From positions 2,418,001 to 2,482,000 of the forward strand of contig NZ_JAMSHO010000001.1 of NCBI RefSeq assembly GCF_040147005.1: a stretch of 64,000 nucleotides of DNA, in the 5' to 3' direction. The notes beneath the pieces are model-generated. The model ran no database searches. It saw nothing but the letters and a program-made list of their open reading frames with translations, and was not told the origin of the DNA. Positions 1 through 64,000 of the stretch are shown piece after piece. This DNA is from Halomonas sp. H10-9-1 (lineage in GTDB: Bacteria; Pseudomonadota; Gammaproteobacteria; Pseudomonadales; Halomonadaceae). Within the stretch, counting starts at the first letter, position 1. Each line of letters opens with the position of its first letter. Position numbers and translations under genes: made by a program.

Positions 1-686
1 AGGTCGAGGCCGAGATCCAGGGCCTGGAGGCTCGACTGTCCGACTATCGCATCCACGCCCCCTTCGCCGGCCGAGTCGGCTTTCGCGACGTCAGCGTGGG
101 CACCCTGGTCACCCCCGGCGCCGAGCTGGTCACCCTCGACAAGCTCGACGTGATGAAGCTCGACTTCACCCTCCCCGAACGCGCCCTTGGCGAGATCACG
201 CCAGGCCTGGCGCTGCGCGCCACCAGTGCCGCCTATCATGGCACCGAGTTCAGGGGTGAAATCGACACCATCGGCACCCGCGTCGACCCGGTGAGCCGCA
301 GCATCACCGTGCGGGCACAGCTCGACAACCCCGACGGCCGGCTGCGCCCCGGCATGCTGATGAGCGTGGCGGTCGAACGCGAGGCCCGCCAGGCCCTGGT
401 GATTCCCGAGTCGGCGCTGATTCCCCAGGGGCGCCGCCAGTTCGTGCTGACCCTGGACCAGGGCGACGAGCACCGGGTGACACGCCGCGAGATCACCATC
501 GGCGCACGCCGCCTGGGCGAGGTCGAGGTCCTCGACGGGCTGGCCGCGGGCCAGCTGGTGGTGGCACATGGCACCGAGCGGGTGCGCGATGGCCAGCCGA
601 CCCGCCTGCTGGGCATCCTCGACGAGAGCACCAGCGTCCCCGAGCTGCTGCGCCAGGAGCGTGACAATGCGGGGGCCAGCGGCTGA
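1..686 (+). CDS. RND efflux periplasmic adaptor (membrane fusion protein), C-terminal part
   Basis: The reading frame is open from the first bases of the window, so the start lies upstream. About 227 residues are visible. They begin at the end of a lipoyl-like hairpin domain (APFAGRVG), continue through the beta-barrel typical of HlyD/AcrA-family adaptors (a DRVDP-like stretch seen as GTRVDPVSRSITVRA, then RLRPGMLMSV) and end with the membrane-proximal domain (VIPESALIPQG). Such adaptors are anchored in the inner membrane and link an RND pump to an outer-membrane channel. The stop overlaps the start of the pump gene by one base (TGATG), so both are co-translated. No outer-membrane channel gene is visible. 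The substrate cannot be told from sequence. Confidence 0.9.
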   Translation, partial: VEAEIQGLEARLSDYRIHAPFAGRVGFRDVSVGTLVTPGAELVTLDKLDVMKLDFTLPERALGEITPGLALRATSAAYHGTEFRGEIDTIGTRVDPVSRSITVRAQLDNPDGRLRPGMLMSVAVEREARQALVIPESALIPQGRRQFVLTLDQGDEHRVTRREITIGARRLGEVEVLDGLAAGQLVVAHGTERVRDGQPTRLLGILDESTSVPELLRQERDNAGASG

Positions 687-3600
687 TGCGCCTCTCCGAC
701 ATCTCCGTCCAGCGGCCGGTGCTGGCTACCGTTCTGGCCGCCCTGATCGTGGCCTTCGGGCTGCTCGCCCTGCAGCGCCTGCCGCTGCAGGAGTACCCTT
801 CCATCGACCCGCCCATCGTCAGCATCGATACCCGCTACCCGGGCGCCTCGGCCAGCGTGGTGGAGACCCGTATCACCCAGGTGCTGGAGGATCGCATCGC
901 CGGCGTCTCGGGCATCCAGGTGATCTCCTCCTCGAGCCAGGACGGGCGCTCCAGCATCAGTATCGAGTTCGGCCTCGACCAGGACATCGACTCGGCGGCC
1001 AACGATATCCGCGACCGTATCTCCGACGCCGCCGGCAACCTGCCCGACGAGGCCGACCCGCCCGAGGTCGAGAAGGCCGACTCCAGCTCCGAAGTGGTGA
1101 TCTGGCTGTCGCTCGCGGGCGAGGGCTACACCATGGCCGAGCTCACCGACTACGCCAACCGCTACCTGGTCGACCGCTTCTCGATCCAGCCCGGTGTGTC
1201 GCGGGTGATCATCGGCGGCGGCCGTGAATACGCCATGCGCATCTGGCTCGACGCCGATGCCATGGCGGCCCGCGGCCTGACCGCCGGCGACGTCGAGGAC
1301 GCCTTGCGCGCCGATAACGTCGAGCTGCCGGGAGGCTCCATCGAATCCAGCGAGCGCCAGTTCATCGTGCGCCTGCCGCGCGGCTTCGCCACGCCGGAGG
1401 ACTTCCGCCGCCTGGTGCTGGACGAGGCCGACGACGGCTACCTGGTGCGCCTGGGTGATATCTCCCGGGTGGAGATCGGCGCCGTGGAGGAGCGCACCAT
1501 CTTCCGCGGCAACGGCACCCCCATGGTGGGCCTGGGCATGGTCAAGCAGTCCACCGCCAACGTGCTCGAGATCTCGCGCGAGGTACAGGCCGAGATGGCG
1601 CGGCAGCAGCCGGGCTTGCCCGAGGGCATGACGCTGGCGCTGAACTTCGACTCCTCGGTATTCGTCCAGGGGGCCATCTCCCAGGTGGTGCAGACCCTGT
1701 TCATCGCCATGGGCCTGGTGGTGGTGGCGATCTTCCTGTTCCTGGGCAACCTGCGCACCACCCTGATTCCGGCCGTGACGGTGCCCATCGCCCTGATCGG
1801 CGCCTTCGGCGCCCTGGCGGCGATGGGTTTCACCATCAATCTGCTGACCCTGTTGGCGCTGGTGCTGGCCATCGGCCTGATCGTCGACGACGCCATCGTG
1901 GTGCTGGAAAACATCCACCGCCGCATGCACGATCACGGCGAGACGCCGCTGGTGGCGGCGTTCCGCGGCACCCGCCAGATCGCCTTCGCGGTGATCGCCA
2001 CCACGCTGGTGCTGATCGCGGTATTCGTGCCGCTGAGCTTTCTCGAGGGCGATATCGGCCGACTGTTCTCCGAGTTCGCCCTGACCCTGGCCGCCGCCGT
2101 GGCCATCTCCAGCCTGCTGGCGCTGACTCTGACGCCGATGATGGCGTCCAAGATCCTCAAGACGAGCATGCACGAGAGCCGCCTCGCCCGCGGCGTGCAG
2201 TGGGCACTGGAGCACTCGCGCTGTGTCTATCGGCGACTGCTCGAGCGCGCCCTCAAGCTGCGCCTGCTGGTGGTGGCGCTGCTGCTCGCGCTGATCGGCG
2301 GCATGGTCTGGCTCAATGGCGAGTTGCCCAACGAGTACACCCCCCAGGAGGATCGCGGCAACTTCTGGGTACTGGTCAACGGCCCCCCCGGCGCCACCTA
2401 TGACTACATGCTCGACTACATGGACGAGATCGAGGCACGGCTGCTGCCGATGCTCGAGACCGGCGAGGTCGACCGCGTGGTGGTGCGCGCGCCACGCGGC
2501 TGGGGCAATATCGAGAACTTCAACAGCGGCTTCGTGATCGTCAACCTGGCGGACTGGGGCGAGCGGCGCTCGGCGTGGGCGATCATGGACGAGATCCGAC
2601 GCAACCTCGCCGACCTGCCCGGTGTGCGCGCCTTCCCGGTGATGCGCCAGGGCTTCGGCTCGAGTGTCGAGAAGCCGGTGCAGTTCGTGCTCGGCGGCGG
2701 CACCTACGAGGAGCTGGCCGAGTGGCGCGACACACTGTTCGCGCATATCCGCGAGGACAACCCGCGGCTCAGCGGCCTGGACAGCGACTACGAGGAGAGC
2801 CAGCCCCAGCTACAGGTCGACATCCACTACGAGCGAGCCGCCGAACTGGGCGTTACCGTCACCGAGATCGGCCGTACCCTGGAGACCCTGCTGGGCGGGC
2901 GTACCGCGACCCGCTATATCGACGACGGCGAGGAGTACGACGTCATCCTCGAGGGCGAGCCCGGCGCGCGCCCCAGCCCGCAGAGCCTGGAGAGCCTGCG
3001 CGTACGCTCACAGCGCAGCGGGGAGCTGATTCCCCTGGCCAGCCTGGTGAGCATCACCGACTTCGCCGGCCCCAGCACCCTGAATCGTTTCAACCGAGTA
3101 CGCGCCATCACCCTCGAGGCGGACCTGGCCGACGGCTATCCGCTGGGCGAGGCCCTGGAGTATCTGGAGGAGACGGTGCGTGAGCTGCTCCCGGCCGAGG
3201 CCCAGACCGACGTCAAGGGCGCCTCGCGAGACTACCAGGAGGCCAGCAGCGCCACCGGCTTCCTGCTGGGGCTGGGGATCCTGGTGGTGTTCCTGGTGCT
3301 GGCCGGCCAGTTCGAGAGCTTCGTGCACCCTTTCGTGATCATGCTCAGCGTGCCCCTGGCGATCTGCGGCGCCCTGCTCGGGCTCTATGTCACCGGCCAG
3401 TCGCTGAACATCTACAGCCAGGTGGGGCTGGTGATGCTGGTGGGGCTCGCCGCCAAGAACGGCATCCTGATCGTGGAGTTCGCCAACCAGCTGCGCGACC
3501 AGGGCATGGCCTTCCACGAGGCGCTCGTGGAGGCCTCGGTAACCCGCCTGCGTCCCATCGTGATGACCGCGGCCACCACCATGGCCGGCGCCGTGCCGCT

Positions 3601-3799
3601 GATCATCTCCAGCGGCGCCGGCGCCGAGACCCGCCTGGTGATCGGCATCGTCATCCTCTGCGGCCTGGCCGCCGCCACCCTGTTCACCCTCTTCGTGGTA
3701 CCGGTGGCCTACGACCTGCTGGCGCGCCGCACCGGCTCCCCCGGCGACGTGGCCAGGCGCCTGGAACGCGAGATGGAGACCACCACGGAAGGGTATTGA
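686..3799 (+). CDS. RND multidrug efflux pump, inner-membrane permease
   Basis: A 1037-residue AcrB/MexB-type resistance-nodulation-division transporter, normal full length. Twelve membrane segments are expected, with two large periplasmic loops after TM1 and TM7. The proton-relay pair is present in TM4 (GLIVDDAIVVLENI, Asp at about 401-402) and the essential Lys in TM10 (VGLAAKNGILIVEF, about residue 923). The N-terminus (MRLSDISVQRPVLA) is the usual short cytoplasmic start for the family, which supports the overlapping ATG. It forms an operon with the adaptor before it. The C-terminus is short and lacks the long tail of AcrB, resembling the MexK/MdtB/C-like and other environmental subgroups. 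The drug or metabolite exported is unknown. Confidence 0.93.
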   Translation: MRLSDISVQRPVLATVLAALIVAFGLLALQRLPLQEYPSIDPPIVSIDTRYPGASASVVETRITQVLEDRIAGVSGIQVISSSSQDGRSSISIEFGLDQDIDSAANDIRDRISDAAGNLPDEADPPEVEKADSSSEVVIWLSLAGEGYTMAELTDYANRYLVDRFSIQPGVSRVIIGGGREYAMRIWLDADAMAARGLTAGDVEDALRADNVELPGGSIESSERQFIVRLPRGFATPEDFRRLVLDEADDGYLVRLGDISRVEIGAVEERTIFRGNGTPMVGLGMVKQSTANVLEISREVQAEMARQQPGLPEGMTLALNFDSSVFVQGAISQVVQTLFIAMGLVVVAIFLFLGNLRTTLIPAVTVPIALIGAFGALAAMGFTINLLTLLALVLAIGLIVDDAIVVLENIHRRMHDHGETPLVAAFRGTRQIAFAVIATTLVLIAVFVPLSFLEGDIGRLFSEFALTLAAAVAISSLLALTLTPMMASKILKTSMHESRLARGVQWALEHSRCVYRRLLERALKLRLLVVALLLALIGGMVWLNGELPNEYTPQEDRGNFWVLVNGPPGATYDYMLDYMDEIEARLLPMLETGEVDRVVVRAPRGWGNIENFNSGFVIVNLADWGERRSAWAIMDEIRRNLADLPGVRAFPVMRQGFGSSVEKPVQFVLGGGTYEELAEWRDTLFAHIREDNPRLSGLDSDYEESQPQLQVDIHYERAAELGVTVTEIGRTLETLLGGRTATRYIDDGEEYDVILEGEPGARPSPQSLESLRVRSQRSGELIPLASLVSITDFAGPSTLNRFNRVRAITLEADLADGYPLGEALEYLEETVRELLPAEAQTDVKGASRDYQEASSATGFLLGLGILVVFLVLAGQFESFVHPFVIMLSVPLAICGALLGLYVTGQSLNIYSQVGLVMLVGLAAKNGILIVEFANQLRDQGMAFHEALVEASVTRLRPIVMTAATTMAGAVPLIISSGAGAETRLVIGIVILCGLAAATLFTLFVVPVAYDLLARRTGSPGDVARRLEREMETTTEGY

Positions 3800-3806
3800 G
3801 CCTATC

Positions 3807-3844
3807 CAACGCAAGACGGCCACCTGAGTGGCCGTCTTGCGTTG
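3807..3844. terminator. Perfect 17-bp hairpin between convergent genes
   Basis: CAACGCAAGACGGCCAC pairs with its exact reverse complement around a 4-base CTGA loop. It sits 7 bp after the RND pump stop and 16 bp from the stop of the opposing DUF3617 gene. There is no clear T-tract on either side, so it is a strong stem that probably ends transcription from both directions. Confidence 0.8.
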
Positions 3845-3860
3845 CACCCCCGGGACAGTA

Positions 3861-4304
3861 TCAGCAATCGCCGATGCGCCGCCCCTCGACCTCGGTGACC
3901 ATCTCCATCTCGCCCATCTGTGGCGACTGGACGGTAACCTCCACACGGCCCTCGGTGGTCTCGCCCAGGAAATCCATATGGCCCACGATGCTTGCCTGGC
4001 CACCCTCGGCCTCACAGACCATCCGGTAGTCCATGCCATCGACGGTGACATCGTGCTCAAGCAGTTCGCAGCCCTCCTCCTCCTCGATCATCTGGAAGTC
4101 GGGATCCGTGAGATCGCCCTGGGCGATACACTCACGGGTGGTCTCTGACTGGTCGGGAATCGGCAGGTCGCCAGCGACCGAGGTAGTACTGGTGAACTCC
4201 CACTCCCCGGGCAGGATGTTGGGCGTCTCGGCCAGGGCGGTGACCGGCAGTGCCAGCAACAGGCCGGCGAGCAGTGGGGGAAGTGACATCGTGCGTAAGG
4301 ACAT
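3861..4304 (-). CDS. DUF3617 family secreted protein
   Basis: 147 residues from the ATG at 4304, chosen because a GGAGAG ribosome binding site lies just upstream and the protein then begins with a clean signal peptide (MSLRTMSLPPLLAGLLLALPVTALA, cleavage before ETPN; shown here as one hydrophobic stretch). A longer upstream frame has no binding site. The mature part carries the DUF3617 pattern: PGEWEF near the start, a Cys-containing ECIAQGDL and a final Cys (RRIGDC). Members are periplasmic proteins of unknown function. The protein is strongly acidic, as expected for a halophile export product. It faces the RND pump and shares a terminator with it; no functional link is implied. Confidence 0.8.
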   Translation of the reverse strand: MSLRTMSLPPLLAGLLLALPVTALAETPNILPGEWEFTSTTSVAGDLPIPDQSETTRECIAQGDLTDPDFQMIEEEEGCELLEHDVTVDGMDYRMVCEAEGGQASIVGHMDFLGETTEGRVEVTVQSPQMGEMEMVTEVEGRRIGDC

Positions 4305-4413
4305 GGGACTCTCCCTGTCGTGGATTCGTCCCCAGCATAGCGGACCGGCACACCCAGGCACAGCCGGCGGCGGTTCGCCCGGCCGGCGCCACCCACCGGT
4401 GGCCGGAAACCGC

Positions 4414-4442
4414 TTGCATTCGCGCACTTAGGTCGATACTAT
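4414..4442 (+). promoter_or_regulatory. Sigma70-type promoter of tRNA-Ser
   Basis: TTGCAT at 4414-4419 and TACTAT at 4437-4442 are separated by exactly 17 bp. The tRNA starts about 54 bp after the -10 box. No other gene lies between. Confidence 0.65.
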
Positions 4443-4496
4443 GTGCGCCGTTCTGACGCGAAAGGCCCAGTTGCCCCGGCGTGAGAACCACAATGC

Positions 4497-4584
4497 GGAG
4501 GGGTGTCCGAGTGGTCGAAGGAGCACGCCTGGAAAGTGTGTAAGTCGAAAGGCTTCGAGGGTTCGAATCCCTCCCCCTCCGCCA
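4497..4584 (+). tRNA. serW: tRNA-Ser(GGA), CCA encoded
   Basis: 88 bases including the encoded GCCA end. The acceptor arms GGAGGGG and CCCCTCC pair perfectly, the anticodon stem is CACGC/GTGTG with loop CTGGAAA (anticodon GGA at 4531-4533), there is the long variable arm of a serine tRNA, and the T-loop reads GGTTCGAATCC. It decodes UCC and UCU. tRNA-Ser genes are common integration sites for islands; the mobile DNA here begins about 85 bp downstream, but no second copy of the tRNA 3' end occurs in the window. The gene symbol follows the E. coli GGA isoacceptor. Confidence 0.95.
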
Positions 4585-4594
4585 CCGCATATCG

Positions 4595-4629
4595 AAAAAG
4601 CCGCTGAGGAGACTCAGCGGCTTTTTCTT
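4595..4629 (+). terminator. Rho-independent terminator of tRNA-Ser
   Basis: A 14-bp stem (AAAAAGCCGCTGAG with GAGA loop) followed by TTTTTCTTT, 10 bp after the tRNA. Confidence 0.9.
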
Positions 4630-4642
4630 TGTCTAGAGATTC

Positions 4643-4665
4643 TTGACCCACACTTTGACCCACAC
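4643..4665. repeat. Two direct copies of TTGACCCACAC next to the IS target
   Basis: The 11-mer occurs at 4643-4653 and 4655-4665 (12-bp period), ending one base before the CTAG that borders the IS5-family element. Its origin is unknown; it may be a leftover of DNA once integrated beside the tRNA. Confidence 0.5.
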
Positions 4666-4682
4666 CTAGGGAGCGTTAACAA

Positions 4683-5090
4683 TTAGGCCAGCCATATGAC
4701 GGCGGATACAAGGTTGAGTAGCGACTGGTAGTTTCTCGCCAGTCGCTCATAGCGTGTTGCCAGCCGCCTGAACTGCTTGATTTTCTGGAAGAACCTTTCT
4801 ACCAGATTGCGATCCTTGTAACAGTGCCAATCTATCTCGGGGCATTCCAAGCGATTCTTTCTCGGCGGAATCACCGGCTCGGCGCCCACCGCTCGAATGA
4901 TGTCCCTCAAAGCGGTGGAATCATACCCCTTGTCGCCAAGCACCGCCGCTGGAGAAAAGCCCGCCAGTAACGCTGGGGCGGCTCCGTACTCAGACGCTTG
5001 GCCCGGTGTGAGGATTAGCCGTACCGGGTTGCCGAGGGCATCGACCGCCGCGTGGATCTTGGTGCTCAATCCCCCACGCGATTTCCCCAT
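4683..5090 (-). CDS. IS5-family transposase, second frame (OrfB)
   Basis: 135 residues from the first ATG, but probably made mainly as a fusion to OrfA. It starts in the conserved GKSRGGLSTKIHA stretch, contains the second catalytic Asp (VLGDKGYDS) and the third acidic residue (KDRNLVERFFQKIKQFRR), completing the DDE active site begun in OrfA. It overlaps OrfA by 25 bp in the -1 frame. Both halves retain all catalytic residues, so the transposase may be functional. Confidence 0.88.
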   Translation of the reverse strand: MGKSRGGLSTKIHAAVDALGNPVRLILTPGQASEYGAAPALLAGFSPAAVLGDKGYDSTALRDIIRAVGAEPVIPPRKNRLECPEIDWHCYKDRNLVERFFQKIKQFRRLATRYERLARNYQSLLNLVSAVIWLA

Positions 5091-5434
5091 GGCTTCGGTG
5101 CTCTGAGCCGTTTTTTTGCCGCCCCATGCTGATGAACTTTGACGATACTGCCATCTATCATCAGCTGCTCCATGTCGGGATCATCGGCTAATGTGTCGAT
5201 AACCTGCTGCCAGACCCCCTTCTTAGACCACCGGTTATAGCGCATGTAGACAGTGTGCCAGCGACCGAAGGCGTCGGGCAGATCACGCCAGGGAGCGCCT
5301 GTCCGGGCGATCCACAGGACGGCTTCCACGAACAAGCGATTGTCCTTGGCCGTCACCCCGCGATCTGAAGCTTTGCCGGGGAGCATGTGCTCGATGCGCT
5401 CCCATTGGTCATCACGTAGCATTAGCCGAGGCAT
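5066..5434 (-). CDS. IS5-family transposase, first frame (OrfA)
   Basis: 122 residues starting MPRLMLRDDQWERIEHMLPG, the typical N-terminal DUF4096 domain of IS5/IS427 transposases. The first catalytic Asp of the DDE triad is in the segment MIDGSIVKVHQHG. The frame then reaches a run of seven A (complement of T7 at 5111-5117) and stops soon after (WGNRVGD). On its own it would be an inactive N-terminal product; by frameshifting it would join the second frame. The element looks intact. Confidence 0.88.
   Translation of the reverse strand: MPRLMLRDDQWERIEHMLPGKASDRGVTAKDNRLFVEAVLWIARTGAPWRDLPDAFGRWHTVYMRYNRWSKKGVWQQVIDTLADDPDMEQLMIDGSIVKVHQHGAAKKRLRAPKPWGNRVGD
5111..5117 (-). promoter_or_regulatory. 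Predicted programmed -1 frameshift site in the IS5-family transposase
   Basis: On the coding strand the zero-frame codons are GCA AAA AAA CGG, giving a perfect A_AAA_AAA slippery heptamer. A -1 slip continues as ACG GCT CAG AGC ACC GAA GCC ATG GGG, which is the frame of OrfB. IS5-family members of this type are known to use such fusion. Confidence 0.8.
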
Positions 5435-5502
5435 AGATCACCGAAAAATGCTGATATTCTAAATCAGCCCGATCTCCATCAGCAATTGTTAACGCAGCCT
5501 AG

Positions 5503-7081
5503 CAGTCTGTCGGGTTTTCGATAATGCCGTGAGATACTCTCAGCATGCCGCCACTACTGGAACGTCGCCATGAGTCGCTTCATCCCCGTTGACCGCCAGA
5601 CCGACTATCTCCTGCCGCCTTCGGTGGATGAGTGGCTGCCCGATGGCCACCTGGCACGGTTCGTGGTGGATGTTGTCGAGCAGCTGGACCTCTCGGCATT
5701 AACGCGGCGCTACGCCGGCCGCGGGCACAAGGCGCATCACCCGGCGGTACTGCTGAGCCTGCTGGTCTACGGCTACGCCACCGGGGTGGTCTCCAGCCGC
5801 AAGATCGAGCGCGCCACCTATGACTCGGTGGCGTTCCGTTACCTGGCCGCCAATACCCATCCCGACCATGACACGCTGGCCACCTTTCGCCGCCGCTTTC
5901 TGCCGGAACTGGAACAGTTGTTCGTGCAGGTGCTGTTGCTGGCCCGCGAGATGAAGCTGCTCAAGCTCGGCACCATCGCCCTGGACGGCACCAAGCTCAA
6001 GGCCAACGCCAGCAAGCACAAGGCGCTATCGTATGGCCACGCCAAGAAGCTGGAGGCGCAGTTCAGGGCTGAGGTGAAAGCGCTGACGCAGCGGGCCGAG
6101 TCGGCGGACAAGGAGGATGCGGCCGATGGCATGGATATCCCCGCCGAGATTGCCCGCCGTGAAGCACGCCTGGCGGCCATCGCCGAGGCGAAGGCCAAGA
6201 TCGAGGCGCGTGCCGAGGAGCGGGACGCCACCGAGCAAGCCGCCTACCAGGAAAAGGTGGCGCGACGAGACGCACAGCGCAAGGCCGGCAAGAAGCCCCG
6301 TGGGCGTGATCCCGAACCGCCGACTGGCGGCCCGCGTGACAAGGACCAGATCAACTTCACCGACCCGCAGTCTCGCATCATGCCGGTCACCGGCAAGGGG
6401 TTTGATCAGTGCTACAACGCCCAGGCCGCCGTCGATACCGAGAGTCTGCTGGTGACCCATGTCCACGTCACTCAGGCGACCAACGACAAGCAGCAAGTCA
6501 TGCCGTTACTGACGGCCTGGCAGGGTTACCCGGAGACGCTGGGCAAGCCTGACCACCTGCTGGGTGATACCGGCTACTTCAGTACCGCCAATATCCAGGC
6601 CTGCCATGACCATGGTATCGAACCGCTATTGGCGATGAAGCGTGACATCCATCACCTGCCGGTCTTCGAACGTTTCGCCGCGGACCCGCCCGCACCGGAG
6701 AGCGAGGATCCCGTCGAGCACATGGCGTACCGCTTGAAGACGCAGGCGGGCCGAGCGCTCTATGCGCTGCGCAAGCACACGGTGGAGCCGGTCTTCGGGA
6801 TCATCAAACACGTGATGGGGTTCCGGCAGTTCTCGCTACGCGGTCTGGATAAGGTCAGCGGTGAGTGGCGACTGGCCACCCTGGCATGGAATATCAAGCG
6901 GATGCATCGCTTGGCAGCAGGCTGAGGGCCGTCCCTTAGCCTGATAGGGCGGTGTCACAAGCGCTCAGGCTACTCCAGGATTGCCGAACGACGCCAGGTT
7001 GCTGACATGGCCGGCGCCAACACGAAAATGGAGAGAAGTGGGTGTCGTTACTGTGAGCGACACCCATAACCCGACAGACTG
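5503..7081 (+). mobile_element. IS1182-family insertion sequence, 1579 bp
   Basis: Perfect 14-bp terminal inverted repeats CAGTCTGTCGGGTT (5503-5516) and its complement (7068-7081). CTAG flanks both ends (5499-5502 and 7082-7085). A single full-length transposase gene fills the element. A 7-bp stem GGTGTCG/CGACACC (7041-7064) lies just inside the right end. The element shares its left CTAG with the IS5-family element. Confidence 0.88.
5570..6925 (+). CDS. IS1182-family transposase
   Basis: 451 residues, full length for the family. The N-terminus has the DUF772/InsH-like helix-turn-helix region (MSRFIPVDRQTDYLLPPSV, then GHKAHHPAVLLSLLVYGYA). The first catalytic Asp is in TIALDGTKLKANASKH, followed by the lysine- and arginine-rich insertion of about residues 150-265, the second Asp in HLLGDTGYFST, and the acidic residue in HTVEPVFGIIKHVMGFRQF, characteristic of IS1182 transposases. 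The frame is intact, with no stop or shift, so the IS may still be active. The ATG is in context CGCC ATG AGTCG without a strong ribosome binding site, as is common for IS genes. Confidence 0.92.
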   Translation: MSRFIPVDRQTDYLLPPSVDEWLPDGHLARFVVDVVEQLDLSALTRRYAGRGHKAHHPAVLLSLLVYGYATGVVSSRKIERATYDSVAFRYLAANTHPDHDTLATFRRRFLPELEQLFVQVLLLAREMKLLKLGTIALDGTKLKANASKHKALSYGHAKKLEAQFRAEVKALTQRAESADKEDAADGMDIPAEIARREARLAAIAEAKAKIEARAEERDATEQAAYQEKVARRDAQRKAGKKPRGRDPEPPTGGPRDKDQINFTDPQSRIMPVTGKGFDQCYNAQAAVDTESLLVTHVHVTQATNDKQQVMPLLTAWQGYPETLGKPDHLLGDTGYFSTANIQACHDHGIEPLLAMKRDIHHLPVFERFAADPPAPESEDPVEHMAYRLKTQAGRALYALRKHTVEPVFGIIKHVMGFRQFSLRGLDKVSGEWRLATLAWNIKRMHRLAAG

Positions 7082-7085
7082 CTAG

Positions 7086-7298
7086 GCGAGATCCCGTGAG
7101 GGCAAGGGCATAGTGTTCAGGAGACACCAGAGCCTCGAATGAGGCGTCCGTCTTGCTTCCTGCTGGAAGGCCGGACGGAGGTCGTGCGGGATGAACAGGC
7201 GTTAAGCGTCGATGTGTCCTCCAGTGAAGTGAGTGGGATAAGGAAAGCGGCGGCAGTTCCTGTGCATTGCGCACAGGCCATGCCCACTGAGGAGCTTC
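7086..7298 (+). other. Hairpin-rich noncoding segment between IS1182 element and broken ychF
   Basis: No credible coding frame. Four consecutive inverted repeats are visible: GTGT/ACAC (7113-7127), GCCTC-GAAT-GAGGC (7132-7145), CGTCCG/CGGACG enclosing CTTCC-TGCT-GGAAG (7145-7177), and CCTGTGC-ATTGC-GCACAGG (7259-7277). This density suggests a fragment of a structured RNA, for example domain I of a group II intron or the end of another mobile element. The identity is not established. The right boundary is near 7299, where ychF homology begins. Confidence 0.45.
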
Positions 7299-7847
7299 GG
7301 GCTCAGCGACGACGAGCAGCACCAGCTCAAGGGGTTCGGCTTCCTGACCCTCAAGCCCACCATGTACATCGCCAACGTCAACGAAGATGGCTTCGCCGAC
7401 AATCCCTATCTCGACGTGGTCCGCGAGATCGCCGAGCAGGAGGGCGCCGTAGTGGTGCCGGTATGCAACCAGCTCGAAGCCGAGATCGCCGAACTCGATG
7501 ACGAGGAGCGCGCCATGTTCCTCGACGAGATGGGCATGGCCGAGCCCGGGCTCGACCGCGTGATCCGCGCCGGCTACGCCCTGCTGGGCCTGCAGACCTA
7601 CTTCACCGCTGGCGTGAAGGAGGTGCGCGCCTGGACCGTGAAGGTGGGCGCCACCGCCCCCGAGGCCGCCGGGGTGATCCATACCGACTTCCAGAAGGGC
7701 TTCATCCGCGCCGAGGTCATCGCCTACGACGACTTCGTCTCGCTGGGCGGCGAGCAGGGCGCCAAGGACGCCGGCAAGTGGCGCCTGGAGGGCAAGGAGT
7801 ACATCGTCAAGGACGGCGACGTGATCCACTTCCGTTTCAACGTCTGA
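7299..7847 (+). pseudogene. ychF: Truncated ychF (OBG-like ATPase), C-terminal half only
   Basis: Homology to the universal translation-associated ATPase YchF begins at [16 protein letters not shown] and continues to the natural C-terminus ([13 protein letters not shown] end [13 protein letters not shown]), 182 residues of an expected 363. The C-terminal TGS domain and its conserved [20 protein letters not shown] and [13 protein letters not shown] stretches are intact. The whole N-terminal nucleotide-binding domain with the P-loop and the coiled coil start is missing. An ATG at 7362 could yield a 161-residue fragment without ATPase activity. The break point borders the structured segment and IS elements, so an IS- or intron-mediated deletion or rearrangement is the likely cause. 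Usual neighbour pth is absent. Confidence 0.88.
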
Positions 7848-7872
7848 GTCCCGCTGCTTGCCTCCTGCCCTC

Positions 7873-7899
7873 GCGCCCCCGGCACTCCACCGGGGGCGC
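7873..7899 (+). terminator. Hairpin after ychF remnant
   Basis: Perfect 10-bp GC stem GCGCCCCCGG with loop CACTCCA, 25 bp after the stop. No T-tract follows. Confidence 0.6.
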
Positions 7900-8000
7900 C
7901 TGCGTTGAGGCGGCGTGACCAGCGCCGCGGCCGGGACTCCCCCGCGATGCCCGATGCGTGCCACAATAGGAGCATTGCCTCGACGACAAGGAGAGCCGCC

Positions 8001-8402
8001 ATGCCCTGGAAGATCGACAAGCCCGACGCCGAGTGGCGCGAGCAGTTGACCCCCGAGCAGTACCGCGTCACCCGCGAGAAGGGCACCGAGCCCCCCTTCA
8101 GCGGCGACTACCGGGTCACCGACGAACACGGTATCTACCACTGCGTCTGCTGCAACGCCCCGCTGTTCGAGAATGAGCACAAGTTCGACGCCGGCTGCGG
8201 CTGGCCCAGCTTCGATCGGCCGATGACACCGACCTGCGTCGAGGAGCATGACGACGCCTCCCACGGCATGCGCCGCACCGAGGTCACCTGCTGCCGCTGC
8301 GGCGCCCACCTGGGCCACGTCTTCCCCGACGGCCCCGCCGACACCACCGGCCAGCGCTACTGCATCAACTCCGTGGCGCTGGACTTCCACGCTGGAGAGT
8401 AG
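8001..8402 (+). CDS. msrB: Peptide methionine-R-sulfoxide reductase
   Basis: 133 residues from the ATG at 8001, preceded by AAGGAGAG; longer upstream frames lack a binding site and homology. It repairs methionine-R-sulfoxide in oxidised proteins. The two zinc-binding CxxC pairs are Cys48-Cys51 and Cys97-Cys100, the substrate motif is GCGWPSF (66-71) and the catalytic Cys is Cys121 in RYCINSVAL. Length and motifs are normal for a stand-alone MsrB without an MsrA fusion. No signal peptide, so it is cytoplasmic. The next gene follows after 79 bp and may be co-transcribed. Confidence 0.95.
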
Positions 8403-8481
8403 CCATCTTCCCATCCTGCCACGGCCGCGCATCTGCTAAGATGGGCGGCCGTTTTCGTTGGCAGATCAAGAGAGGCCGCCC

Positions 8482-9447
8482 ATGCTCGGCTGGTACCCGG
8501 GACACATGCACAAGGCACGGCGCCAGATCACCGAGGCGCTACCGGAGATCGACGTGGTGATCGAGGTCCTCGACGCCCGCCTGCCCTACTCCAGCGCCAA
8601 CCCCATGCTCGCCGAGTTGACCCGCCACAAGCCGGTACTCAAGATCCTCTCCCGTGCCGACCTGGCCGACCCGCAGCGCACCCGGGAGTGGGTGGCCCAC
8701 TTCGACGCCCAGCCCGACACCCGCGCGCTGGCGGTGACCACTACCCAGGCCCGGGAGCTCAAGCGCATCCCCAGGGTGTGCCACGAGCTGGCCGGGGCGG
8801 TGCGCGCCGACCGCGATGTGCGGGTGATGGTGATGGGCATTCCCAACGTCGGCAAGTCGACCCTGATCAACGGCCTGGCCGGCAAGGCGATCGCCAGGAC
8901 CGGCAACGAGCCCGCGGTGACCAAGCGCCAGCAGAAGGTGCGCATCGGCGGGCGGGTGGCGCTGATCGACACCCCCGGGGTGCTGTGGCCCAAGATCGAG
9001 GACCAGGCCAGCGCCTACCGCCTGGCCGCCAGCGGCGCCATCCGCGACACCGCCATCGACTACGTGGACGTGGCGATGGTCGCCGCCGCCGAGCTGGCGC
9101 GTCGCTATCCCGAGGCGCTCACCGCCCGCTACCGCCTCAAGGCGCTACCGACCTATACGCCCCATCCCGAGGCCGAACGGGTCGAGGCCGACGGTCCGCT
9201 GCGCGTGGACCTGCTGGCCGTGGCCGGCTTCGACGGCCACGCGATACTGGCCGATATCGCCGCCCGGCGCGGCGGCCTGCGCCCCGGCGGCGAGGTGGAC
9301 CTGCACCGCGGCGCCGAGGTGCTGCTGCATGAGCTGCGCGACGGCAAGCTCGGCCGCCTGACCCTGGAGACCCCGGCGGACATCCCGACGGAGCCCGTCA
9401 TCGAGCCGGACGGCACCGGTGACGCCGAACCTCCGCACAACGCATAA
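8482..9447 (+). CDS. ylqF: YlqF/RbgA-type circularly permuted ribosome-assembly GTPase
   Basis: 321 residues from the ATG at 8482, preceded by AGAGG; this gives the family N-terminus MLGWYPGHMHKARRQI. An upstream TTG at 8458 is less likely. The GTPase motifs occur in permuted order: G4 region first (57-60), then P-loop GIPNVGKST (119-127), then DTPG (163-166). Members assist late assembly of the large ribosomal subunit. The G4 motif reads SRAD instead of the usual NKxD, so guanine specificity may be relaxed; this is worth noting but could be lineage-normal. The C-terminal helical domain is present, followed by a short acidic Pro-rich tail. Confidence 0.88.
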   Translation: MLGWYPGHMHKARRQITEALPEIDVVIEVLDARLPYSSANPMLAELTRHKPVLKILSRADLADPQRTREWVAHFDAQPDTRALAVTTTQARELKRIPRVCHELAGAVRADRDVRVMVMGIPNVGKSTLINGLAGKAIARTGNEPAVTKRQQKVRIGGRVALIDTPGVLWPKIEDQASAYRLAASGAIRDTAIDYVDVAMVAAAELARRYPEALTARYRLKALPTYTPHPEAERVEADGPLRVDLLAVAGFDGHAILADIAARRGGLRPGGEVDLHRGAEVLLHELRDGKLGRLTLETPADIPTEPVIEPDGTGDAEPPHNA

Positions 9448-9482
9448 TCCTATCGCCCTCGCCGACCTGGACACCGAACGAC

Positions 9483-10712
9483 ATGGACACCACACCGATC
9501 CGGAAATCGCACAAGCTGCACAACGTCTGCTATGACATCCGCGGCCCGGTGCTCGACCACGCCAAGCGCCTGGAGGAGGAAGGCCAGCGCATCCTCAAGC
9601 TCAACATCGGCAACCCCGCCCCGTTCGGCTTCGAGGCGCCGGAGGAGATCCTCCAGGACGTGATGCGCAACCTGCCGACCGCCCAGGGCTACTGCGACTC
9701 CAAGGGCCTCTACTCGGCACGCAAGGCGATCATGCAGGAGTGCCAGCGCCGCGAGATCCCGGGTGTCGGCATCGAGGACATCTACATCGGCAACGGTGTC
9801 TCCGAGCTGATCGTGATGGCCCTGCAGGCGCTGCTCAACGACGGTGACGAGGTGCTGATCCCGGCCCCCGACTACCCGCTGTGGACCGCCGCCGCCAACC
9901 TCGCCGGCGGCCACGCCGTGCACTACCGCTGCGACGAGCAGGCCGACTGGGCACCGGATCTCGACGATATCCGCGCCAAGGTGACCGCCCATACCCGGGC
10001 GCTCGTCATCATCAACCCCAACAACCCCACCGGCGCCGTCTACCCGCCGGAAGTGGTGCGCGAACTGCTCGAGATCGCCCGCCAACACGACCTGGTGGTG
10101 TTCTCCGACGAGATCTACGACAAGATCCTCTACGACGACGTGGAGCACGTCTCCACCGGCGCCCTGGCCGGCGAGGACCAACTGGTGGTCACCATGAACG
10201 GGCTCTCCAAGAGCTACCGCTGCGCCGGCTTCCGCTCCGGCTGGTTGATCCTCTCCGGCAGCATCGCCAAGCAGCGTGCCGCCGACTTCATCCAGGGGCT
10301 GACCATGCTCGCCTCGATGCGCCTGTGCGCCAACGTACCGGCCCAGCACGCCATCCAGACCGCCCTCGGCGGCTACCAGTCGATCAATGACCTGATCCTG
10401 CCCGGCGGCCGCCTACTGGCCCAGCGCGACATCACCTTTGAAAAGCTCAACGCCATTCCCGGGGTGAGCTGTGTGAAGCCCAAGGGGGCGCTCTACGCCT
10501 TCCCGCGCCTGGATCCCAAGGTGTTCAATATCCAGGACGACCAGCAGATGGTGCTCGACCTGCTGCTCCAGGAGAAGATCCTGCTGGTCCAGGGTACCGC
10601 CTTCAACTGGCCGGAACCCGACCACGTGCGGATTGTGACCCTGCCCTGGGCCGACCAGCTCGGCGATGCACTGGACCGCTTCGCCCGCTTCCTGTCGCGC
10701 TATCGCCAGTAG
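9483..10712 (+). CDS. alaA: Alanine transaminase (AlaA-type class I aminotransferase)
   Basis: 409 residues, close to E. coli AlaA (405). It is a PLP fold type I aminotransferase that makes alanine from pyruvate and glutamate. The PLP lysine is Lys243 in NGLSKSYRCAGFRSGW; the NPNNPTGAVYP, SDEIYDKILYD and C-terminal FNWPEPDHVRIVTLP stretches are conserved. The N-terminus KSHKLHNVCYDIRGPVLDHA is diagnostic for AlaA/YfbQ rather than aspartate aminotransferases. The gene starts 35 bp after ylqF in the same direction. A GC-rich palindrome (10724-10743) after the stop could be a weak terminator. Confidence 0.92.
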   Translation: MDTTPIRKSHKLHNVCYDIRGPVLDHAKRLEEEGQRILKLNIGNPAPFGFEAPEEILQDVMRNLPTAQGYCDSKGLYSARKAIMQECQRREIPGVGIEDIYIGNGVSELIVMALQALLNDGDEVLIPAPDYPLWTAAANLAGGHAVHYRCDEQADWAPDLDDIRAKVTAHTRALVIINPNNPTGAVYPPEVVRELLEIARQHDLVVFSDEIYDKILYDDVEHVSTGALAGEDQLVVTMNGLSKSYRCAGFRSGWLILSGSIAKQRAADFIQGLTMLASMRLCANVPAQHAIQTALGGYQSINDLILPGGRLLAQRDITFEKLNAIPGVSCVKPKGALYAFPRLDPKVFNIQDDQQMVLDLLLQEKILLVQGTAFNWPEPDHVRIVTLPWADQLGDALDRFARFLSRYRQ

Positions 10713-10835
10713 CGCCTCACGGGCCGGGCAAGCCCGGGGCTTGAAACCCTCGCCGCCCGGCCGTATCTAAGCAACAGCTTGTGCATGCCGCCCGCCGGGT
10801 GGCACCCTTTCGATGATCGATGGAGACCCACCGAC

Positions 10836-11741
10836 ATGATGCGAATCCTGCTCTTCCTGGCCACCAACCTGGCGGTACTGCTGGTGGCCAGCATCACCCT
10901 GCGCCTGCTGGGCGTGGAGGGCTACCTCAGCGACCAGGGGATCAACTTCCAGAGCCTGCTGATCTTCTGCTTCATCTTCGGCATGGCCGGCTCGATGGTC
11001 TCGCTGTTCATCTCCAAGTGGATGGCCAAGCGCAGCACCGGCACCGTGGTGATCGAGACGCCATCGAATGCCACCGAGCAATGGCTGGTGGACACCGTGG
11101 CGGAACTGGCCCGGGATGCCGGCATCAAGACCCCGGAGGTCGGCATCTTCCCGGCCCAGCAGTCCAACGCCTTCGCCACCGGCTGGAACAAGGATGACGC
11201 CCTGGTGGCGGTCTCCGCCGGCCTGCTCAACCGCATGCGTCCGGAGGAGGTACGCGCGGTGCTGGCCCACGAGATCGGCCACGTGGCCAACGGCGACATG
11301 GTCACCCTGGCGCTGATCCAGGGCGTGGTGAACACCTTCGTGATGTTCTTCGCCCGAGTGATCGCCCATCTGATCGACGGCTTCCTGAAGAGCCGCAGCG
11401 ACGGTGAGGGCGGCCTGGGCTTCATGGGCTACTTCGCGGTGGTCATGGTGGCCGAGGTCGTGTTCGGTATCGCTGCCTCCGCCATCGTCGCCTGGTTCTC
11501 GCGTTTCCGCGAGTATCGCGCCGACGCCGCCGGGGCCAAGCTCGCCGGCTCCGGGGCCATGATCAATGCCCTCACCCGCCTCAAGGGCGAGACCGAACTG
11601 CCCGACCAGATGCCCGACACCCTGCGTGCCATGGCCATCACCAAGGGACAGACGCGTTCATTGGTGGAGCGCCTGTTCGCCAGCCACCCGCCGCTGGATG
11701 ATCGCATCCGCGCCCTCAAGGAAGCGGCCTACCGGCAGTAG
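10836..11741 (+). CDS. htpX: Membrane zinc protease HtpX
   Basis: 301 residues from the first ATG of the ATGATG pair at 10836, with GGAGA 10 bp upstream; a longer frame from 10779 has no support. HtpX is an M48 inner-membrane metalloprotease that degrades misfolded membrane proteins. Two N-terminal membrane segments (about 4-22 and 38-58) precede the zinc site HEIGH (145-149); two further hydrophobic segments follow ([18 protein letters not shown] and nearby), then EYRADAAG with the third zinc ligand. All catalytic residues are present. No CpxR box is obvious upstream. Confidence 0.95.
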
Positions 11742-11760
11742 GCAGGCGGCATCACGACGC

Positions 11761-11799
11761 CAACGCAGCGGGCCCGCCAATGGCGGGCCCGCTGCGTTG
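11761..11799. terminator. Perfect 18-bp hairpin between htpX and pdxB
   Basis: CAACGCAGCGGGCCCGCC pairs exactly with the downstream copy around AAT. It lies between convergent genes. No U-tract follows on the plus strand. Confidence 0.8.
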
Positions 11800-11809
11800 T
11801 GTTCAGCGA

Positions 11810-11854
11810 GTCTTCGCCACTCAAGTCTTCGCAACTCTAGCCTTCGCCACTCAG
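11810..11854. repeat. Three tandem 15-bp repeats overlapping the pdxB stop codon
   Basis: Units at 11810-11824, 11825-11839 and 11840-11854 read GTCTTCGCCACTCAA, GTCTTCGCAACTCTA and GCCTTCGCCACTCAG. On the pdxB strand each unit is five codons and begins at the stop codon (TGA GTG GCG AAG ...), so the pdxB stop itself belongs to the repeat. Confidence 0.85.
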
Positions 11855-13038
11855 GGGGGGGACGTGACCCGCAACCCCGCCCCCGCCAGCAAGGCAGCGA
11901 GCGTCTCGTCCGGCTCCGTCAGCGCCACCTCCAGGGTCGAGAACTCCCGGCGCAGCGGATAGGCCGCTCGGCAGGCATCGAAGCCGGCGGCCATGCCCTG
12001 GCGGCGACTCTCGCGGTGCAGGGCATCGTGGTCGCGGCGCGGGTCGTAGACGGCGCGCATGGCCAGGCGCAGCACCTCCTCCTGCCCGAGCCCATCGCCA
12101 AGCGTGAGGGAGCGCAGCGGGGGCGTCGGCAGCAGTTCGTCGAGGGTGAGCCGGCACGGCAGGCCAAACGCCCGGCATAACGCCCGGGTGACCTGGTAAG
12201 TGCCGCGCAGCTTGCCGTCGAGGCTATAGCCGGCGATATGCGGGGTGGCGAGTTCGACCAGGTCACGCAGCGCCGCGTCGATGCCGGGCTCATCCTCCCA
12301 GACGTCGAGAATAGCGTTGATATCACCCTGCCCCGCCAGGCGCGCACGCAGTGCTTGGCCATCGAGGCAGTCACCGCGTCCGGCATTGAGCAGCACCGTC
12401 CCCGGCGCCAGGGTGGCGATGCGCTCGGCATCGAGCAGGTGATGGGTGGCATGGGGGCCCTCGCGCACCAGGGGGGTGTGCAGGCAGAGCACATCGCACT
12501 CGTCGATCAGCGTATCCAGGTCCACGAAACCGGCCAGGGCTCCTCCCGGGGAGCCTCCCGCCTCACCCCTTTCTGCCTCGACCCTGGGCGGGTCGCAGGC
12601 CAGCCAGTCGATGCCCATGGCCGAGAGGCGGCGCAGCAGCCGCCCGCCCACGTTGCCGGCGCCGACCACCCCCACGCGGCGCTCGGCGAGCCGCCAGCCC
12701 TGGCGCTCGGCGAGGGCCGAGAGGCTCACCAGCACATAGTCGACCACCGCCTCGGCGTTACAGCCCGGGGCGCTGGAGAAGGCGATGCCGCGCTCGGCCA
12801 GCAGCGCACTATCCACATGGTCGGTGCCGATGGTGCAGGTGCCCACGAAGCGCAGCCGTCGCGCCTCGGCGAGCAGCGCCGCATCGACCCGGGTGATCGA
12901 GCGCACCACCAGGACATCGATATCGCTCAGGTCGGCGGCGGTGATCTCCCGCCCCGGCCGGCGGATCAACTCGCCCAACGAACCGAAGCAAGCCTCGGCG
13001 GCGGGGACATTGGTATCGACGAGGATTCGCAGGCTCAC
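11851..13038 (-). CDS. pdxB: Erythronate-4-phosphate dehydrogenase
   Basis: 395 residues from a GTG start; the family N-terminus MSLRILVDTNVPAAEACF fits. PdxB oxidises 4-phospho-erythronate with NAD in the second step of DXP-dependent pyridoxal phosphate synthesis. It is a D-2-hydroxyacid dehydrogenase: Rossmann motif VGVVGAGNVGGRL, substrate Arg in LNAGRGDCLDG, Glu in DVWEDEPGID and catalytic His in LATPHIAGYSLDGK. The C-terminal DUF3410 dimerisation domain is present, giving normal length. A 15-bp tandem repeat overlaps the stop. The start region abuts the -35 box of the divergent WGR gene promoter, so the two genes have overlapping control regions. Confidence 0.95.
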   Translation of the reverse strand: MSLRILVDTNVPAAEACFGSLGELIRRPGREITAADLSDIDVLVVRSITRVDAALLAEARRLRFVGTCTIGTDHVDSALLAERGIAFSSAPGCNAEAVVDYVLVSLSALAERQGWRLAERRVGVVGAGNVGGRLLRRLSAMGIDWLACDPPRVEAERGEAGGSPGGALAGFVDLDTLIDECDVLCLHTPLVREGPHATHHLLDAERIATLAPGTVLLNAGRGDCLDGQALRARLAGQGDINAILDVWEDEPGIDAALRDLVELATPHIAGYSLDGKLRGTYQVTRALCRAFGLPCRLTLDELLPTPPLRSLTLGDGLGQEEVLRLAMRAVYDPRRDHDALHRESRRQGMAAGFDACRAAYPLRREFSTLEVALTEPDETLAALLAGAGLRVTSPP

Positions 13039-13066
13039 TTGTTCCCATGTCTCAGGTGATTACAAT
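13039..13066 (+). promoter_or_regulatory. Sigma70-type promoter for the WGR gene
   Basis: TTGTTC (13039-13044), 16-bp spacer, TACAAT (13061-13066). It is followed by a hairpin in the 5' leader, ACTCCCCCGT/ACGGGGAGT (13082-13104), and a CAGGAG ribosome binding site. Confidence 0.55.
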
Positions 13067-13125
13067 ACGCACCACCCTACCACTCCCCCGTTGCCACGGG
13101 GAGTCTCTGTGCCTCAGGAGCCTCG

Positions 13126-13404
13126 ATGATCATTCGCTGGGAAACCGATCATGACTATGTGCTGGTGCATATCCACCAGGACATGTTTGGCGACTGGATA
13201 TTCAGCCGCGCCTGGGGCCAGATCGGCACCCAGTTCGGCGGCCTCAAGCACCAGCTGGCCGACGAACGCGACCAGGCGATGATGTGGCTGGCCGACGAGG
13301 CCACCATCCAGGCCTCCCGCGGCTTTCGCAAGGTGCTGGAAGTGGAGGACCACAGTCCCGAGGGTCGCGAGGCGGTCAGCCAGCTGTCGCTGCTCGAGCC
13401 GTAA
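13126..13404 (+). CDS. Stand-alone WGR-domain protein
   Basis: 92 residues, starting after CAGGAG. The protein is essentially one WGR domain: RWETDHDYVLVHIHQD, then FSRAWGQIGTQFGGLKHQ carrying the WG[RQ]-IGT signature, and the closing aromatic motif SRGFRKVLEVE. WGR domains are best known from PARP1 and MolR-type proteins, where they bind DNA ends or nucleic acid; single-domain bacterial forms are uncharacterised. Here Arg of the signature is replaced by Gln (WGQ). It is divergent from pdxB, has its own promoter and ends in the repeat-containing gap before the glutaredoxin gene. Function unknown. Confidence 0.75.
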   Translation: MIIRWETDHDYVLVHIHQDMFGDWIFSRAWGQIGTQFGGLKHQLADERDQAMMWLADEATIQASRGFRKVLEVEDHSPEGREAVSQLSLLEP

Positions 13405-13427
13405 GGAGCAAGGGGCAAGCCAGGCAG

Positions 13428-13595
13428 GGCTATCGTAGTTACCGAACCAAGGGGCGCTGGGGATAAGCCGAAGAGGAGGTCCGAGGACCAGGGACGGCCG
13501 AGGTAGCGTACAGGGAGGTATTTACAGCGCCTCCTCGTAGGCTTATCGCCAGATCAGCCCCGAGCTATCGAGCAGCCAGGCTATCTGCGATAGCC
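13428..13595 (-). repeat. Composite palindromic repeat, copy A
   Basis: Outer arms GGCTATCGTAG (13428-13438) and CTGCGATAGCC (13585-13595) are inverted. Inside, arms at 13459-13477 and 13532-13550 pair at 16 of 19 positions and enclose a 54-bp core (13478-13531) identical, in reverse orientation, to copy B at 34430-34483. It fills most of the 279-bp gap between the convergent WGR and glutaredoxin-like genes. The rest of the gap shows no gene. The right outer arm also forms a local hairpin (CCAGGCTATC-TGC-GATAGCCCTGG) that could act as terminator. Confidence 0.85.
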
Positions 13596-13683
13596 CTGGC
13601 AAGTCAGGGTACTCATCAATGTGTTGAATATATTGGGATTCCTGGTCCCTTGCTCCGCGAAATTCGTTACTGGCCGAAGGCCA

Positions 13684-14046
13684 TCAGCCCAGATAGCGTC
13701 TTCCATGGCGGATCACCGCGGCACTGGCCTCGCCATCACTAACCTCACTGTCCTTGTCCTCCTCGCTGAGCCGGCACTGAATCTGCTGCCAGGCCTTATC
13801 ATTCAGCCAGCCACGCGCCTCGAGCCAGGCGGCCAGGCGCTCGGGTTCGAAGCCGCGGTCGAGCTCTCTGCCCGCGGCATCCATCAGCACCGGGATGCGC
13901 ACCCCGTAACGCGCCATCAAGGCGTCATCCTCGCTGATCTCGATCCTCTCGAGGGTCACCGGCGCGTTTCCAAGCCGCGCCAGCAGGCCTTCCAGCTGCT
14001 GGCAGAGGTGGCAGCCCAGGGTGGTATAGAGGGTCAGCCGAATCAT
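13684..14046 (-). CDS. Glutaredoxin-like (DUF836) thioredoxin-fold protein
   Basis: 120 residues starting MIRLTLYTTLGCHLCQQLEGLL. The CHLC at residues 12-15 is a redox CxxC motif in the position used by glutaredoxins, followed by the cis-Pro segment RIPVLMD. After about residue 75 there is a short extension (WLEARGWLNDK and an acidic tail) not part of the fold. The ATG overlaps the stop of rlmKL by four bases (ATGA), so it is translationally coupled to it. The substrate is unknown; the same gene next to rlmKL may point to a role in translation, but this is inference. Confidence 0.82.
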   Translation of the reverse strand: MIRLTLYTTLGCHLCQQLEGLLARLGNAPVTLERIEISEDDALMARYGVRIPVLMDAAGRELDRGFEPERLAAWLEARGWLNDKAWQQIQCRLSEEDKDSEVSDGEASAAVIRHGRRYLG

Positions 14047-16244
14047 GCATCGCTCCCTTCTCGAGGCTCCCGATGGCAGATCAGGAACACATGGTGCAGG
14101 TCGGGCTTCCTTGAAAAATCCGGGTCGAAGGTCCGCGCTGAGATCTCCTCTACGGCATAGTGATCCGCCAGGTCGACATCCAGCGTGAAGCGTCGCTGGT
14201 TGTTGGAGAACACCAGGGTGCCGCCGGGGGCCAGGCGCGCCATGGCCAGGCGCACCAGCCGGCCGTGGTCGCGCTGGATGTCCAGGGTGTCCTTCATCTT
14301 CTTCGAGTTGGAGAAGGTCGGCGGGTCCATGAAGATCAGGTCGAACTCGGCGCGGGCACTCTGCAGCCAGCGCAGGCAGTCACTGCGCACCACGCGGTGC
14401 CGCTCGGGGTCGAGGCGGTTGAGGGCGAAGTTGTCCAGGGCCCACTGCAGGTAGGTATTGGAGAGGTCGACGCTGACGCTCTCCACCGCCCCTCCCGCAT
14501 CGCCGCGGCCCAGGGCCGCCTGCACGGTGGCCGCCCCGGTATAGCAGAACAGGTTGAGGAAGCGCTTGCCCGCGGCCATCTCACCGAGCATCCGGCGCAC
14601 CGGGCGGTGGTCGAGAAAGAGCCCGGTGTCCAGATAGTCGCGCAGGTTGACCCACAGCCTGGCCGGCCCCTCGTGCACCTCGAAGCGCTCGCCGGTGGCG
14701 GCCTGCTTCTGGTACTGGTCCCGCCCGCTCTGGCGCTGGCGTCGCTTGACCACGACCCGCACCGGGTCCACCTCGAGCACCTCGGGGATCACCGCCAGCG
14801 CCTCGAAGAGCCGCTTCTGGGCGTGACCGGCATCCACCGACTTCGGAGCCGCGTACTCCTGCACATGCACCCAGCCGGCGTAGACGTCCACCGCCATCGA
14901 ATACTCCGGCATGTCGGCATCATAGAGGCGGTAGCAGCTCTCGCCGCTCTTCTTGAGCCACTTCTTCAGTCGCTTGCGGTTCTTCTCCAGCCGGTTGGCG
15001 AACATCTGTGCCCCCTCCGAGCGTGACGGCCGAGCGGCCGGCGCGTCGTCCTCCGGCTCAGGTACCGCCATCAGCAGCAGCTTCGTCTCCAGGGGGCCGT
15101 TGCGCAGCGCGTACTGCTTGTGGGCCCGCAGGCCGATGCGGTGGCCGAGGTCGGGATTACCGGTGAATACCGCCAGGCGCCAGCCTGGGAAGGCGGTGCG
15201 CACTCGCTCGCCCAGGCGGGCATAGAGGGTGACCAGCTCCGGCAATTCGCCGAGGCGCTCGCCGTAGGGCGGGTTGGTGATCACCAGGCCCGGCGGCGCC
15301 TCAGCGAGACCCAGGGGGCGTACCAGCCCCGCCAGCCCCGCCCCCTGGAGCTCGATCAGTGCCGGGATGCCGGCGCGCATGGCGTTGGCCTTGGCCGCGG
15401 CAAGCGCCGCCGGGCTCTGGTCGAAGCCAAAGAGGCGTGAGCGGCAGCGCTTGCGGCCGATGCTGGCCCGCGCCTCGGCCTCGCGCCTGAGCTCACGCCA
15501 GGCCGCCTCGTCGTGCCCCGCCCAGCCGTGGAAGCCGAAGCGCTCCCGGGCCAGGTTGGGCGCCATGTCGGCGGCCATCAGTGCCGCCTCGATCAGCAGG
15601 GTCCCGGCACCACACAGCGGGTCCACCAGCGGCGCGCCCTGGCGTGCCAGCTCGGGCCAGCCGGCACGCAACAGCAGGGCCGCGGCCAGGTTCTCCTTGA
15701 GCGGCGCATGCCCCACGTCGCGACGATAGCCGCGACGGTGCAGGCTCTCGCCGGAGAAATCGATCCCCACCACCAGGCGACCGCGATGAAGGTTGGCGTA
15801 GAGGCGCAGGTCGGGCTGCTTGAGTTCCACCATGGGACGCGGCAACCCCCTGCCCTGCAGGCGATCCACCACGCCGTCCTTGACCGTCTGGGCGCCGAAG
15901 CGGGTATGGCGTATCTCCTCGCTACGACCGTGGAAGTCCACCGCCAGGCTGGCGGCGAGCGCCAGGTGCTGCTCCCAGGGTATGGCGGCCACCGCCTCCC
16001 GCAACTGCGCGGGAGTGCTCACGCTCTGCTCGCGGGTCAAGCACAGGATGACCCGGTTGGCCAGGCGCGACCACAGGCAGAGCCGATAGGCCGTGGCCAG
16101 GTCGGCCCGGGCATTCACCGCCCCCACGGTGCTCTTGCCGGGCGTGGCGCCAAGGGCTGACAGCTCCTCGGCCAGCAGCTCCTCGAGGCCGCGGGGACAG
16201 GTCACCAACAGATCGAGGGCGGACGTGGATAGGGTCGGATTCAT
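14043..16244 (-). CDS. rlmKL: Bifunctional 23S rRNA guanine methyltransferase RlmKL
   Basis: 733 residues from the ATG at 16244 (GGTGA upstream); a TTG two codons earlier is possible. The N-terminal half has a THUMP RNA-binding domain and an N2-guanine methyltransferase domain with motif VITNPPYGERLGE (modifies G2445, RlmL activity). The C-terminal half is a second SAM domain with FCYTGAATVQAALG and IFMDPPTFSNSKK (7-methylation of G2069, RlmK activity). The fused arrangement and length match gammaproteobacterial RlmKL (about 700). It heads a two-gene unit with the glutaredoxin-like gene and is divergent from rmf. Confidence 0.95.
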   Translation of the reverse strand: MNPTLSTSALDLLVTCPRGLEELLAEELSALGATPGKSTVGAVNARADLATAYRLCLWSRLANRVILCLTREQSVSTPAQLREAVAAIPWEQHLALAASLAVDFHGRSEEIRHTRFGAQTVKDGVVDRLQGRGLPRPMVELKQPDLRLYANLHRGRLVVGIDFSGESLHRRGYRRDVGHAPLKENLAAALLLRAGWPELARQGAPLVDPLCGAGTLLIEAALMAADMAPNLARERFGFHGWAGHDEAAWRELRREAEARASIGRKRCRSRLFGFDQSPAALAAAKANAMRAGIPALIELQGAGLAGLVRPLGLAEAPPGLVITNPPYGERLGELPELVTLYARLGERVRTAFPGWRLAVFTGNPDLGHRIGLRAHKQYALRNGPLETKLLLMAVPEPEDDAPAARPSRSEGAQMFANRLEKNRKRLKKWLKKSGESCYRLYDADMPEYSMAVDVYAGWVHVQEYAAPKSVDAGHAQKRLFEALAVIPEVLEVDPVRVVVKRRQRQSGRDQYQKQAATGERFEVHEGPARLWVNLRDYLDTGLFLDHRPVRRMLGEMAAGKRFLNLFCYTGAATVQAALGRGDAGGAVESVSVDLSNTYLQWALDNFALNRLDPERHRVVRSDCLRWLQSARAEFDLIFMDPPTFSNSKKMKDTLDIQRDHGRLVRLAMARLAPGGTLVFSNNQRRFTLDVDLADHYAVEEISARTFDPDFSRKPDLHHVFLICHREPREGSDA

Positions 16245-16415
16245 CGGCAATCACCGCGGGGGAAGTAGGGTAAATGTGTGCCATGTCAGGCAAGTGAACG
16301 AGCTGTTACAAATCGATGGTCGACAACCCGGATCGAGATGGGCTATCAATAGGGCAGTAGCTACTAAGAACACGCATGCGTTTCCTGTCATCGGGTCTGC
16401 CCTTTCCAGATACTG

Positions 16416-16442
16416 GGCCCGAGGCACGTTACGGCTCGGGCC
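16416..16442 (+). other. Hairpin in the rmf leader
   Basis: GGCCCGAG and CTCGGGCC pair around an 11-base loop, ending 47 bp before the rmf start. The 245-bp region between rlmKL and rmf otherwise shows no gene. The hairpin may lie in the 5' untranslated part of the rmf transcript. Confidence 0.45.
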
Positions 16443-16488
16443 GCTTCACTCTCCGAGCCAGTCAGATACCTTATCAAGAGGTAGTCCA

Positions 16489-16695
16489 ATGAAACGACAG
16501 AAACGTGATCGCTTCCAGCGTGCCTATACGCATGGCTACAAGGCAGGTGTCTCAGGTCGCTCCCGCGATGAGTGTCCCAGCCAGGACATCAATCTTCGCG
16601 AATACTGGATGAGCGGTTGGCGTGAAGGTCGTGGGGATCATTGGGCCGGCATGACCGGTGTCTCCGGCATTCACAAGAACCCCATGGTGGTGTGA
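16489..16695 (+). CDS. rmf: Ribosome modulation factor
   Basis: 68 residues from the ATG at 16489 with AAGAGG 8 bp upstream. The MKRQKRDRFQRAYTHGYKAG start and the GRSRDECP and GWREGR segments are the family hallmark. RMF binds 70S ribosomes in stationary phase and drives formation of inactive 100S dimers. The protein is about 13 residues longer than E. coli RMF (55), with a C-terminal extension GVSGIHKNPMVV. The neighbours rlmKL and pyrD are also its neighbours in pseudomonads, as I recall. It is followed directly by a terminator, so it is monocistronic. Confidence 0.95.
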   Translation: MKRQKRDRFQRAYTHGYKAGVSGRSRDECPSQDINLREYWMSGWREGRGDHWAGMTGVSGIHKNPMVV

Positions 16696-16732
16696 ACCCG
16701 CAACCCAATCCTACCGAGGTTCACGCCTCCTC

Positions 16733-16759
16733 AAGCCCGCGGCACGCCGCGGGCTTTTT
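16733..16759 (+). terminator. Terminator of rmf
   Basis: AGCCCGCGGC pairs with GCCGCGGGCT and is followed by TTTTT; it also lies at the 3' end of the convergent pyrD. Confidence 0.85.
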
Positions 16760-16776
16760 GCGTGCGGCCGCCTGGA

Positions 16777-17793
16777 TCAGCCGGCGTCACGCAGGGCCCG
16801 CACGCATTCGCCTACCAACGCCGGGCCGCGGTAGATGAAGCCCGAGTAGAGCTGCACCAGATCGGCCCCGGCGGCGCGCTTGGCCACGGCCGCCGCGCCG
16901 CTGTCGATGCCGCCCACGCCGACGATCGGCATCTCCGGCAGGCGGCGGCGCAACTCGCGAATGACCCGGTTGGAGGACTCGAATACCGGTCGCCCAGAGA
17001 GGCCACCCGCCTCATCGGCGTGGGCCAGGCCCGCCACCGCCTCGCGAGCGATCGTCGTATTGGTCGCGATCACCGCATCGATCGCATTGGCCGCCAGACA
17101 GCCGGCCACCAGCCCCACCTCCTCGGCCTCCATATCCGGCGCGATCTTCACCGCCAGGGGCACCCGGCGACCGCTGTCGCGATCGAGGCGCGACCCCACC
17201 TCGCGCAACGCCGAGAGCAGGCCGTCGAGGTGCTCGCCGAACTGCAGGTTGCGCAGCCCCGGGGTGTTGGGCGAGGAGATGTTCACGGTGATGTAGTGGG
17301 CGTGGGCATGAACCTTCTCGAGGCAGGCCAGATAGTCATCCACCGCCTTCTCCACCGGGGTCGTCAGGTTCTTGCCGATATTGATGCCGATCACACCGTC
17401 GAAACGGCTGGCCCTGACCTTCGCCACCAGGTGGTCGACCCCGGCATTGTTGAAGCCCATGCGGTTGATGATGGCACCCGCCTCAGGCAGCCGGAATAGC
17501 CGCGGCCGCGGGTTGCCGGGCTGAGGCCTGGGGGTCACGGTGCCGACCTCCACGAAACCGAAGCCCAGCGCGCCCAGGGCATCCAGATGATCGGCGTTCT
17601 TGTCGAGCCCGGCGGCGAGCCCCACCCGGTTGGGGAAACGCAGCCCCATCAGTTCCACCGGATCCGCCACCCGCCCGCCTCCCAGGCGAGGCGCCAGCCC
17701 CACTCGATCGGCCAGGTCCAGCCCCCGCAGGGCCAGGCCATGGGCGGTCTCGGCGTCAAGGCGGAATAGCAGCGAGCGGGCGAGGGAATACAT
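16777..17793 (-). CDS. pyrD: Dihydroorotate dehydrogenase (quinone), class 2
   Basis: 338 residues from the ATG at 17793 (AGGAG 5 bp upstream), the normal class 2 length; an upstream in-frame ATG adds 15 unsupported residues. It oxidises dihydroorotate to orotate in pyrimidine synthesis, passing electrons to quinone at the inner membrane. The amphipathic N-terminus [20 protein letters not shown] is the membrane-binding helix of class 2. FMN and substrate motifs include [20 protein letters not shown], and [14 protein letters not shown] with the catalytic Ser. The end [11 protein letters not shown] is conserved. Convergent with rmf. Confidence 0.95.
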
Positions 17794-17909
17794 GGCATCT
17801 CCTGGCGGTGGGGCGGATATGGCGAGGGTGGCGGTCACCGGCGGGGCGAGAGTATAGCAGCGCCTCCCCCCGGAAACGACGCCGCAGGGAACAGCCGACG
17901 CCGATTTTG

Positions 17910-17926
17910 TGATCTACTGTAGATCA
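17910..17926. promoter_or_regulatory. Perfect 17-bp palindrome upstream of mgtE
   Basis: TGATCTAC-T-GTAGATCA is an exact 8-bp inverted repeat with one central base, 62 bp before the mgtE start, in otherwise GC-rich DNA. Size and symmetry fit a dimeric repressor operator. The regulator is unknown. No magnesium riboswitch was recognised. Confidence 0.5.
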
Positions 17927-17987
17927 TCAAGAGACACAGGGGTGTGGGGGGTCGGGACCACACTGCCGCGGAGCCAGGGAGATGCTT

Positions 17988-19340
17988 ATGGCCGAGACCA
18001 CCGAGACCCTAGAGGACCGTCTTTCGCGGATACACCGTGCGCTCGGGGATGGACATCTCGATGCCGTGGATGCCGTGCTGGCCGACCTGGAGCCCGCCGA
18101 GATCGCCCTGCTGCTGGAGTCGCTGCCTCCCGCCGCGCGTATCCGCCTGTGGCAGCGGGTACCGGGCGAGGTCGACGGCGAGGTGCTGTTGCATGTGCAC
18201 GACGAGGTGCGCAGCACCCTGCTCGAGTACATGGATCACGAGGAGATCGTGGCCGCCGCCGCCGGCATGGATACCGCCGACCTGGCGGATATCTTCGAGG
18301 ACCTGCCCCAGCAGGTGGCCGAGGACATGCTGCGCTCCATGGACGCCCTGCAGCGCGAGCGCCTGGAGGAGACCCTCTCCTTCGAGGAGGACAGCGCCGG
18401 CCGCCTGATGCGCACCGACACCATCACGGTGCGCAGCGACGTCAGCCTGGAGACGGTGTGTCGCTTCCTGCGCTGGAAGGAGTCGATCCCGGACAACACT
18501 CACCTGCTCATGGTGGTCGACCGCGACGGCCTCTTCCAAGGCACCCTGCCGGTGGCCCGGCTGATCAGCCATCCCCCGGAGATGGCGGTGGCCGACCTGA
18601 TGGACCACGAGGTGGACAGCATCCGCGTCGACATGAAGTCCCGCGACGTGGCCACCCTGTTCCAGACCCACGACCTGGTCTCGGCGCCGGTGGTGGACGA
18701 GTCGGGCCTGCTGCTCGGGCGTATCGTCATCGACGACATCGTCGATGTCATCCGCGAGGACTCCGAGCAGGCGCTGATGAACATGGCCGGCCTCGACGAG
18801 GAGGAGGACCTGTTCGCCCCGGTGCTGCCCAGCGCCAAGCGGCGCGCCGTGTGGCTGGGCATCAACCTGATCACCGCCTTCCTGGCCGCCTGGGTGATCG
18901 GCCGCTTCGAGGATGCTCTGGACCAGATCGTGGCCCTGGCAGTGCTGATGCCCATCGTCGCCAGCATGGGCGGCATCGCCGGCAGCCAGACCTTGACCCT
19001 GGCGATACGCGGCCTGGCCCTGAGCCAGATCAGCAGCACCAATAGCGCCTGGCTGCTGCGCAAGGAGGTCGGCATCGCCATTCTCAACGGCGTGCTGTGG
19101 GCCCTGATCGTGGCGGTACTGGCTCTGCTGTGGTTCAAGAGCCTCTCCATCGGCGTCATCATCGGTGCCGCCCTGGTGATCAACATGCTGGCGGCGGGCA
19201 TCGCCGGCATCATCATCCCCCTGCTGCTCAAGCGGGCGGGCATCGACCCGGCGCTGTCGGGCTCGGTGATTCTCACCACCGTCACCGACGTGGTGGGCTT
19301 CATGTCCTTCCTGGGCCTGGCCACCTACTTCCTGCTCTGA
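17988..19340 (+). CDS. mgtE: Magnesium transporter MgtE
   Basis: 450 residues from the ATG at 17988; AGGGAG lies 6 bp upstream, whereas the in-frame ATG at 17982 touches it directly. Domain order is the MgtE N-terminal helical domain (about 1-125, with LEPAEIALLLESLP), a pair of CBS domains (about 130-255) and five C-terminal membrane helices (about 280-450) carrying the pore motif ASMGGIAGSQTLTLAIRGLA. MgtE is a Mg2+-gated channel-like importer in the inner membrane; the acidic N and CBS domains sense cytosolic Mg2+. Full length. The gene stands alone, with an upstream palindrome and a strong downstream hairpin. Confidence 0.95.
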   Translation: MAETTETLEDRLSRIHRALGDGHLDAVDAVLADLEPAEIALLLESLPPAARIRLWQRVPGEVDGEVLLHVHDEVRSTLLEYMDHEEIVAAAAGMDTADLADIFEDLPQQVAEDMLRSMDALQRERLEETLSFEEDSAGRLMRTDTITVRSDVSLETVCRFLRWKESIPDNTHLLMVVDRDGLFQGTLPVARLISHPPEMAVADLMDHEVDSIRVDMKSRDVATLFQTHDLVSAPVVDESGLLLGRIVIDDIVDVIREDSEQALMNMAGLDEEEDLFAPVLPSAKRRAVWLGINLITAFLAAWVIGRFEDALDQIVALAVLMPIVASMGGIAGSQTLTLAIRGLALSQISSTNSAWLLRKEVGIAILNGVLWALIVAVLALLWFKSLSIGVIIGAALVINMLAAGIAGIIIPLLLKRAGIDPALSGSVILTTVTDVVGFMSFLGLATYFLL

Positions 19341-19362
19341 TCCACCCCCCCACCCCGCTCGC

Positions 19363-19410
19363 CACCGCAACGAGAAACCCCGCCGATCGGCGGGGTTTCT
19401 CGTTGCGGTG
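19363..19410. terminator. Perfect 22-bp hairpin between mgtE and the glutamate dehydrogenase gene
   Basis: The arms 19363-19384 and 19389-19410 are exact inverted repeats (core ACCCCGCC/GGCGGGGT) around a GATC loop. It is the longest perfect stem in the window. There is no U-tract on either side. Confidence 0.85.
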
Positions 19411-19422
19411 GGTGACAATCGC

Positions 19423-22400
19423 TCAGGAGTCGCGACTGCTCTCGGCCAGGTCGACCAGCTCGCGCACGGCCACGGCGAAGAGGGGGAAGCCGCCCTGGCC
19501 ACCGCTGCCCACCTGCTCGAGCAGGCGGCGCCAACGCGCATGCATGGCATCATGGCGCTCCAGCCACTCGGCGACCCGCGCCTCCGCGTCGCTGGCCCCC
19601 CCCTCCATCTGCAACACGCTGACCGTCAGCGCCAGTTGCTGGCGGTCGATGTCGTCACGGAAGGTCTCACGGGCCTGGGATTGCCAGCTGTCGCGCACCT
19701 CCAGCTCGTTGATCCGGCGGATCATCCACGGCAGCTCCAGGCGGTTGCCGACCTCGTAGAAGACCTCGGCCACCCGCTCCGGCGCCACATCCGCCTGGCG
19801 CGCGGCCTGGATGATGCCCAGCCCGGCATAGAGGCTGCCGGCCGCCGCCACGCTGACCGCCAGCGGCTCGGGCACGCCGGCCTCCATCCATTCATCACGC
19901 TGCGCCTCCCAGGCGGCTCGCTCCTCGCCGCTGAGGCGCTCGCCGATACCCTCGCGGATCGCCGCCAGGCGCGGGGCGAAGTAGTCGATGCACTGGGCAG
20001 TATCAGCGCCGGCGCGGCCGCGCAGGAACCAGCGAGTGGCGCGCCGGATCAGCCGCATCAGGTCGAGCATCATGGCGTACTGCACCGCGCTCGGCACCCG
20101 ATTGTCCAGCGCCTCGATCTGTGACCAGGTCTCGCCCAGCCCGAACACCTCCCGGGCAATGACATAGGCGCGGGCGATCTCGGCTCGGCCGGCCCCGGTG
20201 GAATCGATCAGGCGCCGCACGAAGACGATACCCATGTGATCGACCAGGTCGTTGGCCACCTGGGTGGCAACGATCTCGCGCTTGAGGCGATGCTCGTACA
20301 TCTCGTCGCGGTAACGCTCCACCAGCACCCGCGGGAAGATACGCTCCACATGACACACGATCACCGGGTCGTCGGGCACGTCGGAGACGATCAGGTCACC
20401 CTTGAGTACGCTCTTGGCATAGGAGATCAGCATCGCCAGCTCCGGCAGCAGCATGCCCGGCTGGTTGGCGGCACGCTCCTGGAGCTCATCATCCGCGGGC
20501 AGGAACTCCAGCTCGCGGTCGAGCTGGCCGGCAGCCTCCAGTTCGCTGATGAAGCGCCGGAAGGGGCCGACCCCCTGCTTCGAGAGCAGCTCCGCCAGGT
20601 CGAGCGCCTGGGTCTGGCGGTAATTGTCGAGCAGCACCAGGTCGCGGACCTCACCGGTCATCTCGGCGAGCAGCCGGTTGCGCTGCTTGTCGGTCATGTC
20701 GCCACGCTTGACCACCTCATCGATGAGGATCTTGATGTTGACCTCATGGTCGGAGCAGTTCACCCCGCCGGCGTTATCGATGAAGTCGGTATTGACGCGC
20801 ACGCCACGGGCGGCGGCCTCCATGCGGCCACGCTGGGTCAGGCCGAGGTTGCCGCCTTCGCCCACCACCCGGCAGTTGAGCTCGCGGCCGTCGATGCGCA
20901 GGCCATCGTTGGCCTTGTCGCCTACCTGGGCATCGCTCTCTTCGCTGCCCTTGACGTAGGTGCCGATGCCGCCGTTCCAGATCAGGTCCACCTCGGACTT
21001 GAGCATGGTGCTGATCAGTTCGTTGGGTGACAGCTTGTCCGCGCGGATGCCGAAGCGCCGCTTCATCTGGGCCGATACCGGGATCGACTTGGCACTGCGC
21101 TTGAATACCCCGCCACCCTCGGAGATCAGCGTGGCATCGAAGTCTTCCCAGCTGGAGCGCGGCATCTCGAACAGGCGCTTGCGCTCGGCGAACGTGGCCG
21201 CAGCATCGGGCTCTGGGTCGACGAAGATATGCAGGTGGTTGAAGGCCCCCACCAGGCGAATCCGGTCGGAGAGCAGCATGCCATTGCCGAAGACATCACC
21301 CCCCATGTCACCGATGCCCACCACGCTGAACTCGTCCTCCTGGGTGTTCACCCCCAGGCCACGGAAGTGGCGCTTGACCGACTCCCAGGCCCCCTTGGCG
21401 GTGATGCCCATCTTCTTGTGGTCGTAGCCGTTGGCACCGCCCGAGGCGAAGGCGTCGCCCAGCCAGTGGTCATACTCGGCGGAGATCTCGTTGGCGATAT
21501 CGGAGAAGGTCGCGGTGCCCTTGTCGGCGGCCACCACCAGGTAGGCGTCATCCTCGTCGTGGCGCACCACGTCGCGCGGGGGGACCACCTCGCCGCCCTT
21601 GAGGTTGTCGGTCACGTCGAGCAGGGCGCGGATGAAGGTCTTGTAGCACTCGACCCCCTCACGCTGAAATGCCTCGCGATCGCCCTCGGGTAGCCGCTTG
21701 CAGACGAAGCCGCCCTTGGCGCCCACCGGCACGATCACCGAGTTCTTGACCTGCTGCGCCTTGACCAGGCCCAGTACCTCGGTGCGGAAGTCCTCGTGGC
21801 GGTCGGACCAGCGCAGCCCTCCCCGGGCCACCTTGCCACCGCGCAGGTGTACGCCCTCGATCCGCGGCGAACAGACGAAGATCTCGAAGGCCGGGCGTGG
21901 CTTGGGCATGCCGGTGACCCTGGAGGGTTCCAGCTTGAAGGCGATGTAGTCCTTGACGCTACCGTCCTCACGACGCTGATAGTAGTTGGTGCGCAGGGTC
22001 GCCAGGATCAGCTCCATATAGCGGCGCAGCAGCTGGTCGTCGTTGAGGCTGGCCACGTCATCCAGCAGCCGCTGGATGCGCTCCACGCAGGCCTCCACCT
22101 CGCCCTCGGCGGGACGCTCGGCGGGGTCGAAGCGCAGCTCGAACAGCGTCACCAGCTCGCGCGTGATCTCCGGATGGCTGGCCAGGGTATTGGCCATGTA
22201 GTCCTGGGAGACCCCGAAGCGGATCTGCTTGAGGTAGCGGGCGTAGGCGCGCAGCATCGCCACCTCGCGCCAGTCGAGGTTGGCGCCGATGATCAGGCGG
22301 TTGAAGGCGTCGTTGTCCGCCTCGCCGGCCCAGATGCGCTGGAAGGCCTCGATGAAGGGGCCGCGCATCTCCTGGAGATTGACCTCGGTGCTGGTGTGGT

Positions 22401-24261
22401 GCTCGAGATAGAAGTCGTGGATCCAGTAGCTGGCATCGGTGGCGTTGATCTCGTAGGGACGCTCGCCGAGCACCCTCAGCCCGAGGTTCTCCATCATCGG
22501 CAGCACGTCGGAGAGCGGAATCGACGAGTCACGGTGGAACAGCTTGAGGTTGACCCCGCTGCCCTCCTCCTCTACCAGCCGGTAGAGCAACAGCGACAGC
22601 GCATCACCGTCATCCAGCTCGCCGATATGGTGCAGGTCATAGACGGCGGTGCGAGCGCTGAAGTCATCGCGGTAGCTGGCCGGGAAGGCATCTCGGAAGC
22701 GGTCCATCAGGCGGTTGGCTTGCTCCTCGCCGAAGCCTTCGACACAGGCGGCCTGGAGGTCGTCACGCCAGTTGCGTGCCAGCTTGGCCAGCTTGGCCTC
22801 GAGACGCTTGAGGTCATACTCGACCGGGCGCTCCCCCTTGAAGCGCAGGATGAACTGGATGCGCGCCAACACCGACTCCGAGAGGTAGGTGTTGAAGTCA
22901 CCGAAGCTGGCGTCGAGCTCCTCGCAGAGCATCTCCTGGATGCGCAGGCGCAGCTCGGTGGAGAAGACGTCCCGCGGCACGAAGGCCAGGCAGGAGTAAA
23001 AGCGTCCCGGGTGATCCTCGCGCACGAAGAGGCGCACACGGCGGCGCTCGCGGATGCTGAGAATGCCCAGCGCGGTCTGCGCCAGCTCCTGGGTATCGAT
23101 CTGGAAGAGGTCGTCACGGGGGTAGACCTCGAGGGCCTGCAGAAGCTGCTTGCCGTTGTGCCCCTTGGGATTGAAGCCGGCGATCTCCATCACCGACTTG
23201 AGCTTGCGGCGCAGGATCGGCACGTTGCGCGGCGACTCGTTGTAGACGGTGGCGGTAAACAGCCCCAGGAAGCGATGCTCGCCGATCAGCTGCCCACGCT
23301 CGTCATAGCGGTCGATGGAGATATAGTCGGGATAGGTGGGGCGGTGAACCCGAGCGTGGTGGGCACTCTTGGAGAAGCTCAGGAGCTCAGGCACCAGCAC
23401 GTAATGGCCATCCTCGACGCCAAGTTCGGTGCGGATACGCTCCCGGTAGCGGGGCTGATCGAGGCGGAACACCCCGAGTTCGCTGCCCTTGACCTTGTCG
23501 AGCGTTTCCTTGCCGCCCTTCTTCTTCACCGCATAGGCGTCATACCCCAGGAAGGTGAAGTTGTCCTGACGCATCCACTCGATGAAGGTGATCGCCTCGG
23601 CATGGTCGTCCGGGTTGGTCTGCGGCGGACAGCCGGCACGCAGCTCCTGGAGGGCCTCCTCGACCTTGGCGCACATGGGGTCGAAGTCGGCCACCGCGGT
23701 ACGCACATCGACCAGTACCTCCTCGAGGCTGGCCTGCATCTCCTGCAGCACCTCGACATCGGAGCAGCGGTCGATCTCGATAACGATCAACGACTCGCGC
23801 TGGGCCGGGGCGGTGGCATCCTTCGGCGAGGTCAGCTGCTGCAGGCGATGGCCACGGCCCCGCTCGGTAGCCAGAACGGCATTGTGGATGGCGTGCACGG
23901 TGATGCCGCGCCGGTTGAGCTCGATACGCACCGAGTCGACCAGGAACGGCATGTCCTCGTGCAGCACCGCCACGAAGGTGTGGGGCGACTGCCAGCCGTG
24001 CTCCTCGAAGTCCGGATTGAAGACCCGCACCTTGGGGTCGCTCGGATCGAACTGCTGCAGGAAGTGCCACACCGAGAGGGTGGCACCGTAGACGTCGTCG
24101 AGCCGACGATTCTCCAGGTCATCCAGCGGCACGGCGGCATAGAAGTAGTCGGCGAAGGCGCCGACAGCCTCCGCCTTGGCGGCGTCCAGCTTGGCGCTCA
24201 GCCTCTCATGAAGCTGCTTGAGCAGATCTTGTCTGGCTTCGTCATTCGCAACGTGCTGCAT
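19423..24261 (-). CDS. gdhB: NAD-specific glutamate dehydrogenase, large (180-kDa) class
   Basis: 1612 residues, typical for the very large NAD-GDH class found in Pseudomonas, Streptomyces and marine gammaproteobacteria. It deaminates glutamate to 2-oxoglutarate and is mainly catabolic. The long N-terminal regulatory part carries ACT-like segments (about residues 30-250), and the central catalytic domain has PVGAKGGFVCKRLP with the active Lys, and GIGDMGGDVFGNGMLLS plus FNHLHIFVDPEPDA for NAD binding. A helical C-terminal domain follows. GAGGTGAT precedes the ATG. The upstream trmA is 167 bp away in the same direction. Regulation in relatives is allosteric (arginine, aspartate), not testable here. 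Symbol by analogy with Pseudomonas. Confidence 0.93.
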   Translation of the reverse strand: MQHVANDEARQDLLKQLHERLSAKLDAAKAEAVGAFADYFYAAVPLDDLENRRLDDVYGATLSVWHFLQQFDPSDPKVRVFNPDFEEHGWQSPHTFVAVLHEDMPFLVDSVRIELNRRGITVHAIHNAVLATERGRGHRLQQLTSPKDATAPAQRESLIVIEIDRCSDVEVLQEMQASLEEVLVDVRTAVADFDPMCAKVEEALQELRAGCPPQTNPDDHAEAITFIEWMRQDNFTFLGYDAYAVKKKGGKETLDKVKGSELGVFRLDQPRYRERIRTELGVEDGHYVLVPELLSFSKSAHHARVHRPTYPDYISIDRYDERGQLIGEHRFLGLFTATVYNESPRNVPILRRKLKSVMEIAGFNPKGHNGKQLLQALEVYPRDDLFQIDTQELAQTALGILSIRERRRVRLFVREDHPGRFYSCLAFVPRDVFSTELRLRIQEMLCEELDASFGDFNTYLSESVLARIQFILRFKGERPVEYDLKRLEAKLAKLARNWRDDLQAACVEGFGEEQANRLMDRFRDAFPASYRDDFSARTAVYDLHHIGELDDGDALSLLLYRLVEEEGSGVNLKLFHRDSSIPLSDVLPMMENLGLRVLGERPYEINATDASYWIHDFYLEHHTSTEVNLQEMRGPFIEAFQRIWAGEADNDAFNRLIIGANLDWREVAMLRAYARYLKQIRFGVSQDYMANTLASHPEITRELVTLFELRFDPAERPAEGEVEACVERIQRLLDDVASLNDDQLLRRYMELILATLRTNYYQRREDGSVKDYIAFKLEPSRVTGMPKPRPAFEIFVCSPRIEGVHLRGGKVARGGLRWSDRHEDFRTEVLGLVKAQQVKNSVIVPVGAKGGFVCKRLPEGDREAFQREGVECYKTFIRALLDVTDNLKGGEVVPPRDVVRHDEDDAYLVVAADKGTATFSDIANEISAEYDHWLGDAFASGGANGYDHKKMGITAKGAWESVKRHFRGLGVNTQEDEFSVVGIGDMGGDVFGNGMLLSDRIRLVGAFNHLHIFVDPEPDAAATFAERKRLFEMPRSSWEDFDATLISEGGGVFKRSAKSIPVSAQMKRRFGIRADKLSPNELISTMLKSEVDLIWNGGIGTYVKGSEESDAQVGDKANDGLRIDGRELNCRVVGEGGNLGLTQRGRMEAAARGVRVNTDFIDNAGGVNCSDHEVNIKILIDEVVKRGDMTDKQRNRLLAEMTGEVRDLVLLDNYRQTQALDLAELLSKQGVGPFRRFISELEAAGQLDRELEFLPADDELQERAANQPGMLLPELAMLISYAKSVLKGDLIVSDVPDDPVIVCHVERIFPRVLVERYRDEMYEHRLKREIVATQVANDLVDHMGIVFVRRLIDSTGAGRAEIARAYVIAREVFGLGETWSQIEALDNRVPSAVQYAMMLDLMRLIRRATRWFLRGRAGADTAQCIDYFAPRLAAIREGIGERLSGEERAAWEAQRDEWMEAGVPEPLAVSVAAAGSLYAGLGIIQAARQADVAPERVAEVFYEVGNRLELPWMIRRINELEVRDSWQSQARETFRDDIDRQQLALTVSVLQMEGGASDAEARVAEWLERHDAMHARWRRLLEQVGSGGQGGFPLFAVAVRELVDLAESSRDS

Positions 24262-24428
24262 CCATCACCTCGGCTACCGGCGGCCGCTGCTGCGACCGGA
24301 AGTGTTCGACACGGCCCCGGCGGGACCCTGTCGCCAGCTTACGCGACTCCCGAAGCACGACCCAGCCACTTGACGATCTGCTCATGGAGCATGTTGGTTG
24401 CGCATCGCCACTCGCGGGAAAGGCGCCG

Positions 24429-25556
24429 TCACTCGCATCGCTCGAGCAGGACGCCGCACTCGCAGTGGTGGGTCCAGGGAAACTGGTCGAACAGCGCGAA
24501 GCGGGTGATCCGGTGGGTCGCGGTCAGCCGCTCCAGATTGTTCGCCAATGTCTCCGGGTTGCATGAAATATAGACGATACGCGAATAGTCACTCAGTTGG
24601 CGGCAGCTGGCCTCGTCGAGACCGGCGCGCGGCGGGTCCACCAGCACGGTGGTGAAGTCATAGGCGTCCAGGGCCCACTCGGCCACCCGGCGCCCGCTCT
24701 TCTCGCCCTTGAGCGCCGCGGCGAACTCCTCGGCGGACATGCGCCCCACGGTGACGTTGTCGATGTGGTTGGCAGCCAGGTTCTCCCGGGCGCTGGCCAC
24801 CGAGGTGCGCGAAATCTCGGTGGCCAGCACACGACGGAAGTTCTCGGCCAGGGCCACGGTGAAGTTGCCGTTGCCGCAGTAGAGCTCCACCAGATCGCCG
24901 TCCTGGCTACCCCGGGTGACCTCCCGCGCCCAGGTCAGCATGGAGCGGCAGATCTCGGCGTTGGGCTGGGTGAAGCTGTTCTCCACCTGCTGATAGACGA
25001 ACTCGCGCCCCTCCACCTCGAGACGCTCCCAGACATGATCCCGCTCGAGCACCCGGCGCTGCTTGCGGGCACGGCCGATGATCATCGCCCCGAGGTGCTC
25101 CTGCAGGCGGCGGGCCTCGGCCTCCCAGGCCTCATCCAGCGGACGGTGGTAGACCAGGGTGACCAGCGCCTCGCCGGCGAGGGTGGTCAGGAATTCGACC
25201 TGGAAGAGCCGGCGACGCAGCAGGTCGTTGTCGCGGATGGCATCGAGCAGCGCCGGCATCAGCGCGTTGATGCGACGGCTGGCCACCGGAAAGTGGTCCA
25301 GGCGGATCACCGTCTTCTTCTTTTTCTTCGGGTCCGCGGGGTCCCCCTCGGACTCGTGTATTTCAAACATGGCGTAGAAGAGCTCATCCCCCTCGTGCCA
25401 GATCCGAAACTCGCAGCGCTGGCGATAGTGGCTGGGGGGCGAGGGATAAACCTCCAGGGCAGGCGGGGCGAAGCGCGCGAAGTCGCGGCGGATACGCTCG
25501 GCCTTGGCCTCGAGTTGCTGGTCATAGCGGTCGGGGTCGACGACGGGAATGGCCAA
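24429..25556 (-). CDS. trmA: tRNA (uracil-54-C5)-methyltransferase TrmA
   Basis: 375 residues from a TTG start with GGAGG 9 bp upstream. TrmA makes ribothymidine at position 54 in the T-loop of all tRNAs. Motifs: QCRCEF-like RQRCEFRIWHEGDELFY near residue 45-60, ENSFTQPN, SAM site LVELYCGNGNFTVALA, catalytic VDPPRAGLD and nucleophile Cys in YISCNPETLANNL, then the closing DQFPWTHHCECG. No iron-sulfur motif or TRAM domain, which separates it from RlmC/RlmD. A run of five Lys (about residues 77-81) is encoded by A-rich codons. Same direction as murI upstream (58 bp) and gdhB downstream. Confidence 0.95.
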   Translation of the reverse strand: MAIPVVDPDRYDQQLEAKAERIRRDFARFAPPALEVYPSPPSHYRQRCEFRIWHEGDELFYAMFEIHESEGDPADPKKKKKTVIRLDHFPVASRRINALMPALLDAIRDNDLLRRRLFQVEFLTTLAGEALVTLVYHRPLDEAWEAEARRLQEHLGAMIIGRARKQRRVLERDHVWERLEVEGREFVYQQVENSFTQPNAEICRSMLTWAREVTRGSQDGDLVELYCGNGNFTVALAENFRRVLATEISRTSVASARENLAANHIDNVTVGRMSAEEFAAALKGEKSGRRVAEWALDAYDFTTVLVDPPRAGLDEASCRQLSDYSRIVYISCNPETLANNLERLTATHRITRFALFDQFPWTHHCECGVLLERCE

Positions 25557-25614
25557 GAAGCCTCCAGGAGTTCCAGTGAACGGTAGTAGGGTGTAGAAAG
25601 CGGGGCTCGGTCGT

Positions 25615-26391
25615 TCAGTCCAGGCTCAGCGGCTGCGGACGGGCGAAGCCGAACCGCGCCAGGGCCCTGGCCAGCACTGCGTCGGGGGCGGTGGCAAGGC
25701 TAGCCCCGGGGCCCGTCGAGGTAGCCACGCCGGCCACCACCTGAGCCGTGCGCCGGGCGATGGCGTCGCTGGAGTCCACCCAGGCCACCTCGCGGGGAGC
25801 GGCGGTCGCCAGTGCGTCGCGCAGCAGCGGGAAGTGAGTGCAGCCGAGTACCACGGTGTCGAGTGCGGGGTCCTTCCACAGTGGCGCCAGGGCCGCCTCG
25901 ATCACGGCAACATCGGGCGGCTCGCCGGCCAGCTGTCGTTCCGCCTCGCGCACCAGGGAATCCGCCGCGACCCGCCGTACCGTGCAGTGCGCGGCGAAGG
26001 CCTCGATCAGACGCAGCGTATAGGGGCGCGCCACCGTGGCGCTGGTGGCCAACAGGCCAATATGGCCACTGCGGCTGAGGGCGGCGGCGGGCTTGATCGC
26101 CGGCACCGTGCCCACCACCGGGACCCGCAGCCGCTCGCGCAAGGCGTCCAGGGCCAGCGTGCTCGCGGTATTGCAGGCCACCACCAGCGCCACGCAGCCG
26201 CTGGTGCGCACGGCGGCCTCGCACACCGCGAGGATACGCCGCACCAGCCAGGCATCCTCACGTCGCCCGTAGGGCAGCATGGCATTGTCGCAGGCATAGG
26301 CCAGGGCCGCCCGAGGCAGCCGCTCGCGCAGGGCCGCCACCACCGAGAGGCCGCCCACACCGGAGTCGAAGACCAGGATCGGACCCGCCAT
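25615..26391 (-). CDS. murI: Glutamate racemase
   Basis: 258 residues, ATG preceded by GGGAGG. It converts L- to D-glutamate for peptidoglycan. The family motifs are FDSGVGGLSV at the N-terminus (catalytic Asp), the first catalytic Cys in VVACNTAST (about residue 75) and the second in VLGCTHFPLL (about residue 185). Length is normal though at the short end for proteobacteria. It stands 58 bp before trmA and 167 bp after the hemerythrin-like gene on the same strand, so co-transcription with trmA is plausible. Confidence 0.95.
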   Translation of the reverse strand: MAGPILVFDSGVGGLSVVAALRERLPRAALAYACDNAMLPYGRREDAWLVRRILAVCEAAVRTSGCVALVVACNTASTLALDALRERLRVPVVGTVPAIKPAAALSRSGHIGLLATSATVARPYTLRLIEAFAAHCTVRRVAADSLVREAERQLAGEPPDVAVIEAALAPLWKDPALDTVVLGCTHFPLLRDALATAAPREVAWVDSSDAIARRTAQVVAGVATSTGPGASLATAPDAVLARALARFGFARPQPLSLD

Positions 26392-26558
26392 CAGCCTGCC
26401 TCCCGGCGCCTCGAGGACGGGGCGGGAAGGCAGGATGTTGACGGGGCTAGAAGGATCGGAGGGAGCATGACGAGACGCTGGCCGCTGAGATAGCCGCCCA
26501 TTCTACCCCACACTTGGCGGCAAGCCGAGGCCCGCACCCGGCGTCTGGCCGGAGGCGC

Positions 26559-27110
26559 TCAGGTCACCGGCTCGGGGGCATCGCGCAGCTCGGCATAGAG
26601 TTCGGGGTAGGCCTCCTGCAGCCGTTCGAGCTGCGCCTGGGCACCCTCGGGCAGCGCTGCCGCCAGGGCCTTGAGGTCCTCTTCATTGAAGTTCTCGCGA
26701 ATCAGCGGAAACAGCAGCTCGCGCTCGTCGCGCAGGTAAGCGCGGTGGCTGTCCAGGTAGGCCCTGAGGTCCTCGGCGAAATGATCCATGGGCACCACGG
26801 CATCCATCAGGATCATGTCGAGGTCGTTGGACAGGCGCTTGAGCCGGACCTGCAGCGCCCGATAGTCCTGTGACAGACGCTCGGTCACCTCGGCGCTGGA
26901 GGGGTCCAGCTCCGTGAGTCGCTCCGTGCAAACCTTCTCGAGCGGCTGGGTGAAGCCTTCCTGATAGTCGAGGATGTAGTCGACAACCTCGCGGACCAGT
27001 TGGAAATTGGGACGCTCGCCGTCGGCCAGGGTCTTCTGCTTGAGCTGCAGAACGTGCAACATGCGCGCCATATTGGCATGATCCTGACGCAGCTGAGTCA
27101 GCATGGGCAT
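26559..27110 (-). CDS. Hemerythrin-like (HHE domain) cytoplasmic protein
   Basis: 183 residues from the ATG at 27110, directly behind AGGAGG; a longer frame to 27233 lacks a binding site. The protein is an all-helical HHE cation-binding domain: MPMLTQLRQDHANMARMLHVL supplies the first His, YQEGFTQPLEKV and the later MDHFAEDLRAYLDSHRAYLRDERELLFPLI region (two stretches) the others. The second canonical His position reads Gln (DYQEGF instead of a typical DYPxxxHH), so the metal site is altered. Relatives are linked to iron, nitrosative stress or oxygen sensing. The substrate is unknown. Divergent from rarA by 160 bp. Confidence 0.78.
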   Translation of the reverse strand: MPMLTQLRQDHANMARMLHVLQLKQKTLADGERPNFQLVREVVDYILDYQEGFTQPLEKVCTERLTELDPSSAEVTERLSQDYRALQVRLKRLSNDLDMILMDAVVPMDHFAEDLRAYLDSHRAYLRDERELLFPLIRENFNEEDLKALAAALPEGAQAQLERLQEAYPELYAELRDAPEPVT

Positions 27111-27270
27111 GTCGGGCCCTCCTGTATGGTACATGGGAGAAGGCACTCTCCATTGGATGCGCCATCCGGGACAGGGTTCACCGTGAAGCCCATTCGGCCC
27201 CTCGACGCCCCCCCACTCTAGCAGCCCGGCCACCGGCCTGCCGCTTTTCGATCAACGCAAGGAGTCGCCC

Positions 27271-28611
27271 TTGGATCTCTTCGCAAGCGACCGTGACGAC
27301 GACGCCCCGCTCGCCTGGCGCATGCGGCCGCGCCGGCTGGACGACTATGTGGGACAACAGGCGCTGGTCGGCCCCGGCAAGCCACTGCGGCGCATGGTCG
27401 AGAGCGGCGTGGTGCGCTCGATGATCCTGTGGGGGCCGCCGGGCACCGGCAAGACCACCCTGGCCGAGATCCTGGCCGCCGAGTCCGGCGCTCACCTCGA
27501 GCACCTCTCCGCGGTGATGGCCGGCGTCAAGGAGATCCGTGCCGCCGTGGAGCGCGCCAGGGCCCAGCAGTCCCTAGGGATGGCGACCCTGCTGTTCCTC
27601 GACGAGATCCATCGCCTCAACAAGAGCCAGCAGGACGCCCTGCTGCCCCATGTGGAATCAGGCCTGCTGACCCTGATCGGCGCCACCACCGAGAACCCCT
27701 CCTTCGAGGTCAACTCGGCACTGCTCTCCCGTGCCCGGGTGCATGTGCTGACATCGCTCTCCGAGGAGGAGCTGGTGGAGGTGCTGCAACGTGCGCTGGC
27801 CGACGCGGCGCGCGGCCTGGGTGCGCGGCATATCCGGGCCGAGGCGGAGGTGCTTGGGGTGCTGGCCCGGGCCGCCGCCGGCGATGCGCGCCGCGCCCTG
27901 GGGCTGCTGGAGAGCGCCTGTGACTTCGCCGATGCCAGCCCCGAGGGCGGCGAGACGCTGCGCCGGGAAGCCCTGGAGGCGGTGCTGGGCCACCAGACCA
28001 GCGCCTTCGACAAGCAGGGCGACCACTTCTATGACCTGCTGTCGGCGATCCACAAGTCGGTGCGCTCCTCGCGCCCGGACGCCGCCCTGCTCTACATGGC
28101 CCGCTTCCTCCAGGGCGGAGGCGATCCACTGGATGTGATTCGGCGCCTGACCGCCATCGCCTCCGAAGACGTGGGCAATGCCGACCCCCGCGCCCTGCCC
28201 CTGGTGATCGCCGCCTGGGACGCCTACCTGCGCCTGGGTGACTACGAGGGACAGCGCGCCATCGCCCACGCCGCCATCCACCTGGCGGTGGCTCCCAAGA
28301 GCAACGCCGTCGACCAGGCCTGGCATCAGGCCAAGGCCTTCGCGGCCGGCCAGCCACAACTAGAGGTGCCGACCTACCTGCGCAATGCCCCCACCAAGCT
28401 GATGGAATCGCTGGGCCACGGCCAGGGCTACCGCTATGCGCATCACGAGCCTCATGGCTACCCCGCCGGCAGCGGCCACGACTGCTGGCCGGAGGCGCTT
28501 CCGCGCGAAAGGTTCTACCGCCCCACCGAGTTCGGTCAGGAGAAGCGCTACGGCCAGCTGATGGCCTGGCGCGAGCAGCTCGACGCCGAGGCGGATGAGG
28601 GCGAGACATAG
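27271..28611 (+). CDS. rarA: Replication-associated recombination ATPase RarA (MgsA)
   Basis: 446 residues from a TTG start with AAGGAG 6 bp upstream; the MDLF start matches a known C-terminal-like clamp/SSB contact of the family. RarA is an AAA+ clamp-loader-related ATPase acting at stalled forks. Walker A is GPPGTGKT (55-62), Walker [10 protein letters not shown] (107-115), sensor 1 [18 protein letters not shown]. The tetramerisation domain ends in the usual DCWPE and [14 protein letters not shown] stretches. In many gammaproteobacteria rarA follows lolA in the same direction; here it is convergent with lolA, so the segment has been rearranged. Confidence 0.95.
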
Positions 28612-28652
28612 CGACAAGCGGCCAAGCAGAATAGCGTTGCCGCAAGAAAGAA

Positions 28653-28681
28653 CCCCTGCCGGAACGGGAATCCGACAGGGG
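28653..28681 (-). terminator. Hairpin between rarA and lolA
   Basis: CCCCTG-C-CGGA pairs with TCCG-A-CAGGGG with one mismatch around an 7-base loop. On the minus strand it is followed by TTCTTTCTT, so it chiefly ends lolA, but it can also serve rarA. Confidence 0.75.
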
Positions 28682-28747
28682 CTCTCACTCATTGCCTCAA
28701 CGCCTACCCCACGCCGCCGACCTGCTCGGCGCTTGCAGCCTGGCGCT

Positions 28748-29377
28748 TTAGTAGGTCTCGCGAATCACGTCGGTGCCATCCGGGATCACAAGGTCGAAGC
28801 GCGCCTCCTCGATATCCTGGTTCATCTGCACGTCGTGGAAGGCGATGGCCGTGCGCTGGCCGGTGCTGTCGAGCATCTCCAGGCCGACCAGGCGTTCGCC
28901 GCGGAAGGTCATCTCCAGCGCCTCGAAGAGGGTGTCGGGGTCCTTCGGCAGCAGGCTGAAGCGCTCGGCGCTGCCCTGCTGGCTGCGCGTGACATCGAAG
29001 CTCTCGACCAGCTCATCGGCGCTGCCGGAGAGCAGCAGGGCCGGCGTATGCGTCACGCGCTGATCCAGCGCCTGCACCGTTGCCTGTTCAAGGTCAGGGT
29101 CGTAGAGCACGACCTCCTCGCCATCGGAGACCACCAGCTGCTGATAGGGCGCATCCACCTCCCAGCGGAATTTTCCGGGCCGCGACAGCCACATGCTGCC
29201 GTGCGCCGCCTGCAACCGCTCACCGCTGGCATCGAGTATCTGCTGCTCGAAGGTGGCCTCGTATGTCTGCATCGGTTCCAGTATGCGACTGAGGCGCTCC
29301 GCACCTTCGCTCGCCAGGGCCGATAGCGGCATGGCGAGGCCAACGACGAGGGTGGCGAGTGTCTTCTTCACTGTCAT
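28748..29377 (-). CDS. lolA: Outer-membrane lipoprotein carrier protein LolA
   Basis: 209 residues from the ATG at 29377 with AGGGAGA 6 bp upstream; the longer frame to 29506 is rejected because this start gives a signal peptide (MTVKKTLATLVVGLAMPLSA, cleaved after ALA). LolA is the periplasmic chaperone that ferries lipoproteins from LolCDE to LolB. Visible features are the YEATFEQQILDASGERLQ start of the mature protein, the GSMWLSRPGKFRWEVD segment with the conserved Arg in the cavity region, and PDGTDVIRE at the end. It lies 132 bp after ftsK on the same strand. Confidence 0.93.
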   Translation of the reverse strand: MTVKKTLATLVVGLAMPLSALASEGAERLSRILEPMQTYEATFEQQILDASGERLQAAHGSMWLSRPGKFRWEVDAPYQQLVVSDGEEVVLYDPDLEQATVQALDQRVTHTPALLLSGSADELVESFDVTRSQQGSAERFSLLPKDPDTLFEALEMTFRGERLVGLEMLDSTGQRTAIAFHDVQMNQDIEEARFDLVIPDGTDVIRETY

Positions 29378-29509
29378 GTCTGTCTCCCTGGACGGTGCCG
29401 ATGGAATCCTGTCACTCGGACCCCGCATGCGCCGGCGGGTTGCGTCTCCAGCGGCGCGTTCATGATAGCTGCATGGTCGGAGGCCGATGTCGCCAGACGG
29501 CGACATCGA

Positions 29510-32704
<3,195 letters not shown>

Positions 32705-32854
32705 CTGGTCATCTCCCTTGCGCCACGCCTGGCGCCTTGCGAATGCGTGGCGCCAATCATACCCGAGCGAAGGCACCGCATCACAGTCGCCACGCCTTGA
32801 GCGATGGGGCCGCGGACGGCACACTGCTTCCTCTCCCTCAAGGATGCCGACGCG

Positions 32855-33598
32855 ATGCTGCCCTGGCTGCCCCCCTCACCCGTGCATTCCCCCCCCGTGA
32901 GCGAGGCACTGCGCGATCCCGGTGGCCTGTTGGCGGCCGGCGGAACACTCGCCCCCGAGTGGCTGCTGGCCGCCTACCGGCGGGGCATCTTTCCCTGGTT
33001 CAGCGACAACCAGCCGATCCTGTGGTGGAGCCCGGATCCGCGCATGGTGCTGTTCCCGGACGAGATCCGGATACGCCGCAGCCTGGCCAAGCGCCTGCGT
33101 AACGGCGGCTTCACGGTCACCGCCAATCGCGCCTTCGAGGCCGTGATGGCGGCCTGTGCGGCGCCCCGTGCAGAGCAGCCGGGCACCTGGATCGGCGACG
33201 AGATGCGTGCCGCCTACGCGCGCCTGCACACCATCGGCGCGGCCCATTCGGTCGAGGTCTGGCGGGGCGGCGCCCTGGTCGGCGGACTCTACGGCGTCGC
33301 CCTGGGGCCGGTGTTCTTCGGCGAGTCGATGTTCTCGCGGGTTGCCGACGCCTCCAAGATCGCCCTGGTGCGGCTGGCCGGTGCGATGTCCGCGGGCGGC
33401 GGCCAGCTGATCGACTGCCAGATGCATACCCGCCACCTGGCCAGCCTGGGCGCCCGGGATATCGCCCGACAAAGGTTCATCGACTATCTTGAAGAGTGGC
33501 TGGGCAGCCCCGCTGGCGATCCCTCATCGGGCGATCTGTGGGTACCCGCCTGCTGGTCCTTCGCGCCCCTCGCCGGGCCTGCCAGCCATTCCGACTGA
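32855..33598 (+). CDS. aat: Leucyl/phenylalanyl-tRNA-protein transferase
   Basis: 247 residues from the ATG at 32855 (AAGGA about 10 bp upstream); the longer frame from 32804 has no homology. Aat transfers Leu or Phe from tRNA onto N-terminal Lys/Arg of proteins, creating N-degrons for ClpS. Motifs include [36 protein letters not shown], the TWIGDEM segment, [25 protein letters not shown] and the closing [14 protein letters not shown]. Length matches the family (about 230-240) with a short C-terminal tail. The next gene, bpt, starts 25 bp after the stop, so they form an operon. Confidence 0.95.
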
Positions 33599-33623
33599 CC
33601 GCCCAGAGCCAGGGAGAGCCACC

Positions 33624-34361
33624 GTGAGCAGCAACACCCCCCGCCAGCCGACCCGGGACCTGCGTTTCTTTCTCACCGTGCCCCACGCCTGCAGCTACCT
33701 GGAGGGGCGTGAAGCGACCACGCTGTTCCTGGACCCCCAGGAGTCCCCCGGCCAAGGGGTCTATGATGCCCTGGCCCTGCTTGGCTTCCGACGCAGCGGC
33801 CGACACCTCTATCGTCCCCACTGCGAAGGCTGCAGTGCCTGTATCTCGGTGCGCATCCCGGTGGCGGAGTTCTCGCCCAGCCGCACGCAACGGCGCCTGC
33901 TGCGGCGCAACGCCGACCTCACCCTCCACCTGCGACCGGCGATCTTCGACCCCGAACACTACGCCCTCTACGCGCATTACATCCGCACCCGCCATGCCGA
34001 CGGCGACATGTATCCGCCGAGCCACGAGCAGTATCGCACCTTCCTGACCCTCGACCAGCCCTATGCCCGGCTGCTCGAACTCCGCCTGGAGGGTCGCCTG
34101 GTGGCGGTGGCGGCCTTCGACCAGCTCGAGCACGGCATCTCGGCGATCTACACCTTCTTCGCCCCCGAGCAGAGCCTGGAGCGACGCTCCCTGGGCACCT
34201 ATGCGGTCCTCTGCCTTATCGACCTGGCGCGGCGTCGCGAGCTGCCCCATGTCTACCTGGGCTACTGGATCCGCGAATGCCGCAAGATGGCCTACAAGCA
34301 GGCCTTCCAGCCACTCGAGCGCCTGGAGGGTCGCCACTGGCGGCGGCTGATACCCGCATGA
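33624..34361 (+). CDS. bpt: Aspartate/glutamate leucyltransferase (Bpt)
   Basis: 245 residues from the GTG at 33624, with GGGAGAG 5 bp upstream; the in-frame sequence before it has no homology. Bpt attaches Leu from tRNA to N-terminal Asp or Glu, a bacterial relative of eukaryotic ATE1. The N-terminal domain shows PHACSYLEGREATTLFLDP and the cysteine motif HCEGCSACISVRIPV; the C-terminal domain shows the acetyltransferase-like YTFFAPEQSLERRSLGTYA and YLGYWIRECRKMAYK. Together with aat it widens the range of N-degrons handed to ClpS/ClpA. The stop codon is part of a 13-bp direct repeat bordering repeat copy B. Confidence 0.94.
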   Translation: MSSNTPRQPTRDLRFFLTVPHACSYLEGREATTLFLDPQESPGQGVYDALALLGFRRSGRHLYRPHCEGCSACISVRIPVAEFSPSRTQRRLLRRNADLTLHLRPAIFDPEHYALYAHYIRTRHADGDMYPPSHEQYRTFLTLDQPYARLLELRLEGRLVAVAAFDQLEHGISAIYTFFAPEQSLERRSLGTYAVLCLIDLARRRELPHVYLGYWIRECRKMAYKQAFQPLERLEGRHWRRLIPA

Positions 34362-34556
34362 CTGCAACCGCATGGCTATCGCAGATGGCGACACCGCTCA
34401 AGGCTTCTCCGGCGACAGGCCTTCGAGGGGGCGCTGTAAATACCTCCCTGTACGCTACCTCGGCCGTCCCTGGTCCTCGGACCCCCTCTCCGACCTGTCC
34501 CCGGCGCCTTTCGCTATCGCAGCATAGCTAACTGCGACTGCCCTGACTGCAACCGC
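34359..34556. repeat. 13-bp direct repeats flanking palindromic repeat copy B
   Basis: TGACTGCAACCGC occurs at 34359-34371 (starting with the bpt stop codon) and at 34544-34556, enclosing 172 bp that contain repeat copy B. This resembles a target duplication, but could also be chance similarity within repeat-rich DNA. Confidence 0.6.
34374..34542 (+). repeat. Composite palindromic repeat, copy B
   Basis: Outer arms GGCTATCGCAG (34374-34384) and CTGCGACTGCC (34532-34542); inner arms 34411-34429 and 34484-34502 pairing at 14 of 19 positions; identical 54-bp core at 34430-34483 relative to copy A. It occupies most of the 305-bp gap between bpt and infA, which has no gene. A second CTATCGCAG is at 34514-34522. 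It may form a cruciform or a large RNA hairpin in the infA leader region. Confidence 0.85.
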
Positions 34557-34666
34557 CCTTTCTTTGCCTTGCAGGCCGGCATGCGGCACAATACCGCGCT
34601 ATTCTTTTACCCAGGGGCCACGCTCGCCCCTCGGTCGTGTTTCACCCACAGCGAGGAATCGCCTAT

Positions 34667-34885
34667 ATGGCACGTGAAGACCATATCGAGATGGAAGGCG
34701 TCATCGTCGATACCCTCCCCAACACCACCTTCCGCGTCGAGCTCGAGAACGGCCACGTAGTGACCGCGCATATCTCCGGCAAGATGCGCAAGAACTACAT
34801 CCGCATCCTCACCGGCGACAAGGTCAAGGTAGAGCTGACTCCCTACGACCTGACCAAGGGTCGCATCGTCTACCGCTCCCGCTGA
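34667..34885 (+). CDS. infA: Translation initiation factor IF-1
   Basis: 72 residues starting [20 protein letters not shown], full length for IF-1. It is a single OB-fold (S1-like) protein that occupies the ribosomal A site during initiation together with IF-2 and IF-3. Conserved segments [26 protein letters not shown] and [18 protein letters not shown] (given here as two parts) cover nearly the whole protein. It stands between bpt and clpA, as in related genomes, with a hairpin after the stop. The upstream region is dominated by repeat copy B, so the promoter lies within or just after that element. Confidence 0.96.
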
Positions 34886-34928
34886 GCCCGGCGGTCGAGC
34901 GACTCGCTCCCTCCCTGCCGCCGACACG

Positions 34929-34958
34929 ACAACGCCCCGTCTCTCGACAGGGCGTTGT
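34929..34958. terminator. Hairpin between infA and clpA
   Basis: ACAACGCCC pairs with GGGCGTTGT and an inner GTC/GAC around TCTC, with one C-A mismatch. It lies between convergent genes. Confidence 0.75.
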
Positions 34959-34992
34959 GTCGTGAGTGAACGGCGGGCTGACGCCCGCCCGA

Positions 34993-37269
34993 TCACGGCG
35001 CGTCGGCCATTTCCGATTCTGTCTCGAGGTGCAACTCGCCCTCCTCCACACTGACGTGGACCAGCCCCCCGCGCTCTGACAGCACGCCGAACAGGATCAT
35101 CTCCGCCAGCGGCTTCTTGAGCTTCTCCTGGATCAGGCGTGCCATGGGCCGCGCCCCCATGTCCGGATCATAGCCCTGCTCCGCCAGCCAGGCGCGCGCC
35201 TCGTCGTCCACGTCGAGCTGGACACGCTTCTCGTCCAGCTGTGCCTGCAACTCCACCAGGAACTTGTCGACTACGCTGCGCACCACCGAGGTCGGCAGGG
35301 AGTGGAACTGGATGATGCCGTCCAGGCGGTTGCGGAATTCCGGCGAGAAGGTCTTGCGGATCACCTCCATAGCGTCGGTGGAGTGATCCTGGGTCTGGAA
35401 GCCGATGGAGCGCCGCGAGGCCTGCTCGACCCCCGCGTTGGAGGTCATGATCAGGATCACGTGGCGGAAGTCCGCCTCCCGGCCGTTGTTGTCGGTGAGC
35501 CGACCGTGGTCCATCACCTGCAGCAGCAAGTTGAAGACCTCGGGGTGCGCCTTCTCGATCTCGTCGAGCAGCAGCACGCAGTGCGGCTGCTTGGTGATCG
35601 CCTCGGTCAGCAGGCCGCCCTGATCGTAGCCGACATAGCCGGGGGGCGCACCGATCAGCCGTGACACGGTGTGGCGCTCCATGTACTCCGACATGTCGAA
35701 ACGCACCAGCTCGATGCCCATGATATGGGCGAGCTGCCGAGCCACCTCGGTCTTGCCCACCCCGGTGGGGCCGGCGAACAGGAAGCTGCCCACCGGCTTG
35801 TCCGGCGCCTTGAGCCCCGCCCGCGACAACTTGATCGCCGCCGACAGGCTGTCGATCGCCTCATCCTGGCCGAACACCAGCATCTTGAGGTCACGATCGA
35901 TGTTGGCCAGTAACTTGCGATCGGAGCTCGACACGCTCTTCGGCGGGATCCGCGCGATGGAGGCCACCACCGCCTCGACCTGATCGGTATCGATGGTGTC
36001 GACGCGTATCTCCGGCGGCAGCAGGCGCTGGTGGGCTCCCGCCTCGTCGATCACGTCGATGGCCTTGTCGGGCAGGTGGCGGTCGTTGATATAGCGATCC
36101 GCCAGGCGCGCCGCGCTCTCCAGGGCACCATCGGTGTACTTCAGCTGGTGGTGCTCCTCGAAGCGCGAGCGCAGCCCCTTGAGGATGCGGATGGTGTCAT
36201 CCACCGAGGGCGCCGGCACGTCGACCTTCTGGAAGCGCCGGGCCAGGGCACGGTCCTTCTCGAAGATGCCGCGGTACTCCTGGAAGGTGGTGGAGCCGAT
36301 GCAACGCAGCTCGCCGGAGGAGAGCATTGGCTTGAGCAGGTTGGAGGCGTCCATCACCCCACCGGAGGCGGCCCCGGCACCGATCACGGTATGGATCTCG
36401 TCGATGAAGAGGACGGCGTTGGGCTGCTTGCGCAGCTCGGCCAGCAGCGCCTTGAGGCGTTTCTCGAAGTCGCCTCGATACTTGGTGCCGGCCAGCAGCG
36501 CCCCCATGTCCAGGGAGTAGACCACCGCGTCGCCGATCACCTCTGGCACATCCTCCTCGACGATGCGCTTGGCCAGGCCCTCGGCGATGGCGGTCTTGCC
36601 CACGCCGGCCTCCCCCACCAGCAGCGGGTTGTTCTTGCGGCGCCGGGCCAGGATCTGCACCACCCGTTCCAGCTCGTGCTCACGGCCGATCAGCGGGTCG
36701 ATCTTGCCCATGCGGGCCTGTTCGTTGAGGTTGGTGGCGTAACCAGTCAACGGGTTGGAAGCGGCCTCGCCCCCCTCCTCGGCCTCGTCGGACTCGGACG
36801 CCGACGACGACGAGGGCGCCTGGTCATGGCCCGACACCTTGGAAATGCCGTGGGCGATATAGTTGACGGCGTCGACACGCGCCACGTTCTGCTGCTTGAG
36901 GAAGTAGACGGCCTGGCTCTCCTGTTCGGAGAAGATCGCCACCAGCACGTTGGCACCGGTCACCTCGCTCTTGCCGGATGACTGCACGTGGAACACCGCA
37001 CGCTGCAGCACGCGCTGGAAGCCCAGGGTCGGCTGGGTCTCGCGGTCGGCGTGATCCTCGGGAATCAGCGGCGTGGTGGAGTTGATGAAGTCCTGCAGGT
37101 CGGACCGCAGCTTGTCGAGGTTGGCCCCGCAGGCACGCAGCACATCGGCCGCCGACGCGTTGTCGAGCAGCGCCAGCAGCAGGTGCTCCACGGTCATGAA
37201 CTCGTGGCGCTTGGAGCGCGCCACGGTGAAGGCCGTGTTCAGGGTCAGTTCAAGTTCTTTGCTCAGCAT
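34993..37269 (-). CDS. clpA: ATP-dependent Clp protease ATPase subunit ClpA
   Basis: 758 residues from the ATG at 37269 (AAGGGG upstream), the usual ClpA length. Order: N-domain ([14 protein letters not shown], binds ClpS), first AAA+ with Walker [10 protein letters not shown] and [16 protein letters not shown], second AAA+ with GPTGVGKTE and [14 protein letters not shown]. No ClpB-type middle domain. The ClpP-docking tripeptide is IGF ([11 protein letters not shown]) where E. coli has IGL. ClpA unfolds substrates, including N-degron proteins delivered by ClpS, into ClpP, whose gene is not in the window. A Ser/Glu-rich acidic linker ([14 protein letters not shown]) joins the N-domain and is longer than usual. 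Confidence 0.96.
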
Positions 37270-37412
37270 GGCAGTCCCCTTCTTGCCGCCCAGGGCATTG
37301 CGTCGGATCTTTCTCGGTCCGGCATCATCAACATCGGGTACAAACGCCACCGTTGCAAGCTCGCTCACCAACGGCAGCCGATGTCACACCCGTCGCGACC
37401 ATGTCCGGGGGG

Positions 37413-37739
37413 TCAGTCCGCCGCCTCGATATCCGACAACAGCGGATGCTGACACTCTCTAGCATATTGATTGACCTGATGACTTTTGGTTTCCGCGATA
37501 TCACGGGTAAAGATGCCACAGGTCGCCTTGCCCTGGGTATGCACCGTCAGCATCACCTGCACTGCGGTCTCGCTATCCAGGTGGAAGAACGACTGCAGCA
37601 CCTCCACCACGAACTCCATGGGGGTAAAGTCATCGTTATGCAACACCACCTTGTACATCGGCGGCGTCGCCAGCTGAGGCTCGGCGCTCTGCACCGCCAG
37701 GTCGCCGTCCTCCTCCCCCGGCACAGGGGGGCGCGTCAT
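37413..37739 (-). CDS. clpS: ClpA adaptor ClpS
   Basis: 108 residues if started at the ATG at 37739 ([12 protein letters not shown]); an ATG at 37760 would add seven residues and neither has a strong ribosome binding site. ClpS binds N-terminal Leu, Phe, Tyr or Trp and delivers the protein to ClpA. The core begins [19 protein letters not shown], with the Asn-Asp-Asp and the later His ([11 protein letters not shown]) that line the N-degron pocket, and ends [12 protein letters not shown]. It lies 143 bp before clpA on the same strand, consistent with a clpS-clpA unit. Confidence 0.92.
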
Positions 37740-37936
37740 GCCACACACCACATCTTTCATGAACATAGGGGCCACTATCCATCTCGACAAGCCGGCAGTC
37801 AGCGATCATCTCGACCATGGTTGGACGTCGCGCCTCCGGCAGGGTTCACCGCCTGGCTCCATGCCAGGCCGTCTCAACGCAGGGGCCCCCGCCCGCCTGG
37901 CAGCGGACAGGGGCCCGGGTCCAGCGTCATCGCGAC

Positions 37937-39193
<1,257 letters not shown>

Positions 39194-39290
39194 TGAGAAC
39201 TCCCCCTGTAGTAGGTCTGCTCATTGGAGGGCGGAGTATAGCATCGCCCTCCCCACCCGGCCCATGACACCCCCTTCGATATAACGCGAA

Positions 39291-39324
39291 CGGCCCCCGC
39301 CCACCTGGTGGTGGACGGGGGCCG
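39291..39324 (-). terminator. Hairpin after the monomeric isocitrate dehydrogenase gene
   Basis: CGGCCCCCG-C-CCACC pairs with GGTGG-A-CGGGGGCCG around TGGT with one mismatch. It separates idh from icd, so the two are probably transcribed separately. Confidence 0.75.
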
Positions 39325-39370
39325 AAGGAACCCTCCCGGGGGAGGGGCCAGCGCCCTGGGGCGCGATACC

Positions 39371-41608
<2,238 letters not shown>

Positions 41609-41798
41609 GTTTGCGTTGATCTCTCTGGTCTCTGCGGTAGCAAGAAACGGGTTCGCTAGCGCGCTCACGATGGCTGGAACGGGGGACCCCGGCATGCTCT
41701 CCCCAGGTTGTGATCCGGCAGGGATGCGTCGGCACCGACCCGCGGGCGGAGTCTCGGCAGGCCCCGGAACGACGGGGGCACTCCCGGCGAGCGCGAGC

Positions 41799-41807
41799 AT
41801 TATACCA
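41799..41807 (-). promoter_or_regulatory. Extended -10 promoter candidate for idh
   Basis: On the minus strand the sequence reads TGGTATAAT, a consensus TATAAT with the upstream TG. No good -35 box is present at normal spacing, typical for extended -10 promoters. It would give a leader of about 185 bases. The 285-bp gap to the divergent rluE shows no gene. Confidence 0.45.
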
Positions 41808-41893
41808 GCGAGCCCGCGTCGGCGTATGCGCCATAAGGGTGACTCGCCGAGCGCCCCCTGCCATCCCGGCCGGCTTGCCGGTAAACTTGCCCC

Positions 41894-42514
41894 ATGAGCA
41901 CTCTCTATCTGCTGCACAAGCCCTACCGCATGCTGTCCCAGTTCACCGACCGTAAGGACGGCGACACAGGGCCGCGTGCCACCCTGGCCGACATCATCGA
42001 CGTGCCGGGCATCTACCCCGCCGGCCGCCTCGACCACGATTCAGAAGGATTGCTGCTGCTCAGTGACGACGGCGAGCTGATCCACCGTATCACCCACCCC
42101 CGCCACAAGCAGCCCAAGACCTATCGGGTGCAGGTAGAGGGGTCCCCCACGGATGATGCCCTGCGGGCACTGCGCGACGGCGTCAGACTCGGCGACGGCA
42201 TGACCCTGCCGGCGAAGGTGCGCCGCCTGGCGCAGAGCGACCTGCCCGAGCGCAACCCGCCACTGGACCCCAGGCGCCACCCCGTGACCACCTGGCTGGA
42301 ACTGACCATCGGCGAGGGACGCAACCGCCAGGTCCGGCGCATGACCGCCCACGTGGGCCATCCGACCCTGCGCCTGGTGCGGGTGGCCATCGGCCCCTGG
42401 CGGCTGGAAGGGCTGGCCCCAGGGGAGTGGCGCCGCGAGACGCTACATGCCCCGCGCAGGCCCCGGGCGAGGGGTCGCCAACACCCGGGAAGAGCGAAAG
42501 GAGGCAGGCAATGA
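41894..42514 (+). CDS. rluE: 23S rRNA pseudouridine synthase RluE
   Basis: 206 residues starting [20 protein letters not shown]. RluE converts U2457 of 23S rRNA to pseudouridine. It belongs to the RsuA group; the catalytic Asp is in [14 protein letters not shown] and the later [22 protein letters not shown] is conserved. No N-terminal S4 domain, as expected for RluE. The C-terminus is basic and Pro/Arg-rich. The stop overlaps the nudJ start (ATGA), so the two are coupled. Confidence 0.92.
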
Positions 42515-42960
42515 GCCGCTGGCACCCCTATGTGACCGTAGCCTGCGTGGTGGAGCGCGCCGGCGCCTTCTTGATGGTGGAAGAGGATCGCGGCGGCTCG
42601 CAGACCCTGTTCAACCAACCCGCCGGCCACCTGGAACCCGGCGAGCGCATCCGCGATGCCGTCCTGCGCGAGGTGGAGGAGGAGACCGCCTGGCGGGTCG
42701 GCATCAGCGACTACCTGGGCATCTATGTCTACCAGGCCCCGGACGGCAAGACCTTCCACAGCCACGCCTTCCTCGGCATGGCCCTGGCCCATATGGGCAA
42801 CGACCTGGACCCGGCCATCCACGCCGTGCACTGGCTGACCCTCGAGCAGATCGAGGCGCTGGAGCGCGCCGGACGCCTGCGCAGCCCCCTGGTGCTGCGC
42901 CGCATCCGCGACGCCCTGGCCGGACGTTTCTACCCCATGGACGTGATCCACGAACGCTGA
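42511..42960 (+). CDS. nudJ: Nudix phosphatase NudJ
   Basis: 149 residues from the ATG at 42511, with AAAGGAGG 8 bp upstream, overlapping the rluE stop by four bases. The Nudix box runs from GHLEPGERIRDAV to REVEEETAWRV, matching Gx5Ex7REUXEEXGU except Ala-Trp near the end. NudJ hydrolyses nucleoside di- and triphosphates and thiamine (hydroxymethylpyrimidine) pyrophosphate. The start [15 protein letters not shown] is typical. It precedes mnmA as in related genomes; the link to tRNA thiolation is positional only. Confidence 0.9.
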   Translation: MSRWHPYVTVACVVERAGAFLMVEEDRGGSQTLFNQPAGHLEPGERIRDAVLREVEEETAWRVGISDYLGIYVYQAPDGKTFHSHAFLGMALAHMGNDLDPAIHAVHWLTLEQIEALERAGRLRSPLVLRRIRDALAGRFYPMDVIHER

Positions 42961-42988
42961 GCTCTCGGCGCCCGGCGCCATCTTCGGG

Positions 42989-42994
42989 TATAAT
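42989..42994 (+). promoter_or_regulatory. -10 box candidate upstream of mnmA
   Basis: TATAAT, consensus -10, 38 bp before the mnmA start; the -35 position (CGGCGC) is poor. A GGCGCC-rich palindrome lies between. Confidence 0.4.
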
Positions 42995-43032
42995 CCCGCC
43001 CCATTTATGTCACACCGATTCCGAGGGCGCCC

Positions 43033-44141
43033 ATGACCGCCACCCCAGGCAAGGTGATCGTCGGCATGTCCGGCGGCGTCGATTCCTCCGTCTCCGCCCT
43101 GCTGCTGCTCGAGCAGGGCTACGACGTCGAAGGCCTGTTCATGAAGAACTGGGACGAGGACGACGGCACCGAATACTGTACCGCCAAGGAGGACCTGGCC
43201 GACGCCGAGGCCGTGTGCGCGAAGCTCGGCATCCGGCTGCACACCGCCAACTTCGCCGCCGAGTACTGGGACAACGTCTTCGAGCACTTCCTGGCCGAGT
43301 ACCAGTCCGGGCGCACGCCGAACCCGGACATCCTCTGCAACCGCGAGATCAAGTTCAAGGTGTTCCTGGAGTACGCCGAGATGCTGGGTGCCGAGAAGAT
43401 CGCTACCGGCCACTATGTCCGGACCGGCATCCACCAAGGCCGCCCGCGGCTACTCAAGGGCCTCGATGCCAACAAGGACCAGAGCTACTTTCTTCACGCC
43501 GTGCCCGAGGCCGCCATCGCCCGCACCCTCTTCCCGGTGGGCGAGCTCGCGAAGCCCGAGGTACGCGCCATCGCCGAACGCCACGACCTGATCACGGCAC
43601 GCAAGAAGGATTCGACTGGAATCTGCTTTATCGGCGAGCGACGCTTCCGCGACTTCCTCAGGCAGTACCTGCCGGCCCAACCGGGGGTGATCGAGACCCC
43701 CGAGGGCGAGGTGATCGGCGAGCACATGGGGCTGATGTACTACACCCTGGGCCAGCGCCAGGGCCTGGGGATCGGCGGGCTCGCCCACCACCCCGAGGCG
43801 CCCTGGTACGTGGCCGCCAAGGACCTCGAGCGCAACGTGCTCATCGCCGTACAGGGCAAGCACCACCCGCTGCTCTATACCGACTCGCTGGCCACCGAGG
43901 CCATGGACTGGGTGGCCGGCGCGCCGCCGCTGAGCGAAGGACGGCTTACCGCCAAGACCCGCTACCGCCAGGCCGACGTGCCCTGTGTCTTCCGGACGCG
44001 GGAGGATGGCGGCGTGGAGGTGGTCTTCGATGATCCCCAGCGCGCCGTCACCCCGGGGCAGTCGCTGGTGCTCTACGACGGCCCGATCTGCCTGGGCGGC
44101 GGCGTCATCCGCGAGACCTGGAACGCCGTGGAGGTCGCCGC

Positions 44142-44145
<4 letters not shown>
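43033..44145 (+). CDS. mnmA: tRNA-specific 2-thiouridylase MnmA
   Basis: 370 residues, normal length. MnmA adds sulfur to C2 of wobble U34 in tRNA-Lys, -Glu and -Gln, receiving it from the IscS/Tus relay. The PP-loop is [15 protein letters not shown] near the N-terminus. The two catalytic cysteines are in [12 protein letters not shown] and [15 protein letters not shown]; the substrate loop and [10 protein letters not shown] are conserved. The C-terminal beta-barrel follows. The stop overlaps the hflD start by four bases (ATGA), as in many gammaproteobacteria. Confidence 0.96.
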
Positions 44146-47390
<3,245 letters not shown>

Positions 47391-47432
47391 CAAGGCGCAA
47401 GGAAATTTTGGTCCAACCGGGATGTGTTCATC

Positions 47433-47870
47433 ATGCCAAGGGAAACCGTGGAGATTCATGAAGGGAGCTGGGACCAGCTGGGTGCCGCAGCCACCGCAAT
47501 ACGCCGGATCGTCTTCATCGAGGAGCAGGGCGTCTCACAGCAGGAGGAGTGGGACGGTCGTGATGGCGAGTGCCAGCACTTCCTGGCCCTGCTGGAGGGG
47601 CAGCCGGTGGGCACCGCCCGCCTGCTACCCGATGCGCATATCGGCCGGGTCGCGGTACTCGCCCAGGCTCGCGGCCACGGCATCGGGGGCGCGCTAATGC
47701 GCGCCGTCATCGAGGCCGCCCGCCGCCGCGGCCATGCCGCCGTGGCGCTCGCCTCCCAGACCCACGCCCTCGAGTTCTACGCCCGGCTGGGCTTCGAGGC
47801 CCATGGCCCGGAGTTCCTCGACGCCGGTATACCGCATCGCAATATGCAGCTGCTGCTAGGTGACCGCTGA
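47433..47870 (+). CDS. GNAT-family N-acetyltransferase
   Basis: 145 residues from the ATG at 47433; a GTG at 47424 would add three. The fold shows a VFIEEQGVSQQEEWDGRD start, the acetyl-CoA pyrophosphate loop VAVLAQARGHGIGGALM (Q/RxxGxG/A) and a C-terminal ASQTHALEFYARLGFEAHG, with IPHRNMQL at the end. It resembles the YjcF/ElaA-like group whose substrates are not known. It follows roxA after 42 bp in the same direction and is closed by a hairpin terminator, so it is probably the last gene of the mnmA-hflD-purB-roxA run. Confidence 0.85.
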   Translation: MPRETVEIHEGSWDQLGAAATAIRRIVFIEEQGVSQQEEWDGRDGECQHFLALLEGQPVGTARLLPDAHIGRVAVLAQARGHGIGGALMRAVIEAARRRGHAAVALASQTHALEFYARLGFEAHGPEFLDAGIPHRNMQLLLGDR

Positions 47871-47901
47871 GTCGCCTCCCCCCGCCTTCAAGCGAAAAAT
47901 C

Positions 47902-47937
47902 ACTACAGGAAGCCTCCCCAGGGCGGCTTCCTGTAGT
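47902..47937 (+). terminator. Terminator after the GNAT gene
   Basis: A 13-bp stem ACTACAGGAAGCC with inner CCC/GGG pairs; it separates the run from aceA. Confidence 0.75.
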
Positions 47938-48209
47938 CGAGTTACAACCCTCCCTTACCCTAACGGGCGATTGTTGTGGCGCGCCGCCATGGGTCATAGT
48001 GCTGATCAAGGCGAATGAGCAAACACCTGTTTAAGGCGCTTTTCAGGTCGGCTTCATACAGGCGTTTCGAGTCCGCCGGTGTTCGACCAAGGCAGCAGAG
48101 ACAGACCGCCTTCGATCGCGGACCCTGATCTCACTTCGCAGGTGCAGCATCGGCATACACCGGCAAGCAACCCACACCCCGAACGATTACCCTGAGAGAG
48201 GATGGCCCC
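47938..48209 (+). promoter_or_regulatory. Leader and control region of aceA
   Basis: 272 bp without a gene. A weak promoter candidate is TTGTTG (47971-47976) with CATAGT (47995-48000) at 18 bp. The aceA ribosome binding site GAGAGGA is at its end. No clear operator symmetry was seen. Confidence 0.35.
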
Positions 48210-49802
48210 ATGTCATACCAGGAAGATATCAAGGCACTGTCCCAGCTTCGTGAAGCCATGCAGGGCAAGTGGGCAGACATCAGCCCCGAGAGCGCCGCCC
48301 GCATGCGTGCCCAGAACCGCTTCAAGACCGGCCTGGACATCGCCAAGTACACCGCCAAGATCATGCGCGACGACATGGCGGCCTACGACGCCGACAGCGC
48401 CAGGTACACCCAGTCTCTGGGCTGCTGGCACGGCTTCATCGGCCAGCAGAAGATGATCTCCATCAAGAAGCACTTCGGCACCACCAAGAGCCGCTACCTC
48501 TACCTCTCCGGCTGGATGGTCGCCGCCCTGCGCTCCGAGTTCGGCCCGCTGCCCGACCAGTCCATGCATGAGAAGACCGCCGTTTCGGGTCTGATCGAGG
48601 AGCTCTACACCTTCCTGCGCCAGGCCGATGCCTGGGAGCTCAACCACCTGTTCCGTGGCCTGGAGGAGGCCCGTCAGGCGGGTGACAACGCCAGGGCAGC
48701 CGAGCTCGAGAAGGCGATCGACAACCACGAGACCCACGTGGTGCCGATCATCGCCGATATCGACGCCGGTTTCGGTAATGCCGAGGCCACCTACCTGCTG
48801 GCCAAGCAGATGATCGAGGCGGGTGCCTGCTGCATCCAGATCGAGAACCAGGTCTCCGACGAGAAGCAGTGCGGCCACCAGGACGGCAAGGTCACCGTGC
48901 CCCATGAAGACTTCCTGGCCAAGATCAACGCCGTGCGTTACGCCTTCCTGGAACTCGGTATCGACGACGGCGTGATCGTCGCCCGCACCGACTCGCTGGG
49001 CGCCGGCCTGACCCAGAAGATCGCCGTGACCAACGAGCCGGGCGACCTGGGCGACCAGTACAACAGCTTCCTCGACGGTGACATCATCGAGAAGGCCGAG
49101 GACATCAACAACGGTGACGTGGTCATCAAGCAGAACGGCAAGCTGGTCAAGATCAAGCGCCTTGCCTCGGGCCTCTTCCAGTTCAAGCCGGGTACCGGCG
49201 AGGACCGCGTGGTGCTGGACTGCATCACCAGCCTGCAAAACGGTGCCGACCTGATCTGGATCGAGACCGAGAAGCCCCACGTCGGCCAGATCGCCGGCAT
49301 GGTGAACCGCATCCGCCAGGCGGTGCCCGATGCCAAGCTGGTCTACAACAACAGCCCGTCCTTCAACTGGACGCTGAACTTCCGTCAACAGGTGTTCGAC
49401 GCCTGGCAGGAAGAGGGCAAGGATGTCTCCGCCTACGATCGCGCCAAGCTGATGAGCCCGGAGTACGACGACACCGGCCTGGCCAAGCTGGCCGACGAAT
49501 GGACCCGCAACTTCCAGCGCGATGCCTCACGCGATGCCGGCATCTTCCACCACCTGATCACGCTGCCGACCTACCACACCGCAGCGCTCTCCACCGACAG
49601 CCTGGCCAAGGGCTACTTCGGCGACGAGGGCATGCTGGCCTACGTGGCCGGGGTACAGCGCCGCGAGATCCGCGAGGGCATCGCCACCGTCCGCCACCAG
49701 GACATGGCCGGCTCCAACATCGGCGACGACCACAAGGAGTTCTTCCACGGCGATGCGGCCCTCAAGGCCGGTGGCAAGGACAACACCATGAACCAGTTCT
49801 GA
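48210..49802 (+). CDS. aceA: Isocitrate lyase
   Basis: 530 residues, the longer isocitrate lyase subclass found in Pseudomonas rather than the 434-residue E. coli form. It splits isocitrate to glyoxylate and succinate, opening the glyoxylate shunt for growth on acetate or fatty acids. Catalytic Cys221 is in EKQCGHQDGK; other motifs are LSGWMVAALRSEFG, IIADIDAGFGNAEATY and NNSPSFNWT. Malate synthase is not in the window. The gene has its own long leader and a strong terminator, so it is monocistronic. It competes with icd and idh, encoded 7-10 kb away, for isocitrate. Confidence 0.95.
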   Translation: MSYQEDIKALSQLREAMQGKWADISPESAARMRAQNRFKTGLDIAKYTAKIMRDDMAAYDADSARYTQSLGCWHGFIGQQKMISIKKHFGTTKSRYLYLSGWMVAALRSEFGPLPDQSMHEKTAVSGLIEELYTFLRQADAWELNHLFRGLEEARQAGDNARAAELEKAIDNHETHVVPIIADIDAGFGNAEATYLLAKQMIEAGACCIQIENQVSDEKQCGHQDGKVTVPHEDFLAKINAVRYAFLELGIDDGVIVARTDSLGAGLTQKIAVTNEPGDLGDQYNSFLDGDIIEKAEDINNGDVVIKQNGKLVKIKRLASGLFQFKPGTGEDRVVLDCITSLQNGADLIWIETEKPHVGQIAGMVNRIRQAVPDAKLVYNNSPSFNWTLNFRQQVFDAWQEEGKDVSAYDRAKLMSPEYDDTGLAKLADEWTRNFQRDASRDAGIFHHLITLPTYHTAALSTDSLAKGYFGDEGMLAYVAGVQRREIREGIATVRHQDMAGSNIGDDHKEFFHGDAALKAGGKDNTMNQF

Positions 49803-49833
49803 ACATGGTGACACACTAGACGACTGGAACCCT

Positions 49834-49859
49834 GGGGAGGCTCACGCCTCCCCTTTTTT
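49834..49859 (+). terminator. Rho-independent terminator of aceA
   Basis: GGGGAGGC-TCAC-GCCTCCCC followed by TTTTTT. Confidence 0.92.
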
Positions 49860-50058
49860 ACGTGCTCACTGCTGCGGCCAACGGTGAATATCCCCTTTTC
49901 TTGTCATCTTATCGGGCTAGAATGAACGGCAGTTGGCTGCCCGGCGCTGGCCAAGCCTGGTGGCCCAGGGTAGACTCGAATTAACCGAACAGTGTTCGCT
50001 CACTCGACAGAAAGTCATCGAAGCCATGGCTCTCGTTGAACGCTCCAGGAGGTCAAGC

Positions 50059-50535
50059 ATGATTCCCATGAAACGTTTTCTCCCCGTGCTCGCCATCGGC
50101 GCCCTGACGCTGGCCGGCTGCGCCAACACCTCGACCATGGGCGGCAACGTCTATAGCAGCAACCAGGTCGGTGCGGAACAGACCGTGCGCTTCGGCACCA
50201 TCCAGGCCCTGCGCCAGGTGCAGGTGCAGGCCGACAGCCGCGCCGGTGGCATCATCGGCACCGGCGGCGGCGCAGTGATCGGTGGGCTGCTGGGCAACCA
50301 GGTGGGTGGTGGCTCCGGGCGCACCCTCGCCACCGCCGCAGGCGTCATCGCCGGCAGCGTGGCGGGCAGCAAGATCGAGGAGTCCGCCAACCGGGTCAGC
50401 GCCTGGGAGATGGAGATTCGCCGTGACGATGGCTTGAACGTCGTCGTGGTGCAGAAGGCCGACCAGGCCTTCCAGGTCGGTCAGCGGGTACGCCTGATCG
50501 GCAGCGGCAGCAATATCACCGTCGCCCCCTACTGA
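50059..50535 (+). CDS. SlyB-like outer-membrane lipoprotein with glycine-zipper
   Basis: 158 residues from the ATG at 50059 (CAGGAGG 6 bp upstream). The signal peptide MIPMKRFLPVLAIGALTLAG ends in lipobox LAGC, lipidated at Cys followed by Ala, which predicts outer-membrane sorting. The mature protein has a 2TM glycine-zipper domain, GGIIGTGGGAVIGGLLGNQV (about residues 73-92) and AGVIAGSVAGSK, then a beta-rich end with VGQRVRLIGSGSNITV. This is the SlyB/Pcp family; SlyB forms stress-induced rings around outer-membrane proteins in E. coli. Regulation (PhoP in enterics) cannot be judged here. Confidence 0.88.
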   Translation: MIPMKRFLPVLAIGALTLAGCANTSTMGGNVYSSNQVGAEQTVRFGTIQALRQVQVQADSRAGGIIGTGGGAVIGGLLGNQVGGGSGRTLATAAGVIAGSVAGSKIEESANRVSAWEMEIRRDDGLNVVVVQKADQAFQVGQRVRLIGSGSNITVAPY

Positions 50536-50580
50536 GGGATGGTGGCCATCGCGCCCTGAGCGGGGCGAGGGCCGACAGTC

Positions 50581-50618
50581 ACGACAAGGCCCGCGGAGTG
50601 ATCCGCGGGCCTTGTCGT
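50581..50618. terminator. Perfect 17-bp hairpin after the SlyB-like gene
   Basis: ACGACAAGGCCCGCGGA pairs exactly with its downstream complement around GTGA. It lies between convergent genes. Confidence 0.82.
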
Positions 50619-50682
50619 CTCGCTTTCCTTTGCGGCTTTCCGGGGGCGTTGAAGGGCCTGGCCGGCCGGCCAGGCCAACGGC

Positions 50683-50964
50683 TCAGTGGAAATCGACCTT
50701 GCTCATCGCCCAGCCACCCAGCTTCACGGCGACCAGCACCAGGATGCCGACCACGATGGCGGTCATCAGAACGTCCACCGGACGCACCAAGGTAGTGGCA
50801 CCGATCACGGCCAGCGCCAGGCTCCAGACCACCGCGTTGTCGCCGCCGGTCTTCATCGCCCCGGGCAGGAGGCAGTCCAGCGAGGCACTCAGCGAGGGCC
50901 AGCGCTTGAAGGAGAGAACGAGGATCGCGGCGAAGGCGATCAACCAGATCACGACTTGGGCCAT
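50683..50964 (-). CDS. Small two-helix membrane protein, unknown
   Basis: 93 residues, ATG with GGAGA 7 bp upstream. It starts with a hydrophobic helix (MAQVVIWLIAFAAILVLSF), has a short loop containing one Cys (SLDCLLPGAMK), then two hydrophobic stretches (VVWSLALAVIGATTLV and LMTAIVVGILVLVAVKL) and a short polar tail. Codon periodicity and the start context support a real gene, but no family was recognised. It stands alone between the SlyB-like and SlyD-type genes. Confidence 0.6.
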   Translation of the reverse strand: MAQVVIWLIAFAAILVLSFKRWPSLSASLDCLLPGAMKTGGDNAVVWSLALAVIGATTLVRPVDVLMTAIVVGILVLVAVKLGGWAMSKVDFH

Positions 50965-51186
50965 GGAGGTCTCCAGGATTCGAGTGAGTGTCGTTGGAAG
51001 ATTCGGGCGGTCGCTAGGTTAGCCCCGGCACCGAGGCGACGCAACCATCCGAAGGTCGCCGCCGGTGCGAGTGAACACGGCTCAGGATGGTGGCGCCGAT
51101 CCTGAAAATGCCCCATCGCCCCTGACAGGATGTGCCCATCGCGTTACCATGCCCCCGACATGCACTCACCGAAAGGTTCTTCAATA

Positions 51187-51669
51187 ATGCAGATTGCGCA
51201 GAACTCCGTTGTCGCGTTCCACTACACCCTGACCAACAACGCAGGTGAAGTGCTGGACAGCTCGGAAGGCCGCGAGCCGCTGACCTACCTCCATGGCGCC
51301 GGCAACATCATTCCCGGCCTCGAGAAGGAGCTTGAGGGCCGCACCGCCGGCGACAAGCTCAATGCCACCGTGGCGCCCGCCGAGGGCTACGGCGAGAAGC
51401 AGGAGCAGCTGGTGCAGGAAGTGCCGCGTGATGCCTTCCAGGGCGTCGAGAACATCGAGCCCGGCATGCAGTTCCAGGCCCAGACCCAGGGTGGTCCGCT
51501 GATGGTCACCGTGACCCAGGTCAGCGGCGACACCGTCACCGTCGATGGCAACCACCCGCTGGCCGGCCAGACCCTGAACTTCGATGTCGAGATCGCCTCG
51601 GTGCGCGAAGCCAGCGAGGAAGAGATCGAGCACGGTCACGTGCACGGCGAAGGCGGCCACGAGCACTAA
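51187..51669 (+). CDS. FKBP-type peptidyl-prolyl isomerase, SlyD type
   Basis: 160 residues from the ATG at 51187 (AAGG upstream). The FKBP domain is split by an insert-in-flap (IF) chaperone domain: MQIAQNSVVAFHYTLTNNAG and YLHGAGNIIPGLEKEL belong to FKBP, PAEGYGEKQEQLVQEVPRD to the IF domain, NHPLAGQTLNFDVEI returns to FKBP. The C-terminus is short and His-rich (EHGHVHGEGGHEH), a metal-binding tail but smaller than that of E. coli SlyD and without its cysteines. It is a cytoplasmic folding helper that may deliver nickel. Confidence 0.92.
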   Translation: MQIAQNSVVAFHYTLTNNAGEVLDSSEGREPLTYLHGAGNIIPGLEKELEGRTAGDKLNATVAPAEGYGEKQEQLVQEVPRDAFQGVENIEPGMQFQAQTQGGPLMVTVTQVSGDTVTVDGNHPLAGQTLNFDVEIASVREASEEEIEHGHVHGEGGHEH

Positions 51670-51701
51670 GCGACTCACCCAGTGAGCAGCAGCGTATCAT
51701 G

Positions 51702-51730
51702 AAGGGGCAGCCGTAGAGGCTGCCCCTTTT
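51702..51730 (+). terminator. Terminator of the SlyD-type gene
   Basis: AAGGGGCAGCC-GTAGA-GGCTGCCCCTT followed by TT; the opposing MFS gene ends nearby. Confidence 0.88.
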
Positions 51731-51764
51731 GCATGGCGGATGGCGGTTGCATGGCGGATGGCGG
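51730..51764. repeat. Two tandem copies of a 17-bp unit
   Basis: TGCATGGCGGATGGCGG occurs at 51731-51747 and again at 51749-51765 approximately, in the short gap before the MFS stop; each copy itself contains two GGCGG blocks. Likely replication slippage. Confidence 0.7.
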
Positions 51765-52958
51765 TCAGCCGCCGGCGATACGCCCCGGGCGCCGCCGCCA
51801 CAGCCAGGTGGCGATGGACAGCGTCACGCCCAGCACCAGCCAGGAGCCCAGCGCCACGCCCCTCCAGCCCTCCAGTCTCCAGAACGGCTCCAGCCAGAAC
51901 ACCCCGAGGCTGGCGCCGGTGTAGTAGAAGACCAGATAGAGCGCCGAGGCGCTGCCCCGGGCATGGCGGGCATGGCGCCCCACCCAGCTCGAGGCCATGG
52001 AGTGGGCAACGAAGAAGCCGAAGGCGTTGATGGTCAGCCCCACCAGGATCAGCGGCAGGCTGTCGAAAAGCGTGACCAGGGTGCCCGCCATGAAGATGGC
52101 GATGCCCAGCATCATGCAGGCCGGCTGGGAGAGATGGCGCACCAGCCGCCCCGAGAGGGATGAGCCGAGGGTGCCACCCAGATAGGTGAGGAAGATCAGC
52201 CCCAGCAGGGTGGCGCCGAGATCGAACGGCGGCGCAGCCAGACGGAAGGTGATGTAGCTGTACTGGTTGATGAAGATCAGGAAGTTGAGCCCACCGAGCA
52301 GGTATGCCGAGAGCAGGGTCGGATTGCGCAGATGGGCGCCGAGATCCGCGACCGCGCCGGCCAGCTCGAAGCGGCGCGGGGTGAAGCCCCGCGACGGCGG
52401 CAGCAGTTTCCAGAACACCGCCACCCCTGCCAGGGTGATCAGCCCCACCGTCAGGAAGCCGGCCGCACTGCCAGCCAGCTCGCCCATGCCTCCGCCCACC
52501 ACGCGTCCGCTGATCCCCCCCAGCGTATTGGCGCCGATATAGAGTCCCACGGCCGCCAGCATGGCATCCGGCTCAAACTCGTCCCCCATCCAGGCGATGG
52601 CCACCGCGGGCAGGCCGCCAAGCGCGAAGCCCTGCAGCGCGCGCAGGACCAACAGGGCCTCGAAGCTGGGCGCCACGGCCAGGGCCAGGGAGAGCAGCCC
52701 CGCCGCCAGCAGGCTGAGTCGCATGATGCCGGCTCGACCGATGGCATCCGACAACGGGCCGAATACCAGCAACGAGGCCGCCAGCGACAGCGTGGCCACC
52801 GACATGACCAGCCCCACCACCAGCGTCGATACGCCATAGGCCTCGCGCAGGTCGGGCAGCAGCGGCTGCGGCGCGTAGAGGTTGATGAAGACCAGCAGCG
52901 AAGCCAGGCTCAATGCCAGGGTGGCTCGCCACCAGTCGGCGCTGCGTATGCCAATCAT
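51765..52958 (-). CDS. Major facilitator superfamily transporter, YnfM-like
   Basis: 397 residues with twelve predicted membrane helices. The N-terminus SLLVFINLYAPQPLLPDLRE and the A-motif GPLSDAIGRAGIMRLSL are those of the YnfM/AraJ (DHA1) branch of exporters; the second half begins near residue 205 after the loop FTPRRFELAGAVADLG. Export of a drug or small metabolite is likely but the substrate is unknown. No regulator gene adjoins it. The upstream gap to the NlpC/P60 gene is 32 bp and they share direction, so they may be co-transcribed downstream of the latter. Confidence 0.88.
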   Translation of the reverse strand: MIGIRSADWWRATLALSLASLLVFINLYAPQPLLPDLREAYGVSTLVVGLVMSVATLSLAASLLVFGPLSDAIGRAGIMRLSLLAAGLLSLALAVAPSFEALLVLRALQGFALGGLPAVAIAWMGDEFEPDAMLAAVGLYIGANTLGGISGRVVGGGMGELAGSAAGFLTVGLITLAGVAVFWKLLPPSRGFTPRRFELAGAVADLGAHLRNPTLLSAYLLGGLNFLIFINQYSYITFRLAAPPFDLGATLLGLIFLTYLGGTLGSSLSGRLVRHLSQPACMMLGIAIFMAGTLVTLFDSLPLILVGLTINAFGFFVAHSMASSWVGRHARHARGSASALYLVFYYTGASLGVFWLEPFWRLEGWRGVALGSWLVLGVTLSIATWLWRRRPGRIAGG

Positions 52959-52990
52959 GAGGAACCCTGGATACCGGGAGCCCGGCCCTC

Positions 52991-53620
52991 TCAGGCGTCG
53001 ACGTCGGCCGGCAAGCGCTGGGCCAGGTTGGCCGGCTCCAGGGCACGCCGCGCCTGCCAGAAGTGCCGACGCCAGTAGCTGTTGTCGAGTTTCGAGATCA
53101 TCACGCCTCGCGATGAGGAGGCGTGCAGGAAGCGCCCCTCGCCGACGTAGATGCCGACGTGGCGGTAGGTGCCTGGCGGCCGGAAGAACACCAGATCGCC
53201 CGGGACCAACTCGTCGCGTGCGATCGGGCGCCCCTGGCTCACCTGCTCACCGGTGGTGCGTGGCAGCGTGATTCGGAAGGTCTCCTCGAAGACATTCTGC
53301 ACCAGCGCCGAACAGTCGACCCCTCCCCGGGAGGTACCGCCCAGGCGATAGGGAGTGCCCACCCAGCGCTCGTGCTGGGCCAGCAGTGCCCGACGCACCA
53401 GCGCCGGTGGCGGATTGCCGAGACGGCGCGCCTCGAGGATGGGGTTATCCACCGGCGACATCATGGGATCCCAGCCGCCGGGAAGGCCCGGCAGGTCACG
53501 GGCAAAGTAGGGCTGCTCGGCGTCGCGAGAAGCACTCTCCCGCGACGTCGAGGCACAGCCGGCCAGCACGGCCAGCGACACGACAACCAGCAGGGTACGG
53601 CACAAGGGGTTGACGACCAT
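52991..53620 (-). CDS. NlpC/P60 cell-wall hydrolase, lipoprotein
   Basis: 209 residues from the ATG at 53620; the frame continues upstream without homology. The signal peptide ends in LAGC (lipobox VLAGC), followed by Ala, so outer-membrane sorting is expected. The NlpC/P60 domain covers about residues 75-195 with catalytic Cys in GGVDCSALVQNVF, His in YRHVGIYVGEGRF and the third polar residue in FLHASSSRGVMIS. Such proteins (MepS/Spr group) are DL-endopeptidases that open peptide crosslinks for wall growth. Three residues match the Cys-His-His triad; it should be active. Confidence 0.9.
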   Translation of the reverse strand: MVVNPLCRTLLVVVSLAVLAGCASTSRESASRDAEQPYFARDLPGLPGGWDPMMSPVDNPILEARRLGNPPPALVRRALLAQHERWVGTPYRLGGTSRGGVDCSALVQNVFEETFRITLPRTTGEQVSQGRPIARDELVPGDLVFFRPPGTYRHVGIYVGEGRFLHASSSRGVMISKLDNSYWRRHFWQARRALEPANLAQRLPADVDA

Positions 53621-53836
53621 CCTGCAGCGACCTCTTCCTTGAGCCACGCCCGCCGGTATCGTGGATCCGGGATGGGGAGCAACGCTGTGGCAGTGACGCC
53701 GGCCGAGGCCGGTAGCACTGCCGAAGCGGCCTGTCGGCGGCTCGATTGATACGGGGCTCCCGACAGGTGAAGCCACGACATATTCGGAAACGACTATAAA
53801 CCAGCATTGCGGAGCTGGCGAGCCTCGCGAAGTGCC

Positions 53837-56302
53837 TCAGTGCAGCAGGCGGGCATCGCCCGGCAGGGTATCGATATGCATCGGCGCCCAATGACGCGGC
53901 CGCGCACCGGGAAAATCCAGGCTCGCCCAGGGTCCCGCCAGCGGTGGAGCGGCGCTGAGCCAGGCCACCAGAGCCTGACGCAGGCCCGCCAGGAAACTCT
54001 CGCGCTCCGGGGTCTCCCCCATGAAGAACGAGAAGCCGGCATAGAAGCCCCGGGCGTAGGCACTCCAGCCCGAGTAGTGAGCCGCGGCCAGGCCGTGGGC
54101 GCGCTCCAGCACGCTGTCGAAGGCCGCGGCCGGAAGCCAGCCAAGCTGCCGTGCGGCGACCGCCAGATCCACCGCCTGCGCCAGGTCCCAGGCGGTGAGG
54201 TCGGTATCGTTGCAGCCATCTTCGTTGTCGCGAACCCGCTGCAGGCGCAACAGATGGGTGCGCTCCTCGTCGCTGCACTCACCGCTCTCCAGGGTGGCGA
54301 TCTCCGAGGCGAGACGAGCCGGGTTGAGCGTATAGGGGGCGTAGTTGACCTGGTACTCCTGACGGTCTCCATTCTCCAGCAGGAAGTCCAGGAACTCGCT
54401 GAGCTCCTCGGCGGAGTGCAGGCCGTAGTGGCCATCGACCCACTCGCGGATGGCCACCGCCTCACGCTCGCTCTCGCGGTGCGGCACGCTCCAGGGCGGA
54501 CTGTTCAGCGGGCCCACCAGAGACAGCGCGGTAAACTGCGAGAGCCGCGGCCGGGGGCCGGGCTCGCGCCACTCATCGACCCGCCAGTCGAGCCAGTGGA
54601 ACAGGCTCCCGGGGTCCTCCAGGTGCCAGCGGATCTCCTGGGCGAGAGTCGGCTGGTCCTCCTCCGGCAGCAACGAGTCCCAACTGGCCCAGGCCTCCAG
54701 CAGACGACGGGAATCGGGGTAGAAACGGCACAGCGAGCCGCGCAGCGCCTCCGCCAGGGCCGCCAGCCCATCGCTGTCAAAGGCCTCGCTATCCAGAGCC
54801 ATCTGCAGATAGAAGCCGTACTTCTCGGCCATATGGATGGTCGCCGCATGACGGCTGGCCCGGCGTAGGCCATCGCGCTGGGCCAGCGCGGCGGGGTCCG
54901 CCATCCCGAAGGGCGTCTCGGCAGGCGGCAGGGCCCCGTGGGCGGCATCGGCGGCCAACTGGTTCAGGTGGTGGGCCTGGGCCGGCAACCAATAGCGCAC
55001 CAGCGCCGCGACACCCTCATCGGGATGCAGGTCAAGGTTCTCGGCCAGGAAGCCCAGCGCATCATCGCGGCGGGCCGCGCTCACCGCCATCGGCGGCCCC
55101 TGGCGCACGGCCAGTTCCGGCTCGCGCACCGAGGCCAGCGCCAGCACCCAGTGGCGCGGGTCCGCCCGCCAGGCGCGCATCGCTTGGCGCGCCGGCGCCA
55201 GCCGCTCCTCGTCGACCAGCCCCTGCAGTGGCACCCGCCAGGGGCTCAACGGCGACTGCAGCAGCAGGCGCCAGTCGCTCTCGAACGCTCCCAGCAGGTC
55301 GCGCCCCTCGAACAGGCTGCGGCCCCGCTGATAGGCCCTCGCCAGGGCCGACCAGTCGCTGTAGCGGCGCTGGATCAGGTCGGCGGCGTGCAGGGCGAAG
55401 GCCTCGGCCTCCCCGGCCTCCAGCCAGCCCAGGCAGGCCCCCGCCCAGGCCAGGTCCACCAGGCGTAGCCAGTCCCAGGCGGCCCACTCCAGCGGCTCGC
55501 CCTGCTCCAGGAAGGCCAGCAAGGTGCGACCGTAGCGGCGCTCACCCGCCTCCAGTCCAGCGCACCAGGCACTCTGGGCGTCGCGATCGAGGGCCAGCAA
55601 CCGAGTGGCGTCCAGGTCCCAGCCCTGCCGGTCTCCCTGGGCCCCCAACCAGAGCAGGACCCGGATCAGGTCCTCCCGCCCCTGCACCCACCAGTCCTCG
55701 TCGAGCCACTCGGCCAGGCCCGCCCAGTCGTGCTCGCCGGCGGGCAAGGCCAGCACCGGGGCAAAGCCGGCACGCAGCCGCCAGGCCGCGGCGCCACCGC
55801 TGTCGGGCCAGGGCGCCTCGGGACGATCATGCACCGCCAGCCACTCGCCGAGACGCTCCCAGGTGATGCCCGCCCCCTCGTGCTCGAGCACCGCCAGCGC
55901 CTCGCAGGCCTCGGCGAAGTCATCATCGCCGCGCACCCAGCCATCGGCACTGCGTGCGCGGCGCAGCGCTTCCAGCCAGGCATCCAGGTCGCGATGGTGG
56001 GCCACGATCTCGCCGGCCAGCCAGTGGGCCCAGGCGCGCGCCTGGGTCTCGTCCAGCCAGCCCGCGGCCGCGCCCAGGGCGGCCAGTTCGAGAGCCGCCA
56101 GCAGCCTGGCCGGGTCGGCATCGGCACCACCGGTACCCAGTGACTCCAGCAACCGCCAGCCAAGCTCACCGCGATCGGGCACCGCCAGGATCGACAGGCG
56201 AGCACGGGCGTCTTCCGGCTCCACGCTGAGTGGGTCGGGGTCGAAGGCCCAGTCACAGAGCACCAGCTGCTGGGCCCACCAGGCGTTCAGGAGATCGATC
56301 AA
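53837..56302 (-). CDS. Very large protein with three DUF1266-like modules
   Basis: 821 residues from a TTG start behind GAGGTGA. No enzyme motif, signal peptide or membrane helix. Three copies of a DUF1266-like module, known from short proteins such as E. coli YbeU and YbeR, can be seen: about 68-118 (LELAALGAAAGWLDETQARA, then AHHRDLDAWLEALRR), 275-332 (AWDWLRLVDLAWAGACLGWL, then RRYSDWSALARAYQRGRSLF) and 704-762 (AWDLAQAVDLAVAARQLGWL, then AHYSGWSAYARGFYAGFSFF). The pattern is Trp-Asp, a helix, Gly-Trp-Leu, Tyr-Ser-x-Trp and an aromatic-Gly end. Very Trp-rich. Function unknown; the E. coli relatives sit near DnaK-type chaperone genes. Stands alone. Confidence 0.7.
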   Translation of the reverse strand: MIDLLNAWWAQQLVLCDWAFDPDPLSVEPEDARARLSILAVPDRGELGWRLLESLGTGGADADPARLLAALELAALGAAAGWLDETQARAWAHWLAGEIVAHHRDLDAWLEALRRARSADGWVRGDDDFAEACEALAVLEHEGAGITWERLGEWLAVHDRPEAPWPDSGGAAAWRLRAGFAPVLALPAGEHDWAGLAEWLDEDWWVQGREDLIRVLLWLGAQGDRQGWDLDATRLLALDRDAQSAWCAGLEAGERRYGRTLLAFLEQGEPLEWAAWDWLRLVDLAWAGACLGWLEAGEAEAFALHAADLIQRRYSDWSALARAYQRGRSLFEGRDLLGAFESDWRLLLQSPLSPWRVPLQGLVDEERLAPARQAMRAWRADPRHWVLALASVREPELAVRQGPPMAVSAARRDDALGFLAENLDLHPDEGVAALVRYWLPAQAHHLNQLAADAAHGALPPAETPFGMADPAALAQRDGLRRASRHAATIHMAEKYGFYLQMALDSEAFDSDGLAALAEALRGSLCRFYPDSRRLLEAWASWDSLLPEEDQPTLAQEIRWHLEDPGSLFHWLDWRVDEWREPGPRPRLSQFTALSLVGPLNSPPWSVPHRESEREAVAIREWVDGHYGLHSAEELSEFLDFLLENGDRQEYQVNYAPYTLNPARLASEIATLESGECSDEERTHLLRLQRVRDNEDGCNDTDLTAWDLAQAVDLAVAARQLGWLPAAAFDSVLERAHGLAAAHYSGWSAYARGFYAGFSFFMGETPERESFLAGLRQALVAWLSAAPPLAGPWASLDFPGARPRHWAPMHIDTLPGDARLLH

Positions 56303-56580
56303 GGCTCACCTCGAAGTCGGGTCGCAAGGGCCGCCCGCGGCGGCCGGGGGATTTCGACGTGGGAGTCGTTCGGCGTCAGTGTACCGGGCGCCGTGCTGCC
56401 AGACGCCATGATGCCAGGCGTCATGTTTTTAGGCGCCATAGTGTAGCGGAAAGCGCCGCCGGCGCCGATGGTTGGCACGATCTTTCATCCGCTACCGCTG
56501 CCGGCCGTCATCTGCTTGGCGAAGCGTTTCAAATAATGCACACTGCGTAAATTATGCCAACACACTCATCCGGAGGACCC

Positions 56581-58026
56581 ATGCCAGAGCTGCCCGATAT
56601 CCTGATTCCCAAGGCTTTCATCGCCGGTGAGTGGCGCGATGCCGAGACGCACTTCGCCGTCACCGACCCGGCCAGCGGCGAGCTGCTGGCCGAAGTGCCC
56701 GACCTCGGTGCCGACGCCACCCGCGACGCCGTGGCCGCCGCCGAGGCCGCCTGGCCGGCCTGGAAGAAGCGCACCGCCAAGGAGCGTGCCAACCTGCTGC
56801 GTGGCTGGTACGACGCCATCATGGCCCATCAGGAAGCGCTCGCCCGGCTGATGACCCTGGAGCAGGGCAAGCCGCTGGCCGAGGCCCGCGGCGAGGTGGC
56901 CTATGGCGCCTCCTTCGTGGAGTTCTACGCCGAGGAGGCCAAGCGCGTGGCCGGCGAGACCCTGCCCAGCCACGGCGCCGACAAGCGTATCCTGGTGTTC
57001 CGCGAGCCGATCGGCGTGGTCGCCGCCATCACGCCCTGGAACTTCCCGCTGGCGATGATCACCCGCAAGTGCGCCCCGGCGCTGGCCGCCGGCTGCCCCG
57101 TGGTGATCAAGCCCGCCGAGGCCACGCCCCTCACCGCCCTGGCCGTGGTACGCCTGGCCGAGCTGGCCGGCTTCCCGGCCGGGGTGATCAACGTGGTCAC
57201 CGCCAGCCGCCCGGCCGAAGTCGGCGAGGTGCTGACCAGCGACTCGCGGGTACGCAAGATCTCCTTCACCGGCTCCACCCCGGTGGGCAAGCGCCTGTTG
57301 GCCCAATGCGCCGGCACGGTCAAGAAGGCCTCCATGGAGCTGGGCGGCAACGCCCCCTTCATCGTCTTCGACGATGCCGACCTGGATGCCGCCGTCGAAG
57401 GTGCGGTTGCCTCCAAGTACCGCAACTCCGGGCAGACCTGTGTGTGTACCAACCGCTTCCTGGTCCAGGACGGGGTCTACGAGGCCTTCGTCGAGAAGCT
57501 GGCCAAGCGCGTGGGCGAGCTGAAGGTGGGGAGTGGCCTCGAGGATGGCGTGGTCCAGGGCCCGCTGATCAACGCCGCGGCGGTGGAGAAGGTCGAGGCG
57601 CATATCGCCGACGCCCTGACCAAGGGCGGACGCCTGGTCTGCGGCGGCAAGGCCCACGCACTGGGCGGCACCTTCTTCGAACCGACCGTCATCGCCGATG
57701 TCAGCGAGGAGATGCGGGTCGCCCGCGAGGAGACCTTCGGGCCCCTGGCGCCGGTGTTCCGCTTCGACACCGAGGAGCAAGCGATCGCCATGGCCAACGC
57801 CACCGAATTCGGCCTGGCCGCCTACTTCTATGCCAGCGACTATCGCCGCATCTGGCATGTCATGGAAGGCCTGGAATACGGAATGGTCGCGGTGAACGAG
57901 GGCATCCTCTCTACCGAACTGGCCCCCTTCGGCGGTGTCAAGGAGTCAGGGCTCGGGCGTGAAGGGTCCCACCACGGCCTGGATGAATTCACTGAACTAA
58001 AATACGTCTGTGTCGGCGGCCTGTGA
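56581..58026 (+). CDS. gabD: Succinate-semialdehyde dehydrogenase (NADP)
   Basis: 481 residues from the ATG at 56581, preceded by CGGAGG; an ATG nine codons earlier has no ribosome binding site. GabD oxidises succinic semialdehyde to succinate, the last step of GABA breakdown. Aldehyde-dehydrogenase motifs: PWNFPLAMITRKCAPALAAG, FTGSTPVGKRL, ELGGNAPF with the general-base Glu, and catalytic Cys287 in NSGQTCVCTNRF with a second Cys289 typical for GabD. The end GREGSHHGLDEFTELKY is family-specific. The gabT gene follows after 31 bp, forming a gabDT operon. Confidence 0.95.
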   Translation: MPELPDILIPKAFIAGEWRDAETHFAVTDPASGELLAEVPDLGADATRDAVAAAEAAWPAWKKRTAKERANLLRGWYDAIMAHQEALARLMTLEQGKPLAEARGEVAYGASFVEFYAEEAKRVAGETLPSHGADKRILVFREPIGVVAAITPWNFPLAMITRKCAPALAAGCPVVIKPAEATPLTALAVVRLAELAGFPAGVINVVTASRPAEVGEVLTSDSRVRKISFTGSTPVGKRLLAQCAGTVKKASMELGGNAPFIVFDDADLDAAVEGAVASKYRNSGQTCVCTNRFLVQDGVYEAFVEKLAKRVGELKVGSGLEDGVVQGPLINAAAVEKVEAHIADALTKGGRLVCGGKAHALGGTFFEPTVIADVSEEMRVAREETFGPLAPVFRFDTEEQAIAMANATEFGLAAYFYASDYRRIWHVMEGLEYGMVAVNEGILSTELAPFGGVKESGLGREGSHHGLDEFTELKYVCVGGL

Positions 58027-58057
58027 CGGCCCGCCCAACCAACTTTCAGGAGGCAAC

Positions 58058-59344
58058 ATGACCAACGCTGAACTCAACGACCTGAAGAAGCGCTACGTCG
58101 CCAACGGTGCTGCCAGCCCCTCCGAGCAGTTCGCCGACCGCGCCAAGAACGCCGAACTGTGGGATGCCGACGGCAACCGTTTCATCGACTTCGCCGGCGG
58201 CATCGGCGTGCTCAACATCGGTCACTGCCACCCCAAGGTGGTGCAGGCGGTCAAGGACCAGCTCGACAAGGTCATGCACACCTGTCAGACCGTGATGCCC
58301 TACGAGGGCTATGTGAAGGTGGCCGAAAAGCTCGCCGCCATCACTCCGGTACGGGGTGAGGCCAAGGTGATGCTGGCCAACTCCGGCGCCGAGGCGCTGG
58401 AGAATGCCGTCAAGATCGCGCGTGCCGCCACCGGTCGCAACAACGTCATCTGCTTCGATGGCGGCTACCACGGCCGTACCTTCATGACCATGGCGATGAA
58501 CGGCAAGGTCGCCCCCTACGCCACCGACTTCGGCACCATGCCGGGCTGCGTATTCCGCGCCGGTTACCCGGTGGCTGAGCACGGCATCAGCGAGGAAGAG
58601 GCGGTGCGTCGCCTCAAGATGGTGCTGAAGACCGACGCCAACCCCAAGGACACCGCCGCCATCGTGCTCGAGCCGGTGCTGGGCGAGGGCGGCTTCTACC
58701 CCGCCCCGCGGAGCTTCCTCGAGAAGGTCCGCGAGATCTGTGACGAGCACGGCATCCTGATGATCGTCGACGAGGTCCAGAGTGGCTTCGGACGTACCGG
58801 CAAGATGTTCGCCATCGAGCACAGCGGCGTGAAGCCGGACCTGATGACCATGGCCAAGAGCATGGCCGCAGGCATGCCGATCTCCGCCGTGGTAGGCACC
58901 GCCGAACACATGGACGCCTCCGGTGGCAACTCATTGGGCGGCACCTACTCCGGCAGCCCGGTGTCCTGCGCCGCCACCCTGGCGGTCATGGAAGTGTTCG
59001 AGGAAGAGGACATCCTGGCCAAGAGCCAGGCGCTGGGCGACAAGCTGGCCAAGCGCTTTGCCCAGTGGACCAGCGAGTTCGACGCCGTGGTGCACCCACG
59101 CAACCTGGGCTCCATGGCCGCCTTCGAACTCAACGACAAGGGTGGCCAGCCGGCTCCCGATCTCGCCGCGGCCCTCTGCAAGAAGGCCAAGGAGAAGGGC
59201 CTGATCCTGCTCTCCTGCGGCATGTTCGGCAACACCATCCGCTTCCTGATGCCGGTCACCATCGAGGACGAACTGCTCGAGGAGGGCCTGGATATCGTCG
59301 AGGCCTCCCTCAAGGAGCTGGTGGGCCAGCCCGCGACTGCCTGA
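58058..59344 (+). CDS. gabT: 4-aminobutyrate transaminase
   Basis: 428 residues from the ATG at 58058 with AGGAGG 6 bp upstream. GabT moves the amino group of GABA to 2-oxoglutarate, yielding succinic semialdehyde for GabD. Class III PLP enzyme: FDGGYHGRTFMTMAMNGK, VLEPVLGEGGF, DEVQSGFGRTGKMFAIEH (two parts) and the PLP Lys267 in MTMAKSMAAGMP. The N-terminus LKKRYVANGAASPSEQF is typical of gammaproteobacterial GabT. No GabR-type regulator or GABA permease lies nearby. A terminator follows. Confidence 0.95.
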   Translation: MTNAELNDLKKRYVANGAASPSEQFADRAKNAELWDADGNRFIDFAGGIGVLNIGHCHPKVVQAVKDQLDKVMHTCQTVMPYEGYVKVAEKLAAITPVRGEAKVMLANSGAEALENAVKIARAATGRNNVICFDGGYHGRTFMTMAMNGKVAPYATDFGTMPGCVFRAGYPVAEHGISEEEAVRRLKMVLKTDANPKDTAAIVLEPVLGEGGFYPAPRSFLEKVREICDEHGILMIVDEVQSGFGRTGKMFAIEHSGVKPDLMTMAKSMAAGMPISAVVGTAEHMDASGGNSLGGTYSGSPVSCAATLAVMEVFEEEDILAKSQALGDKLAKRFAQWTSEFDAVVHPRNLGSMAAFELNDKGGQPAPDLAAALCKKAKEKGLILLSCGMFGNTIRFLMPVTIEDELLEEGLDIVEASLKELVGQPATA

Positions 59345-59367
59345 TCGGCGCCTCACTCGTCCGCCAT

Positions 59368-59394
59368 CACCGCCCGGCCTTGAGCCGGGCGGTG
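59368..59394 (+). terminator. Terminator of gabDT
   Basis: CACCGCCCGGC-CTTGA-GCCGGGCGGTG followed by TTCGTT. Confidence 0.85.
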
Positions 59395-59455
59395 TTCGTT
59401 CGGGCCTTGTCTTCAGTCGCGCCCCCCGGGAAGATGGCAGCGTCAACCACGAGGC

Positions 59456-60064
59456 ATGACCGTGATTCTGCGAACCCTTTCCCTGTTACGCTCCCTGCAG
59501 GGCGCCAGCCAGACCGCCGACGAGGCCCGTGGCCACGTGCAGCAGGCCAGCGACTACCGCTGGTTGCGCCATGAGCTCCGCCACGGCGTGCTCAAGCGCC
59601 CCGATGCACGCCTCGCCGATGGCACGCCGGCACTGGCCATCGCCCTCGCCTACCCGGCCACACCACAGCGCCTGTCCGGGGGCAACTGGCCCGCGACGAC
59701 CGAGGCCCGGGAGCGCTGCCATGTGGCCGGCACCCACGCCTGCCGCGCCGCCGGCGCACCGGCCTACCGCACCCTGGAGAGCCTCTCCCGCGGGGTCGCG
59801 GAAGGCGCCATCGCCGTGCTACGCGACGCCGCACGTTTCCAGTACCTGCTCGACCGCGATGCCCTGGGACTCGCCTGGCGCCGACCCGAGGGCTTGCCGG
59901 CAGCCCTGTCGGCACGCCTGGTCGAGCCCGGTACCGATACCGGCTGGTTCCTGCTCACGCTGCGCGTGCCCGGCACCACGCCGCCGCCCCACCTCACCGG
60001 GGCCTGGCTCGACGAGCGCCTCGACCGCTACCGGCGGATCCTGCCCCGCTCGGCACCGCAGTGA
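59456..60064 (+). CDS. Hypothetical protein
   Basis: 202 residues, ATG shortly after ACGAGG. The protein is soluble, rich in Arg and Ala, with no signal peptide and no recognised domain. Pieces that may help searches are LSLLRSLQGASQTADEARG, RHELRHGVLKRPDARLADG and RLVEPGTDTGWFLLTLRVPG. Two cysteines (residues about 87 and 94, CHVAGTHACRA) are eight apart and could bind metal, but this is weak. The reading frame has normal third-position GC bias, so it is probably real. Confidence 0.5.
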   Translation: MTVILRTLSLLRSLQGASQTADEARGHVQQASDYRWLRHELRHGVLKRPDARLADGTPALAIALAYPATPQRLSGGNWPATTEARERCHVAGTHACRAAGAPAYRTLESLSRGVAEGAIAVLRDAARFQYLLDRDALGLAWRRPEGLPAALSARLVEPGTDTGWFLLTLRVPGTTPPPHLTGAWLDERLDRYRRILPRSAPQ

Positions 60065-60225
60065 CGTAAGCGGGAGGCGTCGAATCGCCCTTGAGCGAAG
60101 CAGCCAACGCGATACCTCCAGGAGGCCGCCCCCCCATGCGGCAAACCGTCACCGTCCTGCTACGCTGGAATAACCTAAGACGCGAGTGACGGACGACTCC
60201 AGCAATACAACGACAACAATGGCGC

Positions 60226-60897
60226 GGCGCCGACCGTCACGCCAGCGGCGACCCCAACAAGGAGGCGATCTCGCGCGGCGTGCCCATGGAGAAGGCGCTG
60301 GAGGACGAGTCGCTGATCGCCTGGGCGATGAATGGCGAGGACATCCCCTACCTCAACGGCTACCCCCTGCGGGTGGTGTGTGGCGGCTGGCCGGGGTCGG
60401 TCTCCGGGAAGTGGCTCACGCGCATCGTGATCCGCAACCAGAAGCACGACGGCGCCAAGATGGGCGCCCCCTCCTACAGCGTGCCCAGGCATCCCGTGGC
60501 ACCCGGCAGCGTGGTGCCCAACGAAGACTTCGTGACCATCGAGTCGATGCCGGTGAAATCGCTGGTGACCTTCCCTCGCTCGGGCATCGATCACGCCTTG
60601 GGAGAGACGATGACGGTGCGCGGCCACGCCTGGGCCGGCGACCTGGCCGTCAGCGAGGTGCATGTCTCCATCGACTTCGGCACCACCTGGCAGAAGGCCG
60701 AGCTCAAGGCGGCGCCCAACCGCCTGGCCTGGCAACGCTTCACCACCAGCGTGGAGTTTCCCGAGCCCGGCTACTACGAGGTATGGGCCAGGGCCACCGA
60801 CGAGGAGGGGCGCGCCCAGCCCATGGTAGTGCCGGGCTGGAACCCCAAGGGCTACCTCAACAACGCCTGTCACCGCATCGCGGTCCAGGTGGCCTAG
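60226..60897 (+). pseudogene. Sulfite dehydrogenase molybdopterin subunit, N-terminally truncated
   Basis: Homology starts at about GADRHASGDPNKEAISRG and runs to a normal C-terminus, about 223 residues of an expected 400 or more. Present are the end of the sulfite-oxidase Moco domain (MEKALEDESLIAWAMNGEDI, GYPLRVVCGGWPGSVSGKWL, given in parts) and the whole dimerisation domain (RGHAWAGDLAVSEVHVSIDFG, then QPMVVPGWNPKGYLNNACHR). The first half with the molybdenum-ligating Cys is absent; an in-frame stop is at 60187. The following cytochrome gene is intact and lies 9 bp downstream, so this is the wreck of a sorAB-type operon. A residual product from the ATG at 60280 could not bind molybdenum properly. 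Confidence 0.82.
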
Positions 60898-60906
60898 GAG
60901 GTTCCC

Positions 60907-61296
60907 ATGACGCCGTTACAAACGCTCGCCACGCCGTCCCTGGCGCTGGCTCTGCTGGCCCTGCCGCTGGCGGGGATGGCGCAGGAAACGCCGGAGAGCG
61001 ACCCAGGGACCGGCCTGGTGATGGCCGAGGGGTGGGAGACGGTGCGCAGCAACTGCACCGCCTGCCATTCGGCCAACCTGGTGACCCAGAACAGCGGGAC
61101 CCGCAATCACTGGGAGAACCTGATCCGCTGGATGCAGGAGACCCAGGGGCTCTGGGCATTCCAGGAGGAGACCGAGGCGACCATCCTGGACTACCTCGCC
61201 GAGCACTACGGCCCCAAGGAGGACACCCGGCGCCCGGCGCTGCCCCGCACCCTGATGCCGGACAACCCCTACCCCACCGTCGCCGACTCGGGCTGA
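60907..61296 (+). CDS. SorB-like periplasmic cytochrome c subunit of sulfite dehydrogenase
   Basis: 129 residues with a signal peptide (MTPLQTLATPSLALALLALP, cleaved near GMA-QE). One heme c site CTACH at about residue 53-57 and a distal Met in the RTLMPDNPYP end. Length and the WENLIRWMQETQGLW segment fit the small cytochrome that accepts electrons from sulfite dehydrogenase. AGGAGG lies 4-9 bp upstream. Its catalytic partner is truncated, so the cytochrome may be an orphan. A perfect palindrome follows the gene. Confidence 0.82.
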   Translation: MTPLQTLATPSLALALLALPLAGMAQETPESDPGTGLVMAEGWETVRSNCTACHSANLVTQNSGTRNHWENLIRWMQETQGLWAFQEETEATILDYLAEHYGPKEDTRRPALPRTLMPDNPYPTVADSG

Positions 61297-61310
61297 ACTC
61301 GCCCATGACA

Positions 61311-61338
61311 CAACAGGCCCCTCGCGAGGGGCCTGTTG
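61311..61338. terminator. Perfect 14-bp palindrome between convergent genes
   Basis: CAACAGGCCCCTCG is followed directly by its exact complement. It lies between the cytochrome gene and the DUF2797 gene. Confidence 0.78.
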
Positions 61339-61400
61339 ATCTTCGGAGCCCGGACGAGGCTTGGAGTATCCACACCGGCGGCAAAAATACCTACCGGGAG

Positions 61401-62252
61401 TCAGACAACGACCTTGACCTCGTATCCGGTGTACTTACGCAGGTTGATCACACCGCTGTCGAGGATCAGGTACTGCCCCTTGAGGCCGAGCAGGATGCCC
61501 GACAGCTCCGGCGTCTTGTCGAGGTTATGCGAGACCACCTTGGTAGGATACTCGAGCACCGGATAGTCAAGGGCTACCGGCGCCTCGTCCAGCACGCGGA
61601 TGGCGTCTGTGCCGAAGCGCTCCCGCAGGTTGGCGAGCCCCCCCTCGAGGCGCGCCAGCAGGCGGTCGCGCTCGGCGGGCAGGTCCAACGCCGCGTTGTC
61701 GCCCTTGAGCATGGCCCGCCAGTTGGTGCGATCGGAGACCTCCTCCTTGAACAGCATCTCCACGAGGCCGGACTGCTGGCGGGTCTGCACCGCCAGTATC
61801 GGCAGCGCCTGGACGGCGCCCTGGTCGAGCCAGCGGGTCGGCACCTGGGTGCCGCGGGTGATGCCCACCTTGAGGCCCGAGGCATTGGCCAGGTAGACGA
61901 CATGCGGCTGGAAACAGTGTCGCTCGGCCCACTCGGGCTCTCGGCAGGTGCCCTCGAAGAAGTGGCAGGTCTCCGGCTTGACGATGCAGGTATCGCACTG
62001 GGCGAGGCGCTTGAAACAGGGATAGCAGTAGCCCTGGGCGAAGCTCTTCTTCGTCGCCCGCCCGCAATGCGTGCAGGCAATGGCACCGCTCCAGGCAAGC
62101 GTCAGCGGCCGTCCCAGGCGCGCGTTCAGCTCGAGGCGCTGCTCCCCGGCGCGCAGGGTATAGCGGGCCGGGGAGCCCCCCTGCCCCGGGACGATGGCCA
62201 TCTTGGTCAGTTGGCCCTGCACTTCACTGGCCACGACCATCGACTCAGTCAC
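61401..62252 (-). CDS. DUF2797 protein, Cys-rich with GIY-YIG-like segment
   Basis: 283 residues if started at the GTG at 62252, which overlaps the upstream DUF1315 stop and has AAGGA 8 bp before it; an internal ATG at 62240 is the alternative. Cysteines at about 60, 63, 76, 79, 86, 89, 96, 103 and 113 form two or three zinc-finger-like CxxC pairs (CTHCGRATKKSF, CYPCFKRL, CDTC). A following stretch, VVYLANASGLKVGITRGTQV and RWLDQGA, resembles the core of GIY-YIG nucleases. The C-terminal part ends GLKGQYLILDSGVINLRKYT. Function unknown. Translationally coupled to the DUF1315 gene. Confidence 0.75.
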   Translation of the reverse strand: MTESMVVASEVQGQLTKMAIVPGQGGSPARYTLRAGEQRLELNARLGRPLTLAWSGAIACTHCGRATKKSFAQGYCYPCFKRLAQCDTCIVKPETCHFFEGTCREPEWAERHCFQPHVVYLANASGLKVGITRGTQVPTRWLDQGAVQALPILAVQTRQQSGLVEMLFKEEVSDRTNWRAMLKGDNAALDLPAERDRLLARLEGGLANLRERFGTDAIRVLDEAPVALDYPVLEYPTKVVSHNLDKTPELSGILLGLKGQYLILDSGVINLRKYTGYEVKVVV

Positions 62253-62529
62253 GACCGGCGTCCTTGGCCAGACCGGCAAGCGCGGGGTCGACATTCGCCC
62301 CGCTGCTGGCGCCGCCGCAGGTGCGCCGCTCGAGGTAGCCCACCCGCTCGCTCTCGGGAACGCTGTTCTCCACCTCGTAACGCATCACCGCTTCCAGGCA
62401 CAGCTCGGTCTGCTCGCGGGTCAGCATCCGGCCATCGGGCCACTTGCGCAGGGAGACTGCCTGCTTGAGGCTCTCGTAGATGGCAGGGGTCATCTGCTGA
62501 ATCATGCGCTCGAAGGTCATGTCACTCAT
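62245..62529 (-). CDS. yeaC: DUF1315 protein (YeaC-like)
   Basis: 94 residues from the ATG at 62529 with GGAGA 8 bp upstream. The DUF1315 core is MTPAIYESLKQAVSLRKWPD followed by GRMLTREQTELCLEAVMRYE, as in E. coli YeaC. The function is unknown. The C-terminal third (CGGASSGANVDPALAG) is low complexity. It overlaps the DUF2797 gene by eight bases and begins 28 bp after the rhomboid gene, so the three probably form an operon in the order rhomboid, DUF1315, DUF2797. Confidence 0.8.
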   Translation of the reverse strand: MSDMTFERMIQQMTPAIYESLKQAVSLRKWPDGRMLTREQTELCLEAVMRYEVENSVPESERVGYLERRTCGGASSGANVDPALAGLAKDAGRD

Positions 62530-62556
62530 CGTCAATATCTCCACGGGGTCGGGGCG

Positions 62557-63411
62557 TCAGCGCTGGCGGCGGGCGCGCCCGGAATGGTACCAGCCCAGCG
62601 CCAGGCCCACGACCAGGCCACCCAGGTGTGCCTCGTTGGCCACATTGCCAAAGCCCACGGCGCCGGCCATGTCGGTCATGGTGAAGACCATCCAGCCAAG
62701 CATGAACACCACCAGCATCTGGGGCACGAAGAAGCCGCTGCCGGGGGCGCGCCGCGACATCAGCCAGACGTAGCCCAGCAGCGCGAAGTCCACGCCAGAC
62801 ATGCCTCCGAACAGCGCGGTACCGGCAGCGTACTGGGCCAGGTTGGCACCGATGCCGGCGGCGAGCAGGATCGTCAGCATGCGCCGGCTGCCCTGCAGCG
62901 TCTCCACCTGGCGGCCGAAGTACCACAGCCAGAGCATGTTGAAAATAAGGTGCATCCAGCCGAAATGCAGGAAGGCCGGCGACAGCAGCCGCCACACCTG
63001 GCCCGTCGACAGCGCCTCCGCGAGGCTACCTACCGAGAGGGTGCCGGCCGGACTGACTCCCAGGGGCACGATGGCAAGCAGCGCGATCACCAGATCGCCG
63101 AACACCGCCATGGCGGCAAACACCGCGAGGCACAGGCCCAGGGTCGCCGCGGTGAGCGGCACCTGGCGCAGCACCGACAGCAGCGAGCCAGCACTACCGG
63201 GGCGCAGCGGCGGCGTCTCGACCGGCAGCGGCTCACCGCGCTGCCAGCGCCCCACCACCTCCAGCAGCGAGGCGTGCTGGGCCGGGTCGGCCAGCCACAG
63301 CAGCTGGCCATCCGCCTCCTCGGTAATGCGATGGCCGATGCGCGCCGCCCACAGGGCGCGGCGCAGTTCACGGGTATCGGCATCGGCGGGCAGCAGCATC
63401 ACGCGGTACAT
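62557..63411 (-). CDS. glpG: Rhomboid-family intramembrane serine protease (GlpG-like)
   Basis: 284 residues, ATG with GAGGTGATG upstream. The N-terminal cytoplasmic domain (about 1-70, MYRVMLLPADADTRELRRAL) is that of GlpG-type proteins. Six membrane helices follow. Catalytic Ser is in GGMSGVDFALLGY and His in NEAHLGGLVVGL; the helix-2 motif HFGWMHLIFNMLWLW supplies the oxyanion His and Asn. The family Tyr after the Ser (GxSGVxY) reads Phe here. GlpG cleaves membrane proteins and aids their quality control. It heads a small operon with DUF1315 and DUF2797 genes. Confidence 0.9.
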   Translation of the reverse strand: MYRVMLLPADADTRELRRALWAARIGHRITEEADGQLLWLADPAQHASLLEVVGRWQRGEPLPVETPPLRPGSAGSLLSVLRQVPLTAATLGLCLAVFAAMAVFGDLVIALLAIVPLGVSPAGTLSVGSLAEALSTGQVWRLLSPAFLHFGWMHLIFNMLWLWYFGRQVETLQGSRRMLTILLAAGIGANLAQYAAGTALFGGMSGVDFALLGYVWLMSRRAPGSGFFVPQMLVVFMLGWMVFTMTDMAGAVGFGNVANEAHLGGLVVGLALGWYHSGRARRQR

Positions 63412-63466
63412 GTCATCACCTCGAACGGCGAGCCACGTCGGCCGTGGGTGACAGACGGACGTGCAT

Positions 63467-63494
63467 AAAAAATCCGGCGGAGGGGGCCGCCGGA
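63467..63494 (-). terminator. Terminator of the metallophosphoesterase gene
   Basis: On the minus strand TCCGGCGG-CCCCCT-CCGCCGGA is followed by TTTTTT. Confidence 0.88.
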
Positions 63495-63588
63495 CAAGAG
63501 CAAGGGATCATTCAAGGGAACACCTACTCAGATGGCGGATGGGCTCGGGAGTTCAGCCCCTGGCCCAGGAATTTTGTAACAGTTTGTA

Positions 63589-64000
63589 TCAAATGAGATC
63601 GATCTCCCACGGCTGGGGACGCACTCGCTCTTCCCGAGGCACTCCCAGCCACACGAAGTGGTCGGCATCCAGCTGCGACTCGCCGCTCCATCGATAGGCC
63701 ACCAGACGCCCGAACTTCACCGCGCTGTAGTCCAGGCAGGCAATATTGGGGGCCGGCAGCGCCGGGACGCCCTCGCACCAGTAGTGTCCGATGAACAGCG
63801 GCGGCTCGTCGAGGGCGTAGTGGCTGAGACGGGCACGCTCCTCTGCCCTCAAGGGCCGCTGCTCGAGGTTCCCCGGCAGGTTATCGGGCTGGAACACCAC
63901 GTCGCCCCAGGTCTCGGGGGACCGCGCCCAGAAGTGGGCGCGGAAACTGCGCCGGGTGAAGCCATCCCCGGAATGGATATCCACCCCCAGCGGCAGGGGA
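63589..64000 (-). CDS. Metallophosphoesterase, C-terminal part (5' end outside window)
   Basis: The frame is open to the right edge; about 137 residues are visible. A calcineurin-like C-terminal end is recognised by FIGHYWCEGVPALPAPNIAC and LDYSAVKFGRLVAYRWSGE, where His of the GH pair binds metal. The N-terminal metal site is off the window. The protein resembles cytosolic Ser/Thr-phosphatase or symmetrical diadenosine-tetraphosphatase relatives of unknown substrate. A terminator lies 95 bp after its stop. Confidence 0.78.
   Translation of the reverse strand, partial: PLPLGVDIHSGDGFTRRSFRAHFWARSPETWGDVVFQPDNLPGNLEQRPLRAEERARLSHYALDEPPLFIGHYWCEGVPALPAPNIACLDYSAVKFGRLVAYRWSGESQLDADHFVWLGVPREERVRPQPWEIDLI

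Follow-up and report, generated by a model that had tools for sequence, protein, structure and literature searches.

The published RsmE consensus is A/U-CANGGANG-U/A and the CsrA consensus is RUACARGGAUGU, whose GGA mostly lies in a hairpin loop of 6 nt with AC/GU as its closing bases (PMC6849547, PMC7652899). CsrB/RsmZ-type sRNAs and mRNA CsrA sites carry GGA in hairpin loops, with several sites per RNA (PMC7652899). The TwoAYGGAY RNA (RF01731) has been predicted from motif similarity to bind CsrA (PMC4333381) and is listed for human gut, gamma-Proteobacteria and Clostridiales (PMC2864571); neither dispersal as a repeat nor mobile cargo is mentioned for it in the available portions of these two papers. 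The closing stem of the TwoAYGGAY RNA encloses two hairpins with AYGGAY-type loops; the repeat examined here resembles it in its two hairpins, with ANGGAN loops whose second letter is often G, not Y. With the RF01731 model, no match was obtained up to E 10 in the window copies or in the distant copy L472, and the best distant repeat reached 35.3 bits (1 of 12 distant loci scanned) against a gathering cut-off of 43 bits. By analogy, we suggest that the repeat works like the TwoAYGGAY RNA, without claiming that it is one. Like the CsrB/RsmZ-type sRNAs it has GGA in hairpin loops and more than one site, but it carries two sites per unit at tens of intergenic places. An Rfam scan of the window at gathering cut-offs returned only a tRNA, and scans of the stretches around both copies up to E 10 returned nothing relevant. 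High-ranking microRNA matches on distant copies fell below the cut-off and were read as generic long-hairpin matches.

The window, the whole 64,000-nt stretch of the Halomonas sp. H10-9-1 genome that was analysed, contains two copies of the repeat, A and B. A sequence-only reading had placed both copies and their identical core correctly, while its lengths of 168 and 169 bp fell slightly short of the true extent, 174 and 175 bp. The features are as follows; gene names (ate, infA, etc.) are by-eye readings of translations, not annotations.

13425..13598, minus strand: copy A, an ISAs1-type MITE of 174 bp (genome 2431425-2431598) with inverted ends CAGGGCTATCGCAG
13415..13424, no strand: left target duplication of copy A, equal to 13599-13608 at 9/10 positions
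13599..13608, no strand: right target duplication of copy A, 9/10 equal to the left one
13443..13564, minus strand: structured unit of copy A (covariance model R1, 131.8 bits)
13511..13518, plus strand: hairpin 1 loop of copy A, CAGGGAGG (CANGGANG), from the sequence; a 6-nt loop in the + strand RNA fold
13489..13496, plus strand: hairpin 2 loop of copy A, CAGGGACG (CANGGANG), from the sequence and the + strand RNA fold
34371..34545, plus strand: copy B, an ISAs1-type MITE of 175 bp directly 3' of ate, with ends resembling CAGGGCTATCGCAG
34361..34370, no strand: left target duplication of copy B, ACTGCAACCG, equal to 34546-34555 at 10/10 positions
34546..34555, no strand: right target duplication of copy B, 10/10 equal to the left one
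34397..34518, plus strand: structured unit of copy B (covariance model R1, 132.4 bits)
34443..34450, minus strand: hairpin 1 loop of copy B, CAGGGAGG (CANGGANG), from the sequence and the - strand RNA fold
34465..34472, minus strand: hairpin 2 loop of copy B, CAGGGACG (CANGGANG), from the sequence and the - strand RNA fold

Both window copies are non-autonomous ISAs1 MITEs, because their ends and 10-bp duplications match an intact ISAs1-family element in the genome of a relative, G006. That genome holds two 1,196-bp elements with the same ends as copies A and B and perfect 10-bp duplications (10/10 in both), and the one that was read encodes a 363-aa transposase (394 bits against NF033564, ISAs1 family, cut-off 70). 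The terminal inverted repeats CAGGGCTATCGCAG are common to A, B and the autonomous element with 0–2 mismatches per end (copy A: none at the 13598 end, one at the 13425 end; copy B: one at one end, two at the other), and the duplication length is the same, 10 bp, with 9/10 and 10/10 positions equal in A and B. The window copies thus resemble an ISAs1-family MITE in ends, duplication length and lack of a gene; they differ in carrying a structured unit that is also found independently of the transposon, and provide an example of a structured RNA-like module as ISAs1 MITE cargo. G092 and G040 have no insertion at the copy B site in the ate-infA spacer, and the copy A site is empty by eye in G092 and G086. 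The ate-infA spacer of G086 holds an opposite-orientation copy between ACTGCAACTG and ACTGCAACCG, that of G076 a longer opposite-orientation copy, and the copy A site of G099 an independent insertion with a 10-bp duplication (by eye). The earlier guess of a small non-autonomous mobile unit is thus borne out by the ISAs1-type ends, the target duplications and the empty sites in relatives, and the ends and empty sites suggest that an ISAs1 transposase mobilises the MITEs in trans.

MITE versions of ~83, 175 and 256 bp were found, plus a few with other lengths and contents. The ~83-bp version lacks the inner unit, apparently through deletion between CCCCGGCG repeats, and the ~256-bp version holds an extra 86-nt module. 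This module (at least 33 matches, 30 fetched) sits in the hairpin-2 loop in 29/29 copies with a readable left end; it destroys the hairpin-2 motif described below and supplies another, so that the total is still two in 26 of the 29. The module is itself a stem with two hairpins and has several stem variants in L279-L308, as if repeatedly inserted or exchanged.

The inner unit, ~120 nt with long arms enclosing two hairpins, also occurs without transposon ends. Among 127 copies with enough flank (2 of 129 matches were left out as their flanks were too short), MITE ends were present in 23 and absent from 104; the latter, termed free units here, are bordered fairly sharply by GCTCGGGGCTGATCC...GGCGCCCCTCGCT. 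An origin of free units from MITEs by erosion of the ends was considered and rejected: ends were found at 11 of 30 loci (L185 borderline), and at the other 19 none stood clearly above shuffles, with L205 exceeding them by one on one side. Target duplications of free units gave nothing beyond chance in a set of 30 copies of both classes. Flanking repeats in these 30 were 10/10 in three copies and 9/10 in seven, shuffled pairs giving 3 and 43 of 284; all of the 10/10 copies and two of the seven 9/10 copies were of the MITE class, with the repeat abutting the ends.

The repeat family is far beyond chance in copy number. A BLAST search of this genome with copy B gave at least 42 matches (40 of 90 candidates scored), and a covariance model built from 28 copies of this genome gave at least 51 matches at E<=0.001, with at least 37 above 95 bits (150 of 3046 candidates scored). 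The same model gave at least 34 and at least 23 matches in two related genomes (150 candidates scored each). By BLAST, the repeat was present in 23 of the 24 other genomes of the genus that were examined and in 0 of 13 genomes of other families; a pattern scan of named genomes gave at least 80 matches, and the 80 listed all stood under Halomonadaceae names. An order-wide model search, with stricter filters and 18 candidates scored per genome, found matches at E<=1e-6 in 47 of 194 genomes and 28 of 96 genera, the window's own included, and none at that threshold in three of the family's other sampled genomes. The phages searched contained no match, and the plasmids searched gave one matching record, a 1.8-Mb Halomonas replicon.

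The sequence-only reading had noted compensated arm changes between A and B and concluded that a fold is under selection. The compensation is real and general. In the 28-copy alignment from this genome, two-sided changes occurred at 22 of 35 pairs (96 cells changed on both sides versus 4 on one side), and among 99 copies from other genomes at 33 of 35 pairs (474 versus 21 cells), with 94.2% of 3,424 cells pairing; a near-duplicate (L013) and an interrupted copy (L029) were left out of the two alignments, A1 and A2. Shuffle and slide controls of the 28-copy alignment were far lower, except for further pair types (29 versus 28.7 in shuffles), and for the 99 copies shuffles averaged 118 two-sided cells and slides gave at most 62. 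Neither of the outcomes named beforehand as refuting, absence of further copies and uncompensated arm changes, was observed. The step from two copies to selection did not hold by itself, because different master copies or whole-hairpin exchange could produce the same difference, and the core described as invariant is identical between A and B only: across the family the loop motifs and the junction are fixed and the stems vary. Whole-copy DNA folds of A and B were mildly better than shuffles (z -1.71 and -1.94); the case for structure rests on the alignments and not on a single fold. In distant genomes the arms pair over roughly 20–30 bp, differing among the eight copies read in G182 and being common to several copies in G270 (all by eye).

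The scarcity of one-sided steps together with rare G-U pairs is unusual and departs from the way RNAs ordinarily evolve. Part of the one-sided scarcity is due to copies exchanging hairpins as blocks, as seen at the leuD-leuB spacer (below). The excess of G-U cells on the GGA strand, 68 versus 24 on the other strand, is a weak sign of an RNA form, leaning on few pairs and appearing in every context, MITE units included.

Both hairpin loops keep CNTCCNTG, whereas the N positions and the stems vary. The complement of CNTCCNTG is CANGGANG, the published RsmE/CsrA consensus. In hairpin 2, CNTCCNTG was present in 89 of the 99 copies from other genomes, the ten exceptions being seven longer inserted loops, one copy without a loop and two base changes. 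In hairpin 1 it was present in 99/99, although the search pattern itself required the motif for the pattern-scan loci. Distant copies gave a similar picture: hairpin 1 was located by an anchor, which forced the first C, in 33 of 38 distinct copies, the five unforced fixed letters were present in 33/33, and at least two motifs occurred in 50 of 53 distinct distant copies. In the RNA folds of the GGA strands of A and B, all four motifs lie in 6-nt loops closed by C-G, and 19 nt separate the two GGA triplets of copy B; some other copies form an additional A-U pair, which leaves a loop of 4 nt in the drawing. The form of a CsrA/RsmA site, CANGGANG with GGA in a hairpin loop, is present in sequence and predicted fold. 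One csrA gene per genome was found in 6/6 genomes examined, and its product is close to CsrA proteins of known structure, with which it aligns over 58 residues.

We consider that the repeat is probably a dispersed, partly mobile, bivalent element predicted to bind CsrA/RsmA. Its basic unit of ~120 nt consists of long closing arms with asymmetric internal loops leading to a junction with two short hairpins, each of which, on one strand, shows C(ANGGAN)G, as CsrA/RsmA-binding sites do in their hairpin form. A transcript containing the GGA strand would then offer two sites to CsrA dimers in an intergenic spacer, and CsrA bound to the unit could change the stability or translation of a neighbour or be drawn from other mRNAs. 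The unit would spread in two modes, as ISAs1-type MITE cargo (both window copies), with transposase presumably supplied in trans, and as a free-standing unit without terminal repeats. Transcription of the units, CsrA binding, and regulation or titration by them are what we infer from these sequence features, which point to RNA-level regulation, in line with the earlier guess of a structured regulatory site.

The units lie between genes, and their orientation relative to these genes bears on this proposal. Among 157 distinct copies, counted at co-directional genes, the GGA strand was in the mRNA for 66 of 83 free units (66:17) and for 13 of 25 MITE units (13:12); ten 'edge' matches and two inside a predicted gene were left out, and the counts rest on gene calls from our own codon model. 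After grouping by shared flanks (108 sites), free units gave 46:9 plus one tie (p 4e-7) and MITE units 9:9 plus two ties. In distant genomes the count was 20:13, in the same direction and not convincing. Both window copies belong to the MITE class, that is, the class without strand preference: copy B has the wrong strand for the flanking ate and infA, its GGA strand not being in their mRNA, and the genes on either side of copy A are convergent, its GGA strand being expected in the 3' region of the + strand gene. The orientation of A and B, the distant 20:13, the dominance of two-sided changes with rare G-U pairs and the reversed units at leuD-leuB (next paragraph) count against the CsrA/RsmA-binding reading.

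The leuD-leuB spacer illustrates how units behave at one locus. Within the best 30 matches among the 90 genomes searched, a unit was present in 25, absent from 4 and unreadable in 1; the GGA strand was in the leuB mRNA in 16/25 and reversed in 9/25 (1 of the 25, L433, counted by eye). The copy of the window genome is 96–99% identical to those of four relatives and at most 91% to its own paralogues, and is taken to be orthologous near this genome on that comparison. In other genomes, units appear by eye to be replaced or turned, some with remnants alongside. L437 and L455 share the left flank and the left part of the unit and have different hairpin-2 stems, a sequence difference that we read as whole-hairpin exchange. 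Slow in-place decay was rejected for this locus, mean unit identity being nearly independent of gene divergence: the unit is identical in two genomes at 80% fourfold-site identity, and others differ wholesale.

Such inversion and replacement at one locus would also be expected of purely selfish mobile DNA, whose fold and loops serve mobility, e.g. as ssDNA hairpins for a transposase, with incidental effects on genes. The proven MITE class with its ends and duplications, the rare G-U pairs, and the insertion of the 86-nt module and of an IS110-family element within units fit this explanation as well. We nevertheless hold it to be unlikely, as the 104 of 127 units that are free lack ISAs1 ends and yet are strand-biased relative to genes, unlike MITE units. 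Y1 transposases do not track the repeat, and the free units of this genome are not biased in opposite directions between the replication arms (+/- 4/8 and 2/5), with no sign of replication-strand insertion.

The tight intercistronic fit of the units (in 53 tight antisense cases, a median distance of 24 nt from the preceding stop codon and 51 nt from the following start codon) and their strong stems would suit a REP-like hairpin that stabilises or processes mRNA by its fold, without CsrA. A plain stem, however, would work on either strand and need no fixed loop letters, whereas here the pattern of fixed and variable loop letters matches the CANGGANG consensus, and we give this explanation a low probability. 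The repeat resembles REP/BIME sequences in being intergenic, palindromic and present in many copies, but it is longer and has no partner Y1 transposase; a REP with a RAYT (Y1) partner was rejected, PF01797 being absent from 10 repeat-bearing genomes and matching once in the repeat-free G001. A role as a nucleoid site or through DNA structure (a cruciform, or binding of gyrase or another protein) is very improbable: palindromic arms, both orientations and intergenic position agree with it, but the strand bias and the loop letters kept on top of pairing do not, and although by eye only 1 of 37 strong copies of this genome (G000) is found in the region of about 350 kb to either side of the likely origin, placed from sampled GC skew, G023 shows no obvious depletion near its origin (by eye).

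CsrA/RsmA regulons are usually explained site by site. Building on the CsrA/RsmA-binding reading, we tentatively raise a broader possibility, somewhat short of an even chance on the sequence evidence: that much of this bacterial order carries families of mobile or exchangeable DNA with a bivalent CsrA-binding RNA payload, in which units lodged between genes on the proper strand would bring new operons under CsrA control and jointly act as a dispersed sponge for the one CsrA protein, with selection maintaining both loops and whole blocks of arm and hairpin stem being swapped. If true, dispersed paired CsrA sites would explain growth or shift of regulons between species and would provide dozens of natural near-identical test sites per genome; the family also offers a mobile-element setting for an orphan, TwoAYGGAY-like RNA type. 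Searches of the open-licence literature on Halomonas palindromes or MITEs, ISAs1 MITEs, IS110 with REPs, and CsrA with repeats returned nothing on the repeat, and core sequence strings returned three unrelated papers only.

Other families of the order (L497-L535, L472-L489) have the same twin-hairpin core, with long arms often differing between copies within a genome. A small extra hairpin of type CCGGNGYGCCGGACC is present in the left internal loop of L268, L270, L271, L274 and L275, and in L262, L269 and L276 the arms are kept and both hairpins lost.

IS elements have been reported to target REPs (PMC1525189), and in a further likeness to REP/BIME three copies (L309, L310 and L311) have an IS110-family element joined to the unit at hairpin 1. 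Its transposase, as read in L309 and L310, has 346 aa and scores 333 bits against NF033542. In a fourth unit (genome 2,348,486/2,349,955), about 1.4 kb interrupts hairpin 1 at this very position.
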